A stretch of DNA of 55,525 nt from Segetibacter sp. (GTDB lineage Bacteria > Bacteroidota > Bacteroidia > Chitinophagales > Chitinophagaceae), in NCBI GenBank assembly GCA_028288485.1, contig JAQBNO010000144.1, forward strand, positions 1-55,525, written 5' to 3'. Below the pieces are notes generated by a model. It had not been told where the DNA came from, made no database searches, and worked only from the letters and a program-made list of their open reading frames with translations. Position numbers and translations under genes: made by a program. This document shows, piece by piece, positions 1 through 55,525 of this stretch. Within the stretch, counting starts at the first letter, position 1. Each line of letters begins with the position of its first letter.

Positions 1-1007
1 AACCTGTCGTCTCGTCCCAGTTTTCTCTCCGGGTCGGCTCCGTTTCTTTCAATTGGATCCGGTATGTTTTTATCTCCAAATTTTGCAAATGCTGCATCCA
101 TCCATTCTGCCTGTTCTTCGGGATCAAAACCAAATTCAGCTATTTGAGCAAGACAGGTTTCGGTGGCAGCTTTCCTTGCTGTTTGAAGAATTTCTGCATC
201 ATTTCCTGCCTGCCACAATTGGGTATATCCTTGTTTAGCGCCGAGATAAGTAATAACCGCATTAATACAGTTATAGGTATATATTTTCCTCCTTAATTGA
301 TTACTGAAATTCTCCAGTGGTTTTAATCCATAAACCTGTAGATCTTCTTTAATTTCATCAGCGTTACAAGGAAGTTCAAAAAAATTCTGAGCCCGTATAG
401 TCAAAGGAGATTGATCAGCACTTGCTTCGAGACAAGTTTTGAATATAATCGACTCTGAAAACCCCACCTTTTGTGACAGCCATTTTTCTTTTTCTTCACC
501 CAGGTTCTTTAGTACCCTTTTCTTAAGAAAATGGGCTGCGTTCGTTAAGTTTTCACAGGTGATAATAGTTAGAAGTTGGTCGGGATTTTCTGAATACCTT
601 CTTTGCAGTGCTATAGCCAGATGCTTAGCAAGCTCTTCGAGATTGTTGCCAAAAACAGATGTAAAAACGAGGCGCGTCTTAACCAATTCATCCTGCCATA
701 AGACATCATCAATATGATAAACGCCCGATAATTTTATTGTGCCACTCTTTTCTTCATTGTCTAATACCTGTATATCATATTGCCCTGCCTTTTTTAGATC
801 ACTAACTAATTGGCGGTTTTTATCAATCAATATGATATTATATCCTGCAAGAAATGCGAGATGGGCAGCAAAGCCACGTCCTGTTTTACCTGCACCGAAT
901 ATTAAGGCTGTTTTATTCAAATTATTAGTAGAGGGTTTTATACTTCGAGTTGTTGGAACAGTATCTGGGTATTTTTTGTAGCCGGCTTGTTTTCCCTTAA
1001 TCATCAT
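1..1007 (-). CDS. mannitol-1-phosphate/altronate dehydrogenase family protein (3' end outside window)
   Basis: The frame is open without a stop from 1007 to the left edge (335 codons), so the C-terminus is missing. It should be an NAD(P)-dependent polyol or sugar-acid dehydrogenase acting in the cytoplasm. A Rossmann motif FGAGKTGRGF lies near residue 39, followed by LAGYNIILIDK, as in MtlD. The last visible residues (DPIERNGADPERKLG) match the conserved DxxERxxxxPxRKL segment of the C-terminal domain. The start is doubtful: the ATG-ATG at 1007 lies in a dispersed repeat, and about the first 14 residues are translated repeat. A TTG at 923-921, just before the Rossmann strand, is an alternative start. 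It lies downstream of the zinc alcohol dehydrogenase, and the two may act on the same sugar or polyol. The family is clear; the substrate is not. Confidence 0.8.
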   Translation of the reverse strand, partial: MMIKGKQAGYKKYPDTVPTTRSIKPSTNNLNKTALIFGAGKTGRGFAAHLAFLAGYNIILIDKNRQLVSDLKKAGQYDIQVLDNEEKSGTIKLSGVYHIDDVLWQDELVKTRLVFTSVFGNNLEELAKHLAIALQRRYSENPDQLLTIITCENLTNAAHFLKKRVLKNLGEEKEKWLSQKVGFSESIIFKTCLEASADQSPLTIRAQNFFELPCNADEIKEDLQVYGLKPLENFSNQLRRKIYTYNCINAVITYLGAKQGYTQLWQAGNDAEILQTARKAATETCLAQIAEFGFDPEEQAEWMDAAFAKFGDKNIPDPIERNGADPERKLGRDDR

Positions 1008-1028
1008 CGTTGTGTCACTCACTTGTAC
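968..1028 (-). repeat. dispersed bipartite intergenic element, copy A
   Basis: On the minus strand this copy has GTACAAGTGAG, centre TGACACA and ACGATG (1028-1005), then AAGCCGGCTACAAAAAA about 17 bases later. The ATGATG at the end of box 1 is the apparent start codon of the mannitol-dehydrogenase-family gene, and box 2 is read as QAGYKK. Confidence 0.85.
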
Positions 1029-1091
1029 TTATACAAATTCTATTGGGCCAGCCAAGTTAAAAAACATGGATTGCTGCCCATTGAACAAAAG

Positions 1092-1150
1092 GTAAAAGAG
1101 TGCGACGCAACGATGTAGCTGGTAGAACTTAAGTCGGGCTCATAAATTTG
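1092..1150 (+). repeat. dispersed bipartite intergenic element, copy B
   Basis: Box 1 reads GTAAAAGAG, then the perfect palindrome TGCGACGCA, then ACGATG. Box 2 is AAGTCGGGCTCATAAATTT at 1131. It faces copy A, from which it is 63 bases away. Confidence 0.75.
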
Positions 1151-1157
1151 TGCAGCC

Positions 1158-1302
1158 TTAACCACCCCTGAATAATTTTAAAACAGGTTTTAAAATATTC
1201 TGCCCCTCCTTGAAAAGGAGGAATCTTTTGTTCACGTTTTCCCCTCCCTTTCAAAGATGGGACAGATTTTATTGGGTAGCATTATAAATCAGGGGTGGTT
1301 AA
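1158..1302. repeat. 145-bp inverted-repeat element (MITE-like or bidirectional terminator)
   Basis: Perfect 14-bp ends TTAACCACCCCTGA (1158-1171) and TCAGGGGTGGTTAA (1289-1302) enclose two further inverted arms of the type TCTGyCCC..TTGAAAAGGAGG. The left arm contains its own 7-bp hairpin at 1205-1221 (CCTCCTT, loop GAA). The right end covers the TAA stop of the alcohol dehydrogenase gene. No transposase is nearby and I see no clear target-site duplication. It could equally be a transcription terminator. Confidence 0.6.
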
Positions 1303-2342
1303 ATACGCTCATTTACCAGCACCGCTTTCACTGCTTCCCGGTTTGCAATTTTTTCATAAGCCAACTCCCAATCGTCCAACGCAAACTGGTGTGTAACAAC
1401 CTTTTTAACCTTTTCTTCATTTCGTTCCAAAATACCGATAACTTTTATCCAGGCATCATGAGAAGAGGTGGCGGAAAACACCATTTCGACCACGCTTAGT
1501 ACAGCCGTGTTAAAGGCAAACGGGATAAGAGTGTCGTGGGCGATACCTAAAGCGATAAACTTTCCGCCCTTCCTTAACAAACCCAATCCCTGGTTGATAG
1601 CGTCAGGATCGCCCGAGCAATCTATCACACAATCAGCTCCCCAGCCCGCATTCATTTCTTTCACTCTCGCCGCAATATCCTCTTCGGGCAATAAGACTGC
1701 CCTTGCACCAAGCTCTTCTGATAATTCATAACGGATTTTGTTCCTGCGTGTGCTTGCCACGCAAACTATATTTTTAGCACCGAGATCAACTAAAGTTATT
1801 AAGGTAAACAGGCCAATCGGACCCATTCCATAGATTACCGTAAAGTCATCCTTCTGAAATCTTCCCCGCTCAAGCACGCCGTAAACACATATTGCAAAAG
1901 GTTCTGCTACGGCCGCTACCTGCTTCGACATGTTCATTGGTATTTTATGAACACAATACTCTGGCTGAACAGTGTATTCTGCATAGACACCTTGCGAGAA
2001 CCAACCCGGTGATCTCTTCTTTGGACAAAGTTCATAGTGCCCCGAAAGACAAAGTTTACATTTAAAACAGGCGCTTTTAGCATTTTCGCACACTACCCTA
2101 TCCCCCGGAACAACATTCCGCACAGCACTTCCAACTTCGACTACTGTACCGGTATATTCGTGTCCTACGGTGTTACCGTCCGGCATTGTCATTGTTCCAT
2201 GCAAAACGTGCATATCAGAAGTACATATTCCGATAGCATCAATTTGTATTTTAACGTCAGTGTCGTTTTCCACCTGCGGCACTGTGTCCTCTACCATTTT
2301 AAAATATACGCCATTATCGGAGAACTTTTTGACTGCTTTCAT
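1299..2342 (-). CDS. zinc-dependent alcohol/polyol dehydrogenase (MDR superfamily)
   Basis: A 347-residue medium-chain dehydrogenase expected to oxidise a sugar alcohol or similar secondary alcohol with NAD(P) in the cytoplasm. Catalytic zinc ligands are visible at C40 (GICTSD) and H61-E62 (GHEYTG). Four structural-zinc cysteines lie at C92, C95, C98 and C106. The nucleotide-binding motif GMGPIG is near residue 173. Length is normal for the sorbitol/threonine dehydrogenase group. It follows the MFS transporter gene after 180 bases on the same strand, which suggests uptake and oxidation of one substrate. The stop codon lies inside the inverted repeat at 1289-1302, so the last residues may have been altered by it. 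The exact substrate cannot be read from the sequence. Confidence 0.88.
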   Translation of the reverse strand: MKAVKKFSDNGVYFKMVEDTVPQVENDTDVKIQIDAIGICTSDMHVLHGTMTMPDGNTVGHEYTGTVVEVGSAVRNVVPGDRVVCENAKSACFKCKLCLSGHYELCPKKRSPGWFSQGVYAEYTVQPEYCVHKIPMNMSKQVAAVAEPFAICVYGVLERGRFQKDDFTVIYGMGPIGLFTLITLVDLGAKNIVCVASTRRNKIRYELSEELGARAVLLPEEDIAARVKEMNAGWGADCVIDCSGDPDAINQGLGLLRKGGKFIALGIAHDTLIPFAFNTAVLSVVEMVFSATSSHDAWIKVIGILERNEEKVKKVVTHQFALDDWELAYEKIANREAVKAVLVNERI

Positions 2343-2521
2343 CAGGATGAAATTTTGTAACGTAATATAGAAAATATAATAATAGTGCTGCGTGCTTATT
2401 CATTTATCTCGTCGAGCTTGTTAAGAAGCTTACCGAACTTTTCGTATCATTTAGTCAGGAAAGATGGCTTTACTCGGCTAAATCTATCGTTCAGAACGCG
2501 GTAGCAAACAAAAACTTCCTG

Positions 2522-3886
2522 TTAAACAACCGGCCCTGGCTCTTCAACCGGTGATTTTTGGTATTGCGTTGGTTCAATATCTTCTTCATCTTTTATCCGC
2601 TCAATTTTACCCACAATAAAAATATACGAGCAGGCCCCTATTACTGTTATGGTGCCTATAAATAAAAGGGCAGGTTCAAAATTACCTTCACGTGCTAAAT
2701 AGCCGATAACCACAGGTACTACAACAGAGGCTAAGTTGCCAATAAAATTAAAAACTCCACCTGTAAGACCTATCAGGCTTCTTGGAGCTATTGTAGATAC
2801 AAACACCCATGTAATCGTCGCAAAGCCATTACCAAAAAAAGCAAGTGCCATAAAAAAAATAATCCAGGCGGTGCTATCTACATAGTTTGCGCCTATGATT
2901 GACGCTGATAACAATAATCCAAAAATTACGGGTGCTTTGCGGGCTATATTTACGGAGACACCTTTTCTTAATAAATAATCAGACAAAAACCCTGAAGTTA
3001 AAAGCCCGGCAAATGCTGCAAGAAAAGGAGCGGACGCAAGGAAACCCGACTTCAGAAAATTTAATCCACGGTACTTGACCAGGTAAGTGGGAAACCAGGT
3101 TAGAAAAAACCACAGGGTAGAGTTAACTGCAAACTGGCCAAGATAAATGCCCCATAGTTTGCGGTACATAAATACTTTTTTCAGGTTGCGCCACTCAAAT
3201 TTTGGTTTTGTTACTGTTGTACCTGATTGCCTGTTTATCAACCCACCTCCACGTTCTATGTGATCTAATTCTGCCTGGTTTGCTTTTGGGTGTTTTGTTG
3301 GATCGCGATATAACCAATACCAGATAACTCCCCATAAAATACCGACAAGACCAGTTACGATAAATAAACCTCTCCAGCCCAAATAGTGTTGTATAAAGGC
3401 CAAAACGGGTGTTATAAAAGCAATCCCCAAAAATTGTCCGGAGGTGTAAACAGCAATTGCAGTTGCCCTTTCATTATCGGGAAACCAACTTGTAACAATG
3501 CGGTTATTGATAGGATAAGCCGGGGCTTCAAAAACACCTATTGCCAGCCGCAGACCAAATAATCCTGAAAAGCCACGCACAACTCCTTGCAACAGGGTCA
3601 TAAGAGACCATGTAATTAAACTGAAGGTATATAAAATGCGGGGGCTAAACTTGTCGACTAAAATACCGCCGGGAATTTGAAGTGCCGCGTACGTCCAGCC
3701 GAAGGCTGAAAATAAAAGACCTAACTGAACAGATGTTAATTGAAGATCATCTGTAATAGCTGTGGCTGCTACCGAGATATTGGTGCGGTCCATATAATTG
3801 ATGACAACACTCACAAATATGAGCGCAAGAACCCGATATCTTATTCTTGATGGCCTGGTAACATTCGTTAGAATCTTCATTGGCAA
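2522..3886 (-). CDS. MFS transporter, anion:cation symporter (sugar-acid) type
   Basis: A 454-residue inner-membrane protein with about 12 hydrophobic segments. The N-terminal INYMDRTNISVAA is typical of the ACS family, whose members import hexuronates, glucarate, galactonate and similar acids with protons. A basic central loop (residues about 205-235) separates the two halves. It sits between the IlvD/Edd-type dehydratase gene and the alcohol dehydrogenase gene, all transcribed leftward. Uptake of an aldonate or uronate that the dehydratase then handles is the likely role. A dispersed repeat (copy C) occupies the gap in front of the start codon. Confidence 0.85.
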   Translation of the reverse strand: MPMKILTNVTRPSRIRYRVLALIFVSVVINYMDRTNISVAATAITDDLQLTSVQLGLLFSAFGWTYAALQIPGGILVDKFSPRILYTFSLITWSLMTLLQGVVRGFSGLFGLRLAIGVFEAPAYPINNRIVTSWFPDNERATAIAVYTSGQFLGIAFITPVLAFIQHYLGWRGLFIVTGLVGILWGVIWYWLYRDPTKHPKANQAELDHIERGGGLINRQSGTTVTKPKFEWRNLKKVFMYRKLWGIYLGQFAVNSTLWFFLTWFPTYLVKYRGLNFLKSGFLASAPFLAAFAGLLTSGFLSDYLLRKGVSVNIARKAPVIFGLLLSASIIGANYVDSTAWIIFFMALAFFGNGFATITWVFVSTIAPRSLIGLTGGVFNFIGNLASVVVPVVIGYLAREGNFEPALLFIGTITVIGACSYIFIVGKIERIKDEEDIEPTQYQKSPVEEPGPVV

Positions 3887-3942
3887 TTAAATCGTTTATA
3901 AAATATTAAGCAGTTAAACAACAGCTGCAAAAAAACAGAAAA

Positions 3943-4000
3943 GTACAAGTGAGTGACACAACGATGTCGAACAAAAGATCAAAAGCCGGCTACCAAAAAA
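3943..4000 (+). repeat. dispersed bipartite intergenic element, copy C
   Basis: A near-consensus copy: GTACAAGTGAG, centre TGACACA and ACGATG (3943-3966), spacer, then AAAGCCGGCTACCAAAAAA ending at 4000. It lies antisense between the dehydratase stop and the MFS gene start. Confidence 0.9.
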
Positions 4001-4017
4001 GTAACCAGCTAAACTTA

Positions 4018-5733
4018 TTAGTGTGAGTCGCGGGTAACTTTTGCACCTGAACTACCTACAAGATAATCGAGATCTGCGCCTTTATCGGCTTGTTGAACAT
4101 GCTTTATATACATGCTTGCATAACCTCTTGCGGCTACTGGTTCGGGTGCTGTCCAATTTTGCCTTCGCCTCGCCAACTCAGCGTCGGGCACATCTAAGTG
4201 TAACCGCCGGTTGGGAACGTCGAGTTCAATAAAATCGCCATTTTCGACAAGGGCGAGAGTTCCGCCAATCGCTGCTTCAGGCGATACGTGCAGTACAACT
4301 GTTCCGAATGCAGTACCGCTCATTCTGCCATCAGAAATCCTAACCATATCGGTAATACCCTTCTCAAGGATCTTTTTAGGCAACAGCATGTTTCCTACTT
4401 CAGGCATGCCGGGATAACCGACGGGGCCAACGTATTTTAAGACCATAACACAAGTTTCATCTATATCAAGACCAGGGTCGTCTACCCTCGCGTGGTAATC
4501 TTCAATCGTTTCAAAAACCACTGCCCGGCCACGATGTTTCATAAGCGTTGGACTTGCAGCAGATGGTTTTATTACAGCTCCGTTTTCGGCCAAATTGCCT
4601 TTTATAACGGCAATGCCCGCTTCGGCTATAAGCGGCTCTTCAAGAGTTGCTATTACTTCGGTATTATAATTATGATGATTTCCATCGATATTTTCACTAT
4701 GGCTTTGTCCCGTTACTGTAATTGCACTCATGTGCAAATGATTTCTTATCTCGTTTAAAATAACCGGGAGGCCGCCAGCATAAAAGAAATCTTCCATCAA
4801 ATATTTTCCCGAGGGCATCAGGTTTAATAACAGGGGGATTTTGCTTCCTAACTTATCAAAATCATCGAGATCGAGGTCCACACCTATCCTGCCGGCGATG
4901 GCCAAAAGATGGATGACAAGATTGGTTGACCCTCCAACTGCAGCATTCACTTTTATCGCATTTTCAAAGGCTTCCCGCGTTAAGATCTTTGACAACCGCA
5001 GATCTTCTTTTACCATTTCCACAATCCTCATCCCGCTTAAATGAGCCAATATTTTTTTTCTTGAATCAACTGCCGGTATCGCCGCGGCGCCTGGAAGTGT
5101 AAGACCTAAGGCTTCAACCATACAGGCCATTGTGGAAGCGGTACCCATTGTCATACAGTGACCTGCACTTCTCGACATACAATTTTCAGCAGCGAGGTAA
5201 TCTTTAGGAGTCATAGCCCCGGTTTTCATGTCGGCCGCAAATTTTATAACGTGCGTTCCCGAGCCAATATCTTTTCCCTGGAATTTTCCGTTCAGCATTG
5301 GTCCGCCCGGAACAACAATCGTAGGTAGGTCCACACTGGCTGCACCCATAACTGTAGCAGGAGTAGTTTTGTCGCAACCGGTAAGCAGCACTACGCCATC
5401 AATAGGGTTTCCACGTATCGACTCTTCTGCATCCATGCTTGCCAGGTTTCTAAAAAGCATGGCTGTCGGCTTTAGCTGTGTTTCGCCTAACGACATTATT
5501 GGAAATTCCAATGGAAATCCCCCGGCCTCATAAACACCTCTTTTTACCGCCTCTGCAATATCTCTTAAGTGGGCATTGCATGGTGTTAATTCTGACCAGG
5601 TGTTGCAGATTCCAATAACCGGGCGGCCATCGAATGAATGGTTTGGATATCCCTGGTTTTTAAACCAGCTACGGTAGTAAAAACCCATCTTATCAGTTTT
5701 TCCAAACCAGCTTTGGCTTCTTAAGTTCGACAT
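4018..5733 (-). CDS. IlvD/Edd family dehydratase, probably sugar-acid (aldonate) type
   Basis: A 571-residue iron-sulfur dehydratase. Three cluster cysteines of the family are visible: C43 (GICNTW), C120 (LTGCDKTTP) and C193 (SAGHCMTMGTAS). K122 follows the second one. Length and the N-terminal SWFGKTDKMGFYYRSW fit the arabonate/xylonate/galactonate dehydratase branch better than branched-chain IlvD, which lacks that opening. It would convert an aldonate to its 2-keto-3-deoxy acid in the cytoplasm. It is the first gene of a leftward set with an acid symporter and two dehydrogenases, which supports a sugar-acid role. No aldolase or kinase for the keto-deoxy product is in the window. Dihydroxy-acid dehydratase is the less likely alternative. 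Confidence 0.87.
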   Translation of the reverse strand: MSNLRSQSWFGKTDKMGFYYRSWFKNQGYPNHSFDGRPVIGICNTWSELTPCNAHLRDIAEAVKRGVYEAGGFPLEFPIMSLGETQLKPTAMLFRNLASMDAEESIRGNPIDGVVLLTGCDKTTPATVMGAASVDLPTIVVPGGPMLNGKFQGKDIGSGTHVIKFAADMKTGAMTPKDYLAAENCMSRSAGHCMTMGTASTMACMVEALGLTLPGAAAIPAVDSRKKILAHLSGMRIVEMVKEDLRLSKILTREAFENAIKVNAAVGGSTNLVIHLLAIAGRIGVDLDLDDFDKLGSKIPLLLNLMPSGKYLMEDFFYAGGLPVILNEIRNHLHMSAITVTGQSHSENIDGNHHNYNTEVIATLEEPLIAEAGIAVIKGNLAENGAVIKPSAASPTLMKHRGRAVVFETIEDYHARVDDPGLDIDETCVMVLKYVGPVGYPGMPEVGNMLLPKKILEKGITDMVRISDGRMSGTAFGTVVLHVSPEAAIGGTLALVENGDFIELDVPNRRLHLDVPDAELARRRQNWTAPEPVAARGYASMYIKHVQQADKGADLDYLVGSSGAKVTRDSH

Positions 5734-5942
5734 TGTAACTGTTTATAATTGTTTTTAAAAATGAATATAATGTACCTGGATTAATTATCGGATTAAAACC
5801 ACAATTTATAGCTTTAGAGATAACTCTGTTTGAAAAAGTTATAGTCTATATTAATTATGGAAATGTATTCGAACAGGCGCACTATACTCAGGATAAGGTC
5901 AATGCTTTACGAGGAGTCGAGGTTATTGCCCGTAGCGAATGT

Positions 5943-6002
5943 CTTTTTTGTGGTCCGGGCAGTATTGCTACTATTATTCATCGTTGCCACGCTCGCTTGT
6001 AC
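5943..6002 (-). repeat. dispersed bipartite intergenic element, copy D
   Basis: The minus strand reads GTACAAGCGAG, short centre CGTGGC, AACGATG, then box 2 TGCCCGGACCACAAAAAAG. The centre has little pairing potential. Confidence 0.65.
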
Positions 6003-6121
6003 TGTAACACCTTATTCATCGTGGCAGTTTTTACCTGAGCGTTGTTGAAGGGCAACGTGAGCTTGTCGAAGGTTCGCGCTCTTATACTTTTTGTTTTACA
6101 TGCAGCACAGATGATTTAACT

Positions 6122-6205
6122 GATGCCAGCTTTATAATTAAAGTAAATGGAGATCCAAAAAGGATTTCGGTAGACCCGGAGACAACGCTATTGAGACAGA
6201 TATGA
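6122..6205 (+). pseudogene. remnant of a xanthine-dehydrogenase-family 2Fe-2S subunit (N-terminal piece)
   Basis: One frame reads FIIKVNGDPKRISVDPETT followed by LLRQI and a TGA stop. This is the beta-strand opening of a ferredoxin-like 2Fe-2S domain (xNGxxxxxxVxPxTxLLxxLR). The intact gene at 48214 has the same pattern (INGVKQSLQVEPRVTLLDLL). No start codon, cysteine motif or continuation is present, so this is a fragment of about 28 residues. The match is by eye and rests on a short stretch. Confidence 0.55.
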
Positions 6206-6251
6206 ACTCTTAGTAAAACAGCGAGTTATAAGCGTTGTTCCGGAAAGAGCT

Positions 6252-7796
6252 TTAGTTCGCTGAAAAAAATATTTCTTCATATTTGTTTTCAATAGAATGG
6301 ATTTCAATTTCGTTTAATTCTGTAAACTCTTTTGTCTTTGCTCTTTCAGAAAGCTTCCCGCCGCCCTGCTCTAAAAAACGAACCAATAAAGCCACCATTT
6401 TATCAGGCATTTGAAAATGGTTGTCCAGGTAGTCTTTCATTCTGTCGTACCGCTCCAGATATATTACCTCTTCCGGAATAGTATGTTCAATGGTTTGTTG
6501 AACACAGCTGTATAAAAATTCAGCTTGCCTGGTTGCATCGAAATACCGATATAAATCAATGGTGTCGTTCAGCACTTCTACGTTGTTATCATTTGTCGGT
6601 TTCCACTCAATCAATTCTAATCGCGGCAAAGAATGGGCTTCCAATACTTTTCTGTATTCTTCCAGTCTTTCGAGGATGATTGCTGAAACAGGAAAAATTA
6701 TTCCTGGCGGAACGTAGCCTTTTCGAATAAGCACATGGTGTATGAGGTAACGGTGAATTCTGCCGTTTCCGTCAACAAAAGGATGGATAAAAACAAAACC
6801 AAAAGCCACCATTGCTGCTGCTACTACGGCATCAAAATGGGTTGCTGTTTCTAATTTTTGTTCCGCACTAATCAATCCTTCCATCAATGCAGGCAGATCC
6901 TCCCACTTCGCAGAAATATGTTCAGGCATCGGTGTTCCGTGCCTTCTATCGTGCTCACCCACAAACCCACCTTCCTTTCGCCACCCCATCTTTGTAAACC
7001 GGGGGTTGTCAATTACTATTTGCTGTAAGCGAATGAGTTCTTCTTTTGAAATAGCTTTCTGTCCTGCCTGGCCAATAGCCCTTCCCCAACGTTGTGCCCT
7101 GTTTTGTGGTGGCCTTTCGCCTTCGATAGCATAAGATGCTTTAGAGTCTTTTAATAGCATGAAAGCCGCGGCTCTTGCCATTACATCCGGATGAATTTTG
7201 ACAATGATTGTTTTAAGCTTTTCAACCGCGTTTAGCTGTAAAAAACGCTCAAGTTTTTTTGTTCGCCGAACTAAAGGACAAAATGCAGGTACGCCGGGAA
7301 GGTTGTTTCTTACACGGTGACGTTTCGAGGCCTCCGGCTTTGCACCGTATTGCAGATTTTCATCCAGCAGATCTATGTAGTTGCCGGTGTTTAAATCAGC
7401 CATCGGCAGTTGCTTGTTCAATAACCATTCGTATAAAAACCAGATGCGTCGGCTGTATTGACCCGTTGGTTCTTTACCAATCCAGGTCGTCCATTCTTTC
7501 GGGTCGACTATTTCAAAAAGTTTTTTAAAAATCCCCAGGTCGACTCCTTCGTATTTTAACGCAAAAGTGAGTTGAGCCATTACTGTTTCTTCCGGCTGGT
7601 GCCGGGGAGTAAGTACTATCCATTCTTCGTTCTCATATTGCCTGTGTTTTTGGCTGATTAGTGCTAAGCGGTCTGGAAGTACTGCTGCTAACTTATAATA
7701 CGCTACCAATGCTCCGTAGCCAACCAAATAACCCTCCTCAGGCGCTAGTCTGCCGTGAAAAACAGTTACGAGTTGAGAAAACCTTTTACTATCCAT
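6252..7796 (-). CDS. Fic family protein (predicted AMP transferase)
   Basis: A 514-residue protein with the Fic motif HPFVDGNGRIHR at residues 338-349. The catalytic histidine and the anion-binding loop are complete, so it should transfer AMP from ATP to a hydroxyl side chain of a target protein. An inhibitory helix motif of the S/TxxxE form (SYAIEG, S221-G226) lies N-terminal to the Fic core, as in class II Fic proteins, so the enzyme is probably autoinhibited through E225. The N-terminal third and the C-terminal region after residue 400 are typical of long Fic proteins with a helical tail. No antitoxin gene is adjacent. Four repeated sites lie directly in front of the start. The target is unknown. 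Confidence 0.9.
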   Translation of the reverse strand: MDSKRFSQLVTVFHGRLAPEEGYLVGYGALVAYYKLAAVLPDRLALISQKHRQYENEEWIVLTPRHQPEETVMAQLTFALKYEGVDLGIFKKLFEIVDPKEWTTWIGKEPTGQYSRRIWFLYEWLLNKQLPMADLNTGNYIDLLDENLQYGAKPEASKRHRVRNNLPGVPAFCPLVRRTKKLERFLQLNAVEKLKTIIVKIHPDVMARAAAFMLLKDSKASYAIEGERPPQNRAQRWGRAIGQAGQKAISKEELIRLQQIVIDNPRFTKMGWRKEGGFVGEHDRRHGTPMPEHISAKWEDLPALMEGLISAEQKLETATHFDAVVAAAMVAFGFVFIHPFVDGNGRIHRYLIHHVLIRKGYVPPGIIFPVSAIILERLEEYRKVLEAHSLPRLELIEWKPTNDNNVEVLNDTIDLYRYFDATRQAEFLYSCVQQTIEHTIPEEVIYLERYDRMKDYLDNHFQMPDKMVALLVRFLEQGGGKLSERAKTKEFTELNEIEIHSIENKYEEIFFSAN

Positions 7797-7804
7797 AATA
7801 CTTT

Positions 7805-7894
7805 ATGAAAAACAATTAGCACTAAAGTAAATGAAAAGTGATTATAGTTTATGAAAAACAATTACTATTCAAATAAATAGATGAAAAGTAGATA
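7805..7894. promoter_or_regulatory. four repeated sites upstream of the Fic gene (possible operator)
   Basis: ATGAAAAACAATTA occurs at 7805-7818 and 7851-7864. Close relatives are ATGAAAAGTGATTA at 7831-7844 and ATGAAAAGTAGATA at 7881-7894. All four lie in the same orientation, start 26, 20 and 30 bases apart, and begin 9 bases before the Fic start codon. Binding by a regulator is an inference. Confidence 0.55.
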
Positions 7895-8398
7895 GCATTA
7901 TTGGGGACGGATAGGATAAAGACCGATTTGAAACTTTGGTAGTAATGACGGCACCAAATGTAGATATCTTAAATTCAGTAAGGTTATCGCGTGCGATTAT
8001 GTTTATCCTCGCCTTGCACACGTGCAAATAGTCGCCTGCTGGCTTCATTGTGGCGCAAATGCCGCTGCCACGAAAAACCCATCCGTTTTAACTATGTTCA
8101 ACCATTAACCTAACAGCCAAACAAACATGATCAGTATCAACAACACCATTGCCCGAGTTGAACTGGCCCAAATCGGGCCGTGAGGATTTGTTTATCGCGG
8201 TTTCATAAAAAGCTAAGTCTTAGCCTTCATGAACCGGTAGGGCACTCATCGCAACTTCTGTTCCTCTCGCCAATAACAGTCGCTAAACCATTCAATATCG
8301 CACCGGCTTGAGCAGGTAACCCGGCAAGTTAACCTTATAGTAAAGGAATCTATAATGGATGTAAATCAACTACGTACAAGAAAAGCAAAAATCCAGTA
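7895..8398. other. intergenic stretch without a recognisable gene
   Basis: Short open frames in all directions are broken by stops, and none shows a recognisable domain of useful length. Base composition resembles coding DNA in places (8120-8340), so it may be old gene debris. Confidence 0.5.
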
Positions 8399-8399
8399 C

Positions 8400-8434
8400 A
8401 CAAGAAAGCCACCGAATTTCAGTGGCTTTCTTGT
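8400..8434 (-). terminator. hairpin terminator behind tRNA-Lys
   Basis: A perfect 13-bp stem, ACAAGAAAGCCAC (8400-8412) and GTGGCTTTCTTGT (8422-8434), with a 9-base loop. It lies 5 bases past the 3' end of the tRNA on the minus strand. The minus-strand run after it is not T-rich, so termination efficiency is uncertain. Confidence 0.7.
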
Positions 8435-8438
8435 TCTG

Positions 8439-8511
8439 TGAACTGGCTGGGACTCGAACCCAGGGCCCATACATTAAAAGTGTATTGCTCTACCAACTGA
8501 GCTACCAATTC
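8439..8511 (-). tRNA. trnK: tRNA-Lys (anticodon UUU)
   Basis: The minus strand folds as a full cloverleaf. The acceptor GAATTGG pairs with CCAGTTC, and the D arm is GCTC..GAGC. The anticodon stem is ATACA/TGTAT with loop CTTTTAA, giving anticodon TTT. The T arm is CTGGG, TTCGAGT, CCCAG. The discriminator is A, and CCA is not encoded, as is common in Bacteroidota. Length is 73 nt. It is transcribed from its own promoter and is divergent from the SDR gene. Confidence 0.97.
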
Positions 8512-8559
8512 TTCCTTTCAACTTCTTAAGTGCGTTAGCCCTTTTTCGTTTTGGGAGTG

Positions 8560-8591
8560 CAAAAATAGGGGTCAAGATATTACCAGCCAAA
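8560..8591 (-). promoter_or_regulatory. Bacteroidota-type promoter of tRNA-Lys
   Basis: On the minus strand TTTG is followed after 20 bases by TATTTTTG, matching the TTTG-N19/21-TAnnTTTG consensus. The predicted start, about 7 bases further on, gives a leader of about 40 nt before the tRNA. Confidence 0.75.
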
Positions 8592-8657
8592 TTTTTGAAA
8601 AACATTTTTTCATTGGTATAGATATTCCTATTCAACCTTTATGTGCATCAACTCTGT

Positions 8658-8665
8658 TACTTTTG
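8658..8665 (+). promoter_or_regulatory. -7 promoter box of the SDR gene
   Basis: TACTTTTG matches the TAnnTTTG box of Bacteroidota. It lies 18 bases before the ATG at 8684, so the leader would be short. I see no good -33 TTTG at the right distance. Confidence 0.5.
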
Positions 8666-8683
8666 CAAATTCAATATATTCTC

Positions 8684-9490
8684 ATGTCATATTTTGCAGG
8701 TAAAGTAGTAGTTGTAACCGGGGGAAGCGAAGGCATAGGAAAAGCCCTTGTAGACCTGCTATTACAGAACGGTGCACAGGTTGCCACCTGCGGCCGCACG
8801 TATGAGAAGCTATACGAATTGCAAACCACTCATGCCGGAAGGCCTCTACATACTACAACAGCCGATGTAAGCAAAGAAGGCGACTGCCGTAACTTTATCG
8901 ACTCTGTAATTAAAACTTTCGGTTCAATAGATATTCTTATAAATAACGCCGGAATTTCCATGCGCGCCCTGTTTAAAGATGTGGAACTTGTAACCTTACA
9001 CTCACTAATGGATGTAAATTTTTGGGGAACCGTATACTGCACGAAATTTGCTTTGAACGAAATCATCAAGGCCAAAGGCACTGTTGTAGGAGTGTCTTCA
9101 ATAGCAGGCTTCAGGGGATTGCCGGGCAGAACAGGGTATAGCGCAAGCAAGTTTGCAGTACATGGTTTTCTTGAAGCGCTTAGAACAGAAGTATTGGACG
9201 ATGGTGTTAATGTGATGTGGGTTTGCCCTGGATTTACATCAAGTAACATTCGAAATGTTGCTTTGGATAAGGATGCAAAGCCACAAAAAGAAAACCCGAT
9301 GGATGAAGATAAAATGATGAGTGCCCACGAATGTGCAGAATATATTTTAGAGGCTATAGAAAAAAGGAAACGGACAAAGGTTCTTACCTTCTTAGGACTT
9401 CGTACTCTGTTTATGAATAAATTCTTTCCAGGCATCACCGATAAACTAATAAGAAAGTTTTATTTTAAAGATGGCGAGCTGCTGAAATAA
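8684..9490 (+). CDS. SDR family oxidoreductase
   Basis: A classical short-chain dehydrogenase/reductase of 268 residues. It has the cofactor motif TGGSEGIG at residues about 13-20, NNAG in the fourth strand, a catalytic serine in VSSIAG and YSASK (Tyr and Lys). A C-terminal extension after residue 240 is rich in basic and hydrophobic residues (FMNKFFPGITDKLIRKFYF) and could touch the membrane, as in dehydrogenase/reductase 7-type enzymes. The ATG at 8684 is preferred over an upstream TTG because it sits just before the Rossmann strand and downstream of a promoter box. The substrate is not readable. The gene stands alone, divergent from tRNA-Lys. Confidence 0.9.
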   Translation: MSYFAGKVVVVTGGSEGIGKALVDLLLQNGAQVATCGRTYEKLYELQTTHAGRPLHTTTADVSKEGDCRNFIDSVIKTFGSIDILINNAGISMRALFKDVELVTLHSLMDVNFWGTVYCTKFALNEIIKAKGTVVGVSSIAGFRGLPGRTGYSASKFAVHGFLEALRTEVLDDGVNVMWVCPGFTSSNIRNVALDKDAKPQKENPMDEDKMMSAHECAEYILEAIEKRKRTKVLTFLGLRTLFMNKFFPGITDKLIRKFYFKDGELLK

Positions 9491-9620
9491 GAAACGGCGG
9501 CTCGCAGCTATAGAGAAGTGCGGTTTATTTTTGAACATTATCAGTTACACATTAAACCTTGACTGTTTTAAATGTTCTGTATTCAACGAGCAATATGGAA
9601 TGTTAATAAAAAACCAAACA

Positions 9621-9666
9621 GTACAAGTCAGCGCCGCGACGCGGGGATAATGCCCAATAAATAACC
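9621..9666 (+). repeat. dispersed bipartite intergenic element, copy E (long GC palindrome)
   Basis: GTACAAGTCAG is followed by the palindrome CCGCGACGCGG and then ATAATG, with a weak box 2 (GCCCAATAAATAACC). The centre differs in sequence from other copies but still pairs. Confidence 0.65.
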
Positions 9667-9731
9667 AATGAAGGTTAACAAAAATAAAAACTATTAAAAG
9701 AAATTTTACCTCTGATACAGGAACGTAAAGC

Positions 9732-10559
9732 ATGTCTATAATTACCCTTACGACAGATATTGGCCAGCAGGATTACCTCGTCGCGGCCGTGAAGGGCCAG
9801 TTATACAGCGTAACCGAAAACCTTACGATTGTCGACGTTTCGCACCAGCTTTCTTCGTTTAACTACCCGCAGGCGGCCTACTTCTGTGATAGTGCTTTTA
9901 AGCATTTCCCTTCGGGAACATTTCATATTGTGCTTGTAAATATGTTCGACCAGAAGCCGAAACAGATGTTGCTTGCCTACCACAACAAACAATACATTGC
10001 CTGCGCCGACAACGGCCTGCTCACTATGATCATTGATGGTCCGCCGGAAAAGGTGGTAGGTTTGGCACTGCCCGAAAATGAACGGCCCACAACACTTACC
10101 TGCACGCAGGTAATTGCTAACGCTTTGTGGCAGATTATTGCCGGTAAAAACCTGGATTATATAGGAGATTCAAACATAACCATTGTTGAAAAGCTTCGCC
10201 TTAAATATGTAAACAGCCCTACTACTATGGAAGGGCAGATCTTATACATCGATAATTTCGAGAACGTAATCGTAAACATTACCAAAGATGATTTCGACCG
10301 TGAAAGAAACGGCCGGAACTTTAAAATCGTTTTTAAACGCGACGAGGTTATTGATACGATAAGCGACACTTATGCCTGCGTGCCACAGGGCGAAAAGGTT
10401 GCATTTTTCAATTCATCCGGTTATCTTGAGATAGCAATTAATAAGGGTAATGCCGCAGGTCTTTTTGGCTTACAGGGCTTTTCAGAGGCGATGCAAAAAC
10501 AAAGTATTGCACTTCAAAACAAATGGTTTTATCAAACCGTAAAAATCTTTTTCGAATAA
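9732..10559 (+). CDS. SAM hydroxide adenosyltransferase (DUF62 family)
   Basis: A 275-residue member of the fluorinase/chlorinase superfamily. In the common bacterial branch these enzymes hydrolyse S-adenosylmethionine to adenosine and methionine with water or hydroxide as nucleophile. The N-terminal ITLTTDIGQQDYLVAAVKG carries the conserved aspartates, and a C-terminal beta-barrel region follows (LYIDNFENVIVNIT). Length is normal. No halogenase partner genes are present, so the hydrolase role is more likely than halogenation. The stop overlaps the next start (TAATG), which indicates co-translation with the ABM-domain protein. It is probably cytoplasmic. Confidence 0.88.
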   Translation: MSIITLTTDIGQQDYLVAAVKGQLYSVTENLTIVDVSHQLSSFNYPQAAYFCDSAFKHFPSGTFHIVLVNMFDQKPKQMLLAYHNKQYIACADNGLLTMIIDGPPEKVVGLALPENERPTTLTCTQVIANALWQIIAGKNLDYIGDSNITIVEKLRLKYVNSPTTMEGQILYIDNFENVIVNITKDDFDRERNGRNFKIVFKRDEVIDTISDTYACVPQGEKVAFFNSSGYLEIAINKGNAAGLFGLQGFSEAMQKQSIALQNKWFYQTVKIFFE

Positions 10560-10855
10560 TGCTGGTACGAGTAGTTAAAATGACCTTCAGGGAAGATGCA
10601 ATCGACACATTCAAAGGTTTTTTTGAAGGACGTAAAGAACAAATAAGAGGTTTTGAGGGCTGTACTCACCTGGAGCTTTGGCAGGACAATTTGCACCAAA
10701 ACATCTTTTTCACTTACAGTTACTGGCAAGATGAGAGTTCACTGAACCATTATCGCAATTCAGCTTTCTTTAGAGACACATGGTCACTAACCAAGCAAAT
10801 GTTTTCAGCAAAGGCAGAAGCGTATTCAGTTAATCGCCTCGTTGTTTTGCCTTAG
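10559..10855 (+). CDS. antibiotic biosynthesis monooxygenase (ABM)-domain protein
   Basis: A 98-residue single-domain protein of the dimeric alpha+beta barrel type (MLVRVVKMTFREDAID near the start, then CTHLELWQD and FTYSYWQDESSLNHYRNS). Small ABM proteins include quinone and heme monooxygenases, but many have no known activity. The ATG at 10559 is chosen because it overlaps the upstream stop (TAATG); an upstream in-frame start would run into the previous gene. The coupling suggests a function shared with the SAM hydrolase, but none can be named. Confidence 0.8.
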   Translation: MLVRVVKMTFREDAIDTFKGFFEGRKEQIRGFEGCTHLELWQDNLHQNIFFTYSYWQDESSLNHYRNSAFFRDTWSLTKQMFSAKAEAYSVNRLVVLP

Positions 10856-10875
10856 CTTCATATTTTAAAACCTAC

Positions 10876-11649
10876 ATGAAAATTCTGCTGAAACCTCTAC
10901 AATGGATCTATTGTATTTATGCGCTCCTCCTGTTTATTGGCATTATGTTCCTCACGGTGCCCTTCGTGGTAGTAGCGCTGTTTTTCGGGAGGATCAAAGG
11001 TGGAAATTTTATTTATAAGGTTTTGAAAGCCTGGGGCACTTCCTGGTTTTTTCTTATCGGTTTAAAGCCCAAAAACATTTATGAAGTTCCTCACGACACT
11101 TCACGTGAGTATATTTTTACGGCAAATCACAGCTCTTACATGGACATACCTCCTATTGTTGTTGCCATCAATCAGCCAGTAAGAGTGCTTGCAAAATACG
11201 AGATGTCGAAGATCCCGGTCTTTGGTTTCATTTATAAAAGTGCAACTGTACTGGTAGACCGCAGCAATCCGGATCGGAGAGCTGAAAGCGTAAGAGAAAT
11301 GAAAGAGTTTATCCAAAAAAAGGTTTCCATTTTCATTTTTCCGGAAGGCACGTTTAATGTAACGGAAGCCCCGCTTAAAGAGTTTTTTGATGGTGCCTTC
11401 AGGATTGCTATTGAAACAGAAACCCCGGTGAAACCTGTTTTATTTATCGACGCCGTCGATCGCTTACACTCCGGCGGCCTTTTTACACTTACCCCAGGCA
11501 AGTGCCGGGTTGTTTTCATGGAAGAAGTTTCGGTGGAAGGATTAACAATGGATGATGTACCTGCTCTAAAACAAAGGGTGTATGAACTAATGGACTCAGG
11601 TTTGAGGAGGTATAGAAAATATGATACGGAAAAACCCACAGAAGTTTAA
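10876..11649 (+). CDS. 1-acyl-sn-glycerol-3-phosphate acyltransferase (PlsC family)
   Basis: A 257-residue membrane-associated acyltransferase of phospholipid synthesis, which acylates lysophosphatidic acid or a similar acceptor. It has the catalytic NHSSYMD box (H85, D90) and the substrate-binding FPEGT box (residues 155-159). Two hydrophobic helices span residues about 10-37. The start lies 20 bases after the ABM gene, so the three genes from 9732 are probably one transcript. Element copy F begins directly after the stop codon. More than one PlsC paralogue is usual in this group, so its acceptor is not certain. Confidence 0.9.
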   Translation: MKILLKPLQWIYCIYALLLFIGIMFLTVPFVVVALFFGRIKGGNFIYKVLKAWGTSWFFLIGLKPKNIYEVPHDTSREYIFTANHSSYMDIPPIVVAINQPVRVLAKYEMSKIPVFGFIYKSATVLVDRSNPDRRAESVREMKEFIQKKVSIFIFPEGTFNVTEAPLKEFFDGAFRIAIETETPVKPVLFIDAVDRLHSGGLFTLTPGKCRVVFMEEVSVEGLTMDDVPALKQRVYELMDSGLRRYRKYDTEKPTEV

Positions 11650-11709
11650 TTTTTTTTGGGGACGAGCAGTTGTTTTTTATAGCGTCATCGTTGTGTCACT
11701 CACTTGTAC
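11650..11709 (-). repeat. dispersed bipartite intergenic element, copy F
   Basis: The minus strand has GTACAAGTGAG, TGACACA and ACGATG (11709-11686), then CTGCTCGTCCCCAAAAAAAA ending against the acyltransferase stop codon. Confidence 0.88.
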
Positions 11710-11813
11710 GGCAACAAAAAAATCAGCAACTTTATTGTTGCATCACCCGAGGGCCTCTTAAGCCTGCCCATGCAGGCACCCACGAAGGTTTGGGATTATA
11801 AATCAAACATAAC

Positions 11814-12437
11814 ATGAATGAACCCTGGATTGAGCGATGGAATGACCGGTATAGTAAAGAGGAGTTTGCTTATGGCGAACAACCTAACAACTATTTAAAA
11901 GAACAATTAGAAAAGTTAGATGTTGGAGCCATACTGTTTGCGGCAGAAGGTGAAGGACGTAATGCAGTTTTTGCAGGCAAACTTGGTTGGACTGTTTCAG
12001 CGTTTGACATAAGCGTAGAAGGAAAAAATAAAGCGTTTCGACTTGCAGAAACTAATAACGTGACGATTGACTACCAGGTTGGTGAGTTGCAGACGTTGAA
12101 TTATAACACCGAACAATTTGACGCCATTGCCCTGATTTATGCACATTTTCCAGCGGACATTAAATCAATGTACCATCGGAGTCTTGACAAATATTTGCGT
12201 AAGAACGGGGTAGTTATTTTCGAAGCCTTTAGTAAACGACACATTGACTACCTGGCTAAGAACGAAAAAATTGGCGGACCAAAAGACATAGCGATGTTAT
12301 TCTCAATTGACGAATTAGTCGCAGACTTCGCGAATTATGAAATTATAGAATTAGTAGAAAAGGAAATTGAACTGTGCGAAGGTCAGTTCCATAACGGAAC
12401 AGGTTCAGTAATAAGATTTGTCGGGCGAAAAAAATAG
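11814..12437 (+). CDS. class I SAM-dependent methyltransferase
   Basis: A 207-residue protein resembling TehB-like and thiopurine-type methyltransferases. It has [17 protein letters not shown] at the start, motif I as [16 protein letters not shown] (residues about 40-55), the acidic end of the second strand in FDIS, and a motif IV region [12 protein letters not shown]. The usual DxGCG is replaced by AEGEGRN, which is normal for this subgroup. It is soluble with no signal peptide. It stands alone between element copy F and a 355-base gene-free stretch. The substrate cannot be told. Confidence 0.85.
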
Positions 12438-12792
12438 ACAGTGACAACATAGCTTTTCTCGCTGTGGCACGACACGTAGTGCATGTATGCGGGAACAACC
12501 AGCAGATGGCCTGTCTTGCAAATCTAAAATTCAGTTCACCGTCGCCTGCAATGCTGTGACACATCTTTCAATTTCAAAGCTCTATGATAGTACGATAATT
12601 TGCTTTTGTGCTATCCAGGTGAAGAAACGATCCTGATCCAAATATCGTACTGCCAGTTGCTGTAGTCCGGACTGAAGGATTAAATCTCAGCAAAGGAATG
12701 TAACTTCAACTTCAGTACTTCTATTGCGTTTTGTTCCCGGCTGAACGATTACCGAATACCAGCAAACTGGAAAACCCGAAACGTTTAAATTC
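12438..12792. other. intergenic stretch with no feature seen
   Basis: No open frame of convincing length, no element copy and no strong hairpin. It separates the methyltransferase from the DinB-like gene. Confidence 0.5.
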
Positions 12793-13290
12793 ATGAAATT
12801 TACCCAACAAATAGCAAAGCATTTTAGGGAACTTTATTTCGGAGGAAACTGGACTTCAGTAAACCTGAAAGAAAGCCTGGCAGATGTGAAGTGGATGGAG
12901 GCCACAAGAAAAGTATATTCTTTCAACACTATCGCGATCCTGGTTTACCATACCAACTATTATGTGAGTGCAGTCTCGAAGGTGTTACAGGGAGAGCGGC
13001 TTGATGCCAGCGATAAGTACAGTTTTGACCTTCCTCCAATTCAATCGCAGGAAGATTGGGACAAACTCGTTAATAAAACATGGGATGATGCGGAAAACTT
13101 TGCCGCCCTTGTGGAGCAGTTACCGCAGAATAAACTGGGCGAAACCTTTGCCGATGAAAAATACGGTAACTACTATCGAAATATTCACGGCGTTATTGAG
13201 CATACTCATTATCATCTGGGCCAGATCGTCCTGATCAAAAAATTACTTGCACAGATAGCAAAAACAGGCAACGAAGAAGACAACAAATAA
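12793..13290 (+). CDS. DinB-like family protein
   Basis: A 165-residue four-helix protein of the DinB/YfiT-like superfamily, some members of which bind a divalent metal through three histidines and act as thiol transferases. Candidate ligands are in LVYHTNYY (residue about 54) and in the C-terminal IEHTHYHLGQIVLIKK. The last is the family signature. It probably acts in the cytoplasm; the reaction is unknown. The next gene starts 9 bases after its stop and is likely co-transcribed. Confidence 0.82.
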   Translation: MKFTQQIAKHFRELYFGGNWTSVNLKESLADVKWMEATRKVYSFNTIAILVYHTNYYVSAVSKVLQGERLDASDKYSFDLPPIQSQEDWDKLVNKTWDDAENFAALVEQLPQNKLGETFADEKYGNYYRNIHGVIEHTHYHLGQIVLIKKLLAQIAKTGNEEDNK

Positions 13291-13299
13291 TTAGAAGAA

Positions 13300-14142
13300 A
13301 TGAAGCAAATCCTGGCCAGCTTTATACTGATCTCATTAATTTCCTGCAGTGCAGCCAAACGCATTTCCCCGAGTGAGGGGAAAAGCGACAGAACGCAAAA
13401 TTTTCCGAAAAAAACTGACGTGGTTGAAAAAATACCCGGCAAAGAAAATGTATGGGTTTTTATACTGGCAGGTCAATCTAATATGGCTGGCCGTGGCCTG
13501 GTTGAACCACGGGATACCATCGCCGATAAAAGGGTGTTAACCATAAAGCAAGATGGACAATTGGCTGTAGCCAAAGAACCTTTACATTTTTATGAACCAA
13601 TACTGGCAGGCCTCGACTGTGGACTTTCCTTTGGTAAAAATCTAATTAAAAACATCCCTGACAGCATTTCAATCTTACTCGTGCCCGCAGCAGTCGGTGG
13701 CAGTGCAATAGGACAATGGTTAGGCGACTCAGTTTATCGTAGTGTACAACTACTGTCTAACTTCAGAGAAAAAGTTGAGACCGGAAAGAAATATGGACAA
13801 TTAAAAGCAATATTATGGCACCAGGGAGAAAGTGATGCTACCGCAGATAAAATCCCACTTTATGAAGAGCGTCTATCAGAATTGTTTAAAAAATTCAGAG
13901 CAATAGCGGGTATTGAAAATTTACCTATAATGATAGGTGAACTAGGCGCATACTCAAATAACAAGGAAAACTGGAAACTGATAAACCAGGCCATTAAAAA
14001 CTATTCAGTCACCGATCATAATACGGTCGTTATTTCAACTGCTGATTTAAAACACAAAGGAGATACCGTTCACTTCAACTCACGAGGTCAACGAATAATG
14101 GGAAAAAGATTTGCCGATGAATATCTGAGGAAGTTTAAATAG
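13300..14142 (+). CDS. SGNH-type sialate O-acetylesterase/CE6-like lipoprotein esterase
   Basis: A 280-residue secreted esterase. The signal peptide ends in a lipobox LISC with the lipidated cysteine at residue 16, so it should be a lipoprotein. The nucleophile is in FILAGQSNMAGRG (S60). An oxyanion/block III region appears as LWHQGESD, and the C-terminal DTVHFNSRGQ supplies the Asp and His. This is the SASA/CE6 layout, where enzymes remove acetyl groups from sugars. Its convergence on a GH92/GH125/GH127 run suggests deacetylation of glycans degraded there. The substrate is inferred. Confidence 0.85.
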   Translation: MKQILASFILISLISCSAAKRISPSEGKSDRTQNFPKKTDVVEKIPGKENVWVFILAGQSNMAGRGLVEPRDTIADKRVLTIKQDGQLAVAKEPLHFYEPILAGLDCGLSFGKNLIKNIPDSISILLVPAAVGGSAIGQWLGDSVYRSVQLLSNFREKVETGKKYGQLKAILWHQGESDATADKIPLYEERLSELFKKFRAIAGIENLPIMIGELGAYSNNKENWKLINQAIKNYSVTDHNTVVISTADLKHKGDTVHFNSRGQRIMGKRFADEYLRKFK

Positions 14143-14230
14143 CCAGCAAAAAGGCGGTAGTACCCGCGACAGTTCATGGAAAACCATTTCACACAGCTAC
14201 ACCCCGATAAATTGTTCAAATTATTTTCCG

Positions 14231-14283
14231 GTACAAGTGAGTGCCACTTGTCTGAACGCATTTTCGTCCCGCGGGCAACGATG
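14231..14283 (+). repeat. dispersed element, copy G (expanded centre)
   Basis: GTACAAGTGAG and ACGATG flank a 36-base centre that starts TGCC and ends GGGCA, so the ends still pair. A second pairing ACAAGTG/CACTTGT is possible. No box 2 is visible. Confidence 0.6.
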
Positions 14284-14321
14284 CTTACTTAATAGAATTA
14301 CAGGAGATAGCTTCAAAAAAA

Positions 14322-14352
14322 AAGCAAAGCTTCCGGTATCAAAGCTTTGCTT
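14322..14352. terminator. bidirectional hairpin terminator between convergent genes
   Basis: Stem AAGCAAAGCTT (14322-14332) and AAGCTTTGCTT (14342-14352), 9-base loop, with an A-run before it. It lies 18 bases past the GH92 stop and serves the convergent esterase and GH92 genes. Confidence 0.75.
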
Positions 14353-14370
14353 ACTAATTTGAATTCTTTA

Positions 14371-16659
14371 TTACCTGTTGTCGTTAGAAAAAGAATACGG
14401 AAAAGCTGCAGGAGTTGTGCCCCTGGCTTTACCAGGAGTTGCACTCATCATATAATTCAATGTGCTTCCTTTGAACAGGTCAAAGTGGCTAACCCAATTT
14501 TTATCATAGCTCTTCCCATTGAGTTGAAGTGATTGAACATACAGGTTTGTGTTGCTATTTGCAGGAGCATTAATAAGTATTTTGTTGCCGTTTTCAAGCG
14601 ATATCGTCATCTTTTTAAATAATGGAGTTCCTAATACATACTGATCGGTGGCAGGGCAGACTGGATAAAATCCCATGGCAGAAAAAATATACCAGGCAGA
14701 AGTTTGGCCATTGTCTTCATCGCCGCAATAGCCATCCGGAGTAGGTTTATATAGCTGGTCGGTTACCCTGCGAATCCAGTATTGCGATTTCCACGGTTGT
14801 CCTGCGTAGTTATATAAATAGGTCATGTGCTGAATGGGCTGGTTGCCGTGCGCATACTGCCCCATATTCATGATCTGCATCTCGCGGATCTCGTGTATAA
14901 CAGACCGGTAATAGCTTTCGTCGAAAACCGGTGGCATGATAAAAACAGAGTCCAGCATTTTTATGAACATTTCATTTCCGCCCATCAGCTTTTTCAGGCC
15001 TTCAATATCGTGAAATACGCTCCAGCTATAATGCCAGCTATTGCCTTCGGTAAAAGCATCGCCCCATTTGAATGGATTAAAGGGTGATTGAAACGAGCCA
15101 TCCTGGTTTTTGCCCCGCATCAATTTCGTTTCAGGATCAAAGAGGTTGCGAAAGTTCTGGCTTCGCTTTGCATACAAATCAATTTCTTCTTTTGGCCGAT
15201 TTAAAGCTTTAGCCAATTTGTAAATAGTGAAATCGTCGTATGCATACTCAAGTGTACGGGCTGCATTTTCATTGATCTTTACATCATACGGCACATATCC
15301 GAGCTTGTTATAATACTCAACACCAGCACGACCAACAGCGGTTAACGGGCCGGCATTATTGGCACCATGAAGCAACGCTTCATACAAGGTATTAATATCA
15401 TAACCTCTTAATCCTTTCAGATAAGCATCAGCAACAACTGAAGCTGAGTTATTGCCTACCATTGTATTTGCTAAATTGGGGCTTGACCACTCGGGCAACC
15501 AGCCGCTTTCTTTATAATCGTTGATCAAACCTTCCTGCATTTCTTTATTAATGGAGGGAGCAATTAAATTCAACAAAGGATATAGTGCACGGAATGTGTC
15601 CCAGAAACCGGTGCCTCCATACAAATAGCCAGGTAATATTTTTTGATTATAAGGGCTCCAGTGAACGATCTGCCCTTTTGAATTTACTTCATATAGTTTT
15701 TGAGGAAACTGGAGGGTACGATACAAACAGGAGTAGAACGTTCTAACCTGATCAATGGTGCCACCTTCCACCATAATCTTGCGAAGTTGTTTATTCCAGC
15801 TGTTTTTCGCTTTTTGCATCGTTACATCAAAAGCGTCCTTTGAAAGTTCATTCTTCAGGTTGAATTCCGCCTGCTCTATACTTATAAATGAGGAAGCAAC
15901 TTGTAAATGGACCTTCTCCCCTTTTCGGGTTTTAAAACCAATTAAAGCGCCGGCATGATCGGCAGTAACTTCAAGAGAGTCGCCTGCAATTTTACCATTA
16001 GTCCAGGTATTTGACTTCGTAAACGGCTTGTCGATATAAATGACAAAATAGTTCTTGAAGTCTTTCACCCTGTTGGCGTTTCGGGTTGAGTAACCAACGA
16101 TCTTTCTTTCGCCAGGAATAACCTTAACGTACGATCCCCTGTCAAAAGCATCGATTACGATAAAAGAGCTATCGGTTTCGGGAAAGGTGAAGCGGAATTG
16201 CGCGGCTCTTTCAGTTGGTGTTATCTCGGTGGTTACATCTGCATCGGCGAGGTAAACGCTATAATAATACGGCTTCGATACTTCTGCTTTGTGAGAGAAC
16301 CAGCTAGCCCTGTCATCCTCAGTAAGCTTGACCTGTTTGGTTACCGGCATAATGGAAAATTGCCCGTAATCGTTCATCCACGGTGAGGGCTGGTGCGTTT
16401 GTTTAAAGCCGCGAATTTTATCCGACGCATACGTGTATGCCCAGCCGTTACCCATCTTCCCTGTTTGCGGAGTCCAAAAGTTCATTCCCCAGGGAACTGC
16501 AATAGCCGGATAAGTATTGCCATTAGATAAACTTGGTTTTGAGTCTGTGCCCATTAAAGGATTAACCCATTCAACAGGATCCGTAACTTTTGAAACAATT
16601 TGGGCAGCGCAGTAGAGATTCGAAAATAAGATACTGGCAAACAAAAGTTTTTTTATCAT
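14371..16659 (-). CDS. GH92 alpha-mannosidase
   Basis: A 762-residue secreted enzyme with an N-terminal signal peptide (MIKKLLFASILFSNLYCAAQ), so it is periplasmic or surface-attached. GH92 enzymes are calcium-dependent exo-alpha-mannosidases cleaving alpha-1,2, 1,3, 1,4 or 1,6 links. Signatures are VNPLMGTDS and NTYPAIAVPWGMN at the start, GTGFWDTFRALYPL in the middle, and GDEDNGQTSAWYIFSAMGF near residue 665. The last holds the general acid region. Length is typical. The next gene on the strand is a GH125 alpha-1,6-mannosidase, which together would trim branched alpha-mannans or N-glycan-like structures. Linkage specificity cannot be read. Confidence 0.95.
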   Translation of the reverse strand: MIKKLLFASILFSNLYCAAQIVSKVTDPVEWVNPLMGTDSKPSLSNGNTYPAIAVPWGMNFWTPQTGKMGNGWAYTYASDKIRGFKQTHQPSPWMNDYGQFSIMPVTKQVKLTEDDRASWFSHKAEVSKPYYYSVYLADADVTTEITPTERAAQFRFTFPETDSSFIVIDAFDRGSYVKVIPGERKIVGYSTRNANRVKDFKNYFVIYIDKPFTKSNTWTNGKIAGDSLEVTADHAGALIGFKTRKGEKVHLQVASSFISIEQAEFNLKNELSKDAFDVTMQKAKNSWNKQLRKIMVEGGTIDQVRTFYSCLYRTLQFPQKLYEVNSKGQIVHWSPYNQKILPGYLYGGTGFWDTFRALYPLLNLIAPSINKEMQEGLINDYKESGWLPEWSSPNLANTMVGNNSASVVADAYLKGLRGYDINTLYEALLHGANNAGPLTAVGRAGVEYYNKLGYVPYDVKINENAARTLEYAYDDFTIYKLAKALNRPKEEIDLYAKRSQNFRNLFDPETKLMRGKNQDGSFQSPFNPFKWGDAFTEGNSWHYSWSVFHDIEGLKKLMGGNEMFIKMLDSVFIMPPVFDESYYRSVIHEIREMQIMNMGQYAHGNQPIQHMTYLYNYAGQPWKSQYWIRRVTDQLYKPTPDGYCGDEDNGQTSAWYIFSAMGFYPVCPATDQYVLGTPLFKKMTISLENGNKILINAPANSNTNLYVQSLQLNGKSYDKNWVSHFDLFKGSTLNYMMSATPGKARGTTPAAFPYSFSNDNR

Positions 16660-16768
16660 TAGTTGTATTATTTAGTCAGGTTGAAGTAATTCTTTTAAAA
16701 GCGGCAGCGGTAAAACGAAGGCATTTTGTGAATTAAAGGTTTGGGGTCTAAAAGAATTTTTTAAAATA

Positions 16769-16826
16769 CATTTTTTGGTACCGGCATGAGTTTCCATAGC
16801 ATCATCGTTGCTACGCTCAGTTCAAC
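16769..16826 (-). repeat. dispersed bipartite element, copy H (diverged box 1)
   Basis: The minus strand reads GTTGAACTGAG, CGTAGC, AACGATG, then box 2 ATGCCGGTACCAAAAAATG. Box 2 is strong; box 1 has diverged. It overlaps the stop codon of the coding remnant at 16817. Confidence 0.6.
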
Positions 16827-16996
16827 TTTTCAGTTATGAATTGAACTGCTCCGATGTTTCGGAAGTAGTTTCCGTGACCAAAGCCGAAGGGTGCGATCAC
16901 TTCATCCACATAAAATGTGCTCATGCAGCCTTTATTATAGAAGTGCGTTGTAAAACTTCACCAGTTGCCATCTTTATACCAAGTTGCGGTTACTTG
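16817..16996 (-). pseudogene. unidentified coding remnant (C-terminal piece)
   Basis: One minus-strand frame reads QVTATWYKDGNW, an internal TGA, then SFTTHFYNKGCMSTFYVDEV and a glycine/phenylalanine-rich end before a stop inside element copy H. The aromatic-rich text looks like the end of a secreted carbohydrate-active or binding protein. I cannot name the family. Confidence 0.35.
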
Positions 16997-17030
16997 CGCC
17001 GATTTTGGTTTGTTGCAAACTGAAACTACC

Positions 17031-17088
17031 GTACAAGTGTGCGACGCAACGATGTTGAAAATAACACTTCCGCTGGGCTCATAAAAAT
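17031..17088 (+). repeat. dispersed bipartite intergenic element, copy I
   Basis: GTACAAGTG, perfect palindrome TGCGACGCA, ACGATG (17031-17054), then CTGGGCTCATAAAAATC. It shares the second centre type with copies B, J, P and R. Confidence 0.85.
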
Positions 17089-17106
17089 CAAACCCGGGTA
17101 GTTGTT

Positions 17107-18525
17107 CTAGGCCAGCAAAGCAGGCTTCTCCTTATACACTTTCCACAACAGCTCACCAAAAATTGTATTTGCCCATGCAAACCATTTCCTTGTAAATTTT
17201 GTTGCATCGTCTTTATGGAAAGATTCGTGCATAAAACCGGTATTTCCATGAGTCTTTCTCAGCATATCGATACATGATCTTATCTCCTGGTCGCTATTGC
17301 TCGTAAGCCCCCTCATAATGATGCTTAAAGGCCAGATCATATCTAATCCTGCGTGAGGTCCACCAATACCTTCGCCCGCTTTTCCTTTAAAGAAGAAAGG
17401 ATTATTTGTTGAAAGTAACATTTTACGCGTGTTGAGATAAACAGGATCGGTTTTACCTACTGCATTTAAGTATGGCAATGATAACAAGCTGGGAACGTTC
17501 GCATCGTCCATCAAATTATAACTACCAAAGCCATTTACTTCGTATGCATATATTTTACCGTAGGCAGGATGGTTAATAATTGCATGTTGCTGTAACGCCT
17601 TGTCAACTTCACCGGCTAAGGCCTGCAATTGAACCGCTAACTTTTCATCTTTCGATATATTCCTTACCATTTCGGCGGCCTGGTTTAAACTTACCAAAGC
17701 GAAAAAGTTTGATGGTATCAAAAAAGGAAAAATAGTGGCATCATCACTTGGACGAAACATTGAACAAATGAGACCAACAGGTTTTACGGGGTAACCATAT
17801 CCACCTAATGGCACTCCGTCTGTAGCCCATGCAGTTCGTCGCTGAAAAGTATATGGACCGTGTCCATTTTTTCGTTGTTGTTCTCTAAAAGTTTTCAGTG
17901 TGGCTTCAATGGCTTTTTTCCAGTTTGCATCGAAGGGAGTTGTATCACCTGTTATCTTCCAGTAACGATAAGCCAGACGGATGGGATAGCACAAAGAGTC
18001 GATTTCCCATTTCCGTTCGTGTATGCCCGGTTGCATTTTCGTCAGGTCGCTTTTCCATTCGCTCACCTTATTTACGTCTTTGTAAAACGCATTGGCGTAG
18101 GGATCAAGAACAATACAATCAGCCTGGCGGTTGATAACGCCGTGAACCAATTGCTGTAGTGGCTTATCATTCTTTATAAACTGTAAATACGGCCACACCT
18201 GCGCTGTGCTGTCGCGTAACCACATGGCATCAATGTCGCCGGTAATAACGTAGGTATCGGGCTTACCGTTAATCGTTTCAAACTCAACAGTTGTATCAAG
18301 GGTGTTGGGGAAGCAGTTTTCAAATAGCCACCCGAGCTCTTCATTTTTTACATTTGATTTGAATTGTGCGATAGCTAATTCTACCGCGTTACTCTTAAAA
18401 TTTCTCTTGTCTGCAGATACACGCACGACAGGAAACGGCGGAAAATCTTTTGCAAAAGAAAGCTTGTTCATAAGAACTGCAGCACCTGCTAAACCGGTGT
18501 TGCGAATAAATTCTTTTCTTTTCAT
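17107..18525 (-). CDS. GH125 exo-alpha-1,6-mannosidase
   Basis: A 472-residue glycoside hydrolase. The N-terminus MKRKEFIRNTGLAGAAVLM is a Tat-like or lipoprotein-less signal, so export is likely. The GH125 hallmark AMWLRDSTAQVWPYL is at residue about 100. GGPHAGLDMIWPLSIIMRG occurs near residue 400. The family releases terminal alpha-1,6-mannose. It lies between GH92 and GH127 genes on the same strand. The gap to GH92 (about 450 bases with two repeats and a remnant) means a shared transcript is uncertain. Confidence 0.93.
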   Translation of the reverse strand: MKRKEFIRNTGLAGAAVLMNKLSFAKDFPPFPVVRVSADKRNFKSNAVELAIAQFKSNVKNEELGWLFENCFPNTLDTTVEFETINGKPDTYVITGDIDAMWLRDSTAQVWPYLQFIKNDKPLQQLVHGVINRQADCIVLDPYANAFYKDVNKVSEWKSDLTKMQPGIHERKWEIDSLCYPIRLAYRYWKITGDTTPFDANWKKAIEATLKTFREQQRKNGHGPYTFQRRTAWATDGVPLGGYGYPVKPVGLICSMFRPSDDATIFPFLIPSNFFALVSLNQAAEMVRNISKDEKLAVQLQALAGEVDKALQQHAIINHPAYGKIYAYEVNGFGSYNLMDDANVPSLLSLPYLNAVGKTDPVYLNTRKMLLSTNNPFFFKGKAGEGIGGPHAGLDMIWPLSIIMRGLTSNSDQEIRSCIDMLRKTHGNTGFMHESFHKDDATKFTRKWFAWANTIFGELLWKVYKEKPALLA

Positions 18526-18672
18526 TAGAGAGGCAATGTTTACGGGGGACGAAAGATACAGATTAGATGTTTATTGTTTTATTTGTTCTGCGGTTTTTGC
18601 GCATCAACCCATTTGCCGTGCCGAACTTTCCCGGGATTCGCTTCATTTTTCTAAACTCAATTCTATAATTTT

Positions 18673-20709
18673 TTACCTTCTCCCAATAACGGGGAATTGA
18701 GAAATGCGCAAATTGGTACAGCCGTAAGGCACCAAAATAATCTCCTCTTCCTCTTTGGCAGTCTCTAATCCATACGTCACACTATAGGGAATCGGGCCTG
18801 TCATTTGATTGTATAGCTGCCACGACGGAATTCGTTTAGCTTTGGTTTTAATAACAACCGGGGCATTTGCAAGGTTCCAGGGATAATTTGAAAATGGTGC
18901 ATTCTTTTCAACTTTATAGCTTTCTTCCAGTTTATTATTCCGCGCCTCGGTTAAGCCGTAGTTCCAGGGTGATGCGGGGTAAACCTCGACATAAGAATCT
19001 CCATACTCAACAGGGTCTTTATCATTTTTCACGATTTTAGATTCTTCGTTTATTTTTAATGCATAAGTTAAAGGTCCACGCTCAATAGAAACAGCGTTTT
19101 CGTACCAGGTATTTTTGAAGATATGCATTGGTAATTCTACTGTTACGATGTCTCCGGCTTTCCATTCCCTGTTAATGATAACTATTCGATTACCATTAGC
19201 CTCCTTCCAAACCTGGCCGTTAATTTTTACAGTGGCTGCTTTGCACCATTCGGGAATGCGTAGATGGAAAGGGAAAGAAACACTCTTTACTTTGTTAGTG
19301 GTGTTGAAAGTAAACCTGATGGTTTCTTCAAAGGGATAATTTGTTTCTTCTTTAAACGATATTTCGGTACCATTTGCTACATAGGCTTTTACTTCACTTG
19401 GCGCATAGATCAAGGCAGCAAGGCCATTGTCAGGAGTTGCGTACCATAAGTTCTGGGTGAATTTCGGCCAACCCTGGTGCATGTTAGCGGTGCAGCAGGG
19501 ATATCCTGAAAGCAGGCCATAACAAAGATCTGTGCCGCTGTGGTTAACATCGAAGTTACGTGTGTATCGGGTTGCCATTACCTGGTTAGCCTGCTGGAAA
19601 TACTGGCGGGTTAAAAAATCATCAGAAACCTGCGCAGGTAAAGCATTAAAAGCAATTTTCTCAACCCGATCTGCATAGTCTGCATTTCCTGTAACAGCCA
19701 GCATACTTTCCAACGAAAACATCATTTCTACGGCAGAGCACAGTTCTGAACCCTGTGTAGGGTTATTACCGTGTAATGCTTCGTCACCGCCATAAAGCCC
19801 GTGCGCTAACCCATTATATTTACGAAGGTCTTCCAGTCCCTTTTTGGTTGCATCAAGGTATTGTTGTTCGGGGTGATGCTGGTAATAAATGATCGGCTCC
19901 TTCATACCTTGTGCAAGATTTACACAATGAATACTTCCTTTGGTAGAAAGCATATCGGTCTTTAGAAAAGCATTGGTGTAATCGAAAGTTTGTTTATGTA
20001 TAAGCTCACCAAGATCCAGCAAAAATTTATCACCGGTAATATTATACAACCAGTAAACAACCGCGAGGTTATCGCCACCACGATAACGGGCCCAAAAAGT
20101 CCAGTGGTCAAGTGGTTTTGCAGGAAGTTCTTTTAACTGGTACCTGAAGTAATTGGTCATCAGGCTGATCACCCTTTTATCACCTGTGGCGGAATAGTAT
20201 TGCTTCAGAATTTTCAGCATCACCATCTTCGGCCACCAGTCGCGGCTATTGTCTCTTTGTAAACCCCGCTCATGGGTGTAATCTTTAGAGGGACCAAAGT
20301 ATCCGTCTGGTTGCTGGCTTTTTATTGCCCATTCGATCCACGGTTTTGTTTTAGCAATCAGTTCCTGGTCGTCGAGTATGTAAGCAAGCGGCACAAGACC
20401 GTCGATCCAGTAAGGGCCCCGCTCCCACTGGTCGCCATCGCCACCTAACCAGCCGTTTCGCTGATTCATTACTAAAGGATAAAGCTTGTCGAGGTTCCCC
20501 GTTGCTCCATTTTTCTGCCGGATCAACATTTCCTTTAACCACCCCTGCGGTTTAATTGCTCCTAACGGTAATTCTATATATGGATTTTGGCGAAGTGGTG
20601 CACGACTCTTGGTATAACCGACGAAGGATTGATTGTTCTTTTTAACCTGCCCGACCGTATTAAGTGCAAGACCTATACACAAAATTTGAAAAATGATTGT
20701 ACGCTTCAT
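18673..20709 (-). CDS. GH127 (DUF1680) glycosidase, beta-L-arabinofuranosidase-like
   Basis: A 678-residue secreted protein with a signal peptide (IIFQILCIGLALNTVGQ). It follows the GH127 plan: an alpha/alpha toroid with RDNSRDWWPKMVMLKIL and a metal/catalytic region SGYPCCTANMHQGWPKF near residue 410, whose two adjacent cysteines match the zinc-cysteine site of the family. A beta-sandwich follows, ending in ILVPYGCTNLRISQFP. Characterised members release beta-L-arabinofuranose. It starts 147 bases before GH125 and is probably transcribed with it. Other DUF1680 families (GH146 etc.) are hard to separate by eye. Confidence 0.88.
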   Translation of the reverse strand: MKRTIIFQILCIGLALNTVGQVKKNNQSFVGYTKSRAPLRQNPYIELPLGAIKPQGWLKEMLIRQKNGATGNLDKLYPLVMNQRNGWLGGDGDQWERGPYWIDGLVPLAYILDDQELIAKTKPWIEWAIKSQQPDGYFGPSKDYTHERGLQRDNSRDWWPKMVMLKILKQYYSATGDKRVISLMTNYFRYQLKELPAKPLDHWTFWARYRGGDNLAVVYWLYNITGDKFLLDLGELIHKQTFDYTNAFLKTDMLSTKGSIHCVNLAQGMKEPIIYYQHHPEQQYLDATKKGLEDLRKYNGLAHGLYGGDEALHGNNPTQGSELCSAVEMMFSLESMLAVTGNADYADRVEKIAFNALPAQVSDDFLTRQYFQQANQVMATRYTRNFDVNHSGTDLCYGLLSGYPCCTANMHQGWPKFTQNLWYATPDNGLAALIYAPSEVKAYVANGTEISFKEETNYPFEETIRFTFNTTNKVKSVSFPFHLRIPEWCKAATVKINGQVWKEANGNRIVIINREWKAGDIVTVELPMHIFKNTWYENAVSIERGPLTYALKINEESKIVKNDKDPVEYGDSYVEVYPASPWNYGLTEARNNKLEESYKVEKNAPFSNYPWNLANAPVVIKTKAKRIPSWQLYNQMTGPIPYSVTYGLETAKEEEEIILVPYGCTNLRISQFPVIGRR

Positions 20710-21312
20710 ATGGACTTATTGCCTTTAGTTTGTTATTGTACTCCTGCTTAAAACCTGTCGGTGCTTTATTAACCTTATTGTTTCTCAGCGGAGTAACAAA
20801 AATAAGCTAAGGAATAATCCGTCTATTCTGTTAATAACAAAAGTTCCGGCTTTCTCTATAACACAGGAACAAACACCTCTCAGGTGTAAAAATTTACGAC
20901 AAGGTCTATGACGCTGAAAACATGATTTTAGAGATAATCATTAGGTGTAATAATGCCTGGGGTGGCTGGGTAAAGACAACCTGTGAAATGTTTTGTTGTA
21001 TGTTCGCATGCGGCTTTTCATCAATGCTTCGTTTTGAAACAATTACCTGAAAGTTATTGGGACCGGACAGTAGAATGAACGGGTGGGCTTCCGTTCCTGC
21101 CATGGGCGGACTCTTGTACTGTTAGTTCATCATTCAATACCGTATACTTAGGTATTATTTACCCTCGTGAAAAGTCGACGGCCAGGCAGGCAGAATTGTA
21201 TATGTTTGTTTTACTGATCGATGTTTTTTACTTTTTTTTTGATAAAAAAGGAACCCCGCCGAACGTAACTTCGGTACAGGCCGGCATTGAATAAAGCTAA
21301 TTTTAGGTTATC
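20710..21312. other. intergenic stretch with element copy T
   Basis: Apart from the element at 21073-21119 and a weak palindrome AATACC..GGTATT (21136-21156), no gene is seen. Open frames here begin inside the element and show no domain. Confidence 0.5.
21073..21119 (-). repeat. dispersed element, copy T (hairpin-swapped centre)
   Basis: The minus strand reads GTACAAGAG, then the hairpin TCCGCC, CAT, GGCAGGA (one bulged A), then ACGG and box 2 AAGCCCACCCGTT. The flanks are conserved while the centre is unrelated to other copies. Confidence 0.65.
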
Positions 21313-21846
21313 CTACGCCGGCTGCAATTGCTTCTCCTTTCTTTTCAACAGCAGGGCGCTGATAAGTGTAACAACCAGTCCTACCGGTAGAATTTCAAAA
21401 TAGGTGAACAGTACAACCATTAGCGGACTTTTATACATCTGTTTAAAATCTTCCATTTCTGTTGCCTTTGAATTTAATTCCAACTGGCTTGCTCCATCCG
21501 CCCTCGCCTGTTTAAGTACATAAGTGGTGTACTTATCCATAAAATCGGGGACAAAAAGATAATAATCTACTAACCATACTACAACGTACACAGTGCCTGC
21601 TATAAGGGAAATAAACAAGCCGATTTTAAATGCTTTTCCGAAACTAATAACACCATTGTTGTATTTATCCCTGTAATTTTTGATGCCGACAAAAATCAGT
21701 GAGAAGGCAATGAGCATAGTAGCATAACCCAAAAACACGTTCCCTTCAAAATCAGCATTGCGATAACAAGCAGCTATCATGGTCACCATCATTATCGCAA
21801 CAATAGATCCGGAAATTAACCCGCAAACAATTACAATCTTTTTCAT
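21313..21846 (-). CDS. DUF4199 membrane protein
   Basis: A 177-residue protein with four hydrophobic segments: residues about 3-25, 38-55, 75-100 and 145-168. The loop KNYRDKYNNGVISFGKAFKIGL is typical of DUF4199. A periplasmic stretch with charged and Gln-rich residues lies between helices 3 and 4. The function of the family is unknown. It sits 120 bases behind a membrane-anchored LuxR-type regulator on the same strand, a pairing that suggests a shared sensing or signalling role. Confidence 0.82.
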   Translation of the reverse strand: MKKIVIVCGLISGSIVAIMMVTMIAACYRNADFEGNVFLGYATMLIAFSLIFVGIKNYRDKYNNGVISFGKAFKIGLFISLIAGTVYVVVWLVDYYLFVPDFMDKYTTYVLKQARADGASQLELNSKATEMEDFKQMYKSPLMVVLFTYFEILPVGLVVTLISALLLKRKEKQLQPA

Positions 21847-21966
21847 CTGTTTTAAATTTTAGTATTGGCTAGATGTCTCAAAAGTGAAATTTAAAACTTT
21901 ACCTACGTTCATACTTTCGGGTGATTTTATTACGAAACCTGTTTTTCACACTTAAGTATGACAGTT

Positions 21967-22470
21967 TCAGGGGATGAGGCTTAACCTTTTAGCTTTTTCA
22001 ATTGCCTGTGTCCTTCGCTTTACATCCAGCTTTTCAAACACCCTTGAAGTATGTGTTTTTACGGTGTTTAACGAAACATATAAACGGGCTGCGATTTCCT
22101 GGTTACTTAACCCTGATGCCATTAATTGCAGCACTTCGAGTTCACGTTTACTTAAACCTAATTCATCGAGCTCCTTTTCGTTCAACATAAAAGCGGGATG
22201 ATCATTGATGGGGGCTTCCTTTTCCACCACTGTATTTATGTACACCTCTTTTTCAACGACTACAGTTTGTATTTTTGGTTTTATAAGTTTTAAAGCAAGC
22301 CAAATACCCAGGGCGGTAAAAATAATTGCGATAGCGCCAATATACACTTCGAAGGCATGATCAATTATAATAAAGCGTAATTCCAGCCACTTGAGTAAAA
22401 ACAATAGCAAAGCCAATGATACGCCATATAAGATTGTATGCTTATTTCTTGTAAGGAACTTTACCATCAT
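21967..22470 (-). CDS. membrane-anchored LuxR-type transcriptional regulator
   Basis: A 167-residue protein with two N-terminal membrane helices (residues about 10-28 and 38-62), a linker (VVVEKEVYINTVVEKE), and a C-terminal LuxR/GerE helix-turn-helix. The last is LSKRELEVLQLMASGLSNQE, then IAARLYVSLNTVKTHTSRVF at residues about 105-150. There is no receiver domain, so activity may be set through the membrane part or the neighbouring DUF4199 protein. The first codons ATG-ATG give two possible starts one residue apart. Target genes are unknown. Confidence 0.88.
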   Translation of the reverse strand: MMVKFLTRNKHTILYGVSLALLLFLLKWLELRFIIIDHAFEVYIGAIAIIFTALGIWLALKLIKPKIQTVVVEKEVYINTVVEKEAPINDHPAFMLNEKELDELGLSKRELEVLQLMASGLSNQEIAARLYVSLNTVKTHTSRVFEKLDVKRRTQAIEKAKRLSLIP

Positions 22471-22667
22471 TTGTATACTATGTTATTTACTTTCTAAAAA
22501 TAATACATTCGGTGCGTTTACAATGGCTGGCGCCAACTAAAAATAGTTACCATAGTTTGGAGAGGATCACTTCCCCTGAAGAAGCGCTATGCGAGAGCGA
22601 GTGGCAGAAAATATAGCGTCATAAAGTTCGAAACAAGCGAGAAGGGTTGCTGCTAATCGCTCCAACT

Positions 22668-22727
22668 GCACAAGAGTGCGACGCAACAATGATTAATAGA
22701 AGTAATGAAGTTTGGTTCAAAAAAAAT
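22668..22727 (+). repeat. dispersed bipartite intergenic element, copy J
   Basis: GCACAAGAG, TGCGACGCA, ACAATG (22668-22691), then AAGTTTGGTTCAAAAAAAAT. The first base pair of box 1 has changed. Confidence 0.78.
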
Positions 22728-22855
22728 ATCAAAACAAGTGCCTTTGACATTACTACTGTTGCGCAGATTCTTTGCAGCACTGTTGCCGCAAGGTAAAAAG
22801 AACTTTGTTGCTATTTTTCCGTGGAAAAGAAGATGGCTAGAGCCGTGTTAATAGC

Positions 22856-22932
22856 ATTATTCCGGAAAAGACTTTGGAATAGGCTTTTACAAAATCTCGA
22901 AAACTCCTATGATTGTTTCTTTCCGGAATAAT
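22856..22932. repeat. 13-bp perfect inverted repeat, 51-base spacer
   Basis: ATTATTCCGGAAA (22856-22868) and TTTCCGGAATAAT (22920-22932). An inner ATAGG/CCTAT pairing could extend it into one long hairpin. It lies about 420 bases before the adhesin start. Confidence 0.6.
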
Positions 22933-23353
22933 AATAGTAGCAGTTACACAATTACATAAATAAAACCGGCGTTATGGGCGTTATCAAGCAGGAGTGTATG
23001 GACTAATCTTTCTAAAATACACATACATTTATTGGCGCTGATTAAATTATTAGCCCCTCAATTATTCCTTCTTTCCCCGATGTATGAGCTTTCCATAATT
23101 GAGATTTTTTCTCTAAGAAAGGGAGAAAAAAAATGAATGTCTTCGAAAAACCATTTGCTATATATAAGCGGAAATAAAAAAAATCAAAATAAAATCTTTA
23201 CGTGTTGCAGGGCATTTTCTATCTGTTAAAACCACATTTTGTTACTACTACTTGAATAATTCCCATATTCTACCAAGTTTTAAAAAGAAAACCGGCATAA
23301 GCGTTGCCTTATTTGAAAGAATTTAATTTTTTAATCTCTTTAATCCAATAAGT

Positions 23354-26300
23354 ATGAAAAAACGTTTACGCTCTTTCCGTTCCACTCATGCAGTTCCTTT
23401 TTTCTCTTCCGGGTTGCGACAGAAAGCAACCGACCTTCCTGACAGAACTATTTTTAACCCTTCCGGCTCTTTTATAACTTATATAAAAACAACCTTGTTT
23501 TTATTAGGTTTAATTTCTGCATTCAATACCGGTGCTCAATGCCCGGTCTCTACTGCAGAACTTACACCTACAGCAACCAACGATATGGTTGCAACTTGTT
23601 TTGGTAGCCAGGTAACAATACCATTTGCCCAGCTATTGAGTAATGATGCAGGACCGAGCGGAAAATCGATTTCGATTATATCCTCTACAAAACCTACTTC
23701 GGGAACAATCAGTCAATCCGGCACGGCTTATATATATACCCCTGCACCGGGCTTTTCGGGCACCGCTACTTTTACCTATTCCATAAAACAGAATGATGGT
23801 TTTTATTTCTTCAACGGGCACTACTACCAGATCATCGAAAATAGTGCAACCTGGGATAAAGCCAAAAAAGACGCTGAGAAGGCTGTTTATAATGGCAGGA
23901 AAGGTTATCTAATTACCATCTCTACACCAGAAGAAAACGAATTTATACGCTCTAACATTCGTGGGGATATTTGGATCGGGGCAAGTGACATTGACAAAGA
24001 AGGTACCTGGAAATGGGAAACCGGTCCTGAAGGCATTGCTACTTCAGGCGGTTCAGTTATCACCTTCTCTAACTGGGCTGCAGGTCAACCGGATAATGGA
24101 GGCGTCGATCCTGCGTCTAATCCAACCAACGCTTCACGGTCGGGGGAACACTACGCCACTTCAGGTAATGGACTGCGGGCAGACAATCCTTTAAATAACA
24201 GCAACCCTTATATAATAGAGTTTGGAGATATGGAAACAGGTTGTCTTCCTGTTGTAAATGCAACTGCCACTGTAACAATTACTGTAGGCTCCCCTATTAC
24301 GCTCAATACTACTCAAACCAATACTTGCCCTGGCGGAAGTAGCGGAAGCGTAGTCCTTACTCCAGCGGGAGGTAAGGCGCCTTATAGCTACGATTATTTA
24401 AAATATTCCTTTAACGCCAGTCTATTAGACGCAAATCTTTTTGATCTTACAAACGGCAATTTTTCTGTAAACGGAGATTTGCAGGGAAGCGCGGTTGCCA
24501 ATGCAAATACCGACTTTGACAACTCTATTGTTACAGATAAATTATATGCCGATAATGGGTACCTGAGGAGTGAAGCTTCTTTTAAGATGTCAGCAGATGC
24601 AACGGTTCTTTTTGGCTTAACAACTTATGTACCTCGTGCTTTAGGAGCTATGCCTATCAGTTTTGGCTTTAGCCAGGGCGCTTTAACTTATACGATTAAC
24701 GGTTCTACTTATTCTTCCGGAAGCTATGTTGCTGATACATGGTACGATCTTAAAATCGAAAAGAACGGACAGCAGGTAAAATTCTACGTGAAAAAAAGCA
24801 GTGAGCTAAACTGGAGTTTGACAGGATCGAAAACATACAACGGTAAAGCATCTTCCTTTAGGTTAGCTGCCCAGTACTTTGACGATTTTTCTTCAACACG
24901 GGTATTTAACACGAAGAACTGGGTTATAAGTTACAATCCACCTTTGACAGGTTTAAGTGCAGGATTTTATACTTATACAGTTACAGACTCAATTGGCTGT
25001 AGCGGTAACGCCTTTGTAACTATATCAGACGACGTGCCTTTTATGGCAAGTGCAGTTTCACACAATACTTCAGCTACTGCTGTATGTGATGGTTCTGTTA
25101 CCATTTCAAGTAGCAGTCCGTTAGCTTATATTGCAAACAATACCTTCAACAAAGATTTCGCTTCGGGTATCGAGCCCGGTGTATTTGACATTCTTAACGG
25201 CGATTTTTCATCGGCAGGATACTTACAGGCAAGCGCCATTACGTTAAGTACCGGCTGGGCTAACTCAATTACCACAAAAGCTGCGTTTGCAGACAAAGGA
25301 TTTTTACGGTACCAGGGATCGTTCATGTTCGACAACAATTCGCGGGTTTCTTTTGGCTTCTCCACTGCCGTAAGAAGTATTTCAAATTTGGGCGACTTGC
25401 CTATTTCTTTTTATTATAATAACGGCAAACTGAATTACTTTATTAACAACAAGGGTGTTGAAATAGGAAAGTATACTCCTAACACCTGGTTTGATTTTAA
25501 AATTGAAAAAAGAGGTACTGATGTTTTATTCTTTACCAAAGCAGAAAATGAAGACTGGATACTGGCAGGTAAAGAAAAGTACACGGGTTCTGAAGTATCA
25601 TTTAAAGCCGCAGCGCAGTATTACGGAGTTGCAGGCAGTAACGGGGGATTTAACAGCAGAAACTGGAAAGTTGATGTAACGGGTGATATTTCAGGCTTAT
25701 GTACCGGCGATTATTCTTACCAGCTTACTTCAGTTGCTGGTTGCACGTCTGATGTAAGTTTTAGTATTTACGAGACCCTGGTTGTGGAAGGAATATCATT
25801 TAACGCAAAATGTTTTGGAACTGCGACAGGCAAAATTATTTTGAATGCCAAGGGCGGTAAAGCACCTTATACTTATTCAATTAATAATGGTGTTACCTAT
25901 TTGGCAACTGATGTATTTGAAAATATAGAAGCTGGAACGTACCAACTGGTCGTAAAAGACAGCAGAGGTAATGTATCGTTGCCAACAGTGGTGGTAATAA
26001 GTCAACCGCCAGCAGTGGTTGCCAACATTTCTGCCAATGGTCCTTTATCTATATGCCAGGGTGCTTCTGTAAATCTTACAGCTACAAACGGCAGTTCTTA
26101 CTTATGGAGTAACGGCGCTACAACTTCTTCTATCCTGGTTAGCCAAAGCGACAATTATACCGTTAAGGTTACTGATTCTACAGGATGTTCGGCCACCTCT
26201 GCAATAACCACAGTAATAGTTACTCCTATTCCTGTACCTGTTGTAACATCAAACGGAAGTTTACACGTTTGTGCTGGCTCTTCACTTGATTTAAATGCTT

Positions 26301-28201
26301 CCGGAGGTACTTCTTACCTGTGGAACACTGGTGCAACTTCCTCTAAAATAACAGTAAATACCGGCGGCATTTACTCAGTAACGGCTACTAATGGCAATGG
26401 TTGTTCTGCTACTTCTGCCCCGGTAACAGTTAAATCCAGTCCAACACCTATTGCAGGAATTACTGCGGGTGGTCCTTTAACTTTCTGTTCAGGGTCTTCT
26501 GTTAACCTGACAGCAACAGGTGGCCTCTCCTACCTTTGGAATACAGGTGCAACAGGCGCCGATTTACAAGCAACTGCTTCAGGAAGTTACTCTGTAAAAG
26601 TTACCGACGCCAATGGATGTTCAGCAACATCGGCACCTGTTACAGTTACTGCGAATCCTGCACCCGTGGCTGCAATAACTCCATCCGGTTCTACCTTAAT
26701 ATGCCAGGGTTCCTCAGTAAACCTGGTTGCGTCGGGCGGTGGTACCTACACATGGAGTAATGGTGCTAAAACATCGAGCATAACCGCGTCTTCAAACGGC
26801 AGTTATTCAGTAATAGTAACAGGTATAAACGGCTGTTCTGCAACTTCGGCTCCTGTTACGGTAAGTGTTAATCCTATCCCGGTTGTCTCAATAACCGCAA
26901 CTACCAGCGGTTACTTGTGTAAAGGTGTTGTTCTAACTGCAACGAGCACAAGCAGCGTTAAAAGTTATGCCTGGAGTGACGGTGCTGTTTCTCAAACGCT
27001 CAGCCTTACAAGTGCAAAAGCCGATGGCACATATACGGTAAATATCACTGATTATAATGGCTGTAAAAACACTACGCCTGCGTCGTACCTATTCAATAAG
27101 CAAAATATGCTGGAAGCCTACAGCATCCTGGGTCTTACTTCGGTAAACCTTGGTACATCAACAGTTGTAGCAACAGGAAGTGTGGGAGTAACCGGAAATT
27201 CAGGAAGTATCACATTAGGTAAAAGTTCTTCTGTGGCATCTACAGGTGCTTTTGTTAAAGCAAAAACCATTAACGTAACCACACCCGTAAGTGCACCAAC
27301 ACAAGTAAAGGCAGCAGCAACTGTAATACTGCCGGCAATGCAAACGAATACTACCGGCAGCGCAAGCAGTTACAGTACTGCGACCATTTCGTCTTCTACG
27401 ACTTCAACTAGTAATTACAGAAACCTGACCATTAAAGGAGCAATAAATGTTACACTGAGCGGAAATATATTTGGTACAATAACAGTTGAGCAAGGCGCTA
27501 CTGTTACCTTCACAAATGGCAGTATAAACATCGATCAGTTAATTGTTGGCAATAGTAACAGCAGTAAAGTCACCGCTTCTTCACCATTAACTACTCTACG
27601 CTTCCCTGCAAATGGTACGGTTAAAATTAGCACATCGGCAAACATATACGGCCGTAGTCGCATAAACGCTGAGGAAAATAAGGTCACCTTCTTCTGCGGC
27701 GACGCAAGTTCAGATGCAGAGTCGTTTAATGTAAACGGCCTGGATATAATAGTAGGCGGAACTATTTACATGCCTGTAGGCACGCTGGCAGTAACAACTA
27801 CAAGTACCACCACTGCCAGTTATATGAAGGGTTTATTTATTGCCGATAAGATCACAAGCACAGGTGCTAAAATCATTTGGCAAGGTTCTACCTGCGGAAC
27901 AGGAGCAGCGGCACGACCAGCAAATGAAGCGATCGTTGAAAGATCAACGACCGAAACGCTTAGAGTTACTGTAATGCCAAACCCATCAAGTTCCGACTAC
28001 GTGTTCGTTATTAGCAGCCCTTCGAAGGCACCTGTTAGTATTCGTATTATCGATGCAAGCGGAAGACTGTTAGAAAATATAACATCAGTCTCCCCTTCTG
28101 CTCCGGTAAGAGTTGGCAAAAATCTTGCTTCAGGAAATTACTATGCAATGATCGTCCAGGAAGGTCACTCAGTTACAACAAAACTGGTTAAAGTAAAATA
28201 A
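23354..28201 (+). CDS. large modular adhesin with C-type lectin domain, Ig-like repeats and T9SS sorting domain
   Basis: A 1615-residue surface protein. After an extended signal region (to residue about 61, ending NTGAQ) come an Ig-like module and a C-type lectin-like domain at about 150-296 (IWIGASDIDKEGTWKWETG). Then come two related jelly-roll modules at about 350-525 and 595-775 and SprB-like segments (GGKAPYSYDY, GGKAPYTYSI). Five Ig-like repeats have an exact 72-residue period, with their cysteines at 901, 973, 1045, 1117 and 1189. A Ser/Thr-rich stretch, a beta-solenoid-like region and a type A sorting domain (about 1539-1615, MPNPSSSDYVFVI) follow. It should be exported by the type IX system and bind glycans. 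It is followed by a strong terminator and stands alone. Confidence 0.92.
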   Translation: MKKRLRSFRSTHAVPFFSSGLRQKATDLPDRTIFNPSGSFITYIKTTLFLLGLISAFNTGAQCPVSTAELTPTATNDMVATCFGSQVTIPFAQLLSNDAGPSGKSISIISSTKPTSGTISQSGTAYIYTPAPGFSGTATFTYSIKQNDGFYFFNGHYYQIIENSATWDKAKKDAEKAVYNGRKGYLITISTPEENEFIRSNIRGDIWIGASDIDKEGTWKWETGPEGIATSGGSVITFSNWAAGQPDNGGVDPASNPTNASRSGEHYATSGNGLRADNPLNNSNPYIIEFGDMETGCLPVVNATATVTITVGSPITLNTTQTNTCPGGSSGSVVLTPAGGKAPYSYDYLKYSFNASLLDANLFDLTNGNFSVNGDLQGSAVANANTDFDNSIVTDKLYADNGYLRSEASFKMSADATVLFGLTTYVPRALGAMPISFGFSQGALTYTINGSTYSSGSYVADTWYDLKIEKNGQQVKFYVKKSSELNWSLTGSKTYNGKASSFRLAAQYFDDFSSTRVFNTKNWVISYNPPLTGLSAGFYTYTVTDSIGCSGNAFVTISDDVPFMASAVSHNTSATAVCDGSVTISSSSPLAYIANNTFNKDFASGIEPGVFDILNGDFSSAGYLQASAITLSTGWANSITTKAAFADKGFLRYQGSFMFDNNSRVSFGFSTAVRSISNLGDLPISFYYNNGKLNYFINNKGVEIGKYTPNTWFDFKIEKRGTDVLFFTKAENEDWILAGKEKYTGSEVSFKAAAQYYGVAGSNGGFNSRNWKVDVTGDISGLCTGDYSYQLTSVAGCTSDVSFSIYETLVVEGISFNAKCFGTATGKIILNAKGGKAPYTYSINNGVTYLATDVFENIEAGTYQLVVKDSRGNVSLPTVVVISQPPAVVANISANGPLSICQGASVNLTATNGSSYLWSNGATTSSILVSQSDNYTVKVTDSTGCSATSAITTVIVTPIPVPVVTSNGSLHVCAGSSLDLNASGGTSYLWNTGATSSKITVNTGGIYSVTATNGNGCSATSAPVTVKSSPTPIAGITAGGPLTFCSGSSVNLTATGGLSYLWNTGATGADLQATASGSYSVKVTDANGCSATSAPVTVTANPAPVAAITPSGSTLICQGSSVNLVASGGGTYTWSNGAKTSSITASSNGSYSVIVTGINGCSATSAPVTVSVNPIPVVSITATTSGYLCKGVVLTATSTSSVKSYAWSDGAVSQTLSLTSAKADGTYTVNITDYNGCKNTTPASYLFNKQNMLEAYSILGLTSVNLGTSTVVATGSVGVTGNSGSITLGKSSSVASTGAFVKAKTINVTTPVSAPTQVKAAATVILPAMQTNTTGSASSYSTATISSSTTSTSNYRNLTIKGAINVTLSGNIFGTITVEQGATVTFTNGSINIDQLIVGNSNSSKVTASSPLTTLRFPANGTVKISTSANIYGRSRINAEENKVTFFCGDASSDAESFNVNGLDIIVGGTIYMPVGTLAVTTTSTTTASYMKGLFIADKITSTGAKIIWQGSTCGTGAAARPANEAIVERSTTETLRVTVMPNPSSSDYVFVISSPSKAPVSIRIIDASGRLLENITSVSPSAPVRVGKNLASGNYYAMIVQEGHSVTTKLVKVK

Positions 28202-28213
28202 GGTCTTGAACCA

Positions 28214-28259
28214 TGTAAAATAAAAGAGGCGCCAAAAAAGGCGCCTCTTTTATTTTACA
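28214..28259 (+). terminator. strong hairpin terminator of the adhesin gene
   Basis: A perfect 20-bp stem (28214-28233 with 28240-28259) around an AAAAAA loop. The core is GAGGCGCC/GGCGCCTC followed by TTTTATTTT. It starts 13 bases after the stop codon. Confidence 0.9.
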
Positions 28260-28400
28260 GGATCTCCGACATTATGTTTTAATTCCCGTTTAATCTTTAC
28301 AATTCATCTTTCAGAGGTTAACAGTAAATGCCGCAACCGGTAATGGAAATTACGTTTATATTTATTGTTCAACTTACTTTACAAAACAACGAGCAGCCGA

Positions 28401-29858
28401 ATGAAATACCCTCCTCTAAAAAATTATATCAACGGAAATTTTGTAACCTCTAATACTTCCCGCTGCCTGCCAGTTATTTCCCCTGTCGATGGAACGTTAT
28501 TAACAGAAGTGCCGCTTTCTACAAATGATGATCTGCACAACGCAGTTGAAGCTGCAAGAGAAGCTTTCCATACCTGGTCGAAAACGCCTATTAAAGAAAG
28601 AGTGCAGGTTTTCTTTCGATACAAGTATTTACTCGAAAAACACCTGGACGAACTGGCTGATCTATGCTCAGAAGAAAATGGAAAGACGAAAGGTGAGTCA
28701 ATTGCAGAAATTGAAAAGTGTATAGAACTTACTGAGTTTGCCTGCTCATTACCGCAAATAGTTACCGGTGAATTACTGGAAGTAAGCAAAGGTGTTGAAT
28801 GCAGAACAGAGCATGTTCCTTTAGGAGTTGTTGCCTCTATTGTTCCATTCAACTTTCCAAGTATGGTTCCTAACTGGACGATCCCTAATGCCATTGCGCT
28901 TGGAAATTGCATGATCATGAAACCTTCTGAGAAGGTGCCTGTGAGTTGTGGACGCATTGCTGAATTGTTGAAAGAAGCAGGATTGCCTGATGGCGTATTT
29001 AACGTGGTACATGGAGATGCAGAGATTGTGGAAGCCATCTGCGATCATCCTGGCATTGAAGCGGTTTCGTTTGTTGGCTCTACCAGGGTGGCTAAAATTG
29101 TTTATCAAAGGGCAACCCATAATTATAAGAGATGTCTTGCGCTGGGAGGTGCTAAAAACCACCTGATGGTAATGCCCGATGCTATTGCCGGCATGACGGC
29201 GCAAAATGTTGTAGCAAGCATGAGCGGATGCGCCGGACAGCGGTGCATGGCGGCCTCTGCTATGGTGGGTGTCGGTTCCATCGACCATATTATCGACAGG
29301 ATCTGCGAGGAAGCGAGAAAGATCATTCCTGGTAAGAACCTTGGAGCGGTGATCAATAAAGAAAGTAAGGATCGAATTGAGAAATATATAACGGATGCCG
29401 AACAGCAAGGCGCCATAATACTGGTTGATGGTCGTAATGCCAAAGTTAACGGCAAGGAAAACGGAACTTACGTTGGGCCAACGGTGATAGATTATGTAAA
29501 GCCTGAAATGAGTGTTGCCAAAGAAGAAATTTTTGGCCCGGTCATTAGCATCATGCGAACCAATACAGTGGATGAAGCGCTCGCCATTGAAAACGCGAAT
29601 CCGTATGGAAATGCAGCTTCAGTGTTTACCCAAAATGGAGGTGTTGCACGATATGTTATCGAAAGGGCCAGTGCCGGCATGGTAGGTGTTAATATAGGTG
29701 TGCCCGTGCCCCGCGAGCCTTTCAGCTTTGGCGGATGGAACGAAAGCAAGTTTGGCGTTGGCGACATTACCGGGAAAAGCTCCGTCGAATTCTGGACCAA
29801 GCTGAAGAAAAGTACCGTAAAATGGAATCCCGAAGCAGGTGTGAATTGGATGAGCTGA
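28401..29858 (+). CDS. mmsA: CoA-acylating methylmalonate-semialdehyde dehydrogenase
   Basis: A 485-residue aldehyde dehydrogenase of the MmsA/IolA type. It converts methylmalonate or malonate semialdehyde to propionyl- or acetyl-CoA in valine, inositol or beta-alanine breakdown. The catalytic cysteine is C282 in GCAGQRCMA, the MmsA-type sequence. The conserved general-base glutamate of other ALDHs is replaced here in LALGGAKNH, as expected for the CoA-acylating branch. Other motifs are IVPFNFPSMVPNW and KEEIFGPV. The ATG at 28401 is preferred over an upstream TTG because the protein then begins with the usual PPLKNYINGNF. No inositol genes are adjacent. Confidence 0.92.
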   Translation: MKYPPLKNYINGNFVTSNTSRCLPVISPVDGTLLTEVPLSTNDDLHNAVEAAREAFHTWSKTPIKERVQVFFRYKYLLEKHLDELADLCSEENGKTKGESIAEIEKCIELTEFACSLPQIVTGELLEVSKGVECRTEHVPLGVVASIVPFNFPSMVPNWTIPNAIALGNCMIMKPSEKVPVSCGRIAELLKEAGLPDGVFNVVHGDAEIVEAICDHPGIEAVSFVGSTRVAKIVYQRATHNYKRCLALGGAKNHLMVMPDAIAGMTAQNVVASMSGCAGQRCMAASAMVGVGSIDHIIDRICEEARKIIPGKNLGAVINKESKDRIEKYITDAEQQGAIILVDGRNAKVNGKENGTYVGPTVIDYVKPEMSVAKEEIFGPVISIMRTNTVDEALAIENANPYGNAASVFTQNGGVARYVIERASAGMVGVNIGVPVPREPFSFGGWNESKFGVGDITGKSSVEFWTKLKKSTVKWNPEAGVNWMS

Positions 29859-29962
29859 CCTTCACTTAACTTCTTCCTCCAGGGGAGAGATAACGGCAGA
29901 ACCAGGATTATGAAATGATGTGATTAGGAGGAAGTCTTATCAACTTCTATAACATCATTCAA

Positions 29963-29994
29963 CATTGTCCCCCGGCGGCGGGGCTCACTTGTAC
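29963..29994 (-). repeat. dispersed element, copy K (GC hairpin centre, box 1 only)
   Basis: The minus strand has GTACAAGTGAG, hairpin CCCCG-CCGC-CGGGG, then GACAATG. The centre type matches copy Q. No box 2 is visible. Confidence 0.7.
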
Positions 29995-30345
29995 TGTAAA
30001 TGCTTGTTGAGCAATTCGGGTTGTATTAAAGGGAAAACGTCATCAGTGCTCCCTTTTTAGAATGGTGTATACAACATCGATACAGTTAAGCCGATTTAGC
30101 TAAGATTCTATTTGCCCGGGAAGAGCAAGGTGTTTGTAGAGAAAAAATAAAAATTATTGACGACATCGGCGTACTCCTGCGTTTAACAGGCGGCTCCTTT
30201 CGAGGAGCCTGGTGAACTGCATTAGATATTCATTATTCGATTACACGCTAAATGATACACCCTTCTTTACGTATGTAACATTAATAGCCGGCTACAGAAC
30301 CTTTTTTAGGTGCTTTTGATAATACTCGCAGAACAGAATGAGAAA

Positions 30346-30401
30346 GTACAAGTGAGTGACACAACGATGTTGAAAAAAGAAAAAAAGCCCGTCCCAAAAG
30401 A
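30346..30401 (+). repeat. dispersed bipartite intergenic element, copy L
   Basis: GTACAAGTGAG, TGACACA, ACGATG (30346-30369), then AAGCCCGTCCCAAAAG. Box 2 forms one arm of the ROK-gene terminator hairpin. Confidence 0.88.
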
Positions 30402-30412
30402 AACAGGCTTTT
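30383..30412 (-). terminator. hairpin terminator of the ROK gene
   Basis: The minus strand folds AAAAGCCTGT with ACGGGCTTTT (one U-G pair), then a T-run. It begins 26 bases after the ROK stop and overlaps box 2 of element L. Confidence 0.7.
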
Positions 30413-30437
30413 AATTTATATAGATTTTATTTGAAAA

Positions 30438-31403
30438 CTACATTTCCCAAACCAACGCGCTGGCACCTAAAATTGCTGCATCGGCTTCTTTGAGTTCGCT
30501 AAAAATCAGTTCTACTTTGTTTTGAAAGATAGGTAAGAGGTTTTTCTCCATATGCTCCCTTGTTGGCTTCATAATTAAATCACCGGCTTTAATTACCCCG
30601 CCAAAAAGAATGATCGCCTTTGGCGACGAGAACATAATAAAGTTAGCCAACGCTTCGCCGAGCACTTCGCCCGTAAAACGGTAAACTTCCTTCGCAATAT
30701 TATCGCCCTTCATGGCACATTCGTACACTATCTTCGAATTGATGGCTTCGGGCTTATAATCCCTCAATAAGCTTGGTTCATCAGAAGTTTCTAATAGTTC
30801 CTTAGCAGTAAGCGTAATGCCGGTAGCCGACGCGTAAGCCTCCAGGGAACCTTTAAGACCGGTCGACCAATGCTCTCTTCCATTATGACGAATGATGGTA
30901 TGACCCAGTTCGCCTGCAAATCCGTCTTCGCCATAAATCATGTGTCCGTTTGCAACAACACCACTGCCCACCCCTGTGCCTAAGGTGATCACTATAAAAT
31001 TTTTCATGCCTCTTGCTGCACCATACATCATTTCGCCCATGGCCGCTGCATTGGCGTCATTTGTCAGGAAGCAAGGCAAACCGAACTTCTCCGATACCAA
31101 CCTGGCAAGCGGCACAATTTCGCGCCATGGCAAGTTCGGGGCATAATCAATAGTACCTGTATAAATGTTGCCATTTGGTGCCCCAACACCAATACCCTTT
31201 ATTTTTTCAATGCCAACAACGTCAATTGTAGGCTTTAGTTTATCATAAAGGTCATTCACAAAATCCTCGACTTTGTTATACTCATTAGTACGAATATCGC
31301 TTCCGCTGTATGTAATTTCTCCCCGATGGTTTACAAAACCGTATTTGGTACCGGTACCGCCAATATCTATACCAATAGCATATTGATTGGATTCTGTATT
31401 CAT
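30438..31403 (-). CDS. ROK family sugar kinase lacking the zinc-site cysteines
   Basis: A 321-residue cytoplasmic kinase of the ROK family, probably phosphorylating glucose or another hexose. The phosphate-binding GIDIGGTGTKYG is at residues 11-22. The catalytic aspartate is D116 in TNDANAAAMGE, and VITLGTGVGSGVV follows at 138-150. H168 of the GELGH motif is present. However, the family pattern CxCGxxGCxE reads WSTGLKGSLE (179-188) here, so all three cysteine ligands are replaced. A zinc site is therefore unlikely. The rest of the fold is normal in length. The gene stands alone with element copies on both sides. Confidence 0.9.
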   Translation of the reverse strand: MNTESNQYAIGIDIGGTGTKYGFVNHRGEITYSGSDIRTNEYNKVEDFVNDLYDKLKPTIDVVGIEKIKGIGVGAPNGNIYTGTIDYAPNLPWREIVPLARLVSEKFGLPCFLTNDANAAAMGEMMYGAARGMKNFIVITLGTGVGSGVVANGHMIYGEDGFAGELGHTIIRHNGREHWSTGLKGSLEAYASATGITLTAKELLETSDEPSLLRDYKPEAINSKIVYECAMKGDNIAKEVYRFTGEVLGEALANFIMFSSPKAIILFGGVIKAGDLIMKPTREHMEKNLLPIFQNKVELIFSELKEADAAILGASALVWEM

Positions 31404-31924
31404 ATGTTTGATTTCTGTTAGAACTGGTTGTTCAAAGCCGGGTAAAGACTAAAGCAACAAAACTATTAAAAATAGTACAATGGCTTAGTGTAGAAACAGC
31501 GGCTTCAAAATGCTGCAATATAAAGTAACATTTACTATTTCTTTTGGCAACGTTCAGGCATTCAGCCCAGGTCTTTCAAAGAAAACTCTTAATGGAGAAT
31601 TTTTTTTGTACTTAACCAGGTAATACTACCCGGCTTTTGTTGTGTCACTCACTTGTACTTTCGCTTTAAATGCGGCTTTTTGGCTAGTTATCGCTGTTTA
31701 ATTATAGTTCCGCGATCGCGCTTTTTTATATTATCCGCAAATTATAGAAAAGTAATGTTACTCGTTCTCGCACTGTCCTCACCGGAAAGCGAATAAAATA
31801 AACGACGCAATTATTTATCTTAATAACTTCTACAACTGATAAAGCTTCTGATAAAACCCAAAATTTAAGCCGTTTTTGTAGGTTTTAAAATTCAATATAC
31901 TTCAGCCATGTTTGAAACAAATAA
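31404..31924. other. intergenic stretch upstream of the ROK gene
   Basis: It contains element copy M and a 10-bp palindrome CGCGATCGCG followed by C and six T (31711-31727). No gene is seen. It ends where the GH127 remnant begins. Confidence 0.5.
31617..31658 (-). repeat. dispersed element, copy M (shortened spacer)
   Basis: The minus strand has GTACAAGTGAG and TGACACAAC, then directly AAAAGCCGGGTAGTATTACC. The ACGATG end and the spacer are missing, as if lost by an internal deletion. Confidence 0.7.
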
Positions 31925-32689
31925 ACCGGTAAATCAATATTACTAAAAGATGATAAAGGCCGTTTTGCATTACAACGTGGTCCTATTGTTACTGCCTGGG
32001 TGGCTGACAATAAAGACAGGCTGGTACAGAATATAATGGTTGACAGGAATACGCCGGTAAATGCTGTATATAAAGAAAATATACAGAATGGAGTAACCGT
32101 ATTAACTGCAAAAGGAGTTAGTGCAAAGCGGCAGCTACATACAGATGCACTGTTAAAATCAGAACAGGAAGTTGTAGCTGTTCCTTATTATACCTGGGCC
32201 AATCGTGGTACCGGCGAAATAATGTTATGGGTAGCGTACGAGGAGTCAGCCTCTAAACCTAAATCTGCACCTACTGTTGCCTCTGCAGTACGGTTTCTTC
32301 CTGCAACAAAAACAGGCAAATATAGCTTGCTTTAAACGACCGGGTAGAACCGGACGGTTCCGCTGACAATGCCGGTATGTTCTTAATTGGTGGCCAAAGT
32401 TCAACTCGTAGAATGGATTCAATATGATTTTGAAAAAGAGTCGACCGTCTCTGAATCCCAGATCTGTTGTTTTGATGATTCGCCTTTCGGTGGTACCCGT
32501 ATCCCTGTTCCGTACAAAATTTTATATAAGCAGGGTGATGAGTGGTTACCAATAAAAAGTAAAACAGACTAGTTAATCGCAAAAGATCAATTCAACGTGT
32601 TGCAATTTGAACCGGTAAAAACGTCCGCAATAAAATCAGAAGTCCAATTACCTGAAAAACATCCTCCGGCCTTCATGAGTGGATTATGA
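31925..32689 (+). pseudogene. decayed C-terminal half of a second GH127-like glycosidase
   Basis: Frame pieces in the right order match the end of GH127/DUF1680 proteins. GRFALQRGPIVTAW begins the beta-sandwich and VVAVPYYTWANRGTGEIMLW is its typical close. DRVEPDGSADNAG follows. Then, after frameshifts, VEWIQYDFEKESTVSES and GTRIPVPYKILYKQGDEW form a discoidin-like C-terminal domain. After an in-frame TAG comes AKDQFNVLQFEPVKTSAIK, then a final TGA. A stop precedes the first piece, and the catalytic toroid is absent. At least two frameshifts and one internal stop show it is not functional. The intact GH127 at 18673 has a different C-terminus, so this was a separate gene. Confidence 0.8.
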
Positions 32690-32742
32690 AATAACTGGAT
32701 TGGTTCTAAAATGTGAGGGCTGCAGCGTCACTCAGAAAATTC

Positions 32743-34074
32743 TTAAACCTTTGGCAGCACCCATGGCTTGCGATAACTGGGTGTAATCAAAGCATTGGCG
32801 GAAGCGTTGTTGCCGAAATTTTTATTTGCCTCATTCCACTCGAGTCTTGAGTTCGTGCGCAATGCAATGTTTGCCATATGGGCATACACAGCAACCAGCC
32901 GACCATTTTCGATGGTGCAAGCGGGGTCCTTACGCGTTTTAATGCATTCGATAAAGTTCTTCATGTGAGGCAGGTGGTTTTCGCCACCACCTTGTTTAGG
33001 CATAGCCGGTACCTTATAGTTGCCATCCTGTATCTCCGGGAGCACCTCCCACCCTTCGCGGTTAATAACAAGGGTGGCGTCGTTTCCTACAAAGGCTAAA
33101 CCGTACGATTTTCCATATGGACCAGTTTGTGTACCGGCAGTATGTTCCCAGTTGATCACATAATCTTTCATCTGGTAACTCACACTCATCGTGTCAAAAG
33201 TTTCGTGTGCATGAGTAGGAAAGGAAAAATTGCCACCGGTTGCAGTCACGGCTAAAGGAAGTTCGGTGATGCCTTTAACCCATAATGCCATATCAATTAG
33301 ATGCACTCCCCAATCGGTAACGAGCCCGCCGCCATAATCCCAGAACATACGCCAGCTGCCGTGAAACCTGGTTTTATTAAATGACCTTTGTGGAGCCGGT
33401 CCCAGCCACCTGTCGAAATCAACACCGGCAGGTACGGCTTCATCCGGTGCTTTTAACTGTCCTATGCCATAATTAAAGTTTGCCCAGATATTTACTTTAC
33501 GCAGGTCGCCTATTTTTCCTGCATTCATAAAGTCCATTGCTTTTTTCCAATGTTCGCCGCTGCGTTGTTGTTGTCCTACCTGCACAACTCGATTGTATTT
33601 TCTTGCAGCTTTTACCATTAAATCACATTCTGCAATGCTGTTTGCCAGCGGCTTTTCAACATAAATATCTTTACCTGCTTCACATGCCGCAATAAACGTG
33701 AGGCAGTGCCAATGATCGGGTGTACCGATAATAACGGCATCAATATCCTTATTTTCCAGCAACTTCCTGTAATCCTTGTATTGAACAGGTGCTTTACCCT
33801 GTATCCTTACAACATCGGCTGTACGTCGCGTTAATATTTCATCGTCTATATCGCATAGGGCGCCGCACTCTACGCCTGGCTGCTTTAGCGCATTTTCAAG
33901 GTCGCCAAAGCCCATGCTGCGGCAACCAATTAATGCCACTACAACTTTATCGGCTGCTCCTGTTTTTTTAGTCGCGGCAGAAGATAAAAGTGGTGCACCG
34001 GTAAGACCGGCAAGACCGGTTGCTGTTACGAGTTTGGTAGTATTGGCTAAAAAATCACGACGGGTCGTTGACAT
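32743..34074 (-). CDS. Gfo/Idh/MocA family oxidoreductase, exported (Tat signal)
   Basis: A 443-residue NAD(P)-dependent oxidoreductase with a Tat-type N-terminus (TTRRDFLANTTKLVTATGLA). The Rossmann strand VVVALIGCRSMG starts near residue 44, IGTPDHWH is near 116, and the EKPLANS motif carries the conserved lysine near 142. Bacteroidota have many such secreted paralogues acting on sugars; GH109-type NAD-dependent glycosidases share this layout. It diverges from the amidohydrolase gene. The substrate is unknown, and a redox or a GH109-like hydrolytic role are both possible. Confidence 0.88.
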   Translation of the reverse strand: MSTTRRDFLANTTKLVTATGLAGLTGAPLLSSAATKKTGAADKVVVALIGCRSMGFGDLENALKQPGVECGALCDIDDEILTRRTADVVRIQGKAPVQYKDYRKLLENKDIDAVIIGTPDHWHCLTFIAACEAGKDIYVEKPLANSIAECDLMVKAARKYNRVVQVGQQQRSGEHWKKAMDFMNAGKIGDLRKVNIWANFNYGIGQLKAPDEAVPAGVDFDRWLGPAPQRSFNKTRFHGSWRMFWDYGGGLVTDWGVHLIDMALWVKGITELPLAVTATGGNFSFPTHAHETFDTMSVSYQMKDYVINWEHTAGTQTGPYGKSYGLAFVGNDATLVINREGWEVLPEIQDGNYKVPAMPKQGGGENHLPHMKNFIECIKTRKDPACTIENGRLVAVYAHMANIALRTNSRLEWNEANKNFGNNASANALITPSYRKPWVLPKV

Positions 34075-34384
34075 ATGGCAAACAGAATTTTAAGCATTAA
34101 AGGTTGAAGTTACGCAACCTGGCAATTTAATCACTTTCGCGAAAGCAAAAGCTGCAGAAGTGTTGAATAGAAAATTTCAATGGATCTGGTTAGTGGCAGC
34201 ATTAAATAAAAAAAGATGCAGCGATATTGTGAAAGTAGAAGTGAGTGACACAACGATGATGCCATGAAAAGCTTGGCTCGTACCGAAAAAAAACCAAAAG
34301 AAATTTCAATTTTCTAGCTGGAAGTCATATCTTAAGATGTAGAAGTTGCTTATTTTGCTTTCTTACAATCTTAAACCAGACCCA
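34075..34384. other. divergent intergenic region with element copy N
   Basis: Between the Gfo/Idh/MocA and amidohydrolase starts. Besides the element, a near-match -7 box TTATTTTG lies about 25 bases before the amidohydrolase ATG. Confidence 0.45.
34235..34293 (+). repeat. dispersed bipartite intergenic element, copy N
   Basis: GTAGAAGTGAG, TGACACA, ACGATGATG (from 34235), then AGCTTGGCTCGTACCGAAAAA. The first tetranucleotide is GTAG instead of GTAC. Confidence 0.87.
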
Positions 34385-37300
34385 ATGCAACACCTCAGGC
34401 TATTTTTATTATTTACCTCGGCCATTTCCCTGGCAGCATTAATAAAATCAAAGGCATCGTTTAATCATTTTCGTTTCCCCGATCCTGTTTTTGCCGACAC
34501 GACGAAAAAGAAAGATAGCATTGTGTATGAAACAGTAAAAGGACTTCCTTTAAAGCCTCAACGTAAAATAAATTTTTCTACAACAGAAGGAACGTGGACA
34601 TCAGTGGATATCAGTCCGGACGGTCAAACAATTGTATTTGACATGATGGGCGATATTTTCACCGTGCCCGTCTCAGGAGGTACGGCTACTCCTGTTGTAA
34701 AAGGTATTGCCTTTGAATCTCATCCCAGGTATAGTCCTGATGGCAAAAGACTGGTTTTTGTGAGCGACAGAAGCGGTGCCGACAACCTTTGGTATATCGA
34801 TTTTGAGAAAAAAGATACGGTGCAGCTTACCAAAGAAAAAAACATCGATATAGCAGATGCGGCATGGACACCCGATGGAAATTATATTGTTTATTCGAAG
34901 GGTCGCCGCATTCAGCAACTTCATATGATCCATAAAAACGGTGGCGGCGGCGTGCAATTAATGAGCGATGCAAATGTAAAAACAATTGATCCTGTCGTAA
35001 GTCCTGACGGTAGATACATCTATTATTCAAGAAGATCAGGTTCCTGGAACTACAATGCGCAATTACCGCAATATCAACTCGGACAATACGACCGGGAGAA
35101 TTCCAGGACAGCAACGATCACTTCAAGGTATGGATCAGCATTTACGCCGGTAGTATCAAAAGATGGTAAATGGTTAGTTTATGGTAGCAGGTACGAGGAT
35201 AAGACCGGTCTTATTTTACGTGACGTGAAGACAGGCGATGAGAAATGGCTGGCATATCCTGTTCAGAGAGACGACCAGGAATCTATTGCTACTTTAGGTG
35301 TGCTACCGGGTATGGCATTTACGCCTGACAGTAAAGCTCTACTGGCATCGTACGGCGGCAAAATACACAACATTCCGGTGGATGGTTCTGCCCCAAAAGA
35401 AATACCGATTGCAGTAAACCTGCAATTAGAGCTGGGACCAAAAGTAGCTTTCAATTACCCGGTAAGCGACTCATTAAAAACACTGGCGACCCAAATACGC
35501 GATCCAACACCTTCACCGGATGGTAAAAAACTGGCATTTACTGTTTTAAACCGTTTATATGTGATGGATTATCCTAACGGGACTCCAAAACGGCTTACGA
35601 CAAATAACATTACCGAAGCGCAGCCTGCCTGGTCTAAAGACGGAAATTCTATAGTATTTATAACCTGGACACCAAAGGGCGGTAATATGATCAAGGTAAA
35701 TGCAACCGGCAAAGCTTCTCAACTGATGCTGACGAAGGAACCAGGGTTATACCTAAACCCGGTATTTAATAACGAAGGAGATAAAGTTGTTTTTGAACGT
35801 GGGCAGGTAGAACAATTCAAAGAATCTACAGGGCCGGGATTTAATACAGCAAAGAACGAGATCTGCTGGATACCTGCGATTGGCGGTGAGATAAAAGTGA
35901 TAGATAATTCACGCAGCCGCTATAACCCACACTTTACAAAAGGTGAAGACAGGATCTACCTGAACAACAATAACGGCGACTTGCTTTCCATCCAATGGAA
36001 CGGCACCGATGAAAAGATCATTGCTCATATCAGCGGCATTACTCCTTATGGTTTTGCGGTACCTAATACTAAGTACGCCGCCGGTTCCGATAATTGTCTC
36101 ATGCGCGAGGAGGACGCTACAGAGCCTGATACAAAACCAAACAATGCCAATGTTATTTCAATGTCTCCCACTGGTGGGAAGGCACTGGCGCAGGTATCTA
36201 ATGAAATTTATGTAGTAGATATTCCGAAGACCGGTAAAACCGTCAATATATCTGTTGCAGATGCAGCTAACGCCCAGTTCCCGGCACGAAAGGTTACTGA
36301 GCTAGGTGGTGAATTTCCTTTCTGGGAGTCAAATGGTAAAAAAGCACATTGGAGTTTGGGTAATGCTCACTTTGTATATGATCTAGACAGGGCCGAACAA
36401 TTTGAAGACAGCATGCGGGTGGTGAAAAAAGCGGAAGCCAAAAGAAAAGCCGATTCGCTCGGATTAGCGGGAGACACCATGAAAGCTAACAGGATAATCG
36501 CCAAAATTGATTCACTCAAAAAAGATTTGAAGCCTAAAGAAGACCCCGCATACAAAGCGGAGGAAAACCAGGTAAAGGTTTATTTCACTAAAGACATTCC
36601 TATAGGTTCAGTATTGCTTAAAGGTGCACGTATTATAACCATGAAAGGCGACGAGGTGATTGAGAATGGAGACATACTGGTTGAAAATAACCGCATTAAA
36701 AGGATTGGCAAAACAGGTACGCTCAATGCTCCCGCGGCAGCCACAGTTATAGATGCGGCAGGTAAAACGGTTGTCCCGGGATTTGTGGATGTGCACGCTC
36801 ACATGTGGCCGCAATGGGGCTTGCATAAAAACCAGGTGTGGATTTACGCCGCTAACCTTGCCTACGGTGTTACTACTACACGCGACCCGCAAACAGCTAC
36901 AACAGATGTGCTTACCTATAGCGACATGGTAGATGCAGGTATGATGGAAGGACCGAGAGTATATTCAACAGGGCCGGGTGTTGGCTATTGGGCATATAAT
37001 GTAAAAGACTCTGCACAGGCAGAAAACATTCTAAAGCAATACAGCAAGTACTACCATACTAACTATATTAAGATGTACCTCACTGGTAACCGCCAGCAAA
37101 GGCAGTGGATCATCATGGCCGCTAAAAACCAGGGACTGATGCCTACTACTGAAGGCGGACTGGATATTAAATTAAATATCACCAACCTTTTAGATGGCTA
37201 TCCCGGTCATGAACATTCCATACCCATTTTTCCTTTATACAAAGACCTGGTTAAAACAATTGCAGATGCAAAAATGACGGTTACGCCAACACTGCTCGTT

Positions 37301-37861
37301 TCTTATGGCGGGCCGTGGGCCGAAAACTATTTTTACGAAACGGAGAAACCTTATCACGACGCGAAACTGCAATACTTCACCCCTTATGAAGAACTGGCGC
37401 AAAAGACCAGGAGACGGGGCGGCTGGTTTATGGACGAGGAGCACGTGTTTCAAAAGCACGCAAAATCAATGAAGTCGCTGGTAGAAACAAATGGCCTGGC
37501 AGGTATAGGCAGCCACGGACAATTGCAGGGATTAGGATATCACTGGGAACTTTGGGCAATGCAATCGGGTGGTATGCGACCAATGGATGCGCTTAAAGTA
37601 GCCACGATATTGGGAGCTACGGGTTTAGGTCTTGAAAGAGATTTAGGAAGTATTGAAACAGGTAAACTGGCCGATCTTATCATTCTCGATAAAAATCCCC
37701 TCGACAACATCCGCAATACCAACACCATCAAATATGTGATGAAGAACGGCCGTTTATACGACGGCAATACCTGCAACGAAATTTACCCCACTAAACATAC
37801 TTTGGTAAAAGATGAGTGGAAATATGAAAAGCCGGTAGTTAATACAGGGCTGCAAGAGTAA
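34385..37861 (+). CDS. amidohydrolase with N-terminal TolB/PD40 beta-propeller
   Basis: A 1158-residue exported protein in two halves. After a signal peptide, WD40-like PD40 repeats of the TolB kind run to residue about 650 (SPDGQTIVFDMMGDIFTVPV, YSPDGKRLVFVSDRSG, SPDGKKLAFTVLNRLYVMD). The C-terminal half is a metal-dependent amidohydrolase. It has FVDVHAHMWPQWG (HxH metal ligands, residue about 803), a second histidine region YPGHEHSIP, and the closing GKLADLIILDKNPLDNI. Such fusions are probably periplasmic peptidases or imidodipeptidase-like enzymes. The ATG at 34385 is chosen over an upstream TTG because it opens the signal peptide. A terminator follows about 50 bases after the stop. Confidence 0.9.
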   Translation: MQHLRLFLLFTSAISLAALIKSKASFNHFRFPDPVFADTTKKKDSIVYETVKGLPLKPQRKINFSTTEGTWTSVDISPDGQTIVFDMMGDIFTVPVSGGTATPVVKGIAFESHPRYSPDGKRLVFVSDRSGADNLWYIDFEKKDTVQLTKEKNIDIADAAWTPDGNYIVYSKGRRIQQLHMIHKNGGGGVQLMSDANVKTIDPVVSPDGRYIYYSRRSGSWNYNAQLPQYQLGQYDRENSRTATITSRYGSAFTPVVSKDGKWLVYGSRYEDKTGLILRDVKTGDEKWLAYPVQRDDQESIATLGVLPGMAFTPDSKALLASYGGKIHNIPVDGSAPKEIPIAVNLQLELGPKVAFNYPVSDSLKTLATQIRDPTPSPDGKKLAFTVLNRLYVMDYPNGTPKRLTTNNITEAQPAWSKDGNSIVFITWTPKGGNMIKVNATGKASQLMLTKEPGLYLNPVFNNEGDKVVFERGQVEQFKESTGPGFNTAKNEICWIPAIGGEIKVIDNSRSRYNPHFTKGEDRIYLNNNNGDLLSIQWNGTDEKIIAHISGITPYGFAVPNTKYAAGSDNCLMREEDATEPDTKPNNANVISMSPTGGKALAQVSNEIYVVDIPKTGKTVNISVADAANAQFPARKVTELGGEFPFWESNGKKAHWSLGNAHFVYDLDRAEQFEDSMRVVKKAEAKRKADSLGLAGDTMKANRIIAKIDSLKKDLKPKEDPAYKAEENQVKVYFTKDIPIGSVLLKGARIITMKGDEVIENGDILVENNRIKRIGKTGTLNAPAAATVIDAAGKTVVPGFVDVHAHMWPQWGLHKNQVWIYAANLAYGVTTTRDPQTATTDVLTYSDMVDAGMMEGPRVYSTGPGVGYWAYNVKDSAQAENILKQYSKYYHTNYIKMYLTGNRQQRQWIIMAAKNQGLMPTTEGGLDIKLNITNLLDGYPGHEHSIPIFPLYKDLVKTIADAKMTVTPTLLVSYGGPWAENYFYETEKPYHDAKLQYFTPYEELAQKTRRRGGWFMDEEHVFQKHAKSMKSLVETNGLAGIGSHGQLQGLGYHWELWAMQSGGMRPMDALKVATILGATGLGLERDLGSIETGKLADLIILDKNPLDNIRNTNTIKYVMKNGRLYDGNTCNEIYPTKHTLVKDEWKYEKPVVNTGLQE

Positions 37862-37912
37862 TAACGACGTTACATCGTACGACCAAAAAGGATCGTCCAT
37901 TCGTAATCCGGT

Positions 37913-37948
37913 ATAGTAAAGGCCACTTATTTGAGTGGCCTTTACTAT
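37913..37948 (+). terminator. hairpin terminator of the amidohydrolase gene
   Basis: A 15-bp stem with core AGTAAAGGCCACT (37915-37927) and AGTGGCCTTTACT (37934-37946), 6-base loop, then ATTTG. It is nearly symmetric and could act both ways. Confidence 0.8.
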
Positions 37949-38011
37949 TTGAATACCTTTCCCCGCATGGCATCCTTTCTTTAAATCACTTTTTGAAGGG
38001 ATTTAGAGGGT

Positions 38012-38061
38012 GGGGTACCGGCTTTTGTATTAAACATTGTTCCCATGAAAGGAACGGGTAC
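38012..38061 (-). repeat. degenerate dispersed element, copy V
   Basis: The minus strand begins GTACCCG, then the hairpin TTCC..GGAA, then CAATG. It ends with a strong box 2 AAAAGCCGGTACCCC. Order and length match the element family, but box 1 differs at several bases. Confidence 0.5.
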
Positions 38062-38134
38062 GGTCGCTTACCGGTACTGTTTGTAGTTGCTTCGGCAGAA
38101 ATGCTTTATGCTACCCGGTTGTCGCAGACAGTAA

Positions 38135-38677
38135 ATGGAAAGCCGTACTTTTAAAAAAACAAAAGCCTTGAAAAAATCGTTTGCATACCTGCCATTATTC
38201 TTTCTGCTTTTTACGATTGTAATTGCAGCATCCTGTCAGCAACAGGATGTTACAACCATCATTCTTGTCCGGCATGCAGAAAAGGACTCGGTTGGCGGAG
38301 GCAATCCTGCTTTGTCTGCAGCCGGTACTCAAAGAGCTGCAAGACTACAGGCAACGCTTAAAGAATATACTCCGGGTGCTTTTTATAGCACTGATACTAA
38401 AAGAACAAAGGAAACAATATCGCCCTGGGCAAAAGCTACTGGAAAGGAAATAGAAATTTACGACCCTAAAGCACAGGAAACTTTTGCAAACGTTTTAAAA
38501 ACACAAACGGGCAAGACAATGGTCGTAGTAGGTCACAGCAATACAATTCCGGCACTTGTTAATCTTTTAGCCGCCACCCAAGAATACAAGCAGCTTCCCG
38601 ACAACGAATACAGTAAGATTTTTATAGTTACGATTAGCAAAAATGGAACTGCCGGAGTGAAGGTGCAGAACTACTGA
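38135..38677 (+). CDS. histidine phosphatase (phosphoglycerate mutase-like) lipoprotein
   Basis: A 180-residue protein of the histidine phosphatase superfamily, SixA-like in size. It has a lipobox IAASC with the cysteine at residue 34, so it is probably a membrane-attached periplasmic lipoprotein. The RHAEK motif carries the phospho-accepting H47. The later VVVGHSNT supplies the second histidine, and STDTKRTKETISPW is also family-typical. The phosphorylated substrate cannot be told. No neighbouring gene suggests a partner. Confidence 0.87.
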   Translation: MESRTFKKTKALKKSFAYLPLFFLLFTIVIAASCQQQDVTTIILVRHAEKDSVGGGNPALSAAGTQRAARLQATLKEYTPGAFYSTDTKRTKETISPWAKATGKEIEIYDPKAQETFANVLKTQTGKTMVVVGHSNTIPALVNLLAATQEYKQLPDNEYSKIFIVTISKNGTAGVKVQNY

Positions 38678-38862
38678 TATCGCACACCTCCCATCGCCGT
38701 GGTTAAAGTGAAGAAGAGGATTGTACCCGTTACACTGCCTTCAACGTATTCCAATGTCGCAGTTCCGAACCTTGTTTTTTGCAGATGCAGAACATTGCAC
38801 TAACATTGCAGCCGATAATGCACACAGGTGGAAAGTGCATTTATTAAGCGAGAAAAAACAAT

Positions 38863-39168
38863 ATGAATAAACAATTTTCCGGTTCAATTGGGTGGCTTCG
38901 TATCATAGGCATTTTTGAAGGCATCTCACTTCTGGTATTACTGGGCATCGCGATGCCATTAAAATATGCTGCAGGAAAACCCGAAGCAGTAAAATATACA
39001 GGTTGGATACACGGGTTATTATTTGTCGCTTTTATCGCAGCAGTATTATATGTGTATTATCAGAAAAACTGGCCTTTTAAAAGAGTAGTCTTAGCCTTTA
39101 TTGCCGCCTTTCTTCCTTTCGGAACCTTTGTTTTCGATAAGTGGTTACAAAAGCAGGTAAAAGATTAA
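38863..39168 (+). CDS. DUF3817 small membrane protein
   Basis: A 101-residue protein with three hydrophobic segments: residues about 12-30, 45-63 and 70-90. The pattern LRIIGIFEGISLLVLLGIAM followed by KYTGWIHGLLFVAFI is characteristic of DUF3817. It is an inner-membrane protein of unknown function. In other bacteria the domain occurs alone or fused to transporters. It stands alone here, and gene debris follows it. Confidence 0.85.
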   Translation: MNKQFSGSIGWLRIIGIFEGISLLVLLGIAMPLKYAAGKPEAVKYTGWIHGLLFVAFIAAVLYVYYQKNWPFKRVVLAFIAAFLPFGTFVFDKWLQKQVKD

Positions 39169-39956
39169 ACAGACTTATGAAAGCAACCGTCTGCTTTTGC
39201 TTTTCAATTCTCCTTCGCACTAATATGGTAAAGGATAACGGAACCTTGATCACCAGGTTTTGTAACTACTGATTTTATACGAAGCCAGGAAAAATCATGT
39301 TGAAGCCACAGTAGCATCGCTGTAGCAATCCAGGGAACAATGAAAGGAACCGGCTGTTATCGTGCCTTTCCTGATTTTTCCCGTTTCATCAGGGGTTACT
39401 TTCCTTTCATCCGGGAAAAGAAAATGACAAAAAGCTGCAGATTGTACTGGTCCTCGATTGGTGTACCGCCCGTAAACCATTCTACGCTGTACTTAACATC
39501 ACACCAAAATTTCTAACAGGTCCGGGCTCTGTTTCCAGTTTTAACTGTGCTTGCAGCAATATAACCAGGTTTTACAGATACAGGAATAATCATTTTCCCT
39601 GCTTTTGCCAGTACTATGGCAAAGGCAGGAAGCTTTACAATAAACTGCTCAAGGTTTTTACCTAACAGCTCCGCGCCAATTAATTCTACTGCATCTCCGG
39701 TTGCTTATTTCAAGTTACTGAGGCGTTGCATTCAGTGTAATTTCATTTTTATTGCCTGCCGGTTTTGGTGCGCCTGTTACTGTGTAATCAATGGAACGCA
39801 ACTGAATATCCTTTAAAAAATGCTCCGCACCTTCGTTTTGAAACTGTAATTGGCCGCTGGCCGTTTGTTCATTCAGATCAGTTAACTCCAACCCTGTGGC
39901 TACGAAAGGTTATAGCATTGTATTGCCCGGTAGCAGAATTTTTGTTAGACCTTATT
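39169..39956 (-). pseudogene. decayed gene(s) of unknown family
   Basis: Minus-strand frames contain protein-like pieces broken by stops and frameshifts. From upstream to downstream they are ELTDLNEQTASGQLQFQNEG and IQLRSIDYTVTGAPKPAG; then AFAIVLAKAGKMIIPVSV and KPGYIAASTVK; then FLFPDERKVTPDETGKIRK; then WLRIKSVVTKPGDQG. The order looks collinear, so one former secreted protein of more than 250 residues is plausible. I do not recognise the family. It lies directly behind the GH26 gene on the same strand and may have belonged to the same transcript. Confidence 0.45.
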
Positions 39957-41105
39957 TTAGAAAATACCTAAAAACTTTTTCCTGCCATAAATATTCTTCA
40001 AATCGTTTTCGAATAAAGTATACGGGTCATCGTAAAACTTCATAAAATCAGGCACACTTACCTGGCCAGGAAAAGGAGCATAAAAATGGGTTGGACTACG
40101 GCTGTCGTTACGCCAGACAAGTACATAACACAAGTTCATTTTGTGCGACTTCATCACTTTCAAAAGCGTGTTGGTCCACCAGGTAGCGTTGGGAATAGAC
40201 TCAAGCCCGGTTTCAGTAAACGCCGCTAACTTCCCTGCTTTTAATGCATAATCAGAAACAATTTTGAGCTTTAAAATAGCTGCATCAAGGTCGTAGCGGT
40301 TGTCGCGGCCCATGTCGCCATAGTTGTCTACCCCAACCATATCCACCCATTCATCACCCGGGTACCGGTCAAGATACTCTTGTTGTGTTTTAAACCTGTT
40401 ATCAGGTGAAAAGGCATAGATAAAATTATGAACACCAAGACTGTCTCTCAGGTACGACACGGTGAAGCGCCATAATGAAAGAAACTCTTCTTTTGTACAA
40501 TGTGGTTTGCCCCACCAAAACCATCCACCATCAAACTCGTGGTAAGGGCGAAAGATCATGGGCACCAGTTTCCCGTCTCTGCCGCGCACACTGTTTGCCC
40601 AGTCGCCAATCCCTTTCAGGATTTCTTTGTACTGCTGATGGGCAGTTCCGCCTGGGATAAGCAATTTTACAGTTGGTTTCGAAAGAGAATCGACCCAGTT
40701 GAAACCACCCTTGTAAACAGGATTAGAAAAATGCCAGGCTGCTGTAATTACACCACCACGGTCATAAGTATCGGCCACAATTTTCCGGTTATCGTCTTTC
40801 GACTTTTGAATTGCTTGTGCCGACCGGCCGCTATAACCGCTGAAATCAACGCCTATAACTGCAGGATGAGAACCGGTAACGGATTTTACATCCGACCTGC
40901 CCGCATCTCCCGACCAGCCGTGACCATATTCAGTAGCGTGCTGGTGGCCGAATAAAGTATGTTCTCCCGATAATTCTCCAAGGTTCTTATACAAAGCCTT
41001 CGTTTCTTTAGTTGCCTTTCCATCTGTCAACCTTTTCTGTTGTGAATTAGCGGCCAGCGTAAGAAAAACGGAAAAAATCGCCAGAAATAAAAGATTGTTT
41101 TTCAT
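39957..41105 (-). CDS. GH26 beta-mannanase
   Basis: A 382-residue secreted endo-1,4-beta-mannosidase-like enzyme with a cleavable signal (LFLAIFSVFLTLAANSQQ). The acid/base glutamate is E190 in FRPYHEFDGGWFWWG, the family signature. The nucleophile is E298 in AAFTETG. GVDNYGDMG and the early GEHTLFGHQHATEYGHGW are also GH26-typical. It should cut the backbone of beta-mannans in the periplasm or at the surface. It diverges from a GH5 gene across a 170-base promoter region, so the two may be co-regulated. Unknown debris follows it. Confidence 0.94.
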   Translation of the reverse strand: MKNNLLFLAIFSVFLTLAANSQQKRLTDGKATKETKALYKNLGELSGEHTLFGHQHATEYGHGWSGDAGRSDVKSVTGSHPAVIGVDFSGYSGRSAQAIQKSKDDNRKIVADTYDRGGVITAAWHFSNPVYKGGFNWVDSLSKPTVKLLIPGGTAHQQYKEILKGIGDWANSVRGRDGKLVPMIFRPYHEFDGGWFWWGKPHCTKEEFLSLWRFTVSYLRDSLGVHNFIYAFSPDNRFKTQQEYLDRYPGDEWVDMVGVDNYGDMGRDNRYDLDAAILKLKIVSDYALKAGKLAAFTETGLESIPNATWWTNTLLKVMKSHKMNLCYVLVWRNDSRSPTHFYAPFPGQVSVPDFMKFYDDPYTLFENDLKNIYGRKKFLGIF

Positions 41106-41275
41106 GTATGTATATTATTCTTGTAATCCTAAAGCGGCAAGGTAATATTGACAAACTTTAAAAACACATACTTCTTTAACTAAAGTTGGTTTATTGTTGC
41201 GCTTTTTTAACGCCGGTTCCTATTACTGATTAATTTACCCGGCCTTTTATTCATACAATTTTAATAAGCAGAAAA

Positions 41276-42298
41276 ATGTACGTGAGACGAGTTTTCAGGA
41301 AAGAGTGCTCCTTTTTAATGATGTTATTGATCACTTCCTTATCATTTGCACAATCAAAGACTTCGCTGAGCGCGGTAAGCGTTAAAGGAAACCAGTTTAT
41401 GACAGCAGATGGGAAAGCAATTGTTTTCAGAGGATTGGATGCAAGTGATCCTGACAAGCTTTCAAAAAACGGCCACTGGAATAAAGAATATTTCCAGGAA
41501 GTAAAAAATTGGGGCGCCAACATTGTCCGGTTCCCTGTTCACCCCACTGCATGGCGAAGTCGTGGAAAAGACAATTACCTCAAATTATTGGACGAGGGTG
41601 TACAGTGGGCAGGCGAATTAGGTTTATACGTAATCATCGATTGGCACACTATCGGTAATCTTCGTACCGAGATGTACCAGAGCGCGATGTACGAAACAAC
41701 TAAAAAAGAAACGTTTGAATTCTGGAGAACGATGGCGCAACATTACAAAGACAATACAACCGTTGCCTGTTTCGAGTTGTTCAACGAACCGACGATCCAG
41801 GGCGGGCAGTTGGGCGTTTGCAGCTGGCAGGATTGGAAACAAATGAACGAGGAAATGATTGGTATCATCAGGGCAAACGGATCAAAAGCTGTTCCCCTTG
41901 TGGCCGGTTTCAATTGGGCCTACGATCTTACGCCGGTAGCAAAAGAGCCTATAAATGCTGAAGGAATTGCTTATGTAAGTCATCCCTACCCTATGAAACG
42001 CGAAAAACCATGGGAAGCAAAATGGACGGCCGACTGGGGCTTTGTAGCTAAAAAATATCCCGTGATCTTAACCGAGATTGGTTTCTGTGGTGCGGATGAA
42101 AGAGGAGCGCATGTTCCCGTGATCAGCGACGAATCGTATGGCGACGCGATTACAAAGTATTGCAACGACAACGGAATCTCGTATACCGTTTGGGTTTTTG
42201 ATCCTCAATGGGCTCCCATGTTAATTAGTGATTGGAATTTTACCCCTACCCGCCAGGGACGTTATTTTAAAAATGCCTTACAAAAAGGAAATAAATAA
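41276..42298 (+). CDS. GH5 endo-glycanase (cellulase/mannanase superfamily)
   Basis: A 340-residue GH5 enzyme with a signal peptide (MMLLITSLSFAQ within the first 26 residues). The acid/base is E171 in CFELFNEPT and the nucleophile is E267 in PVILTEIGFCG. Other conserved residues lie in NIVRFPVHPTAW and IIDWHTIG. The second half is short, with no binding module. Activity could be on beta-glucan or beta-mannan. The divergent GH26 beta-mannanase favours mannan. Translation could also begin at the ATG-ATG near residue 15, but the upstream start gives a basic n-region. Confidence 0.92.
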   Translation: MYVRRVFRKECSFLMMLLITSLSFAQSKTSLSAVSVKGNQFMTADGKAIVFRGLDASDPDKLSKNGHWNKEYFQEVKNWGANIVRFPVHPTAWRSRGKDNYLKLLDEGVQWAGELGLYVIIDWHTIGNLRTEMYQSAMYETTKKETFEFWRTMAQHYKDNTTVACFELFNEPTIQGGQLGVCSWQDWKQMNEEMIGIIRANGSKAVPLVAGFNWAYDLTPVAKEPINAEGIAYVSHPYPMKREKPWEAKWTADWGFVAKKYPVILTEIGFCGADERGAHVPVISDESYGDAITKYCNDNGISYTVWVFDPQWAPMLISDWNFTPTRQGRYFKNALQKGNK

Positions 42299-42345
42299 TT
42301 ACTATTTTACTCAGTGTTTACTTGTAGTTCCAGTGTCGCCAGGTA

Positions 42346-42407
42346 GGAGTTTTTTGGTAACCACCGATATCTCCTGGTGGATCTCCGGTTGTGTCACTCA
42401 CTTCTAC
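42346..42407 (-). repeat. dispersed bipartite intergenic element, copy O
   Basis: The minus strand has GTAGAAGTGAG, TGACACAAC (42407-42388), then box 2 GGTTACCAAAAAACTCC. As in copy N the first bases are GTAG. Confidence 0.8.
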
Positions 42408-42472
42408 CGTATCTTTTCATAGCGTCTTTGCTTAATGATGAATATTTTATCATCAAAAACTTTTGAAAAAAA

Positions 42473-43558
42473 ATGAAACGGTCACAGCATTCACTTGCAA
42501 AAAATAAATTTTTTGGTGCCGGCATTTTGTGCATTTTCCTGCTTATAGACGTACAGGCACAAGTAAACAAGTATATTCCGGTTAAGCAGGTTGCTGCCGA
42601 ATTCAAAGCATTGCTACAAAGACCTGCTGTCGACTTTAACCCGGAATTTCAATCGACTCCTACCGATTCGGTGCTTATAGAAAAAGGCTTCATCTATTCC
42701 CAAAAAAACGAAAAGATTCCCGTCCTAATTTATAAGCCTGTATCCACTAAGGTTACATCCTTTCCTGCGGTCATTTGTCTCCATGGTACAGGAGGAAATA
42801 AGGACCAGGAAGACATCCGGGACCTATTGTACAGGTTCACCCGGAAAGGTTTTATGGGAGTAGCAATTGACGCAAGATACCACGGTGAGCGAATAGCAGG
42901 TGGTGCTCATGGAAGCAAAGAATATGCTGAAGCTATCACCAGGGCTTGGGAAAATAAAGATCCAGACCGGCAGGAACGCCCCTTCTATTTTGACACCGTC
43001 TATGACTTATGGAGGTTGACAGATTATTTGTCTCAAAGGCGCGATGTTCAAAAAACCCGGATAGGAATGATAGGTATCTCGATGGGCGGAATAGAAACCT
43101 GGATGGCTGCTTCAGTCGATCAACGAATTAAGGTAACGGTGCCTGTAATTGCAGCACAAAGCTTCAGGTGGTCTCTCGAAAATGATCAATGGCAGGGACG
43201 GGCAAGAACAATTCTGGCTGTGCACGAACAGGCAGCAAAAGACCTGGGCGATTCAACGGTGAATAAAGAAAATGTGAAAGCAGTATGGGACAAACTGGTA
43301 CCCGGAATAACCGGTAAGTTCGATTGTCCTTCTATGATACGCCTTTTTGTGCCGCGTCCTCTCCTGTTACTGAACACGGAAAAAGACCCCAACAATCCTC
43401 TCCCCGGCGCAAAGATTGCTTTTGAGTCGGCAAAAAGAGCTTACCGATCTGCCAACGCATCAAAAAAGCTGCAGGTAGATGTTGCACCAAACGAACCCCA
43501 CCGGTTTATATCAAAACATAAAGAAATGGCAATTGCTTTTTTTGCCAAATGGCTGTAG
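42473..43558 (+). CDS. exported alpha/beta hydrolase (dienelactone-hydrolase/acetyl-esterase-like)
   Basis: A 361-residue protein with a signal peptide (FGAGILCIFLLIDVQAQ). The alpha/beta-hydrolase fold shows CLHGTGGNKDQ (oxyanion region, residue about 105), the nucleophile elbow GISMGG (residue about 203) and a late PNEPHRF histidine. An acid is in LLNTEKDPNNP. Related proteins are acetyl xylan esterases or abhydrolases that remove ester groups from polysaccharides. Its position after GH26/GH5 fits deacetylation of mannan, but this is inference. It is followed by a 36-base hairpin. Confidence 0.85.
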   Translation: MKRSQHSLAKNKFFGAGILCIFLLIDVQAQVNKYIPVKQVAAEFKALLQRPAVDFNPEFQSTPTDSVLIEKGFIYSQKNEKIPVLIYKPVSTKVTSFPAVICLHGTGGNKDQEDIRDLLYRFTRKGFMGVAIDARYHGERIAGGAHGSKEYAEAITRAWENKDPDRQERPFYFDTVYDLWRLTDYLSQRRDVQKTRIGMIGISMGGIETWMAASVDQRIKVTVPVIAAQSFRWSLENDQWQGRARTILAVHEQAAKDLGDSTVNKENVKAVWDKLVPGITGKFDCPSMIRLFVPRPLLLLNTEKDPNNPLPGAKIAFESAKRAYRSANASKKLQVDVAPNEPHRFISKHKEMAIAFFAKWL

Positions 43559-43565
43559 AGACAGG

Positions 43566-43601
43566 TGTTGTAGGCACAGGTTGCGACCTGTACCTACAAC
43601 A
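43566..43601. repeat. 36-bp hairpin (terminator-like or palindromic repeat)
   Basis: TGTTGTAGGCACAGGT pairs with ACCTGTACCTACAACA except for one C-A mismatch, loop TGCG. It lies 7 bases after the hydrolase stop codon and has no T-run. Confidence 0.7.
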
Positions 43602-43697
43602 GATCGTACAAAAATTAATTGCACCTTTAATGTAGACGAGATATAACTTAGCGAACAAAATATAAAACACGTTGTAGGAATATTTAAATCAATACTC

Positions 43698-44807
43698 ATG
43701 GATACGACAAACAAAAATACATCGCGCAGAAATTTTGTCAAAAATGTTGCTTTAGGCAGTACTGCAGTCCTCCTTTCTCCACTCACCTCATTCGCGGAAC
43801 GTCAAAAAAAAGACCGGCTTGGAGTTGCATTAGTTGGGCTTGGTTATTACAGCACCGACCTGTTAGCCCCCGCCCTGCAGCAAACAAAGAATTGTTACCT
43901 GGCGGGCATCGTAACAGGAACACCGTCAAAAGCAGAAGCGTGGAAGAAGAAGTATAACATTCCCGATAAGAACATTTACAATTACCAGAATTTCGACAGC
44001 ATTTCCAATAATCCTGATATTGATGTAGTGTATGTAGTGTTGCCACCTTCAATGCATCATGAATACGTAATTAGGGCTGCAAATGCAGGTAAACATGTAT
44101 GGTGCGAAAAACCGATGGCAATCACAGCAAAGGAATGCCAGGAGATGATAGACGCCTGCCGCAAAAACAAAAAGACACTGGCAATCGGTTACCGGCTGCA
44201 ACACGAACCTAATACGCAGGAGTACAGAAGGATCATAAACCAAAAACTGTTAGGCGATGTAAAAAAGGTAAACTGCGCCGCCGGTTACCCCGAAAGCCGC
44301 ACCAATCACTGGAAACAGAATAAAGCTTTGGGAGGCGGTGTACTGTACGATATGGGTGTTTACGCCATCCAGGGAGCGCGAATGGGAGCCGGAATGGAAC
44401 CAGTTGCGGTTTTATCTGCGAAAACATCTACTACCCGCCCCGAAATTTATAAAAATGGCCTCGATGAAACTACGGAGGCCACGCTAGAATTTCCCGGCGG
44501 CGTAACAGGAAATATTAAAACGAGTTTTGGAGAGAATATTAATCACCTCAACATTTCCTGCACTAAGGGAGACATTAAAGTTGCGCCTTATCAACCCTAT
44601 GCGGGTGTAAAAGCCAGCAGCCCTTTAGGAGAAATAAATCATCCTTACCAGGTGCCGTGGCAACAGGCAAAACAAATGGACGACGACTCAATTTCAATAA
44701 TGCAGGGTAAACCAATGTTGGTGCCCGGCGAAGAAGGATTAAGGGATATCAGGATTGTGGAAGCGATATACGAATCGGCGCGTACAGGCCAACGGGTAAA
44801 AATCTAA
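43698..44807 (+). CDS. Gfo/Idh/MocA family oxidoreductase, Tat-exported (glucose-fructose oxidoreductase-like)
   Basis: A 369-residue protein with a Tat-like N-terminus (SRRNFVKNVALGSTAVLL). GVALVGLGYYST begins the NAD(P)-binding domain near residue 42. YVVLPPSMHHEY and CEKPMAI carry the conserved lysine, and GGGVLYDMGVYAIQG lies near residue 215. The order and size match periplasmic glucose-fructose oxidoreductase-like proteins. It is shorter than, and not close to, the paralogue at 32743. Sugar oxidation in the periplasm is likely; the sugar is unknown. Confidence 0.88.
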   Translation: MDTTNKNTSRRNFVKNVALGSTAVLLSPLTSFAERQKKDRLGVALVGLGYYSTDLLAPALQQTKNCYLAGIVTGTPSKAEAWKKKYNIPDKNIYNYQNFDSISNNPDIDVVYVVLPPSMHHEYVIRAANAGKHVWCEKPMAITAKECQEMIDACRKNKKTLAIGYRLQHEPNTQEYRRIINQKLLGDVKKVNCAAGYPESRTNHWKQNKALGGGVLYDMGVYAIQGARMGAGMEPVAVLSAKTSTTRPEIYKNGLDETTEATLEFPGGVTGNIKTSFGENINHLNISCTKGDIKVAPYQPYAGVKASSPLGEINHPYQVPWQQAKQMDDDSISIMQGKPMLVPGEEGLRDIRIVEAIYESARTGQRVKI

Positions 44808-44868
44808 GCGAAGCGTACGAAAGCAGGAAGGTTTTTAAGTTTATGAAATTATTAAATACAACGCTTCA

Positions 44869-45843
44869 ATGAGCGAAGTCATTAACTGTGCTGCATATTC
44901 GGAAGGTCAGCGGCTTCCCAACGTTAAGCTTACTGATATCGGCAGATTATTGCAGCAGTCGGATAAGTTTGTGTGGATCGGGCTGCATGAGCCCGACACA
45001 GCGTTGCTTAAAGAAGCCCAACTAGAGTTCGGCCTTCACGATCTTGCCATTGAAGACGCTCACAATGCTCACCAGCGACCAAAAATAGAAGTGTATGGCG
45101 ATACTCTTTTTATTGTTTTAAGAACGGTTCAAAGAAATGGCCAGGCGCAGGTGTCATTCGGAGAAACTCACTTTTTTGTAGGGGCGAACTTTATACTTAC
45201 GGTTCGGCATGGTTCTACTTTATCGTATGGAGAAGTACGAACACGATGCGAAAGAATGCCACATTTATTAAAGAAAGGCCCCGGTTTTGCCCTTTATGCA
45301 GTAATGGATTCTATCGTAGATCAATACTTCCCGGTCGTGGATGAATTGAGTGAAGAGTTGGAGAAGCTGGAAGAGCAAATTTTTAAAGAAAAGCCCAATC
45401 GTGAAACTACTACCCAGATCTACCAACTGGAGCGGGAATTATTGGGCGTAAAACGTGCAGTTTCCCCTTTAATCGATATTTGTAACCGCCTGATCCGTTT
45501 CGACATCGCTTTAATCTCTGAAGAAACCCGCCCCTACTTTCGCGACATTTACGACCACACTATGCGTATTAATGAAATGGTAGACAGCACCAGGGAACTA
45601 CTTACAAGCGTCTTGCAGGTTAACTTTTCCCTCATCTCGATATCTCAAAACGATGTTTCGAAGAAGTTTGCGGGATGGGCGGCTCTTGTAGGCGTGCCTA
45701 CGATGATTGCGGGAATTTACGGTATGAACTTTAAATTTATTCCTGAACTGGAATGGTATTACGGGTATCCAATGGTGCTGACCTTAACCGCTTTAACCTG
45801 TATATTTCTTTATTGGCGATTTAAGCGTTCAGGTTGGCTGTAA
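44869..45843 (+). CDS. corA: magnesium/cobalt transporter CorA family
   Basis: A 324-residue channel-type divalent-cation transporter of the inner membrane. The large soluble N-terminal domain (about 260 residues) ends in a long helix (RINEMVDSTRELLTSVLQV). Two C-terminal membrane helices follow, with the signature GMNFKFIPELEW (YGMN selectivity motif) between them, and a basic C-terminus (RFKRSGWL) at the pore. Length matches the family. It is 61 bases after the oxidoreductase gene, but no functional link is evident. Confidence 0.94.
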   Translation: MSEVINCAAYSEGQRLPNVKLTDIGRLLQQSDKFVWIGLHEPDTALLKEAQLEFGLHDLAIEDAHNAHQRPKIEVYGDTLFIVLRTVQRNGQAQVSFGETHFFVGANFILTVRHGSTLSYGEVRTRCERMPHLLKKGPGFALYAVMDSIVDQYFPVVDELSEELEKLEEQIFKEKPNRETTTQIYQLERELLGVKRAVSPLIDICNRLIRFDIALISEETRPYFRDIYDHTMRINEMVDSTRELLTSVLQVNFSLISISQNDVSKKFAGWAALVGVPTMIAGIYGMNFKFIPELEWYYGYPMVLTLTALTCIFLYWRFKRSGWL

Positions 45844-46361
45844 GAAGCAGTTGCAGGCTATTTAGGTTACACGTTACAATCCACCCGGGAGTTGACAAGC
45901 CCGGATTAAAATCAAACTACCTATCAACGTGACTTTTAATGCAGAAACCGGTTTTAGCGTACAAGTGTGCGACGCAACGGAAGCTATACATGCCTACCAA
46001 AGCTAAGTACCCACCTCCCTTGTATTTCATTTTAGTTTGCAAACTCTTTAAACTTCCATATCAAAGGCTCTCGAATGATCCCTTCCTATAGTTTCTTTCC
46101 CTTTTTTCGTTTTTACCTTTTCTATTGGTAACACGACTATGCCTTATCACCCGAAGCCTCCGGCTCAAAACCTCCAATGAAAGATTTATCGAACCCTGCA
46201 TCCCGTTATGCTAAACCAAATACCATAGAGAAATGAACAGGTGGCAGCGTTTTTTTACTACTAAAGAATTAGCGTGGGGAAACTCCCGCTCATCAGGTAA
46301 AATAAATTTTATAAGGTAGCCATGAATTATCTAAATTAGACAAAAATCATAATCAGAACAG
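45844..46361. other. intergenic region with element copy P
   Basis: Apart from the element at 45959 nothing specific is seen. It contains the presumed promoter of the AraC gene, but no clean TAnnTTTG box was found. Confidence 0.5.
45959..46004 (+). repeat. dispersed element, copy P
   Basis: GTACAAGTG, TGCGACGCA, ACGG (from 45959), then a weakened box 2 TGCCTACCAAAGC. Confidence 0.75.
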
Positions 46362-47189
46362 ATGGTAAGAACAACCGAAATAACACCTTGCCCCGCCTTG
46401 CAATCTTTTATTCGTTGTTATACGTTAAGAGAATTTAATACCGGCGATGAAGATTTTATAAAACCTCTTCCTGCATATCATGAAGTAACTATATCCTTTA
46501 TTTTAGCGGGTAATTTTTTCTCATCTAAAAACAGTTCATCCGACCATGTTGCCGGGCATCGATCACATCTTGTTGGATTGCAAACTGAAACAAAAGGAGC
46601 AATTATTTTTAATGGTGACATCAAATTCTTTACGATCCTTTTTAAACCTAACGGCTTTTACAGGCTTTACGGCATTCCATTGAATACGATAACAGACAAT
46701 ATTTATAACCTGGCCGATATTAGCCTAAAAGGCGTAGATGAATATAATGACCGGTTAAATGAAGCCAAAAATTTACAAGAGTTGAAAAACCTGTCAGATA
46801 AATTTTTTGTTTCTCATTTAAATAAAAGCAAAAGCAAAGATCCTTATAGCAGTATTACTTCTACCTCTTCCTTAATATTTGATACCAACGGTAATGTAAA
46901 TATTAAATCGCTTGCGAGCGACGCAAATATGAGCCTAAGGAGCTTTGAAATGAATTTTACGCAACAAGTGGGGATACCCCCTAAATTATTTTCACGAATA
47001 ACCCGTTTTAATTATGCCCTGATGATTAAAATGAAAAACATGTCGAAGAGCTGGACGGACATTTGTCACCATTGCGGTTATTACGATCAGATGCATTTTA
47101 TAAAAGAATTCAAGCAGTTCACTGGTAATACGCCCCTAAATTTTTACAAAAACACTCCCCTGCCAATCGAGGATTACCGGAAAGGATAA
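46362..47189 (+). CDS. AraC family transcriptional regulator
   Basis: A 275-residue DNA-binding regulator. The N-terminal part (to about 150, TPCPALQSFIRCYTLREFN) resembles the DUF6597/cupin-type sensing domain common in Bacteroidota. The C-terminal 95 residues contain the two helix-turn-helix units: LASDANMSLRSFEMNFTQQV and WTDICHHCGYYDQMHFIKEF, then TGNTPLNFYKN. The family usually controls one neighbouring function, but the adjacent CorA and small membrane protein give no clear target. Three direct repeats lie downstream. Confidence 0.88.
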   Translation: MVRTTEITPCPALQSFIRCYTLREFNTGDEDFIKPLPAYHEVTISFILAGNFFSSKNSSSDHVAGHRSHLVGLQTETKGAIIFNGDIKFFTILFKPNGFYRLYGIPLNTITDNIYNLADISLKGVDEYNDRLNEAKNLQELKNLSDKFFVSHLNKSKSKDPYSSITSTSSLIFDTNGNVNIKSLASDANMSLRSFEMNFTQQVGIPPKLFSRITRFNYALMIKMKNMSKSWTDICHHCGYYDQMHFIKEFKQFTGNTPLNFYKNTPLPIEDYRKG

Positions 47190-47260
47190 TCATTTTTTAC
47201 TGGTTAAATTTTGCGATTTTTTACTATTTAGGGGTATGCCGGGAATGTAACTTTATCATC

Positions 47261-47326
47261 TGATTTAAACACAACACCACACTTTAGCACCTGATTTAAA
47301 CGCAACACAAGATTTAAACAGATCAC
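47261..47326 (+). repeat. three direct repeats behind the AraC gene
   Basis: TGATTTAAACACAACAC (47261), TGATTTAAACGCAACAC (about 47292) and GATTTAAACAGATCAC (47311). The first pair is 31 bases apart and the second 19. They could be regulator-binding sites or a decayed small tandem repeat. Confidence 0.55.
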
Positions 47327-47444
47327 AAGATATAGTCAAAATATTGAATGCTGTAAATGTTGATTGGGGGATCAATGTTTCTTATAAGGGGAGAAATGAA
47401 ATACTTTCTTCCCTTTTTTATTTCCACATATTTTCCTGGTTGAA

Positions 47445-47927
47445 TTACTTGGGCATGGGCGGCGGAGCATCTGCACCGGCAGGCGACGTATATTGTACAT
47501 ATAACAGGAAAATCCAGATTATAATGAAAACAGCAGGAATTAGAATAGGTGAAGCATGCATAAAAATACGTTGAGACTTTGAGCCGGTAATACTGGGGTA
47601 AGCGCTATCGATATCTACATCGTCGCTTAAACTTTGCTCGTACTTCTTTCTCAATCCGCGCATATAAATTACTGAAGTAATTACGTCAATAAATGTAAAA
47701 GCAACGGTTAGCAGGGCCGCAATGGGTAAAATCTTTATTAAGGAATTATGTATGAGATCGAGTTCAGGTTTAGCTGGTTTTCCATTAATGAGTGAAGCAT
47801 AAGCGCCAAAGAAAAAAGATTGGGCGATCACCAGCCAGATCACTCTTTGCCCCAGATTGTTGTCTACATGTTCAACCTGTCCCCTGATAACTTTATATAC
47901 TTCTGAAACGCCGTTTGGGTTAGCCAT
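47445..47927 (-). CDS. small three-helix membrane protein of unknown function
   Basis: A 160-residue protein from the preferred ATG at 47927 (MANPNGVSEVYKVIRGQVEH). An open upstream extension of 29 codons has no support. Three hydrophobic segments are visible (VIWLVIAQSFFFGAYASLI, LPIAALLTVAFTFIDVITSV, ILIPAVFIIIWIFLLYVQ), with a charged loop between the second and third. The C-terminus is Pro/Ala-rich. I do not recognise a domain. It converges with the AraC gene and diverges from the molybdenum-hydroxylase set. Confidence 0.7.
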   Translation of the reverse strand: MANPNGVSEVYKVIRGQVEHVDNNLGQRVIWLVIAQSFFFGAYASLINGKPAKPELDLIHNSLIKILPIAALLTVAFTFIDVITSVIYMRGLRKKYEQSLSDDVDIDSAYPSITGSKSQRIFMHASPILIPAVFIIIWIFLLYVQYTSPAGADAPPPMPK

Positions 47928-48097
47928 ATTATTGTGGACGATAATAATTGTGCCAAAAACACTTAAATAAAGTGTAACTCTTTCAGCAACCCCGTGTTGA
48001 GTATTCCCTGACACATTTTTTAGAAAGCATTCAATTTTTTTTTATTTCTGCCGTCGCTCCCGCTCATACGGAATGGCAACGGTTTTGTATAATCTCT

Positions 48098-48114
48098 ACC
48101 TAATATTGTTAGGT
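48098..48114. promoter_or_regulatory. palindrome in the divergent promoter region (possible operator)
   Basis: ACCTAA-TATTG-TTAGGT, 6-bp arms, 100 bases before the 2Fe-2S subunit start. Its role is inferred only from position and symmetry. Confidence 0.35.
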
Positions 48115-48213
48115 TTTACTCACAACTTTTCTCGGGAAAAACTGTTGATTAAAAAAAGATTAAAACGACTCCACGAAAAAGACTAATTTAAATTTAGAAA
48201 TAATCTTAATTCT

Positions 48214-48855
48214 ATGGCCGAAAAAAAAGCATGTTCATTACCTGGCGATCAAGCCAGTTCTAATGAATCACGCAGAGATTTTTTGAAACAATCATCCCTG
48301 TTAACTGCCTTTGCAATTACTCCGGGAGTAGTGGTTAAAGCTGCTGAATCTAAATGGGACGAAGGAATAGCAGCCTCCTTAGAGAAGATGCCCCTAAAGC
48401 TGGAAATTAACGGGGTGAAGCAATCTTTACAGGTGGAACCAAGGGTAACACTCCTGGACCTGCTTCGCGAACAGCTTGCTCTCACCGGCACAAAAAAAGG
48501 ATGCGACTACGGCCAATGCGGGGCCTGCACTGTTCATGTTGATGGCCAGCGTGTTCTTTCGTGCCTGACGCTTGCAGTAATGGCTGAGGGCAAAAAAGTA
48601 ACAACTATTGAAGGGCTGGCAACGGGCGAACAACTTCATCCAATGCAGGCAGCTTTTATAAAGCACGACGGCTTCCAATGTGGCTATTGCACACCGGGAC
48701 AAATCATGTCGGCAGTTGCATGTATCAAGGAAGGTCATGCAAATTCAGAAGCAGAGATCAGGGAGTTTATGAGCGGCAATATCTGCCGTTGCGGTGCTTA
48801 TCCAAATATTGTTGATGCAATCATGGAAGTAAAACAGGGAGGGCAACAGATATGA
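48214..48855 (+). CDS. 2Fe-2S subunit of a molybdenum hydroxylase (xanthine dehydrogenase family)
   Basis: A 213-residue iron-sulfur subunit with a Tat-type N-terminus (ESRRDFLKQSSLLTAFAI), so the complex is probably periplasmic. The plant-type 2Fe-2S domain shows GCDYGQCGACTVHVDG and LSC. The second cluster domain has CGYCTPGQ and GNICRCGAYPNIVDAI. It passes electrons from the molybdenum centre to the FAD subunit. The stop overlaps the FAD-subunit start by 4 bases (ATGA), so the two are translationally coupled. The layout resembles the aldehyde oxidase PaoA/YagT type. The substrate, an aldehyde or N-heterocycle, is not readable. Confidence 0.93.
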   Translation: MAEKKACSLPGDQASSNESRRDFLKQSSLLTAFAITPGVVVKAAESKWDEGIAASLEKMPLKLEINGVKQSLQVEPRVTLLDLLREQLALTGTKKGCDYGQCGACTVHVDGQRVLSCLTLAVMAEGKKVTTIEGLATGEQLHPMQAAFIKHDGFQCGYCTPGQIMSAVACIKEGHANSEAEIREFMSGNICRCGAYPNIVDAIMEVKQGGQQI

Positions 48856-49835
48856 TCCAGTTCCAATATATACGTGCTTCTACGCAAAAGACAGCTATAG
48901 AAACAACTGCAAAAGATGCGACTGCCATGTTTATTGCCGGCGGAACCAATCTGGTTGACCTGATGAAGCGGGGAATAACGACGCCGCAGAAACTGGTCGA
49001 CATAAATAACCTGCCCTTAAAAAATATAGACGCTTCAACCGGCAGAATCCGGATTGGCGCACTAGCCTTAAATAGTGCAGTCGCTGAAAATAAACTGGTC
49101 TTAGACAGGCAGCCTTTATTGGCACAGGCTTTAAATGCCGGAGCTTCGGCACAGTTAAGAAATATGGCTACAGTTGGCGGAAATATGATGCAACGTACCC
49201 GCTGCCCTTATTTTTACGATACTGCAATGCCCTGTAATAAACGCGAACCTGGTTCAGGTTGCGGAGCACTTGAAGGCTTCAATAGAATGCATGCGATCTT
49301 TGGTTTTAGTGATAAATGTATCGCCGTTAACCCAAGCGATATGAACGTGGCACTCGTTGCTTTAGATGCCACGGTACATATTGCGGGACCTAAAGGCAAC
49401 CGTACCGTGCCCTTCATAAACTTCCACCGGCTTCCCGGCGATCTGCCGCAAAAGGATAATAACCTTGAAAAGGGCGAATTGATCACCGCCGTTGAAATTG
49501 CTGATAATCCATTTAACAAACATGTTCATTATTTAAAAATTCGCGACCGTGCTTCGTATGCTTTCGCGCTTGTATCTGTTGCTGCAGCTTTACATCTTGA
49601 TGGGAATACGATCAAAGGTGTACGGCTCGCAATGGGCGGCGTTGCTCATAAGCCATGGCGCTTGACCGAAGCCGAAAAAGCATTAGTGGGCAAGACGGTT
49701 TCCGAAGGAACATTCAGGCAGGCTGCTGAAATAGCCATGCAAGGCGCGAAAGGCTTTAAGTACAACTCGTTCAAGCTGAAAATGGGACCAAATGCAATTG
49801 TAGAGGCGTTGAAAACAGCGGCTGGAATAGTGTAA
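48852..49835 (+). CDS. FAD-binding subunit of a molybdenum hydroxylase
   Basis: A 327-residue medium subunit of the xanthine dehydrogenase family, PaoB/YagS-like. FAD-binding motifs are MFIAGGTNLVDLMK (residue about 27) and ATVGGNMMQRTRCPYF (about 104). The latter is followed by a cysteine-rich loop (CNKREPGSGCGA) that in relatives binds an extra 4Fe-4S cluster. The C-terminal CO-dehydrogenase-flavoprotein domain ends near VEALKTAAGIV. It is coupled to the 2Fe-2S subunit by a 4-base overlap. The fragment of a large subunit begins 2 bases after its stop. Confidence 0.92.
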   Translation: MIQFQYIRASTQKTAIETTAKDATAMFIAGGTNLVDLMKRGITTPQKLVDINNLPLKNIDASTGRIRIGALALNSAVAENKLVLDRQPLLAQALNAGASAQLRNMATVGGNMMQRTRCPYFYDTAMPCNKREPGSGCGALEGFNRMHAIFGFSDKCIAVNPSDMNVALVALDATVHIAGPKGNRTVPFINFHRLPGDLPQKDNNLEKGELITAVEIADNPFNKHVHYLKIRDRASYAFALVSVAAALHLDGNTIKGVRLAMGGVAHKPWRLTEAEKALVGKTVSEGTFRQAAEIAMQGAKGFKYNSFKLKMGPNAIVEALKTAAGIV

Positions 49836-49837
49836 GT

Positions 49838-50062
49838 ATGGGGTTTGATCTCGCCGGTTATCATGTTCCGGTAAAAGCAGATGTTCCGGATATTCATGTA
49901 GTGCTGATTGATAAGAGAGATCCTATTGTTAATCGAATGGGTGCAAAAGGTATGGGCGAAATTCCTTTGGTAGGTTTTACTGCTGCGATAGCTAATGCAG
50001 TTTTTCATGCAACCGGTGAACTGATAAGGGAATTGCCGTTAACACCGGATAAGTTCCTATGA
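49838..50062 (+). pseudogene. C-terminal stump of a molybdopterin-binding large subunit
   Basis: A 74-residue open frame that matches only the last part of the intact large subunit at 50246. Pairs are YHVPVKADVPDIHVV with YHVPVHADVPHIDVF, GAKGMGEIPLVGF with GTKGLGEIAIIGV, and ELIRELPLTPDKFL with KRIRELPITADKLI. About 670 N-terminal residues are missing. The GMGE motif with the active-site glutamate remains, but no cofactor domain does. It starts 2 bases after the FAD subunit, exactly where the full large subunit should begin, so an internal deletion is likely. It is divergent in sequence from the intact copy, so it was not a recent duplicate. Confidence 0.85.
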
Positions 50063-50152
50063 CGAAAGATTACAGTTGTTGAAACGTCAAAACCACAGGC
50101 CGTCTCTTGTAAAGGAACGTACTGAGGTTAAGAGTTGAATAAGAACAGAAAA

Positions 50153-50220
50153 GTAAAAGTGAGCCCCGCTGCGGCGGGGACGATATTGAAAATAGTTTCA
50201 ATAGTTGGCTAACAAAAAAT
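50153..50220 (+). repeat. dispersed element, copy Q (GC hairpin centre)
   Basis: GTAAAAGTGAG, hairpin CCCCGC-TGCG-GCGGGG, ACGAT, then box 2 AGTTGGCTAACAAAAAA at 50203. It lies between the large-subunit stump and the intact large-subunit gene. Confidence 0.8.
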
Positions 50221-50245
50221 TACGGCAAAAGCTATAAAATATTTT

Positions 50246-52486
50246 ATGGGAAAAGAATTATTTAACCCGGGAGAAAAAGATGCTTTAGACCGGGTAGATG
50301 GAAGGCAAAAAGTAACGGGTGCAGCAAAGTATTCTGCCGAATACCAGTTACCTAACCTGGCGTACGGGGTACTGGTGTCTAGTTCTATTGCAAAAGGAAC
50401 AATTAAAAGCATAGATACAAAGGCGGCAGAACGTGCCCCGGGCGTGGTTGGAGTAATATCGCACGTAAACTCAATTAAAGTTCCGGGGTTTGCCGACAAT
50501 GAGCACCCGACTGAACCACCAACTGGCGGAAGACCATTGCGGGCATTTTATGATAACCGGGTATATTTTAATGGGCAGCCGGTAGCAATTGTTGTTGCAG
50601 ATACGCTGGAACGTGCACAATATGGGGCGTCGCTCGTAAAGGTCGCTTACGTTAAAGAACAACACACAACAGATTTTAATGCAAATACAGGGAAAGCCGT
50701 TTTGCCGGCACAAGCAAAAAAGAACCCTAAATCTTCCTTAAACGATTATGATCGTGGACAACCGGATGGCTATAAAACAGCGCCGGTTAAAATAGAGGCA
50801 GAATACCACCATCCGTCGGAGATGCATAACCCGATGGAATTACAATCGATAACAGCCGTTTGGGAAGCCGATGATAAACTGACGGTGTATGACAAAGTTC
50901 AGGGGACAAAACCAACGCAGAGAGCGTTTGCAACGGAATGGAAAATACCGGTAGAAAACGTAAAAGTGATTTCGAAATTTGTAGGAGGCGCTTTTGGAAA
51001 CGGACTACACAACTGGCCCCATGAAACTGCTGCAATTATTGCGGCGAAACAACTTAAAAGGCCAGTAAAAGTTGCAATTACGCGTGAACAAATGTTTACG
51101 ATGGTGGGTTACCGTCCGCAAACGCATCAAAAAATAGGAATAGGCGCTACACCTGACGGTAAACTGGTAGGTATAACACACGAATCTGTCGGGCAGACAT
51201 CAACATACGAGGAGTTTACTGAATCAGTGCTTCAGCAAACACGAATGATGTATACATCTCCTAACCTGAGTACCCGCTACCGCCTTTTGCCCCTCGATGT
51301 AAGTACGCCTATCTGGATGCGCGGTCCTGGTGAAGCTACCGGAGCTTTTGCGTTAGAATCTGCTATGGATGAACTGGCACACGTACTGAATATTGATCCT
51401 ATTGAATTCAGGCTGAAAAATTATACAGAAAAAGATCCTGACAATAACCTTCCTTGGTCCACTAAATATTTAAAGGAATGTTATCAAATGGGTGCTGAAC
51501 GAATAGGTTGGAATAAACGCAGAATGCAGCCAGGGACTTTAAAAGAAGGCGACTGGTTGGTTGGCTACGGAATGGGCGTAGGCACTTTTGGTGCACATCG
51601 CGGCGGAGCAACAGTAAGAGCAAAACTTCACGCTGATGGACGACTCGTAATGCAATGTGCGGTTACCGATATTGGCCCGGGAACAGGTACAGCCATGGTA
51701 CAGATCGCGTCAACCACGCTCGGCATCGAACCTTCGCAAATCGTGTTTGAACTCGGACATTCTGATTATCCCATGTTTGGCAACCAGGGGGGGTCCTCTA
51801 CGGTTAACAGCGTAGGATCGGCAGTACAGGCTGCATGTAATAGTTTAAAACAAAAGCTTAAAGACCTTGCATCGGCTAAAAATGCTTCCCTTACGACTGC
51901 TGACCCAAAAAATATTTCTATCAAAAACGGGCAGTTAACCATAACCGATAACTCTCTGAATGTTGCTCTTGCCGATTTCTTCAAGCAGAACAACCTGCAG
52001 GAAATGGAGGTAACAGAAGAGTCAAAACCGGGGCAGGAAGCGAACAAGTATTCAAAATATTCTTTTTCTGTACACTTTGCCGAAGTGCATGTTCATCCGA
52101 AGACCGGACAGGTGCGGGTAAAAAAAGTGGTTACAGGTGCAGATGCAGGAACAATCATAAGCTGGAAAACGGCAGCCAATCAAATGATTGGAGGTGTAAC
52201 CGGCGGCATAGGTATGGCACTGCAGGAAGATGCTTTTATGGACCACCGCTTTGGCCGTTATGTTACTAAAGACTTTGCAGAATACCATGTTCCTGTTCAT
52301 GCCGATGTTCCACATATTGATGTGTTTTTTGTAGACAAACCAGATTACATCGTAGATCCGATAGGCACAAAAGGCCTGGGAGAAATCGCGATTATTGGTG
52401 TAGCTCCGGCAATTGCAAATGCGATCTTTAATGCAACAGGAAAAAGAATTAGAGAATTACCGATTACGGCCGATAAATTAATATAG
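50246..52486 (+). CDS. molybdopterin-binding large subunit of a molybdenum hydroxylase
   Basis: A 746-residue catalytic subunit of the xanthine dehydrogenase family (PaoC/YagR-like). The N-terminal DRVDGRQKVTGAAKYSAEY opens the first domain. The Q-loop region is FVGGAFGNGLHNWPHETAA (residue about 250), RGPGEATGAFALE lies near 370, and GPGTGTAMVQIA is near 475. The active-site glutamate is in GTKGLGEIAIIG (about 712). It hydroxylates an aldehyde or heterocycle at the Mo centre. It has no clear signal of its own, so it may be exported with the Tat-tagged small subunit. It lies 183 bases after the stump and is separated by element Q, so it may be a replacement for the lost subunit. Confidence 0.92.
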   Translation: MGKELFNPGEKDALDRVDGRQKVTGAAKYSAEYQLPNLAYGVLVSSSIAKGTIKSIDTKAAERAPGVVGVISHVNSIKVPGFADNEHPTEPPTGGRPLRAFYDNRVYFNGQPVAIVVADTLERAQYGASLVKVAYVKEQHTTDFNANTGKAVLPAQAKKNPKSSLNDYDRGQPDGYKTAPVKIEAEYHHPSEMHNPMELQSITAVWEADDKLTVYDKVQGTKPTQRAFATEWKIPVENVKVISKFVGGAFGNGLHNWPHETAAIIAAKQLKRPVKVAITREQMFTMVGYRPQTHQKIGIGATPDGKLVGITHESVGQTSTYEEFTESVLQQTRMMYTSPNLSTRYRLLPLDVSTPIWMRGPGEATGAFALESAMDELAHVLNIDPIEFRLKNYTEKDPDNNLPWSTKYLKECYQMGAERIGWNKRRMQPGTLKEGDWLVGYGMGVGTFGAHRGGATVRAKLHADGRLVMQCAVTDIGPGTGTAMVQIASTTLGIEPSQIVFELGHSDYPMFGNQGGSSTVNSVGSAVQAACNSLKQKLKDLASAKNASLTTADPKNISIKNGQLTITDNSLNVALADFFKQNNLQEMEVTEESKPGQEANKYSKYSFSVHFAEVHVHPKTGQVRVKKVVTGADAGTIISWKTAANQMIGGVTGGIGMALQEDAFMDHRFGRYVTKDFAEYHVPVHADVPHIDVFFVDKPDYIVDPIGTKGLGEIAIIGVAPAIANAIFNATGKRIRELPITADKLI

Positions 52487-52514
52487 AACCATGATTTATT
52501 GGATCTGAAAAACG

Positions 52515-52553
52515 GATTGGGATGAAATAATAAACGGCTATTTCATCCCAATC
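52515..52553. terminator. bidirectional hairpin terminator between convergent genes
   Basis: A 15-bp perfect stem, GATTGGGATGAAATA (52515-52529) with TATTTCATCCCAATC (52539-52553). It lies between the stops of the large subunit and the DUF3078 gene. Confidence 0.85.
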
Positions 52554-52581
52554 TATAAAAATCCATTTAATCCTGGTTCAT

Positions 52582-53517
52582 TTATTTAATCTTCATACTA
52601 AATCCCAACCCTATCAAACTCTTTAGTTGAAGGCCCGGGCTCTTGCCTTCTTTGCCGAACAATTTCACGTCGTCATCATAGATAACGTCGAGATTGTAGG
52701 TGGCAGAAAAGTATCTGTTGATCTTGAATGTAAAATAGTTTGTCATGAACAGGTCTATATTCCAGGGGTTCTCAAAATAATTGCTGAACAAGTCGGTCCT
52801 GCCTTTATATAGTACGTTTTCGCCTATTGGCTGAACCCAGTTAATCGAGGAAAATGCACCAAACTCATTATAAGAATTTCTGCCAATAGGAACGCCATAT
52901 GCTCCCTTTGCTGCAAGTCTTTTACTTGCAACAACTACCAGGCGGTCTGTTACGGGCGAAATAAAGGCAGAAAAGTTAGCAGTAGGTTTATAATCAAATC
53001 CTGCAGCTAGTAGAAAATAAGCCGGCGAAAGAAAGGTGGAAGAAAAGTCTCTTCCATTATCGTAATACGAATAGCCGTCGAAAAGCTGGGTCCGGAAATT
53101 AAACAGACCCGAAAGAAACCACCTGCCGTCGAAGTTATAGCCATACTTCGACAACACGTCTAACCTGTCGTCGTTTTTACGGCTACCTGCGCTGGTACTT
53201 TGAAGGTAACCAAAATTAAAATCGAGGTTGTTATCCCAGTTAGCTTTTCCTTTCCTGTAAAAGAGGTAATAATTTATATAGCTGTTCAACGCCATTGCAA
53301 ATTTATCTCCCCCCGCTGCCCAGTTTTTTAAAGTCCCTTGCGTACCGTTCAAATTTATCGTCCCTCCTTTAACCCAGGTCCATGGTACTGTATCGGCCGC
53401 TGTTTTGTTTACGGAACGGTTTATTTCACTTTGCAATTTTTTTACAGTTATGTCATCCTGTGAAAAAGAAGAAAATGCTGTCAAAGCTGGTATAACAAAT
53501 AGTAATAGCTGTCTCAT
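52582..53517 (-). CDS. DUF3078 outer-membrane-type protein
   Basis: A 311-residue protein with a signal peptide (MRQLLLFVIPALTAFSSFSQ). Aromatic-rich alternating strands (YINYYLFYRKGKANWDNNLD, WFLSGLFNFRTQLFDGYSYY) and an end in IGLGFSMKIK suggest a beta-barrel. The segment NLNGTQGTLKNWAAGG is typical of DUF3078, found mainly in Bacteroidota. Function is unknown. It has a promoter of its own and converges on the molybdenum hydroxylase set. Confidence 0.85.
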   Translation of the reverse strand: MRQLLLFVIPALTAFSSFSQDDITVKKLQSEINRSVNKTAADTVPWTWVKGGTINLNGTQGTLKNWAAGGDKFAMALNSYINYYLFYRKGKANWDNNLDFNFGYLQSTSAGSRKNDDRLDVLSKYGYNFDGRWFLSGLFNFRTQLFDGYSYYDNGRDFSSTFLSPAYFLLAAGFDYKPTANFSAFISPVTDRLVVVASKRLAAKGAYGVPIGRNSYNEFGAFSSINWVQPIGENVLYKGRTDLFSNYFENPWNIDLFMTNYFTFKINRYFSATYNLDVIYDDDVKLFGKEGKSPGLQLKSLIGLGFSMKIK

Positions 53518-53542
53518 TAATTTTAAAGTATTACAGGTGAAG

Positions 53543-53550
53543 CAAAATTA
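53543..53550 (-). promoter_or_regulatory. -7 promoter box of the DUF3078 gene
   Basis: The minus strand reads TAATTTTG, matching TAnnTTTG, 25 bases before the start codon. No convincing -33 TTTG was found at 19-21 bases. Confidence 0.5.
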
Positions 53551-53603
53551 GGCTGAATAGATACTTAATATCTGTTACTTATGATTGTTTTACCCACATC
53601 AAA

Positions 53604-53634
53604 TTTGTCATTTGCATGGTAACCAGTATTTTTG
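53604..53634 (+). promoter_or_regulatory. Bacteroidota-type promoter of lpdA
   Basis: TTTG (53604-53607), 19 bases, TATTTTTG (53627-53634). This matches the consensus in both boxes and spacing. The leader to the lpdA ATG would be about 100 nt. Confidence 0.75.
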
Positions 53635-53742
53635 CACATCTTTTGTAAAATCGCTTGTATACCGCGACATTCATTTAATCTTTGAAGTGAATTCAATAGT
53701 AAAAGCTGCAACATTATTCAAATTACATAACATAACGAAACT

Positions 53743-55149
53743 ATGGCTTACGACGTAATCGTTTTAGGAAGCGGACCAGGTGGTTATCCTGCTGCTATCC
53801 GTGCCTCTCAACTTGGTTTTAAAGTTGCCATTATCGAGAAAGAAAGTCTTGGCGGCGTTTGTCTTAACTGGGGTTGTATCCCAACCAAGGCTTTATTGAA
53901 AAGTGCACAGGTATATGAATATGCAAAACACGGAGCTGCATATGGTATAAATATTACAGGTGCTTCACAGGATTTCCCTGGTGTTATTAAGCGTAGTCGT
54001 GGTGTTGCTGATAAAATGAGCAGGGGCGTGCAGTTTTTAATGAAGAAGAATAAGATCGATGTGATCATGGGTTACGGAAGGCTGAAAGCCAAAGGACAAA
54101 TTGAAGTAACAGCAGCAGATAACAGCAAACAAATTGTTGAAGCTAAAAATATAATCATCGCTACAGGTAGTCGCGGAAGACAATTGCCGAACCTGCCCAT
54201 TGACGGTAAAAAAGTAATCGGTTACCGCGAAGCAATGTCTATAACTACGCAACCCAAAAGTATGATCGTAGTTGGAAGTGGAGCTATCGGGGTTGAATTC
54301 GCCTACTTCTATAACAGCATGGGAACAAAAGTTACCATTGTTGAGTTTATGCCACGCGTTGTTCCGGTTGAAGACGAAGAAATTTCTAAAGAGCTTGAAA
54401 AACAGTTTAAGAAACAAGGCATTGAAATCATGACCAACTCTACCGTAGAAGGAGTTGAGTCAACAGATAATGGTGTGAAAGCAAGGGTTAAAACTCAAAC
54501 CGGCGAAATAAGCCTTGAAGCCGAAATCGTATTAAGCGCGGTAGGCATTGCTGCAAATATTGAAGATATTGGCCTCGAAGCGCTTGGAATAAAAACTGAA
54601 AAAGGAAAGATCGTTGTAGACAAATACGGTCAAACAAACGTTCCCGGCTTTTACGCAATCGGCGACTGTACTCCCGGCCAGGCCCTTGCACACGTTGCCG
54701 GTAAAGAGGGAATTAACGCCTCTGAGCACATCGCCTATGTTGAAAAGAAACATGCCCATGCTCCTGAAGGTATCGATTACAACAATATTCCTGGTTGTAC
54801 TTATTGCTCTCCCGAGATTGCCAGCATCGGTTTTACCGAAAAGGCCGCAAAAGATGCAGGATACGAAATTAAAGTGGGCAAGTTCCCCTTTATGGCCAGC
54901 GGTAAAGCAAGCGCAGCTGGTGCAACCGAAGGTTTTGTAAAGGTAATTTTCGATGCGAAATATGGCGAATTCCTCGGTGCTCACATGATTGGTAACTCAG
55001 TAACCGAAATGATTGCTGAAGTATCGGTTGCCCGCAAACTCGAAACTACCGCACATGAAATACTCAATGCCATTCACCCCCACCCTACAATGAGTGAAGG
55101 TTTGAAGGAAGCTACGGCTGTTGCGTATGGTGAGGCGATTGATATCTAG
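53743..55149 (+). CDS. lpdA: dihydrolipoyl dehydrogenase
   Basis: A 468-residue FAD disulfide oxidoreductase, the E3 component of pyruvate, 2-oxoglutarate and branched-chain dehydrogenase complexes and of the glycine system. It reoxidises dihydrolipoyl groups and reduces NAD in the cytoplasm. The FAD motif GSGPGG is at residues 9-14. The redox pair is C40/C45 in GGVCLNWGCIPTK, and the NAD motif GSGAIGVEFA is near residue 180. The C-terminal HPHPTMSE carries the catalytic His-Glu pair. Length is normal. It has its own promoter and a terminator; no E1 or E2 gene is adjacent. Confidence 0.97.
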   Translation: MAYDVIVLGSGPGGYPAAIRASQLGFKVAIIEKESLGGVCLNWGCIPTKALLKSAQVYEYAKHGAAYGINITGASQDFPGVIKRSRGVADKMSRGVQFLMKKNKIDVIMGYGRLKAKGQIEVTAADNSKQIVEAKNIIIATGSRGRQLPNLPIDGKKVIGYREAMSITTQPKSMIVVGSGAIGVEFAYFYNSMGTKVTIVEFMPRVVPVEDEEISKELEKQFKKQGIEIMTNSTVEGVESTDNGVKARVKTQTGEISLEAEIVLSAVGIAANIEDIGLEALGIKTEKGKIVVDKYGQTNVPGFYAIGDCTPGQALAHVAGKEGINASEHIAYVEKKHAHAPEGIDYNNIPGCTYCSPEIASIGFTEKAAKDAGYEIKVGKFPFMASGKASAAGATEGFVKVIFDAKYGEFLGAHMIGNSVTEMIAEVSVARKLETTAHEILNAIHPHPTMSEGLKEATAVAYGEAIDI

Positions 55150-55207
55150 AACCTTGATTAATTGGATTTGTATTGTGATTAGGATGAAATCGCATATTCT
55201 GTTATAA

Positions 55208-55236
55208 AAAAAGGGCCGTTCATCGCGGTCCTTTTT
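55208..55236 (+). terminator. hairpin terminator of lpdA
   Basis: AAAAAGGGCCG (55208-55218) pairs with CGGTCCTTTTT (55226-55236) with one G-U pair, then GTTTTTG. It begins about 60 bases after the stop. Confidence 0.85.
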
Positions 55237-55260
55237 GTTTTTGTATAAGTTTTGAAGAAG

Positions 55261-55317
55261 AATTGGTACCATAATTTAGGATAATTATTAAGCTTTTGTT
55301 GCGTCGCACTCTTGTAC
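55261..55317 (-). repeat. dispersed element, copy R
   Basis: The minus strand has GTACAAGAG, TGCGACGCA, ACAA (from 55317), then a faint box 2 ATGGTACCAATT. The family length is kept. Confidence 0.7.
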
Positions 55318-55498
55318 TGATAAAGCAACGGCTCATAAGCGAACCCCAGGTTGCGTGGGCAATGGTGATCAATACCCGGCTTTGAAGATTTTTCCAGCAC
55401 CAAAGTGCAAAAAAATGCATTATAATATCCCACCAGCTGCTTTATGCGAATGTAAATTAAGAGAATAGCAGGATAATTTGTTGCCTGAAAAACAGCTT

Positions 55499-55525
55499 GT
55501 ACAAGTGAGTGACACAACAGGCGCC
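55499..55525 (+). repeat. dispersed element, copy S (cut by the window edge)
   Basis: GTACAAGTGAG, TGACACAAC, then AGGCGCC at the end of the window. Box 2, if present, lies outside. The rest of 55318-55498 shows no gene. Confidence 0.75.

Follow-up and report, generated by a model that had tools for sequence, protein, structure and literature searches.

A bipartite 57-bp intergenic element of Chitinophagaceae whose neighbouring copies alternate in orientation

The window, a stretch of 55,525 nt of Segetibacter sp. DNA, carries a family of dispersed bipartite elements. The copies lie almost entirely between genes, mostly turn their A-run end toward the nearer gene end, and alternate in orientation with their neighbours over kilobases. 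They are constrained, they were restricted to the Chitinophagaceae among the genomes searched, and terminator-like hairpins are scarce at the stops that they abut. We tentatively interpret the copies as conserved, directional sites that mark the boundaries of gene blocks, and not as currently jumping repeats.

The element consists of box 1, a spacer, and box 2, about 57 bp in total. Box 1 has about 24 nt and contains a mini-hairpin of 2-3 bp; the spacer is AT-rich and free in sequence; the conserved core of box 2 is G-Y-Y-n-G-NNN-C-(A/C)-AAAAA. The element model has 57 positions, and 76 copies aligned end to end (chosen for <64 bp) measured 56-59 bp, close to the 58-62 bp given by an earlier sequence-only reading. 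Box 1 occurs in several subtypes (GTACAAGTGAGTGACACAACGATG, GTACAAGAGTGCGACGCAACGATG, GTACAAGCGAGCGTGGCAACGATG, GTTGAACTGAGCGTAGCAACGATG, and TGAACGGAATGCGACGCAACGATG), and the 5' starts vary (GTAC, GTAG, GTTG, TGAA, and others). In the mini-hairpin, pair 12-18 is G-C in 80/80 copies, pair 13-17 is C-G in 49/80 and T-A in 31/80 and is broken in none, and the third pair is unpaired in 47/80; the three-pair hairpin was defined after inspection of the subtypes and then counted, so this covariation is partly post hoc. Slid controls showed no such covariation on both sides. RNAalifold found zero consensus pairs in the element, folding was clearly better than that of the own shuffles in only 1 of 11 copies, and a U-run after the tiny hairpin is absent. 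A known Rfam family of structured RNA was rejected, since the sole match overlapping an element (30379-30456; 24.6 bits; E 2.3) lay far under the threshold of 55 bits.

In the window, GTACAAGTGAG with at most 2 mismatches occurred 25 times, against 10.7 +/- 3.2 in shuffles. Box 2 as first written gave 3 matches (shuffle mean 0.94; at least 3 in 9/100 shuffles), and was rejected as a motif on its own; it is weak alone because only its short core is conserved. Of the two boxes first proposed, box 1 was enriched and box 2 by itself not clearly so. The covariance model, trained on 80 copies of which 10 came from the window, recovered 15 of the window's copies at E<0.001 and, with the cut-off relaxed to E<0.25, 18. 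Two more came from an HMM built from a seed of 14 copies of the window and controlled with one shuffle: 14230-14320 (E 9e-5) and a cut copy at 55499-55518 (E 0.0036).

The main subtype is found at 3943-3999 (+; covariance model E 2e-12), 11653-11709 (-; E 2e-11), 30346-30401 (+; E 1e-11), and, with a GTAG start, 34235-34290 (+; E 4e-9). The copy at 11653 is also supported by orthology, as the same place is occupied in G001, G003, G005, G008, and G009. A GTACAAGTGAGTGACACAACGATG copy at 972-1028 (-; E 9e-12) stands head-to-head with a AGTGCGACGC copy at 1092-1147 (+; E 4e-9), and a GTTGAACTGAGCGTAGC copy at 16771-16826 (-; E 3e-9) stands likewise with a TGCGACGCA copy at 17031-17086 (+; E 6e-11). 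Further TGCGACGCA copies are at 22668-22724 (+; E 5e-11), 45959-46014 (+; E 9e-4), and 55260-55317 (-; E 9e-6). The covariance model also found a GCGTGGC subtype with an upstream extension at 5946-6002 (-; E 5e-10), GTACAAGTGAGTGACACAAC followed by AAAAG replacing GATG at 31602-31658 (-; E 5e-7), and a GTAGAAG...ACAACCGGAG subtype at 42351-42407 (-; E 1e-5). The HMM copies are 14231-14320 (+), with a long insertion in box 1, and 55499-55525 (+), cut by the window end. A long GC hairpin in box 1 marks 50153-50218 (+; E 4e-5) and 29935-29994 (-; E 0.23 only, with an exact GTACAAGTGAG start). A longer GC hairpin is also present in 9621-9684 (+; E 0.24 only), whose orthologous site in G005 and G008 carries GTGACAC-type copies. 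A diverged copy lies at 21054-21119 (-; E 0.017), and a doubtful element-like sequence at about 38010-38078 (-) was seen by eye and found by no model. The sequence-only reading had listed about 20 copies: 17 of its 21 positions are firm, those at 9621, 21073, and 29963 are weak (E 0.017-0.24), and 38012 is recognised by eye only.

A profile search of the window's genome identified 129 copies in 455 kb (E<=0.01) and none credible in shuffled sequence, so the family is indeed too abundant for chance. Neither a shuffle-like frequency of the boxes nor the lack of a fixed distance between them was found. Both orientations occur, and 126 of the 129 copies are outside predicted genes, as had been claimed. 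The main form of box 1 (at most 3 mismatches) occurred 418 times genome-wide, against 0 for the reversed pattern. Element matches were present in 88 of 147 sampled Chitinophagaceae genomes, and 7/7 matches in a phylum-wide draw fell within this family. R1 match counts saturate at 38 per genome, which is a lower bound; whole-genome totals were therefore extrapolated from density (0.269/kb in G000, 0.405/kb in G001, and 212 copies in 400 kb of G172), giving about one to nearly three thousand copies per dense genome. Across species of the genus, density ranged from 0 to 0.405 per kb in the scanned stretches, and the main form occurs just twice in G007. Given such differences between species, the function cannot be essential. 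The deep set comprises 714 copies from 12 genomes, with G172 as the held-out genome and genus; the multi-genome scan and the G172 scan were each controlled with one shuffle. Gene positions came from a simple, purpose-written codon-usage caller, not a standard annotator, and by these 494 of 502 copies are outside genes. No description of the family was found in the open-licence full-text literature.

Among neighbours less than 4 kb apart, 455 of 515 were in opposite orientation (283 opposite and 39 same in the main set; 172/193 opposite, with 21 same, in G172). With at least one gene between them, 317 pairs were opposite and 57 the same (p 8e-45). Direct nearest neighbours in successive intergenic regions numbered 17 against 76.4 expected in the main set, and 10 against 39.9 in G172. 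In strictly codirectional gene strings there were 57 opposite and 14 same pairs; the alternation persists there, so that orientation is not set by gene strand. Replication strand was rejected as the setter, as no relation to GC skew was visible by eye in the 21 stretches listed. Pairs within 300 bp were 15 head-to-head, 2 tail-to-tail, and 0 head-to-tail, and no common inner DNA was seen by eye in the 15 head-to-head pairs. The blocks are not transcription units, because 75 of the 242 gene junctions inside bracketed blocks change strand, the same as background. The sequence-only reading had overlooked this alternation.

The A-run end pointed to whichever gene end was nearer in 551 of 691 copies (379/484 in the main set and 172/207 in held-out G172). 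Elements are thus mostly sense upstream of starts and antisense after stops. The idea that the A-run is an insertion target outside the element was rejected: A6/T6 runs outside elements showed little polarity (80:54 at stops and 89:75 at starts), and the A-run's conservation is about the same whether a copy faces a start or a stop, which indicates that the run belongs to the element. Some copies hug the stop, with 70 of the 331 whose 3' side faces a stop ending 0-10 nt from it. In intergenic regions of at least 130 bp, the 130 nt next to the stop contained a terminator-like hairpin in 8/99 regions with an abutting site, against 97/391 without an element (shuffled windows about 4%). Such hairpins were also rather scarce (34/184) where the element of the region does not face the stop, and between a stop and a site 30-130 nt away they were frequent (69/187); abutting sites are thus not alone in showing the scarcity. 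The element itself is not arranged as an intrinsic terminator, since on the gene strand the T-run precedes the mini-hairpin; when the stretch up to the far end of the element was counted, 5 of 99 abutting elements showed a terminator-like hairpin.

The copies are old and constrained. Two species at 80% DNA identity (G005 and G009) have 16 of 19 testable collinear sites in common, all in the same orientation. In 14 of the 16 pairs, identity was 302/336 (90%) in box 1 and 141/182 in box 2, against 170/242 in the spacer and 284/420 and 274/386 in the flanks (about 70%). Subtypes switch at the same orthologous site in a dialect-like manner. One site held by G000, G005, and G008 is lacking in G009, which looks like a loss, and no recent insertion was seen at the compared orthologous sites.

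With the A-run end toward the gene and neighbours mostly opposed, stretches of one to a few genes tend to carry inverted end sites. A putative factor may recognise box 1 plus box 2, and its binding would create a one-way boundary, most likely against RNA polymerase on its way out of the gene block, on whichever strand; the sites would perhaps end transcription there. We infer all three of these parts: the reading factor, the one-way action, and transcription as the target process. The boundary model alone leaves the avoidance of direct neighbours unexplained, and a simple one-way terminator would put no obvious cost on half-bracketed blocks. Blocks flanked by 5' ends also show enrichment to the same extent as bracketed blocks (LR 65 and RL 52, against 28 each).

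The earlier suggestion of a REP-like sequence is supported in form and not supported in its RAYT link. A RAYT-type HUH transposase might have spread the copies via a single-stranded hairpin, preferring sites 5' of A-runs, and then have been lost or act in trans, leaving an old fixed population; we regard this as somewhat unlikely. The covarying mini-hairpin, the extragenic placement (494/502), the >1000 copies per dense genome by extrapolation, and the predominance of head-to-head pairs (15 of 17 close pairs) agree with it; a hairpin, intergenic position, high copy number, and head-to-head pairs are described for REPs in the cited part of PMC3733652. The cited parts of PMC2817692, PMC3733652, and PMC6006769 also report alternating orientation inside BIME clusters. 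The REP hallmark is an unpaired GTAG/GTGG (or CGTC) tag by a palindrome whose stem has 5-13 bp. The element differs, being bipartite with varied starts, no general GTAG or CGTC tag, and a stem of 2-3 bp in most copies; its alternation extends over kilobases with genes in between, for which REP-like spread offers nothing. Of 147 family genomes, 92 carry RAYT-type genes (E<=1e-10); the window's genome has only fragments. By hand count, such genes occur in 22/28 genomes with at least 30 R1 matches against 30/59 without R1 matches. One truncated gene, L128, is flanked by two copies inverted relative to each other; the genome that carries it is very dense in elements. However, in flanks of up to 1.5 kb, elements on both sides were found for none of 11 open, near-complete RAYT-type genes (L123-L127, L130, L131, L136, L139, L140, and L151), and RAYT association was rejected as a defining link. 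At E<0.01 the sole element is that of L140, on one side and about 1 kb off; a weak one (E 0.042) lies beside L123. The flank HMM was trained on other genomes and subtypes may escape it. Six of the 28 element-rich genomes are without this RAYT, and element-rich G033 has zero PF01797 (Y1) matches. The sites common to species, with box 1 conserved above its flanks, also argue against REP-like spread. A conserved processing or boundary signal fits better, with any action on RNA putative; the other idea of the sequence-only reading had been a conserved RNA or processing signal.

Instability of direct neighbours, whose recombination or slippage would remove the intervening genes while inverted neighbours survive, could act on copies of any or no function, but seems improbable. 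The avoidance of the same orientation fades with distance (14/204 same below 2.4 kb, 25/118 at 2.4-4 kb, and 53/146 beyond), as expected under instability. In contrast, the exact common run of neighbours is just 9-10 nt (median), surviving direct pairs are no more diverged than inverted ones (p 0.74), and direct pairs are common over this range of distances when a further copy intervenes (lag-2 pairs <4 kb: 184 same, 53 opposite). There was no clear depletion (18 vs 20.5; 17 vs 21.6 in G172) of blocks of one copy plus an inverted pair, in which a direct pair is also present; fold-back of the inverted pair could protect them, so the instability model is weakened. A DNA uptake sequence, recognised in natural transformation, accumulating by uptake bias with dialect shifts, and used as a terminator at gene ends, is about as doubtful. 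Copy number, conservation in place, dialect-like subtypes, inverted close pairs, and gene-end association would suit it. Against it, we know of no report of competence in Chitinophagaceae. The likeness is to the many dispersed sites of Neisseria and Pasteurellaceae, for which the cited parts of PMC1852404, PMC2346458, and PMC2397512 describe orientation-biased close pairs within terminators (PMC1852404) and a bias toward gene termini (PMC2346458). On the sequence, the element appears unlike them: two-part, 57 bp with its spacer against about 9-11 nt for uptake signals (cited part of PMC1852404), gene-polar, alternating over kilobases, and almost wholly intergenic (8/502 in genes), whereas the cited part of PMC2346458 concerns intragenic uptake sequences. 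Mobile cassette ends, each + ... - pair being the terminal inverted repeat of a gene-carrying unit, are very improbable. Pairs do enclose genes, both ends look alike from outside, and gene-free +- pairs are rare (2, against 16 -+). However, the two bracket ends are no more alike than random copies, and the occupancy of one end shows no significant correlation with that of the other (odds ratio 1.4-2.0; p 0.35 and 0.06). Cassette ends and neighbour copying were rejected, as neighbour similarity is about random: compared with random copies, close pairs were less similar in two genomes (G001 and G172), about as similar in G000, and more similar in G034. As for MITE features, the aligned unit has no long inverted ends, and empty sites are too diverged to read a target duplication.

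CTCF-type convergent boundary sites of animal chromosomes are directional, with inverted pairs at segment ends and divergent pairs at junctions. By analogy only, the boundary sites proposed here might have a similar layout, with differences in being bacterial, having gene-sized spacing, and having no known protein or loop. That they form a counterpart in which one putative protein reads polar 57-bp sites and divides the chromosome into segments of gene size, each with inverted sites at its ends, is unlikely; if it were true, the selected property would be orientation, not sequence identity. Dispersed bacterial repeats are often regarded as parasites or clutter. The orientation rule spans kilobases in the three genera studied in depth, independent of gene strand and copy similarity. 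Either bacteria have a directional gene-block-end signal for which we found no description, or repeats are sorted by orientation through some general force. Cultured soil species would allow direct tests of both readings.

The longer box 1 hairpin is present in a few copies (9621, 29994, and 50153). A regular-expression search for it was too loose, with 723 matches in real and 356 in shuffled sequence and a mean hairpin z of -0.17, and the clear examples rest on inspection by eye. Among the pairs <4 kb apart that involve 13 added copies, 11 were opposite and 4 alike.

About 20 copies of the element, each of ~57 bp, are present in the window. The usual box 1 is GTACAAGTGAGTGACACAACGATG; it is followed by an AT-rich spacer, and the last part reads G-Y-Y-n-G-NNN-C-(A/C)-AAAAA. 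A profile was started from 14 window copies and then refined with 455 kb of G000, the genome holding the window. It identified 129 copies in these 455 kb at E<=0.01 (122 of these <1e-3), and one dinucleotide shuffle of the same 455 kb gave no match below E 1.9. The dispersed bipartite family proposed by the sequence-only reading was thus borne out. Across the whole of G000 (6.375 Mb, 220 contigs), the main box 1 form occurs 418 times and the reversed pattern 0 times, both with <=3 mismatches. Extrapolation from a density of 229 copies per 851 kb puts the genome total near 1,700. The main box 1 form was found in all nine same-genus relatives searched, with 2 to 724 copies each. A covariance model (R1), trained on 80 copies out of G000, its relative G001 and a further family genome, G034, matched 88 of 147 sampled Chitinophagaceae genomes, spanning 65 of 100 genera. 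Seven of 296 genomes drawn from the phylum were matched, and all seven belong to the Chitinophagaceae. Exact box 1 was absent from the viral contigs searched.

The copies alternate in orientation along the chromosome. The strands of the 21 window positions, a doubtful one included, read - + + - + - + - + - + - + - + - - + + - +. The analysis was extended to 11 genomes (1.89 Mb, 502 copies, with one match in shuffled sequence). Neighbours <4 kb apart were opposite in 283 cases and alike in 39; those >4 kb apart were opposite in 93 and alike in 53. In G172, a genome of another genus kept outside profile building, the counts were 172 and 21. With G172 added to the 11 genomes, copies two apart (<4 kb) were alike in 184/237, and copies three apart (<4 kb) were opposite in 52/63; the order therefore reaches past pairs. 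Neighbours <4 kb apart with a gene between them were 317 opposite versus 57 alike (p 8e-45). Gene orientation is not the cause, since alternation is kept in strictly codirectional gene strings (57 opposite, 14 alike) and strand switches within blocks are at background level. The literature searched yielded no description of a dispersed bacterial repeat that alternates on a kilobase scale.

Alternation might merely reflect the removal of unstable direct repeats. For successive intergenic regions in the enlarged set, 17 direct nearest neighbours were observed against 76.4 expected, and 117 inverted against 55.9 (G172: 10 against 39.9, and 46 against 18.0); these expectations rest on present frequencies, which a purge would itself lower, and the surplus of inverted pairs is thus not decisive by itself. 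The avoidance of direct neighbours fades with distance, which would be consistent with a purge. However, the arrangement of one copy and an inverted pair flanking a block, which includes a direct pair, is not clearly depleted (18 vs 20.5; 17 vs 21.6). The purge explanation could be saved if inverted pairs fold back. Neighbours have a median of just 9-10 consecutive identical bases in common, and divergence is no higher in the direct pairs that survive than in inverted pairs. Both this short homology and the class that is not depleted speak against a purge.

The copies are also polarized toward gene ends. In the G000 stretches, 126/129 copies lie outside predicted genes, and in 100 of the 120 copies with both neighbours known, the box 2 end with its A-run points toward whichever gene end is nearer, 6 further copies at stretch ends being dropped. 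The enlarged set gave 379/484, after exclusion of 8/502 copies within genes and another 10 at stretch ends, and the held-out G172 gave 172/207 (5/212 copies in genes). The polarity is seen at starts and stops alike, and A-run conservation is about equal in start-facing and stop-facing copies. Homopolymer runs outside the elements show weak polarity. Where an element abuts a stop codon (<20 nt), a terminator-like hairpin occurs within 130 nt in 8/99 cases and beyond the element in 10/99. The corresponding counts are 97/391 for regions without elements and 34/184 for regions with an element not facing the stop. With the element 30-130 nt from the stop, a hairpin lies between the two in 69/187. 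This scarcity of hairpins at abutted stops suggests that transcription units can be ended by the abutting element instead. From this scarcity and the same polarity at starts, we infer that the element may be a one-way boundary at gene-block ends, which would act via a reader protein. The outward face of start-side elements, having the same polarity, would meet antisense transcripts.

Comparison of syntenic stretches of two relatives, G005 and G009 (80% identity in fetched loci), showed that the sites are conserved. Twenty of 38 G005 copies were anchored on both sides, and one of these lies at a rearrangement, leaving 19. A G009 partner was found for 16 of the 19, in the same orientation in all 16; conversely, the 16 anchored G009 copies (of 36) all have a G005 partner. 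In 14 of the 16 pairs, identity is 90% (302/336) for box 1, 77% (141/182) for box 2, 70% (170/242) for the spacer, and 68% and 71% (284/420, 274/386) for the flanks; these figures are biased because pairs needed detection in both species, yet just 3 sites are missing, as alignment gaps. One site missing in G009 is present in G000, G005 and G008, and so appears to have been lost in G009. When G000 was compared more widely with its relatives, in a partly redundant set, the relative carried an element at 24/55 alignment edges bearing a G000 element, against 8/65 edges without, and the orientation is the same in 22 of the 24. Many sites are therefore unshared at greater distance. A G005/G009 rearrangement breakpoint sits at an element (G005:C3 near 22,980; position about 2982 of locus L198).

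All box 1 subtypes retain G-(C/T)-N-N-N-(G/A)-C, in a frame after which AAC(G/A)ATG mostly comes. Among 80 aligned copies, pair 12-18 is G-C in every one; pair 13-17 is never broken, with C-G in 49 copies and T-A in 31; and pair 11-19 does not form in 47. In 0/500 shuffles and in no slid version was the covariation score of this hairpin reached. The hairpin is tiny, since RNAalifold run unaided on the element predicted no structure and just 1/11 single copies folded clearly better than their own shuffles. A few copies (window 9621, 29994, 50153) have a longer GC-rich hairpin at this place. Different subtypes occupy one place and orientation across species at several sites. In G001 and G172, partners in close head-to-head pairs resemble each other less than random copies do (longest shared run 9.2 on average, vs 12.7 and 12.1), and in G034 more (16.4 vs 12.1). 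Several GCGTGGC/GCGTAGC subtype copies, all on the minus strand, carry an extra 5' part (window 5946-6070; L045 around 15357-15470; L053 around 7836-7950; L061 3374-3491). It contains a hairpin, CCCTTCGG...CAGGGT, and, some 25-30 nt from box 1, a partner complementary to box 1 (e.g. TGCCACGCT), so that the element looks fused to a second repeat.

The element resembles REPs in form and head-to-head habit, and differs in tag, stem length and RAYT flanking. The suggestion of a REP-like sequence moved by a RAYT transposase therefore held for form and habit; none of 11 open near-complete RAYT-type genes in fetched loci has elements on both sides. For one of them, L140, there is an element at E<0.01 on one side, about 1 kb off; the L123 gene has a weak match 0.4 kb away (E 0.042), and two inverted copies flank a truncated gene in G001 (L128). 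G000 has one intact and one broken Y1 transposase gene (PF01797, E<=0.001). By its motif YILNQESHH, the intact gene is assigned to a subclass listed without REPs in a table of PMC6006769. A RAYT-type family with YIHNNP-like motifs is present in relatives; its 14 matches in G000 are fragments or contain stops. Fragment clusters occur in G000 contigs C96, C152, C211, C58, C16 and C74 (loci L129, L138, L147), with open copies in related species. The element-rich family genome G033 has no PF01797 match. By hand count, the RAYT type is found in 22/28 genomes with >=30 R1 matches and 30/59 without R1 matches, a modest association. Uptake sequences are similar in numbers, gene-end bias and paired orientation; unlike the element, they are short and present within genes too.

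Other features were also observed. Intergenic word-like repeats of ATTCAATG/TTCAAT units and one CATTCCGAGG...GGAATC palindrome, which looks like another repeat family, occur at L003 around 1480-1600 and in L027. A tRNA gene lies at window 8439-8511 on the minus strand. Three 77-nt direct repeats (window 26051-26775) lie inside a 1615-codon open frame (23354-28201), and probably represent domain repeats in a large protein.
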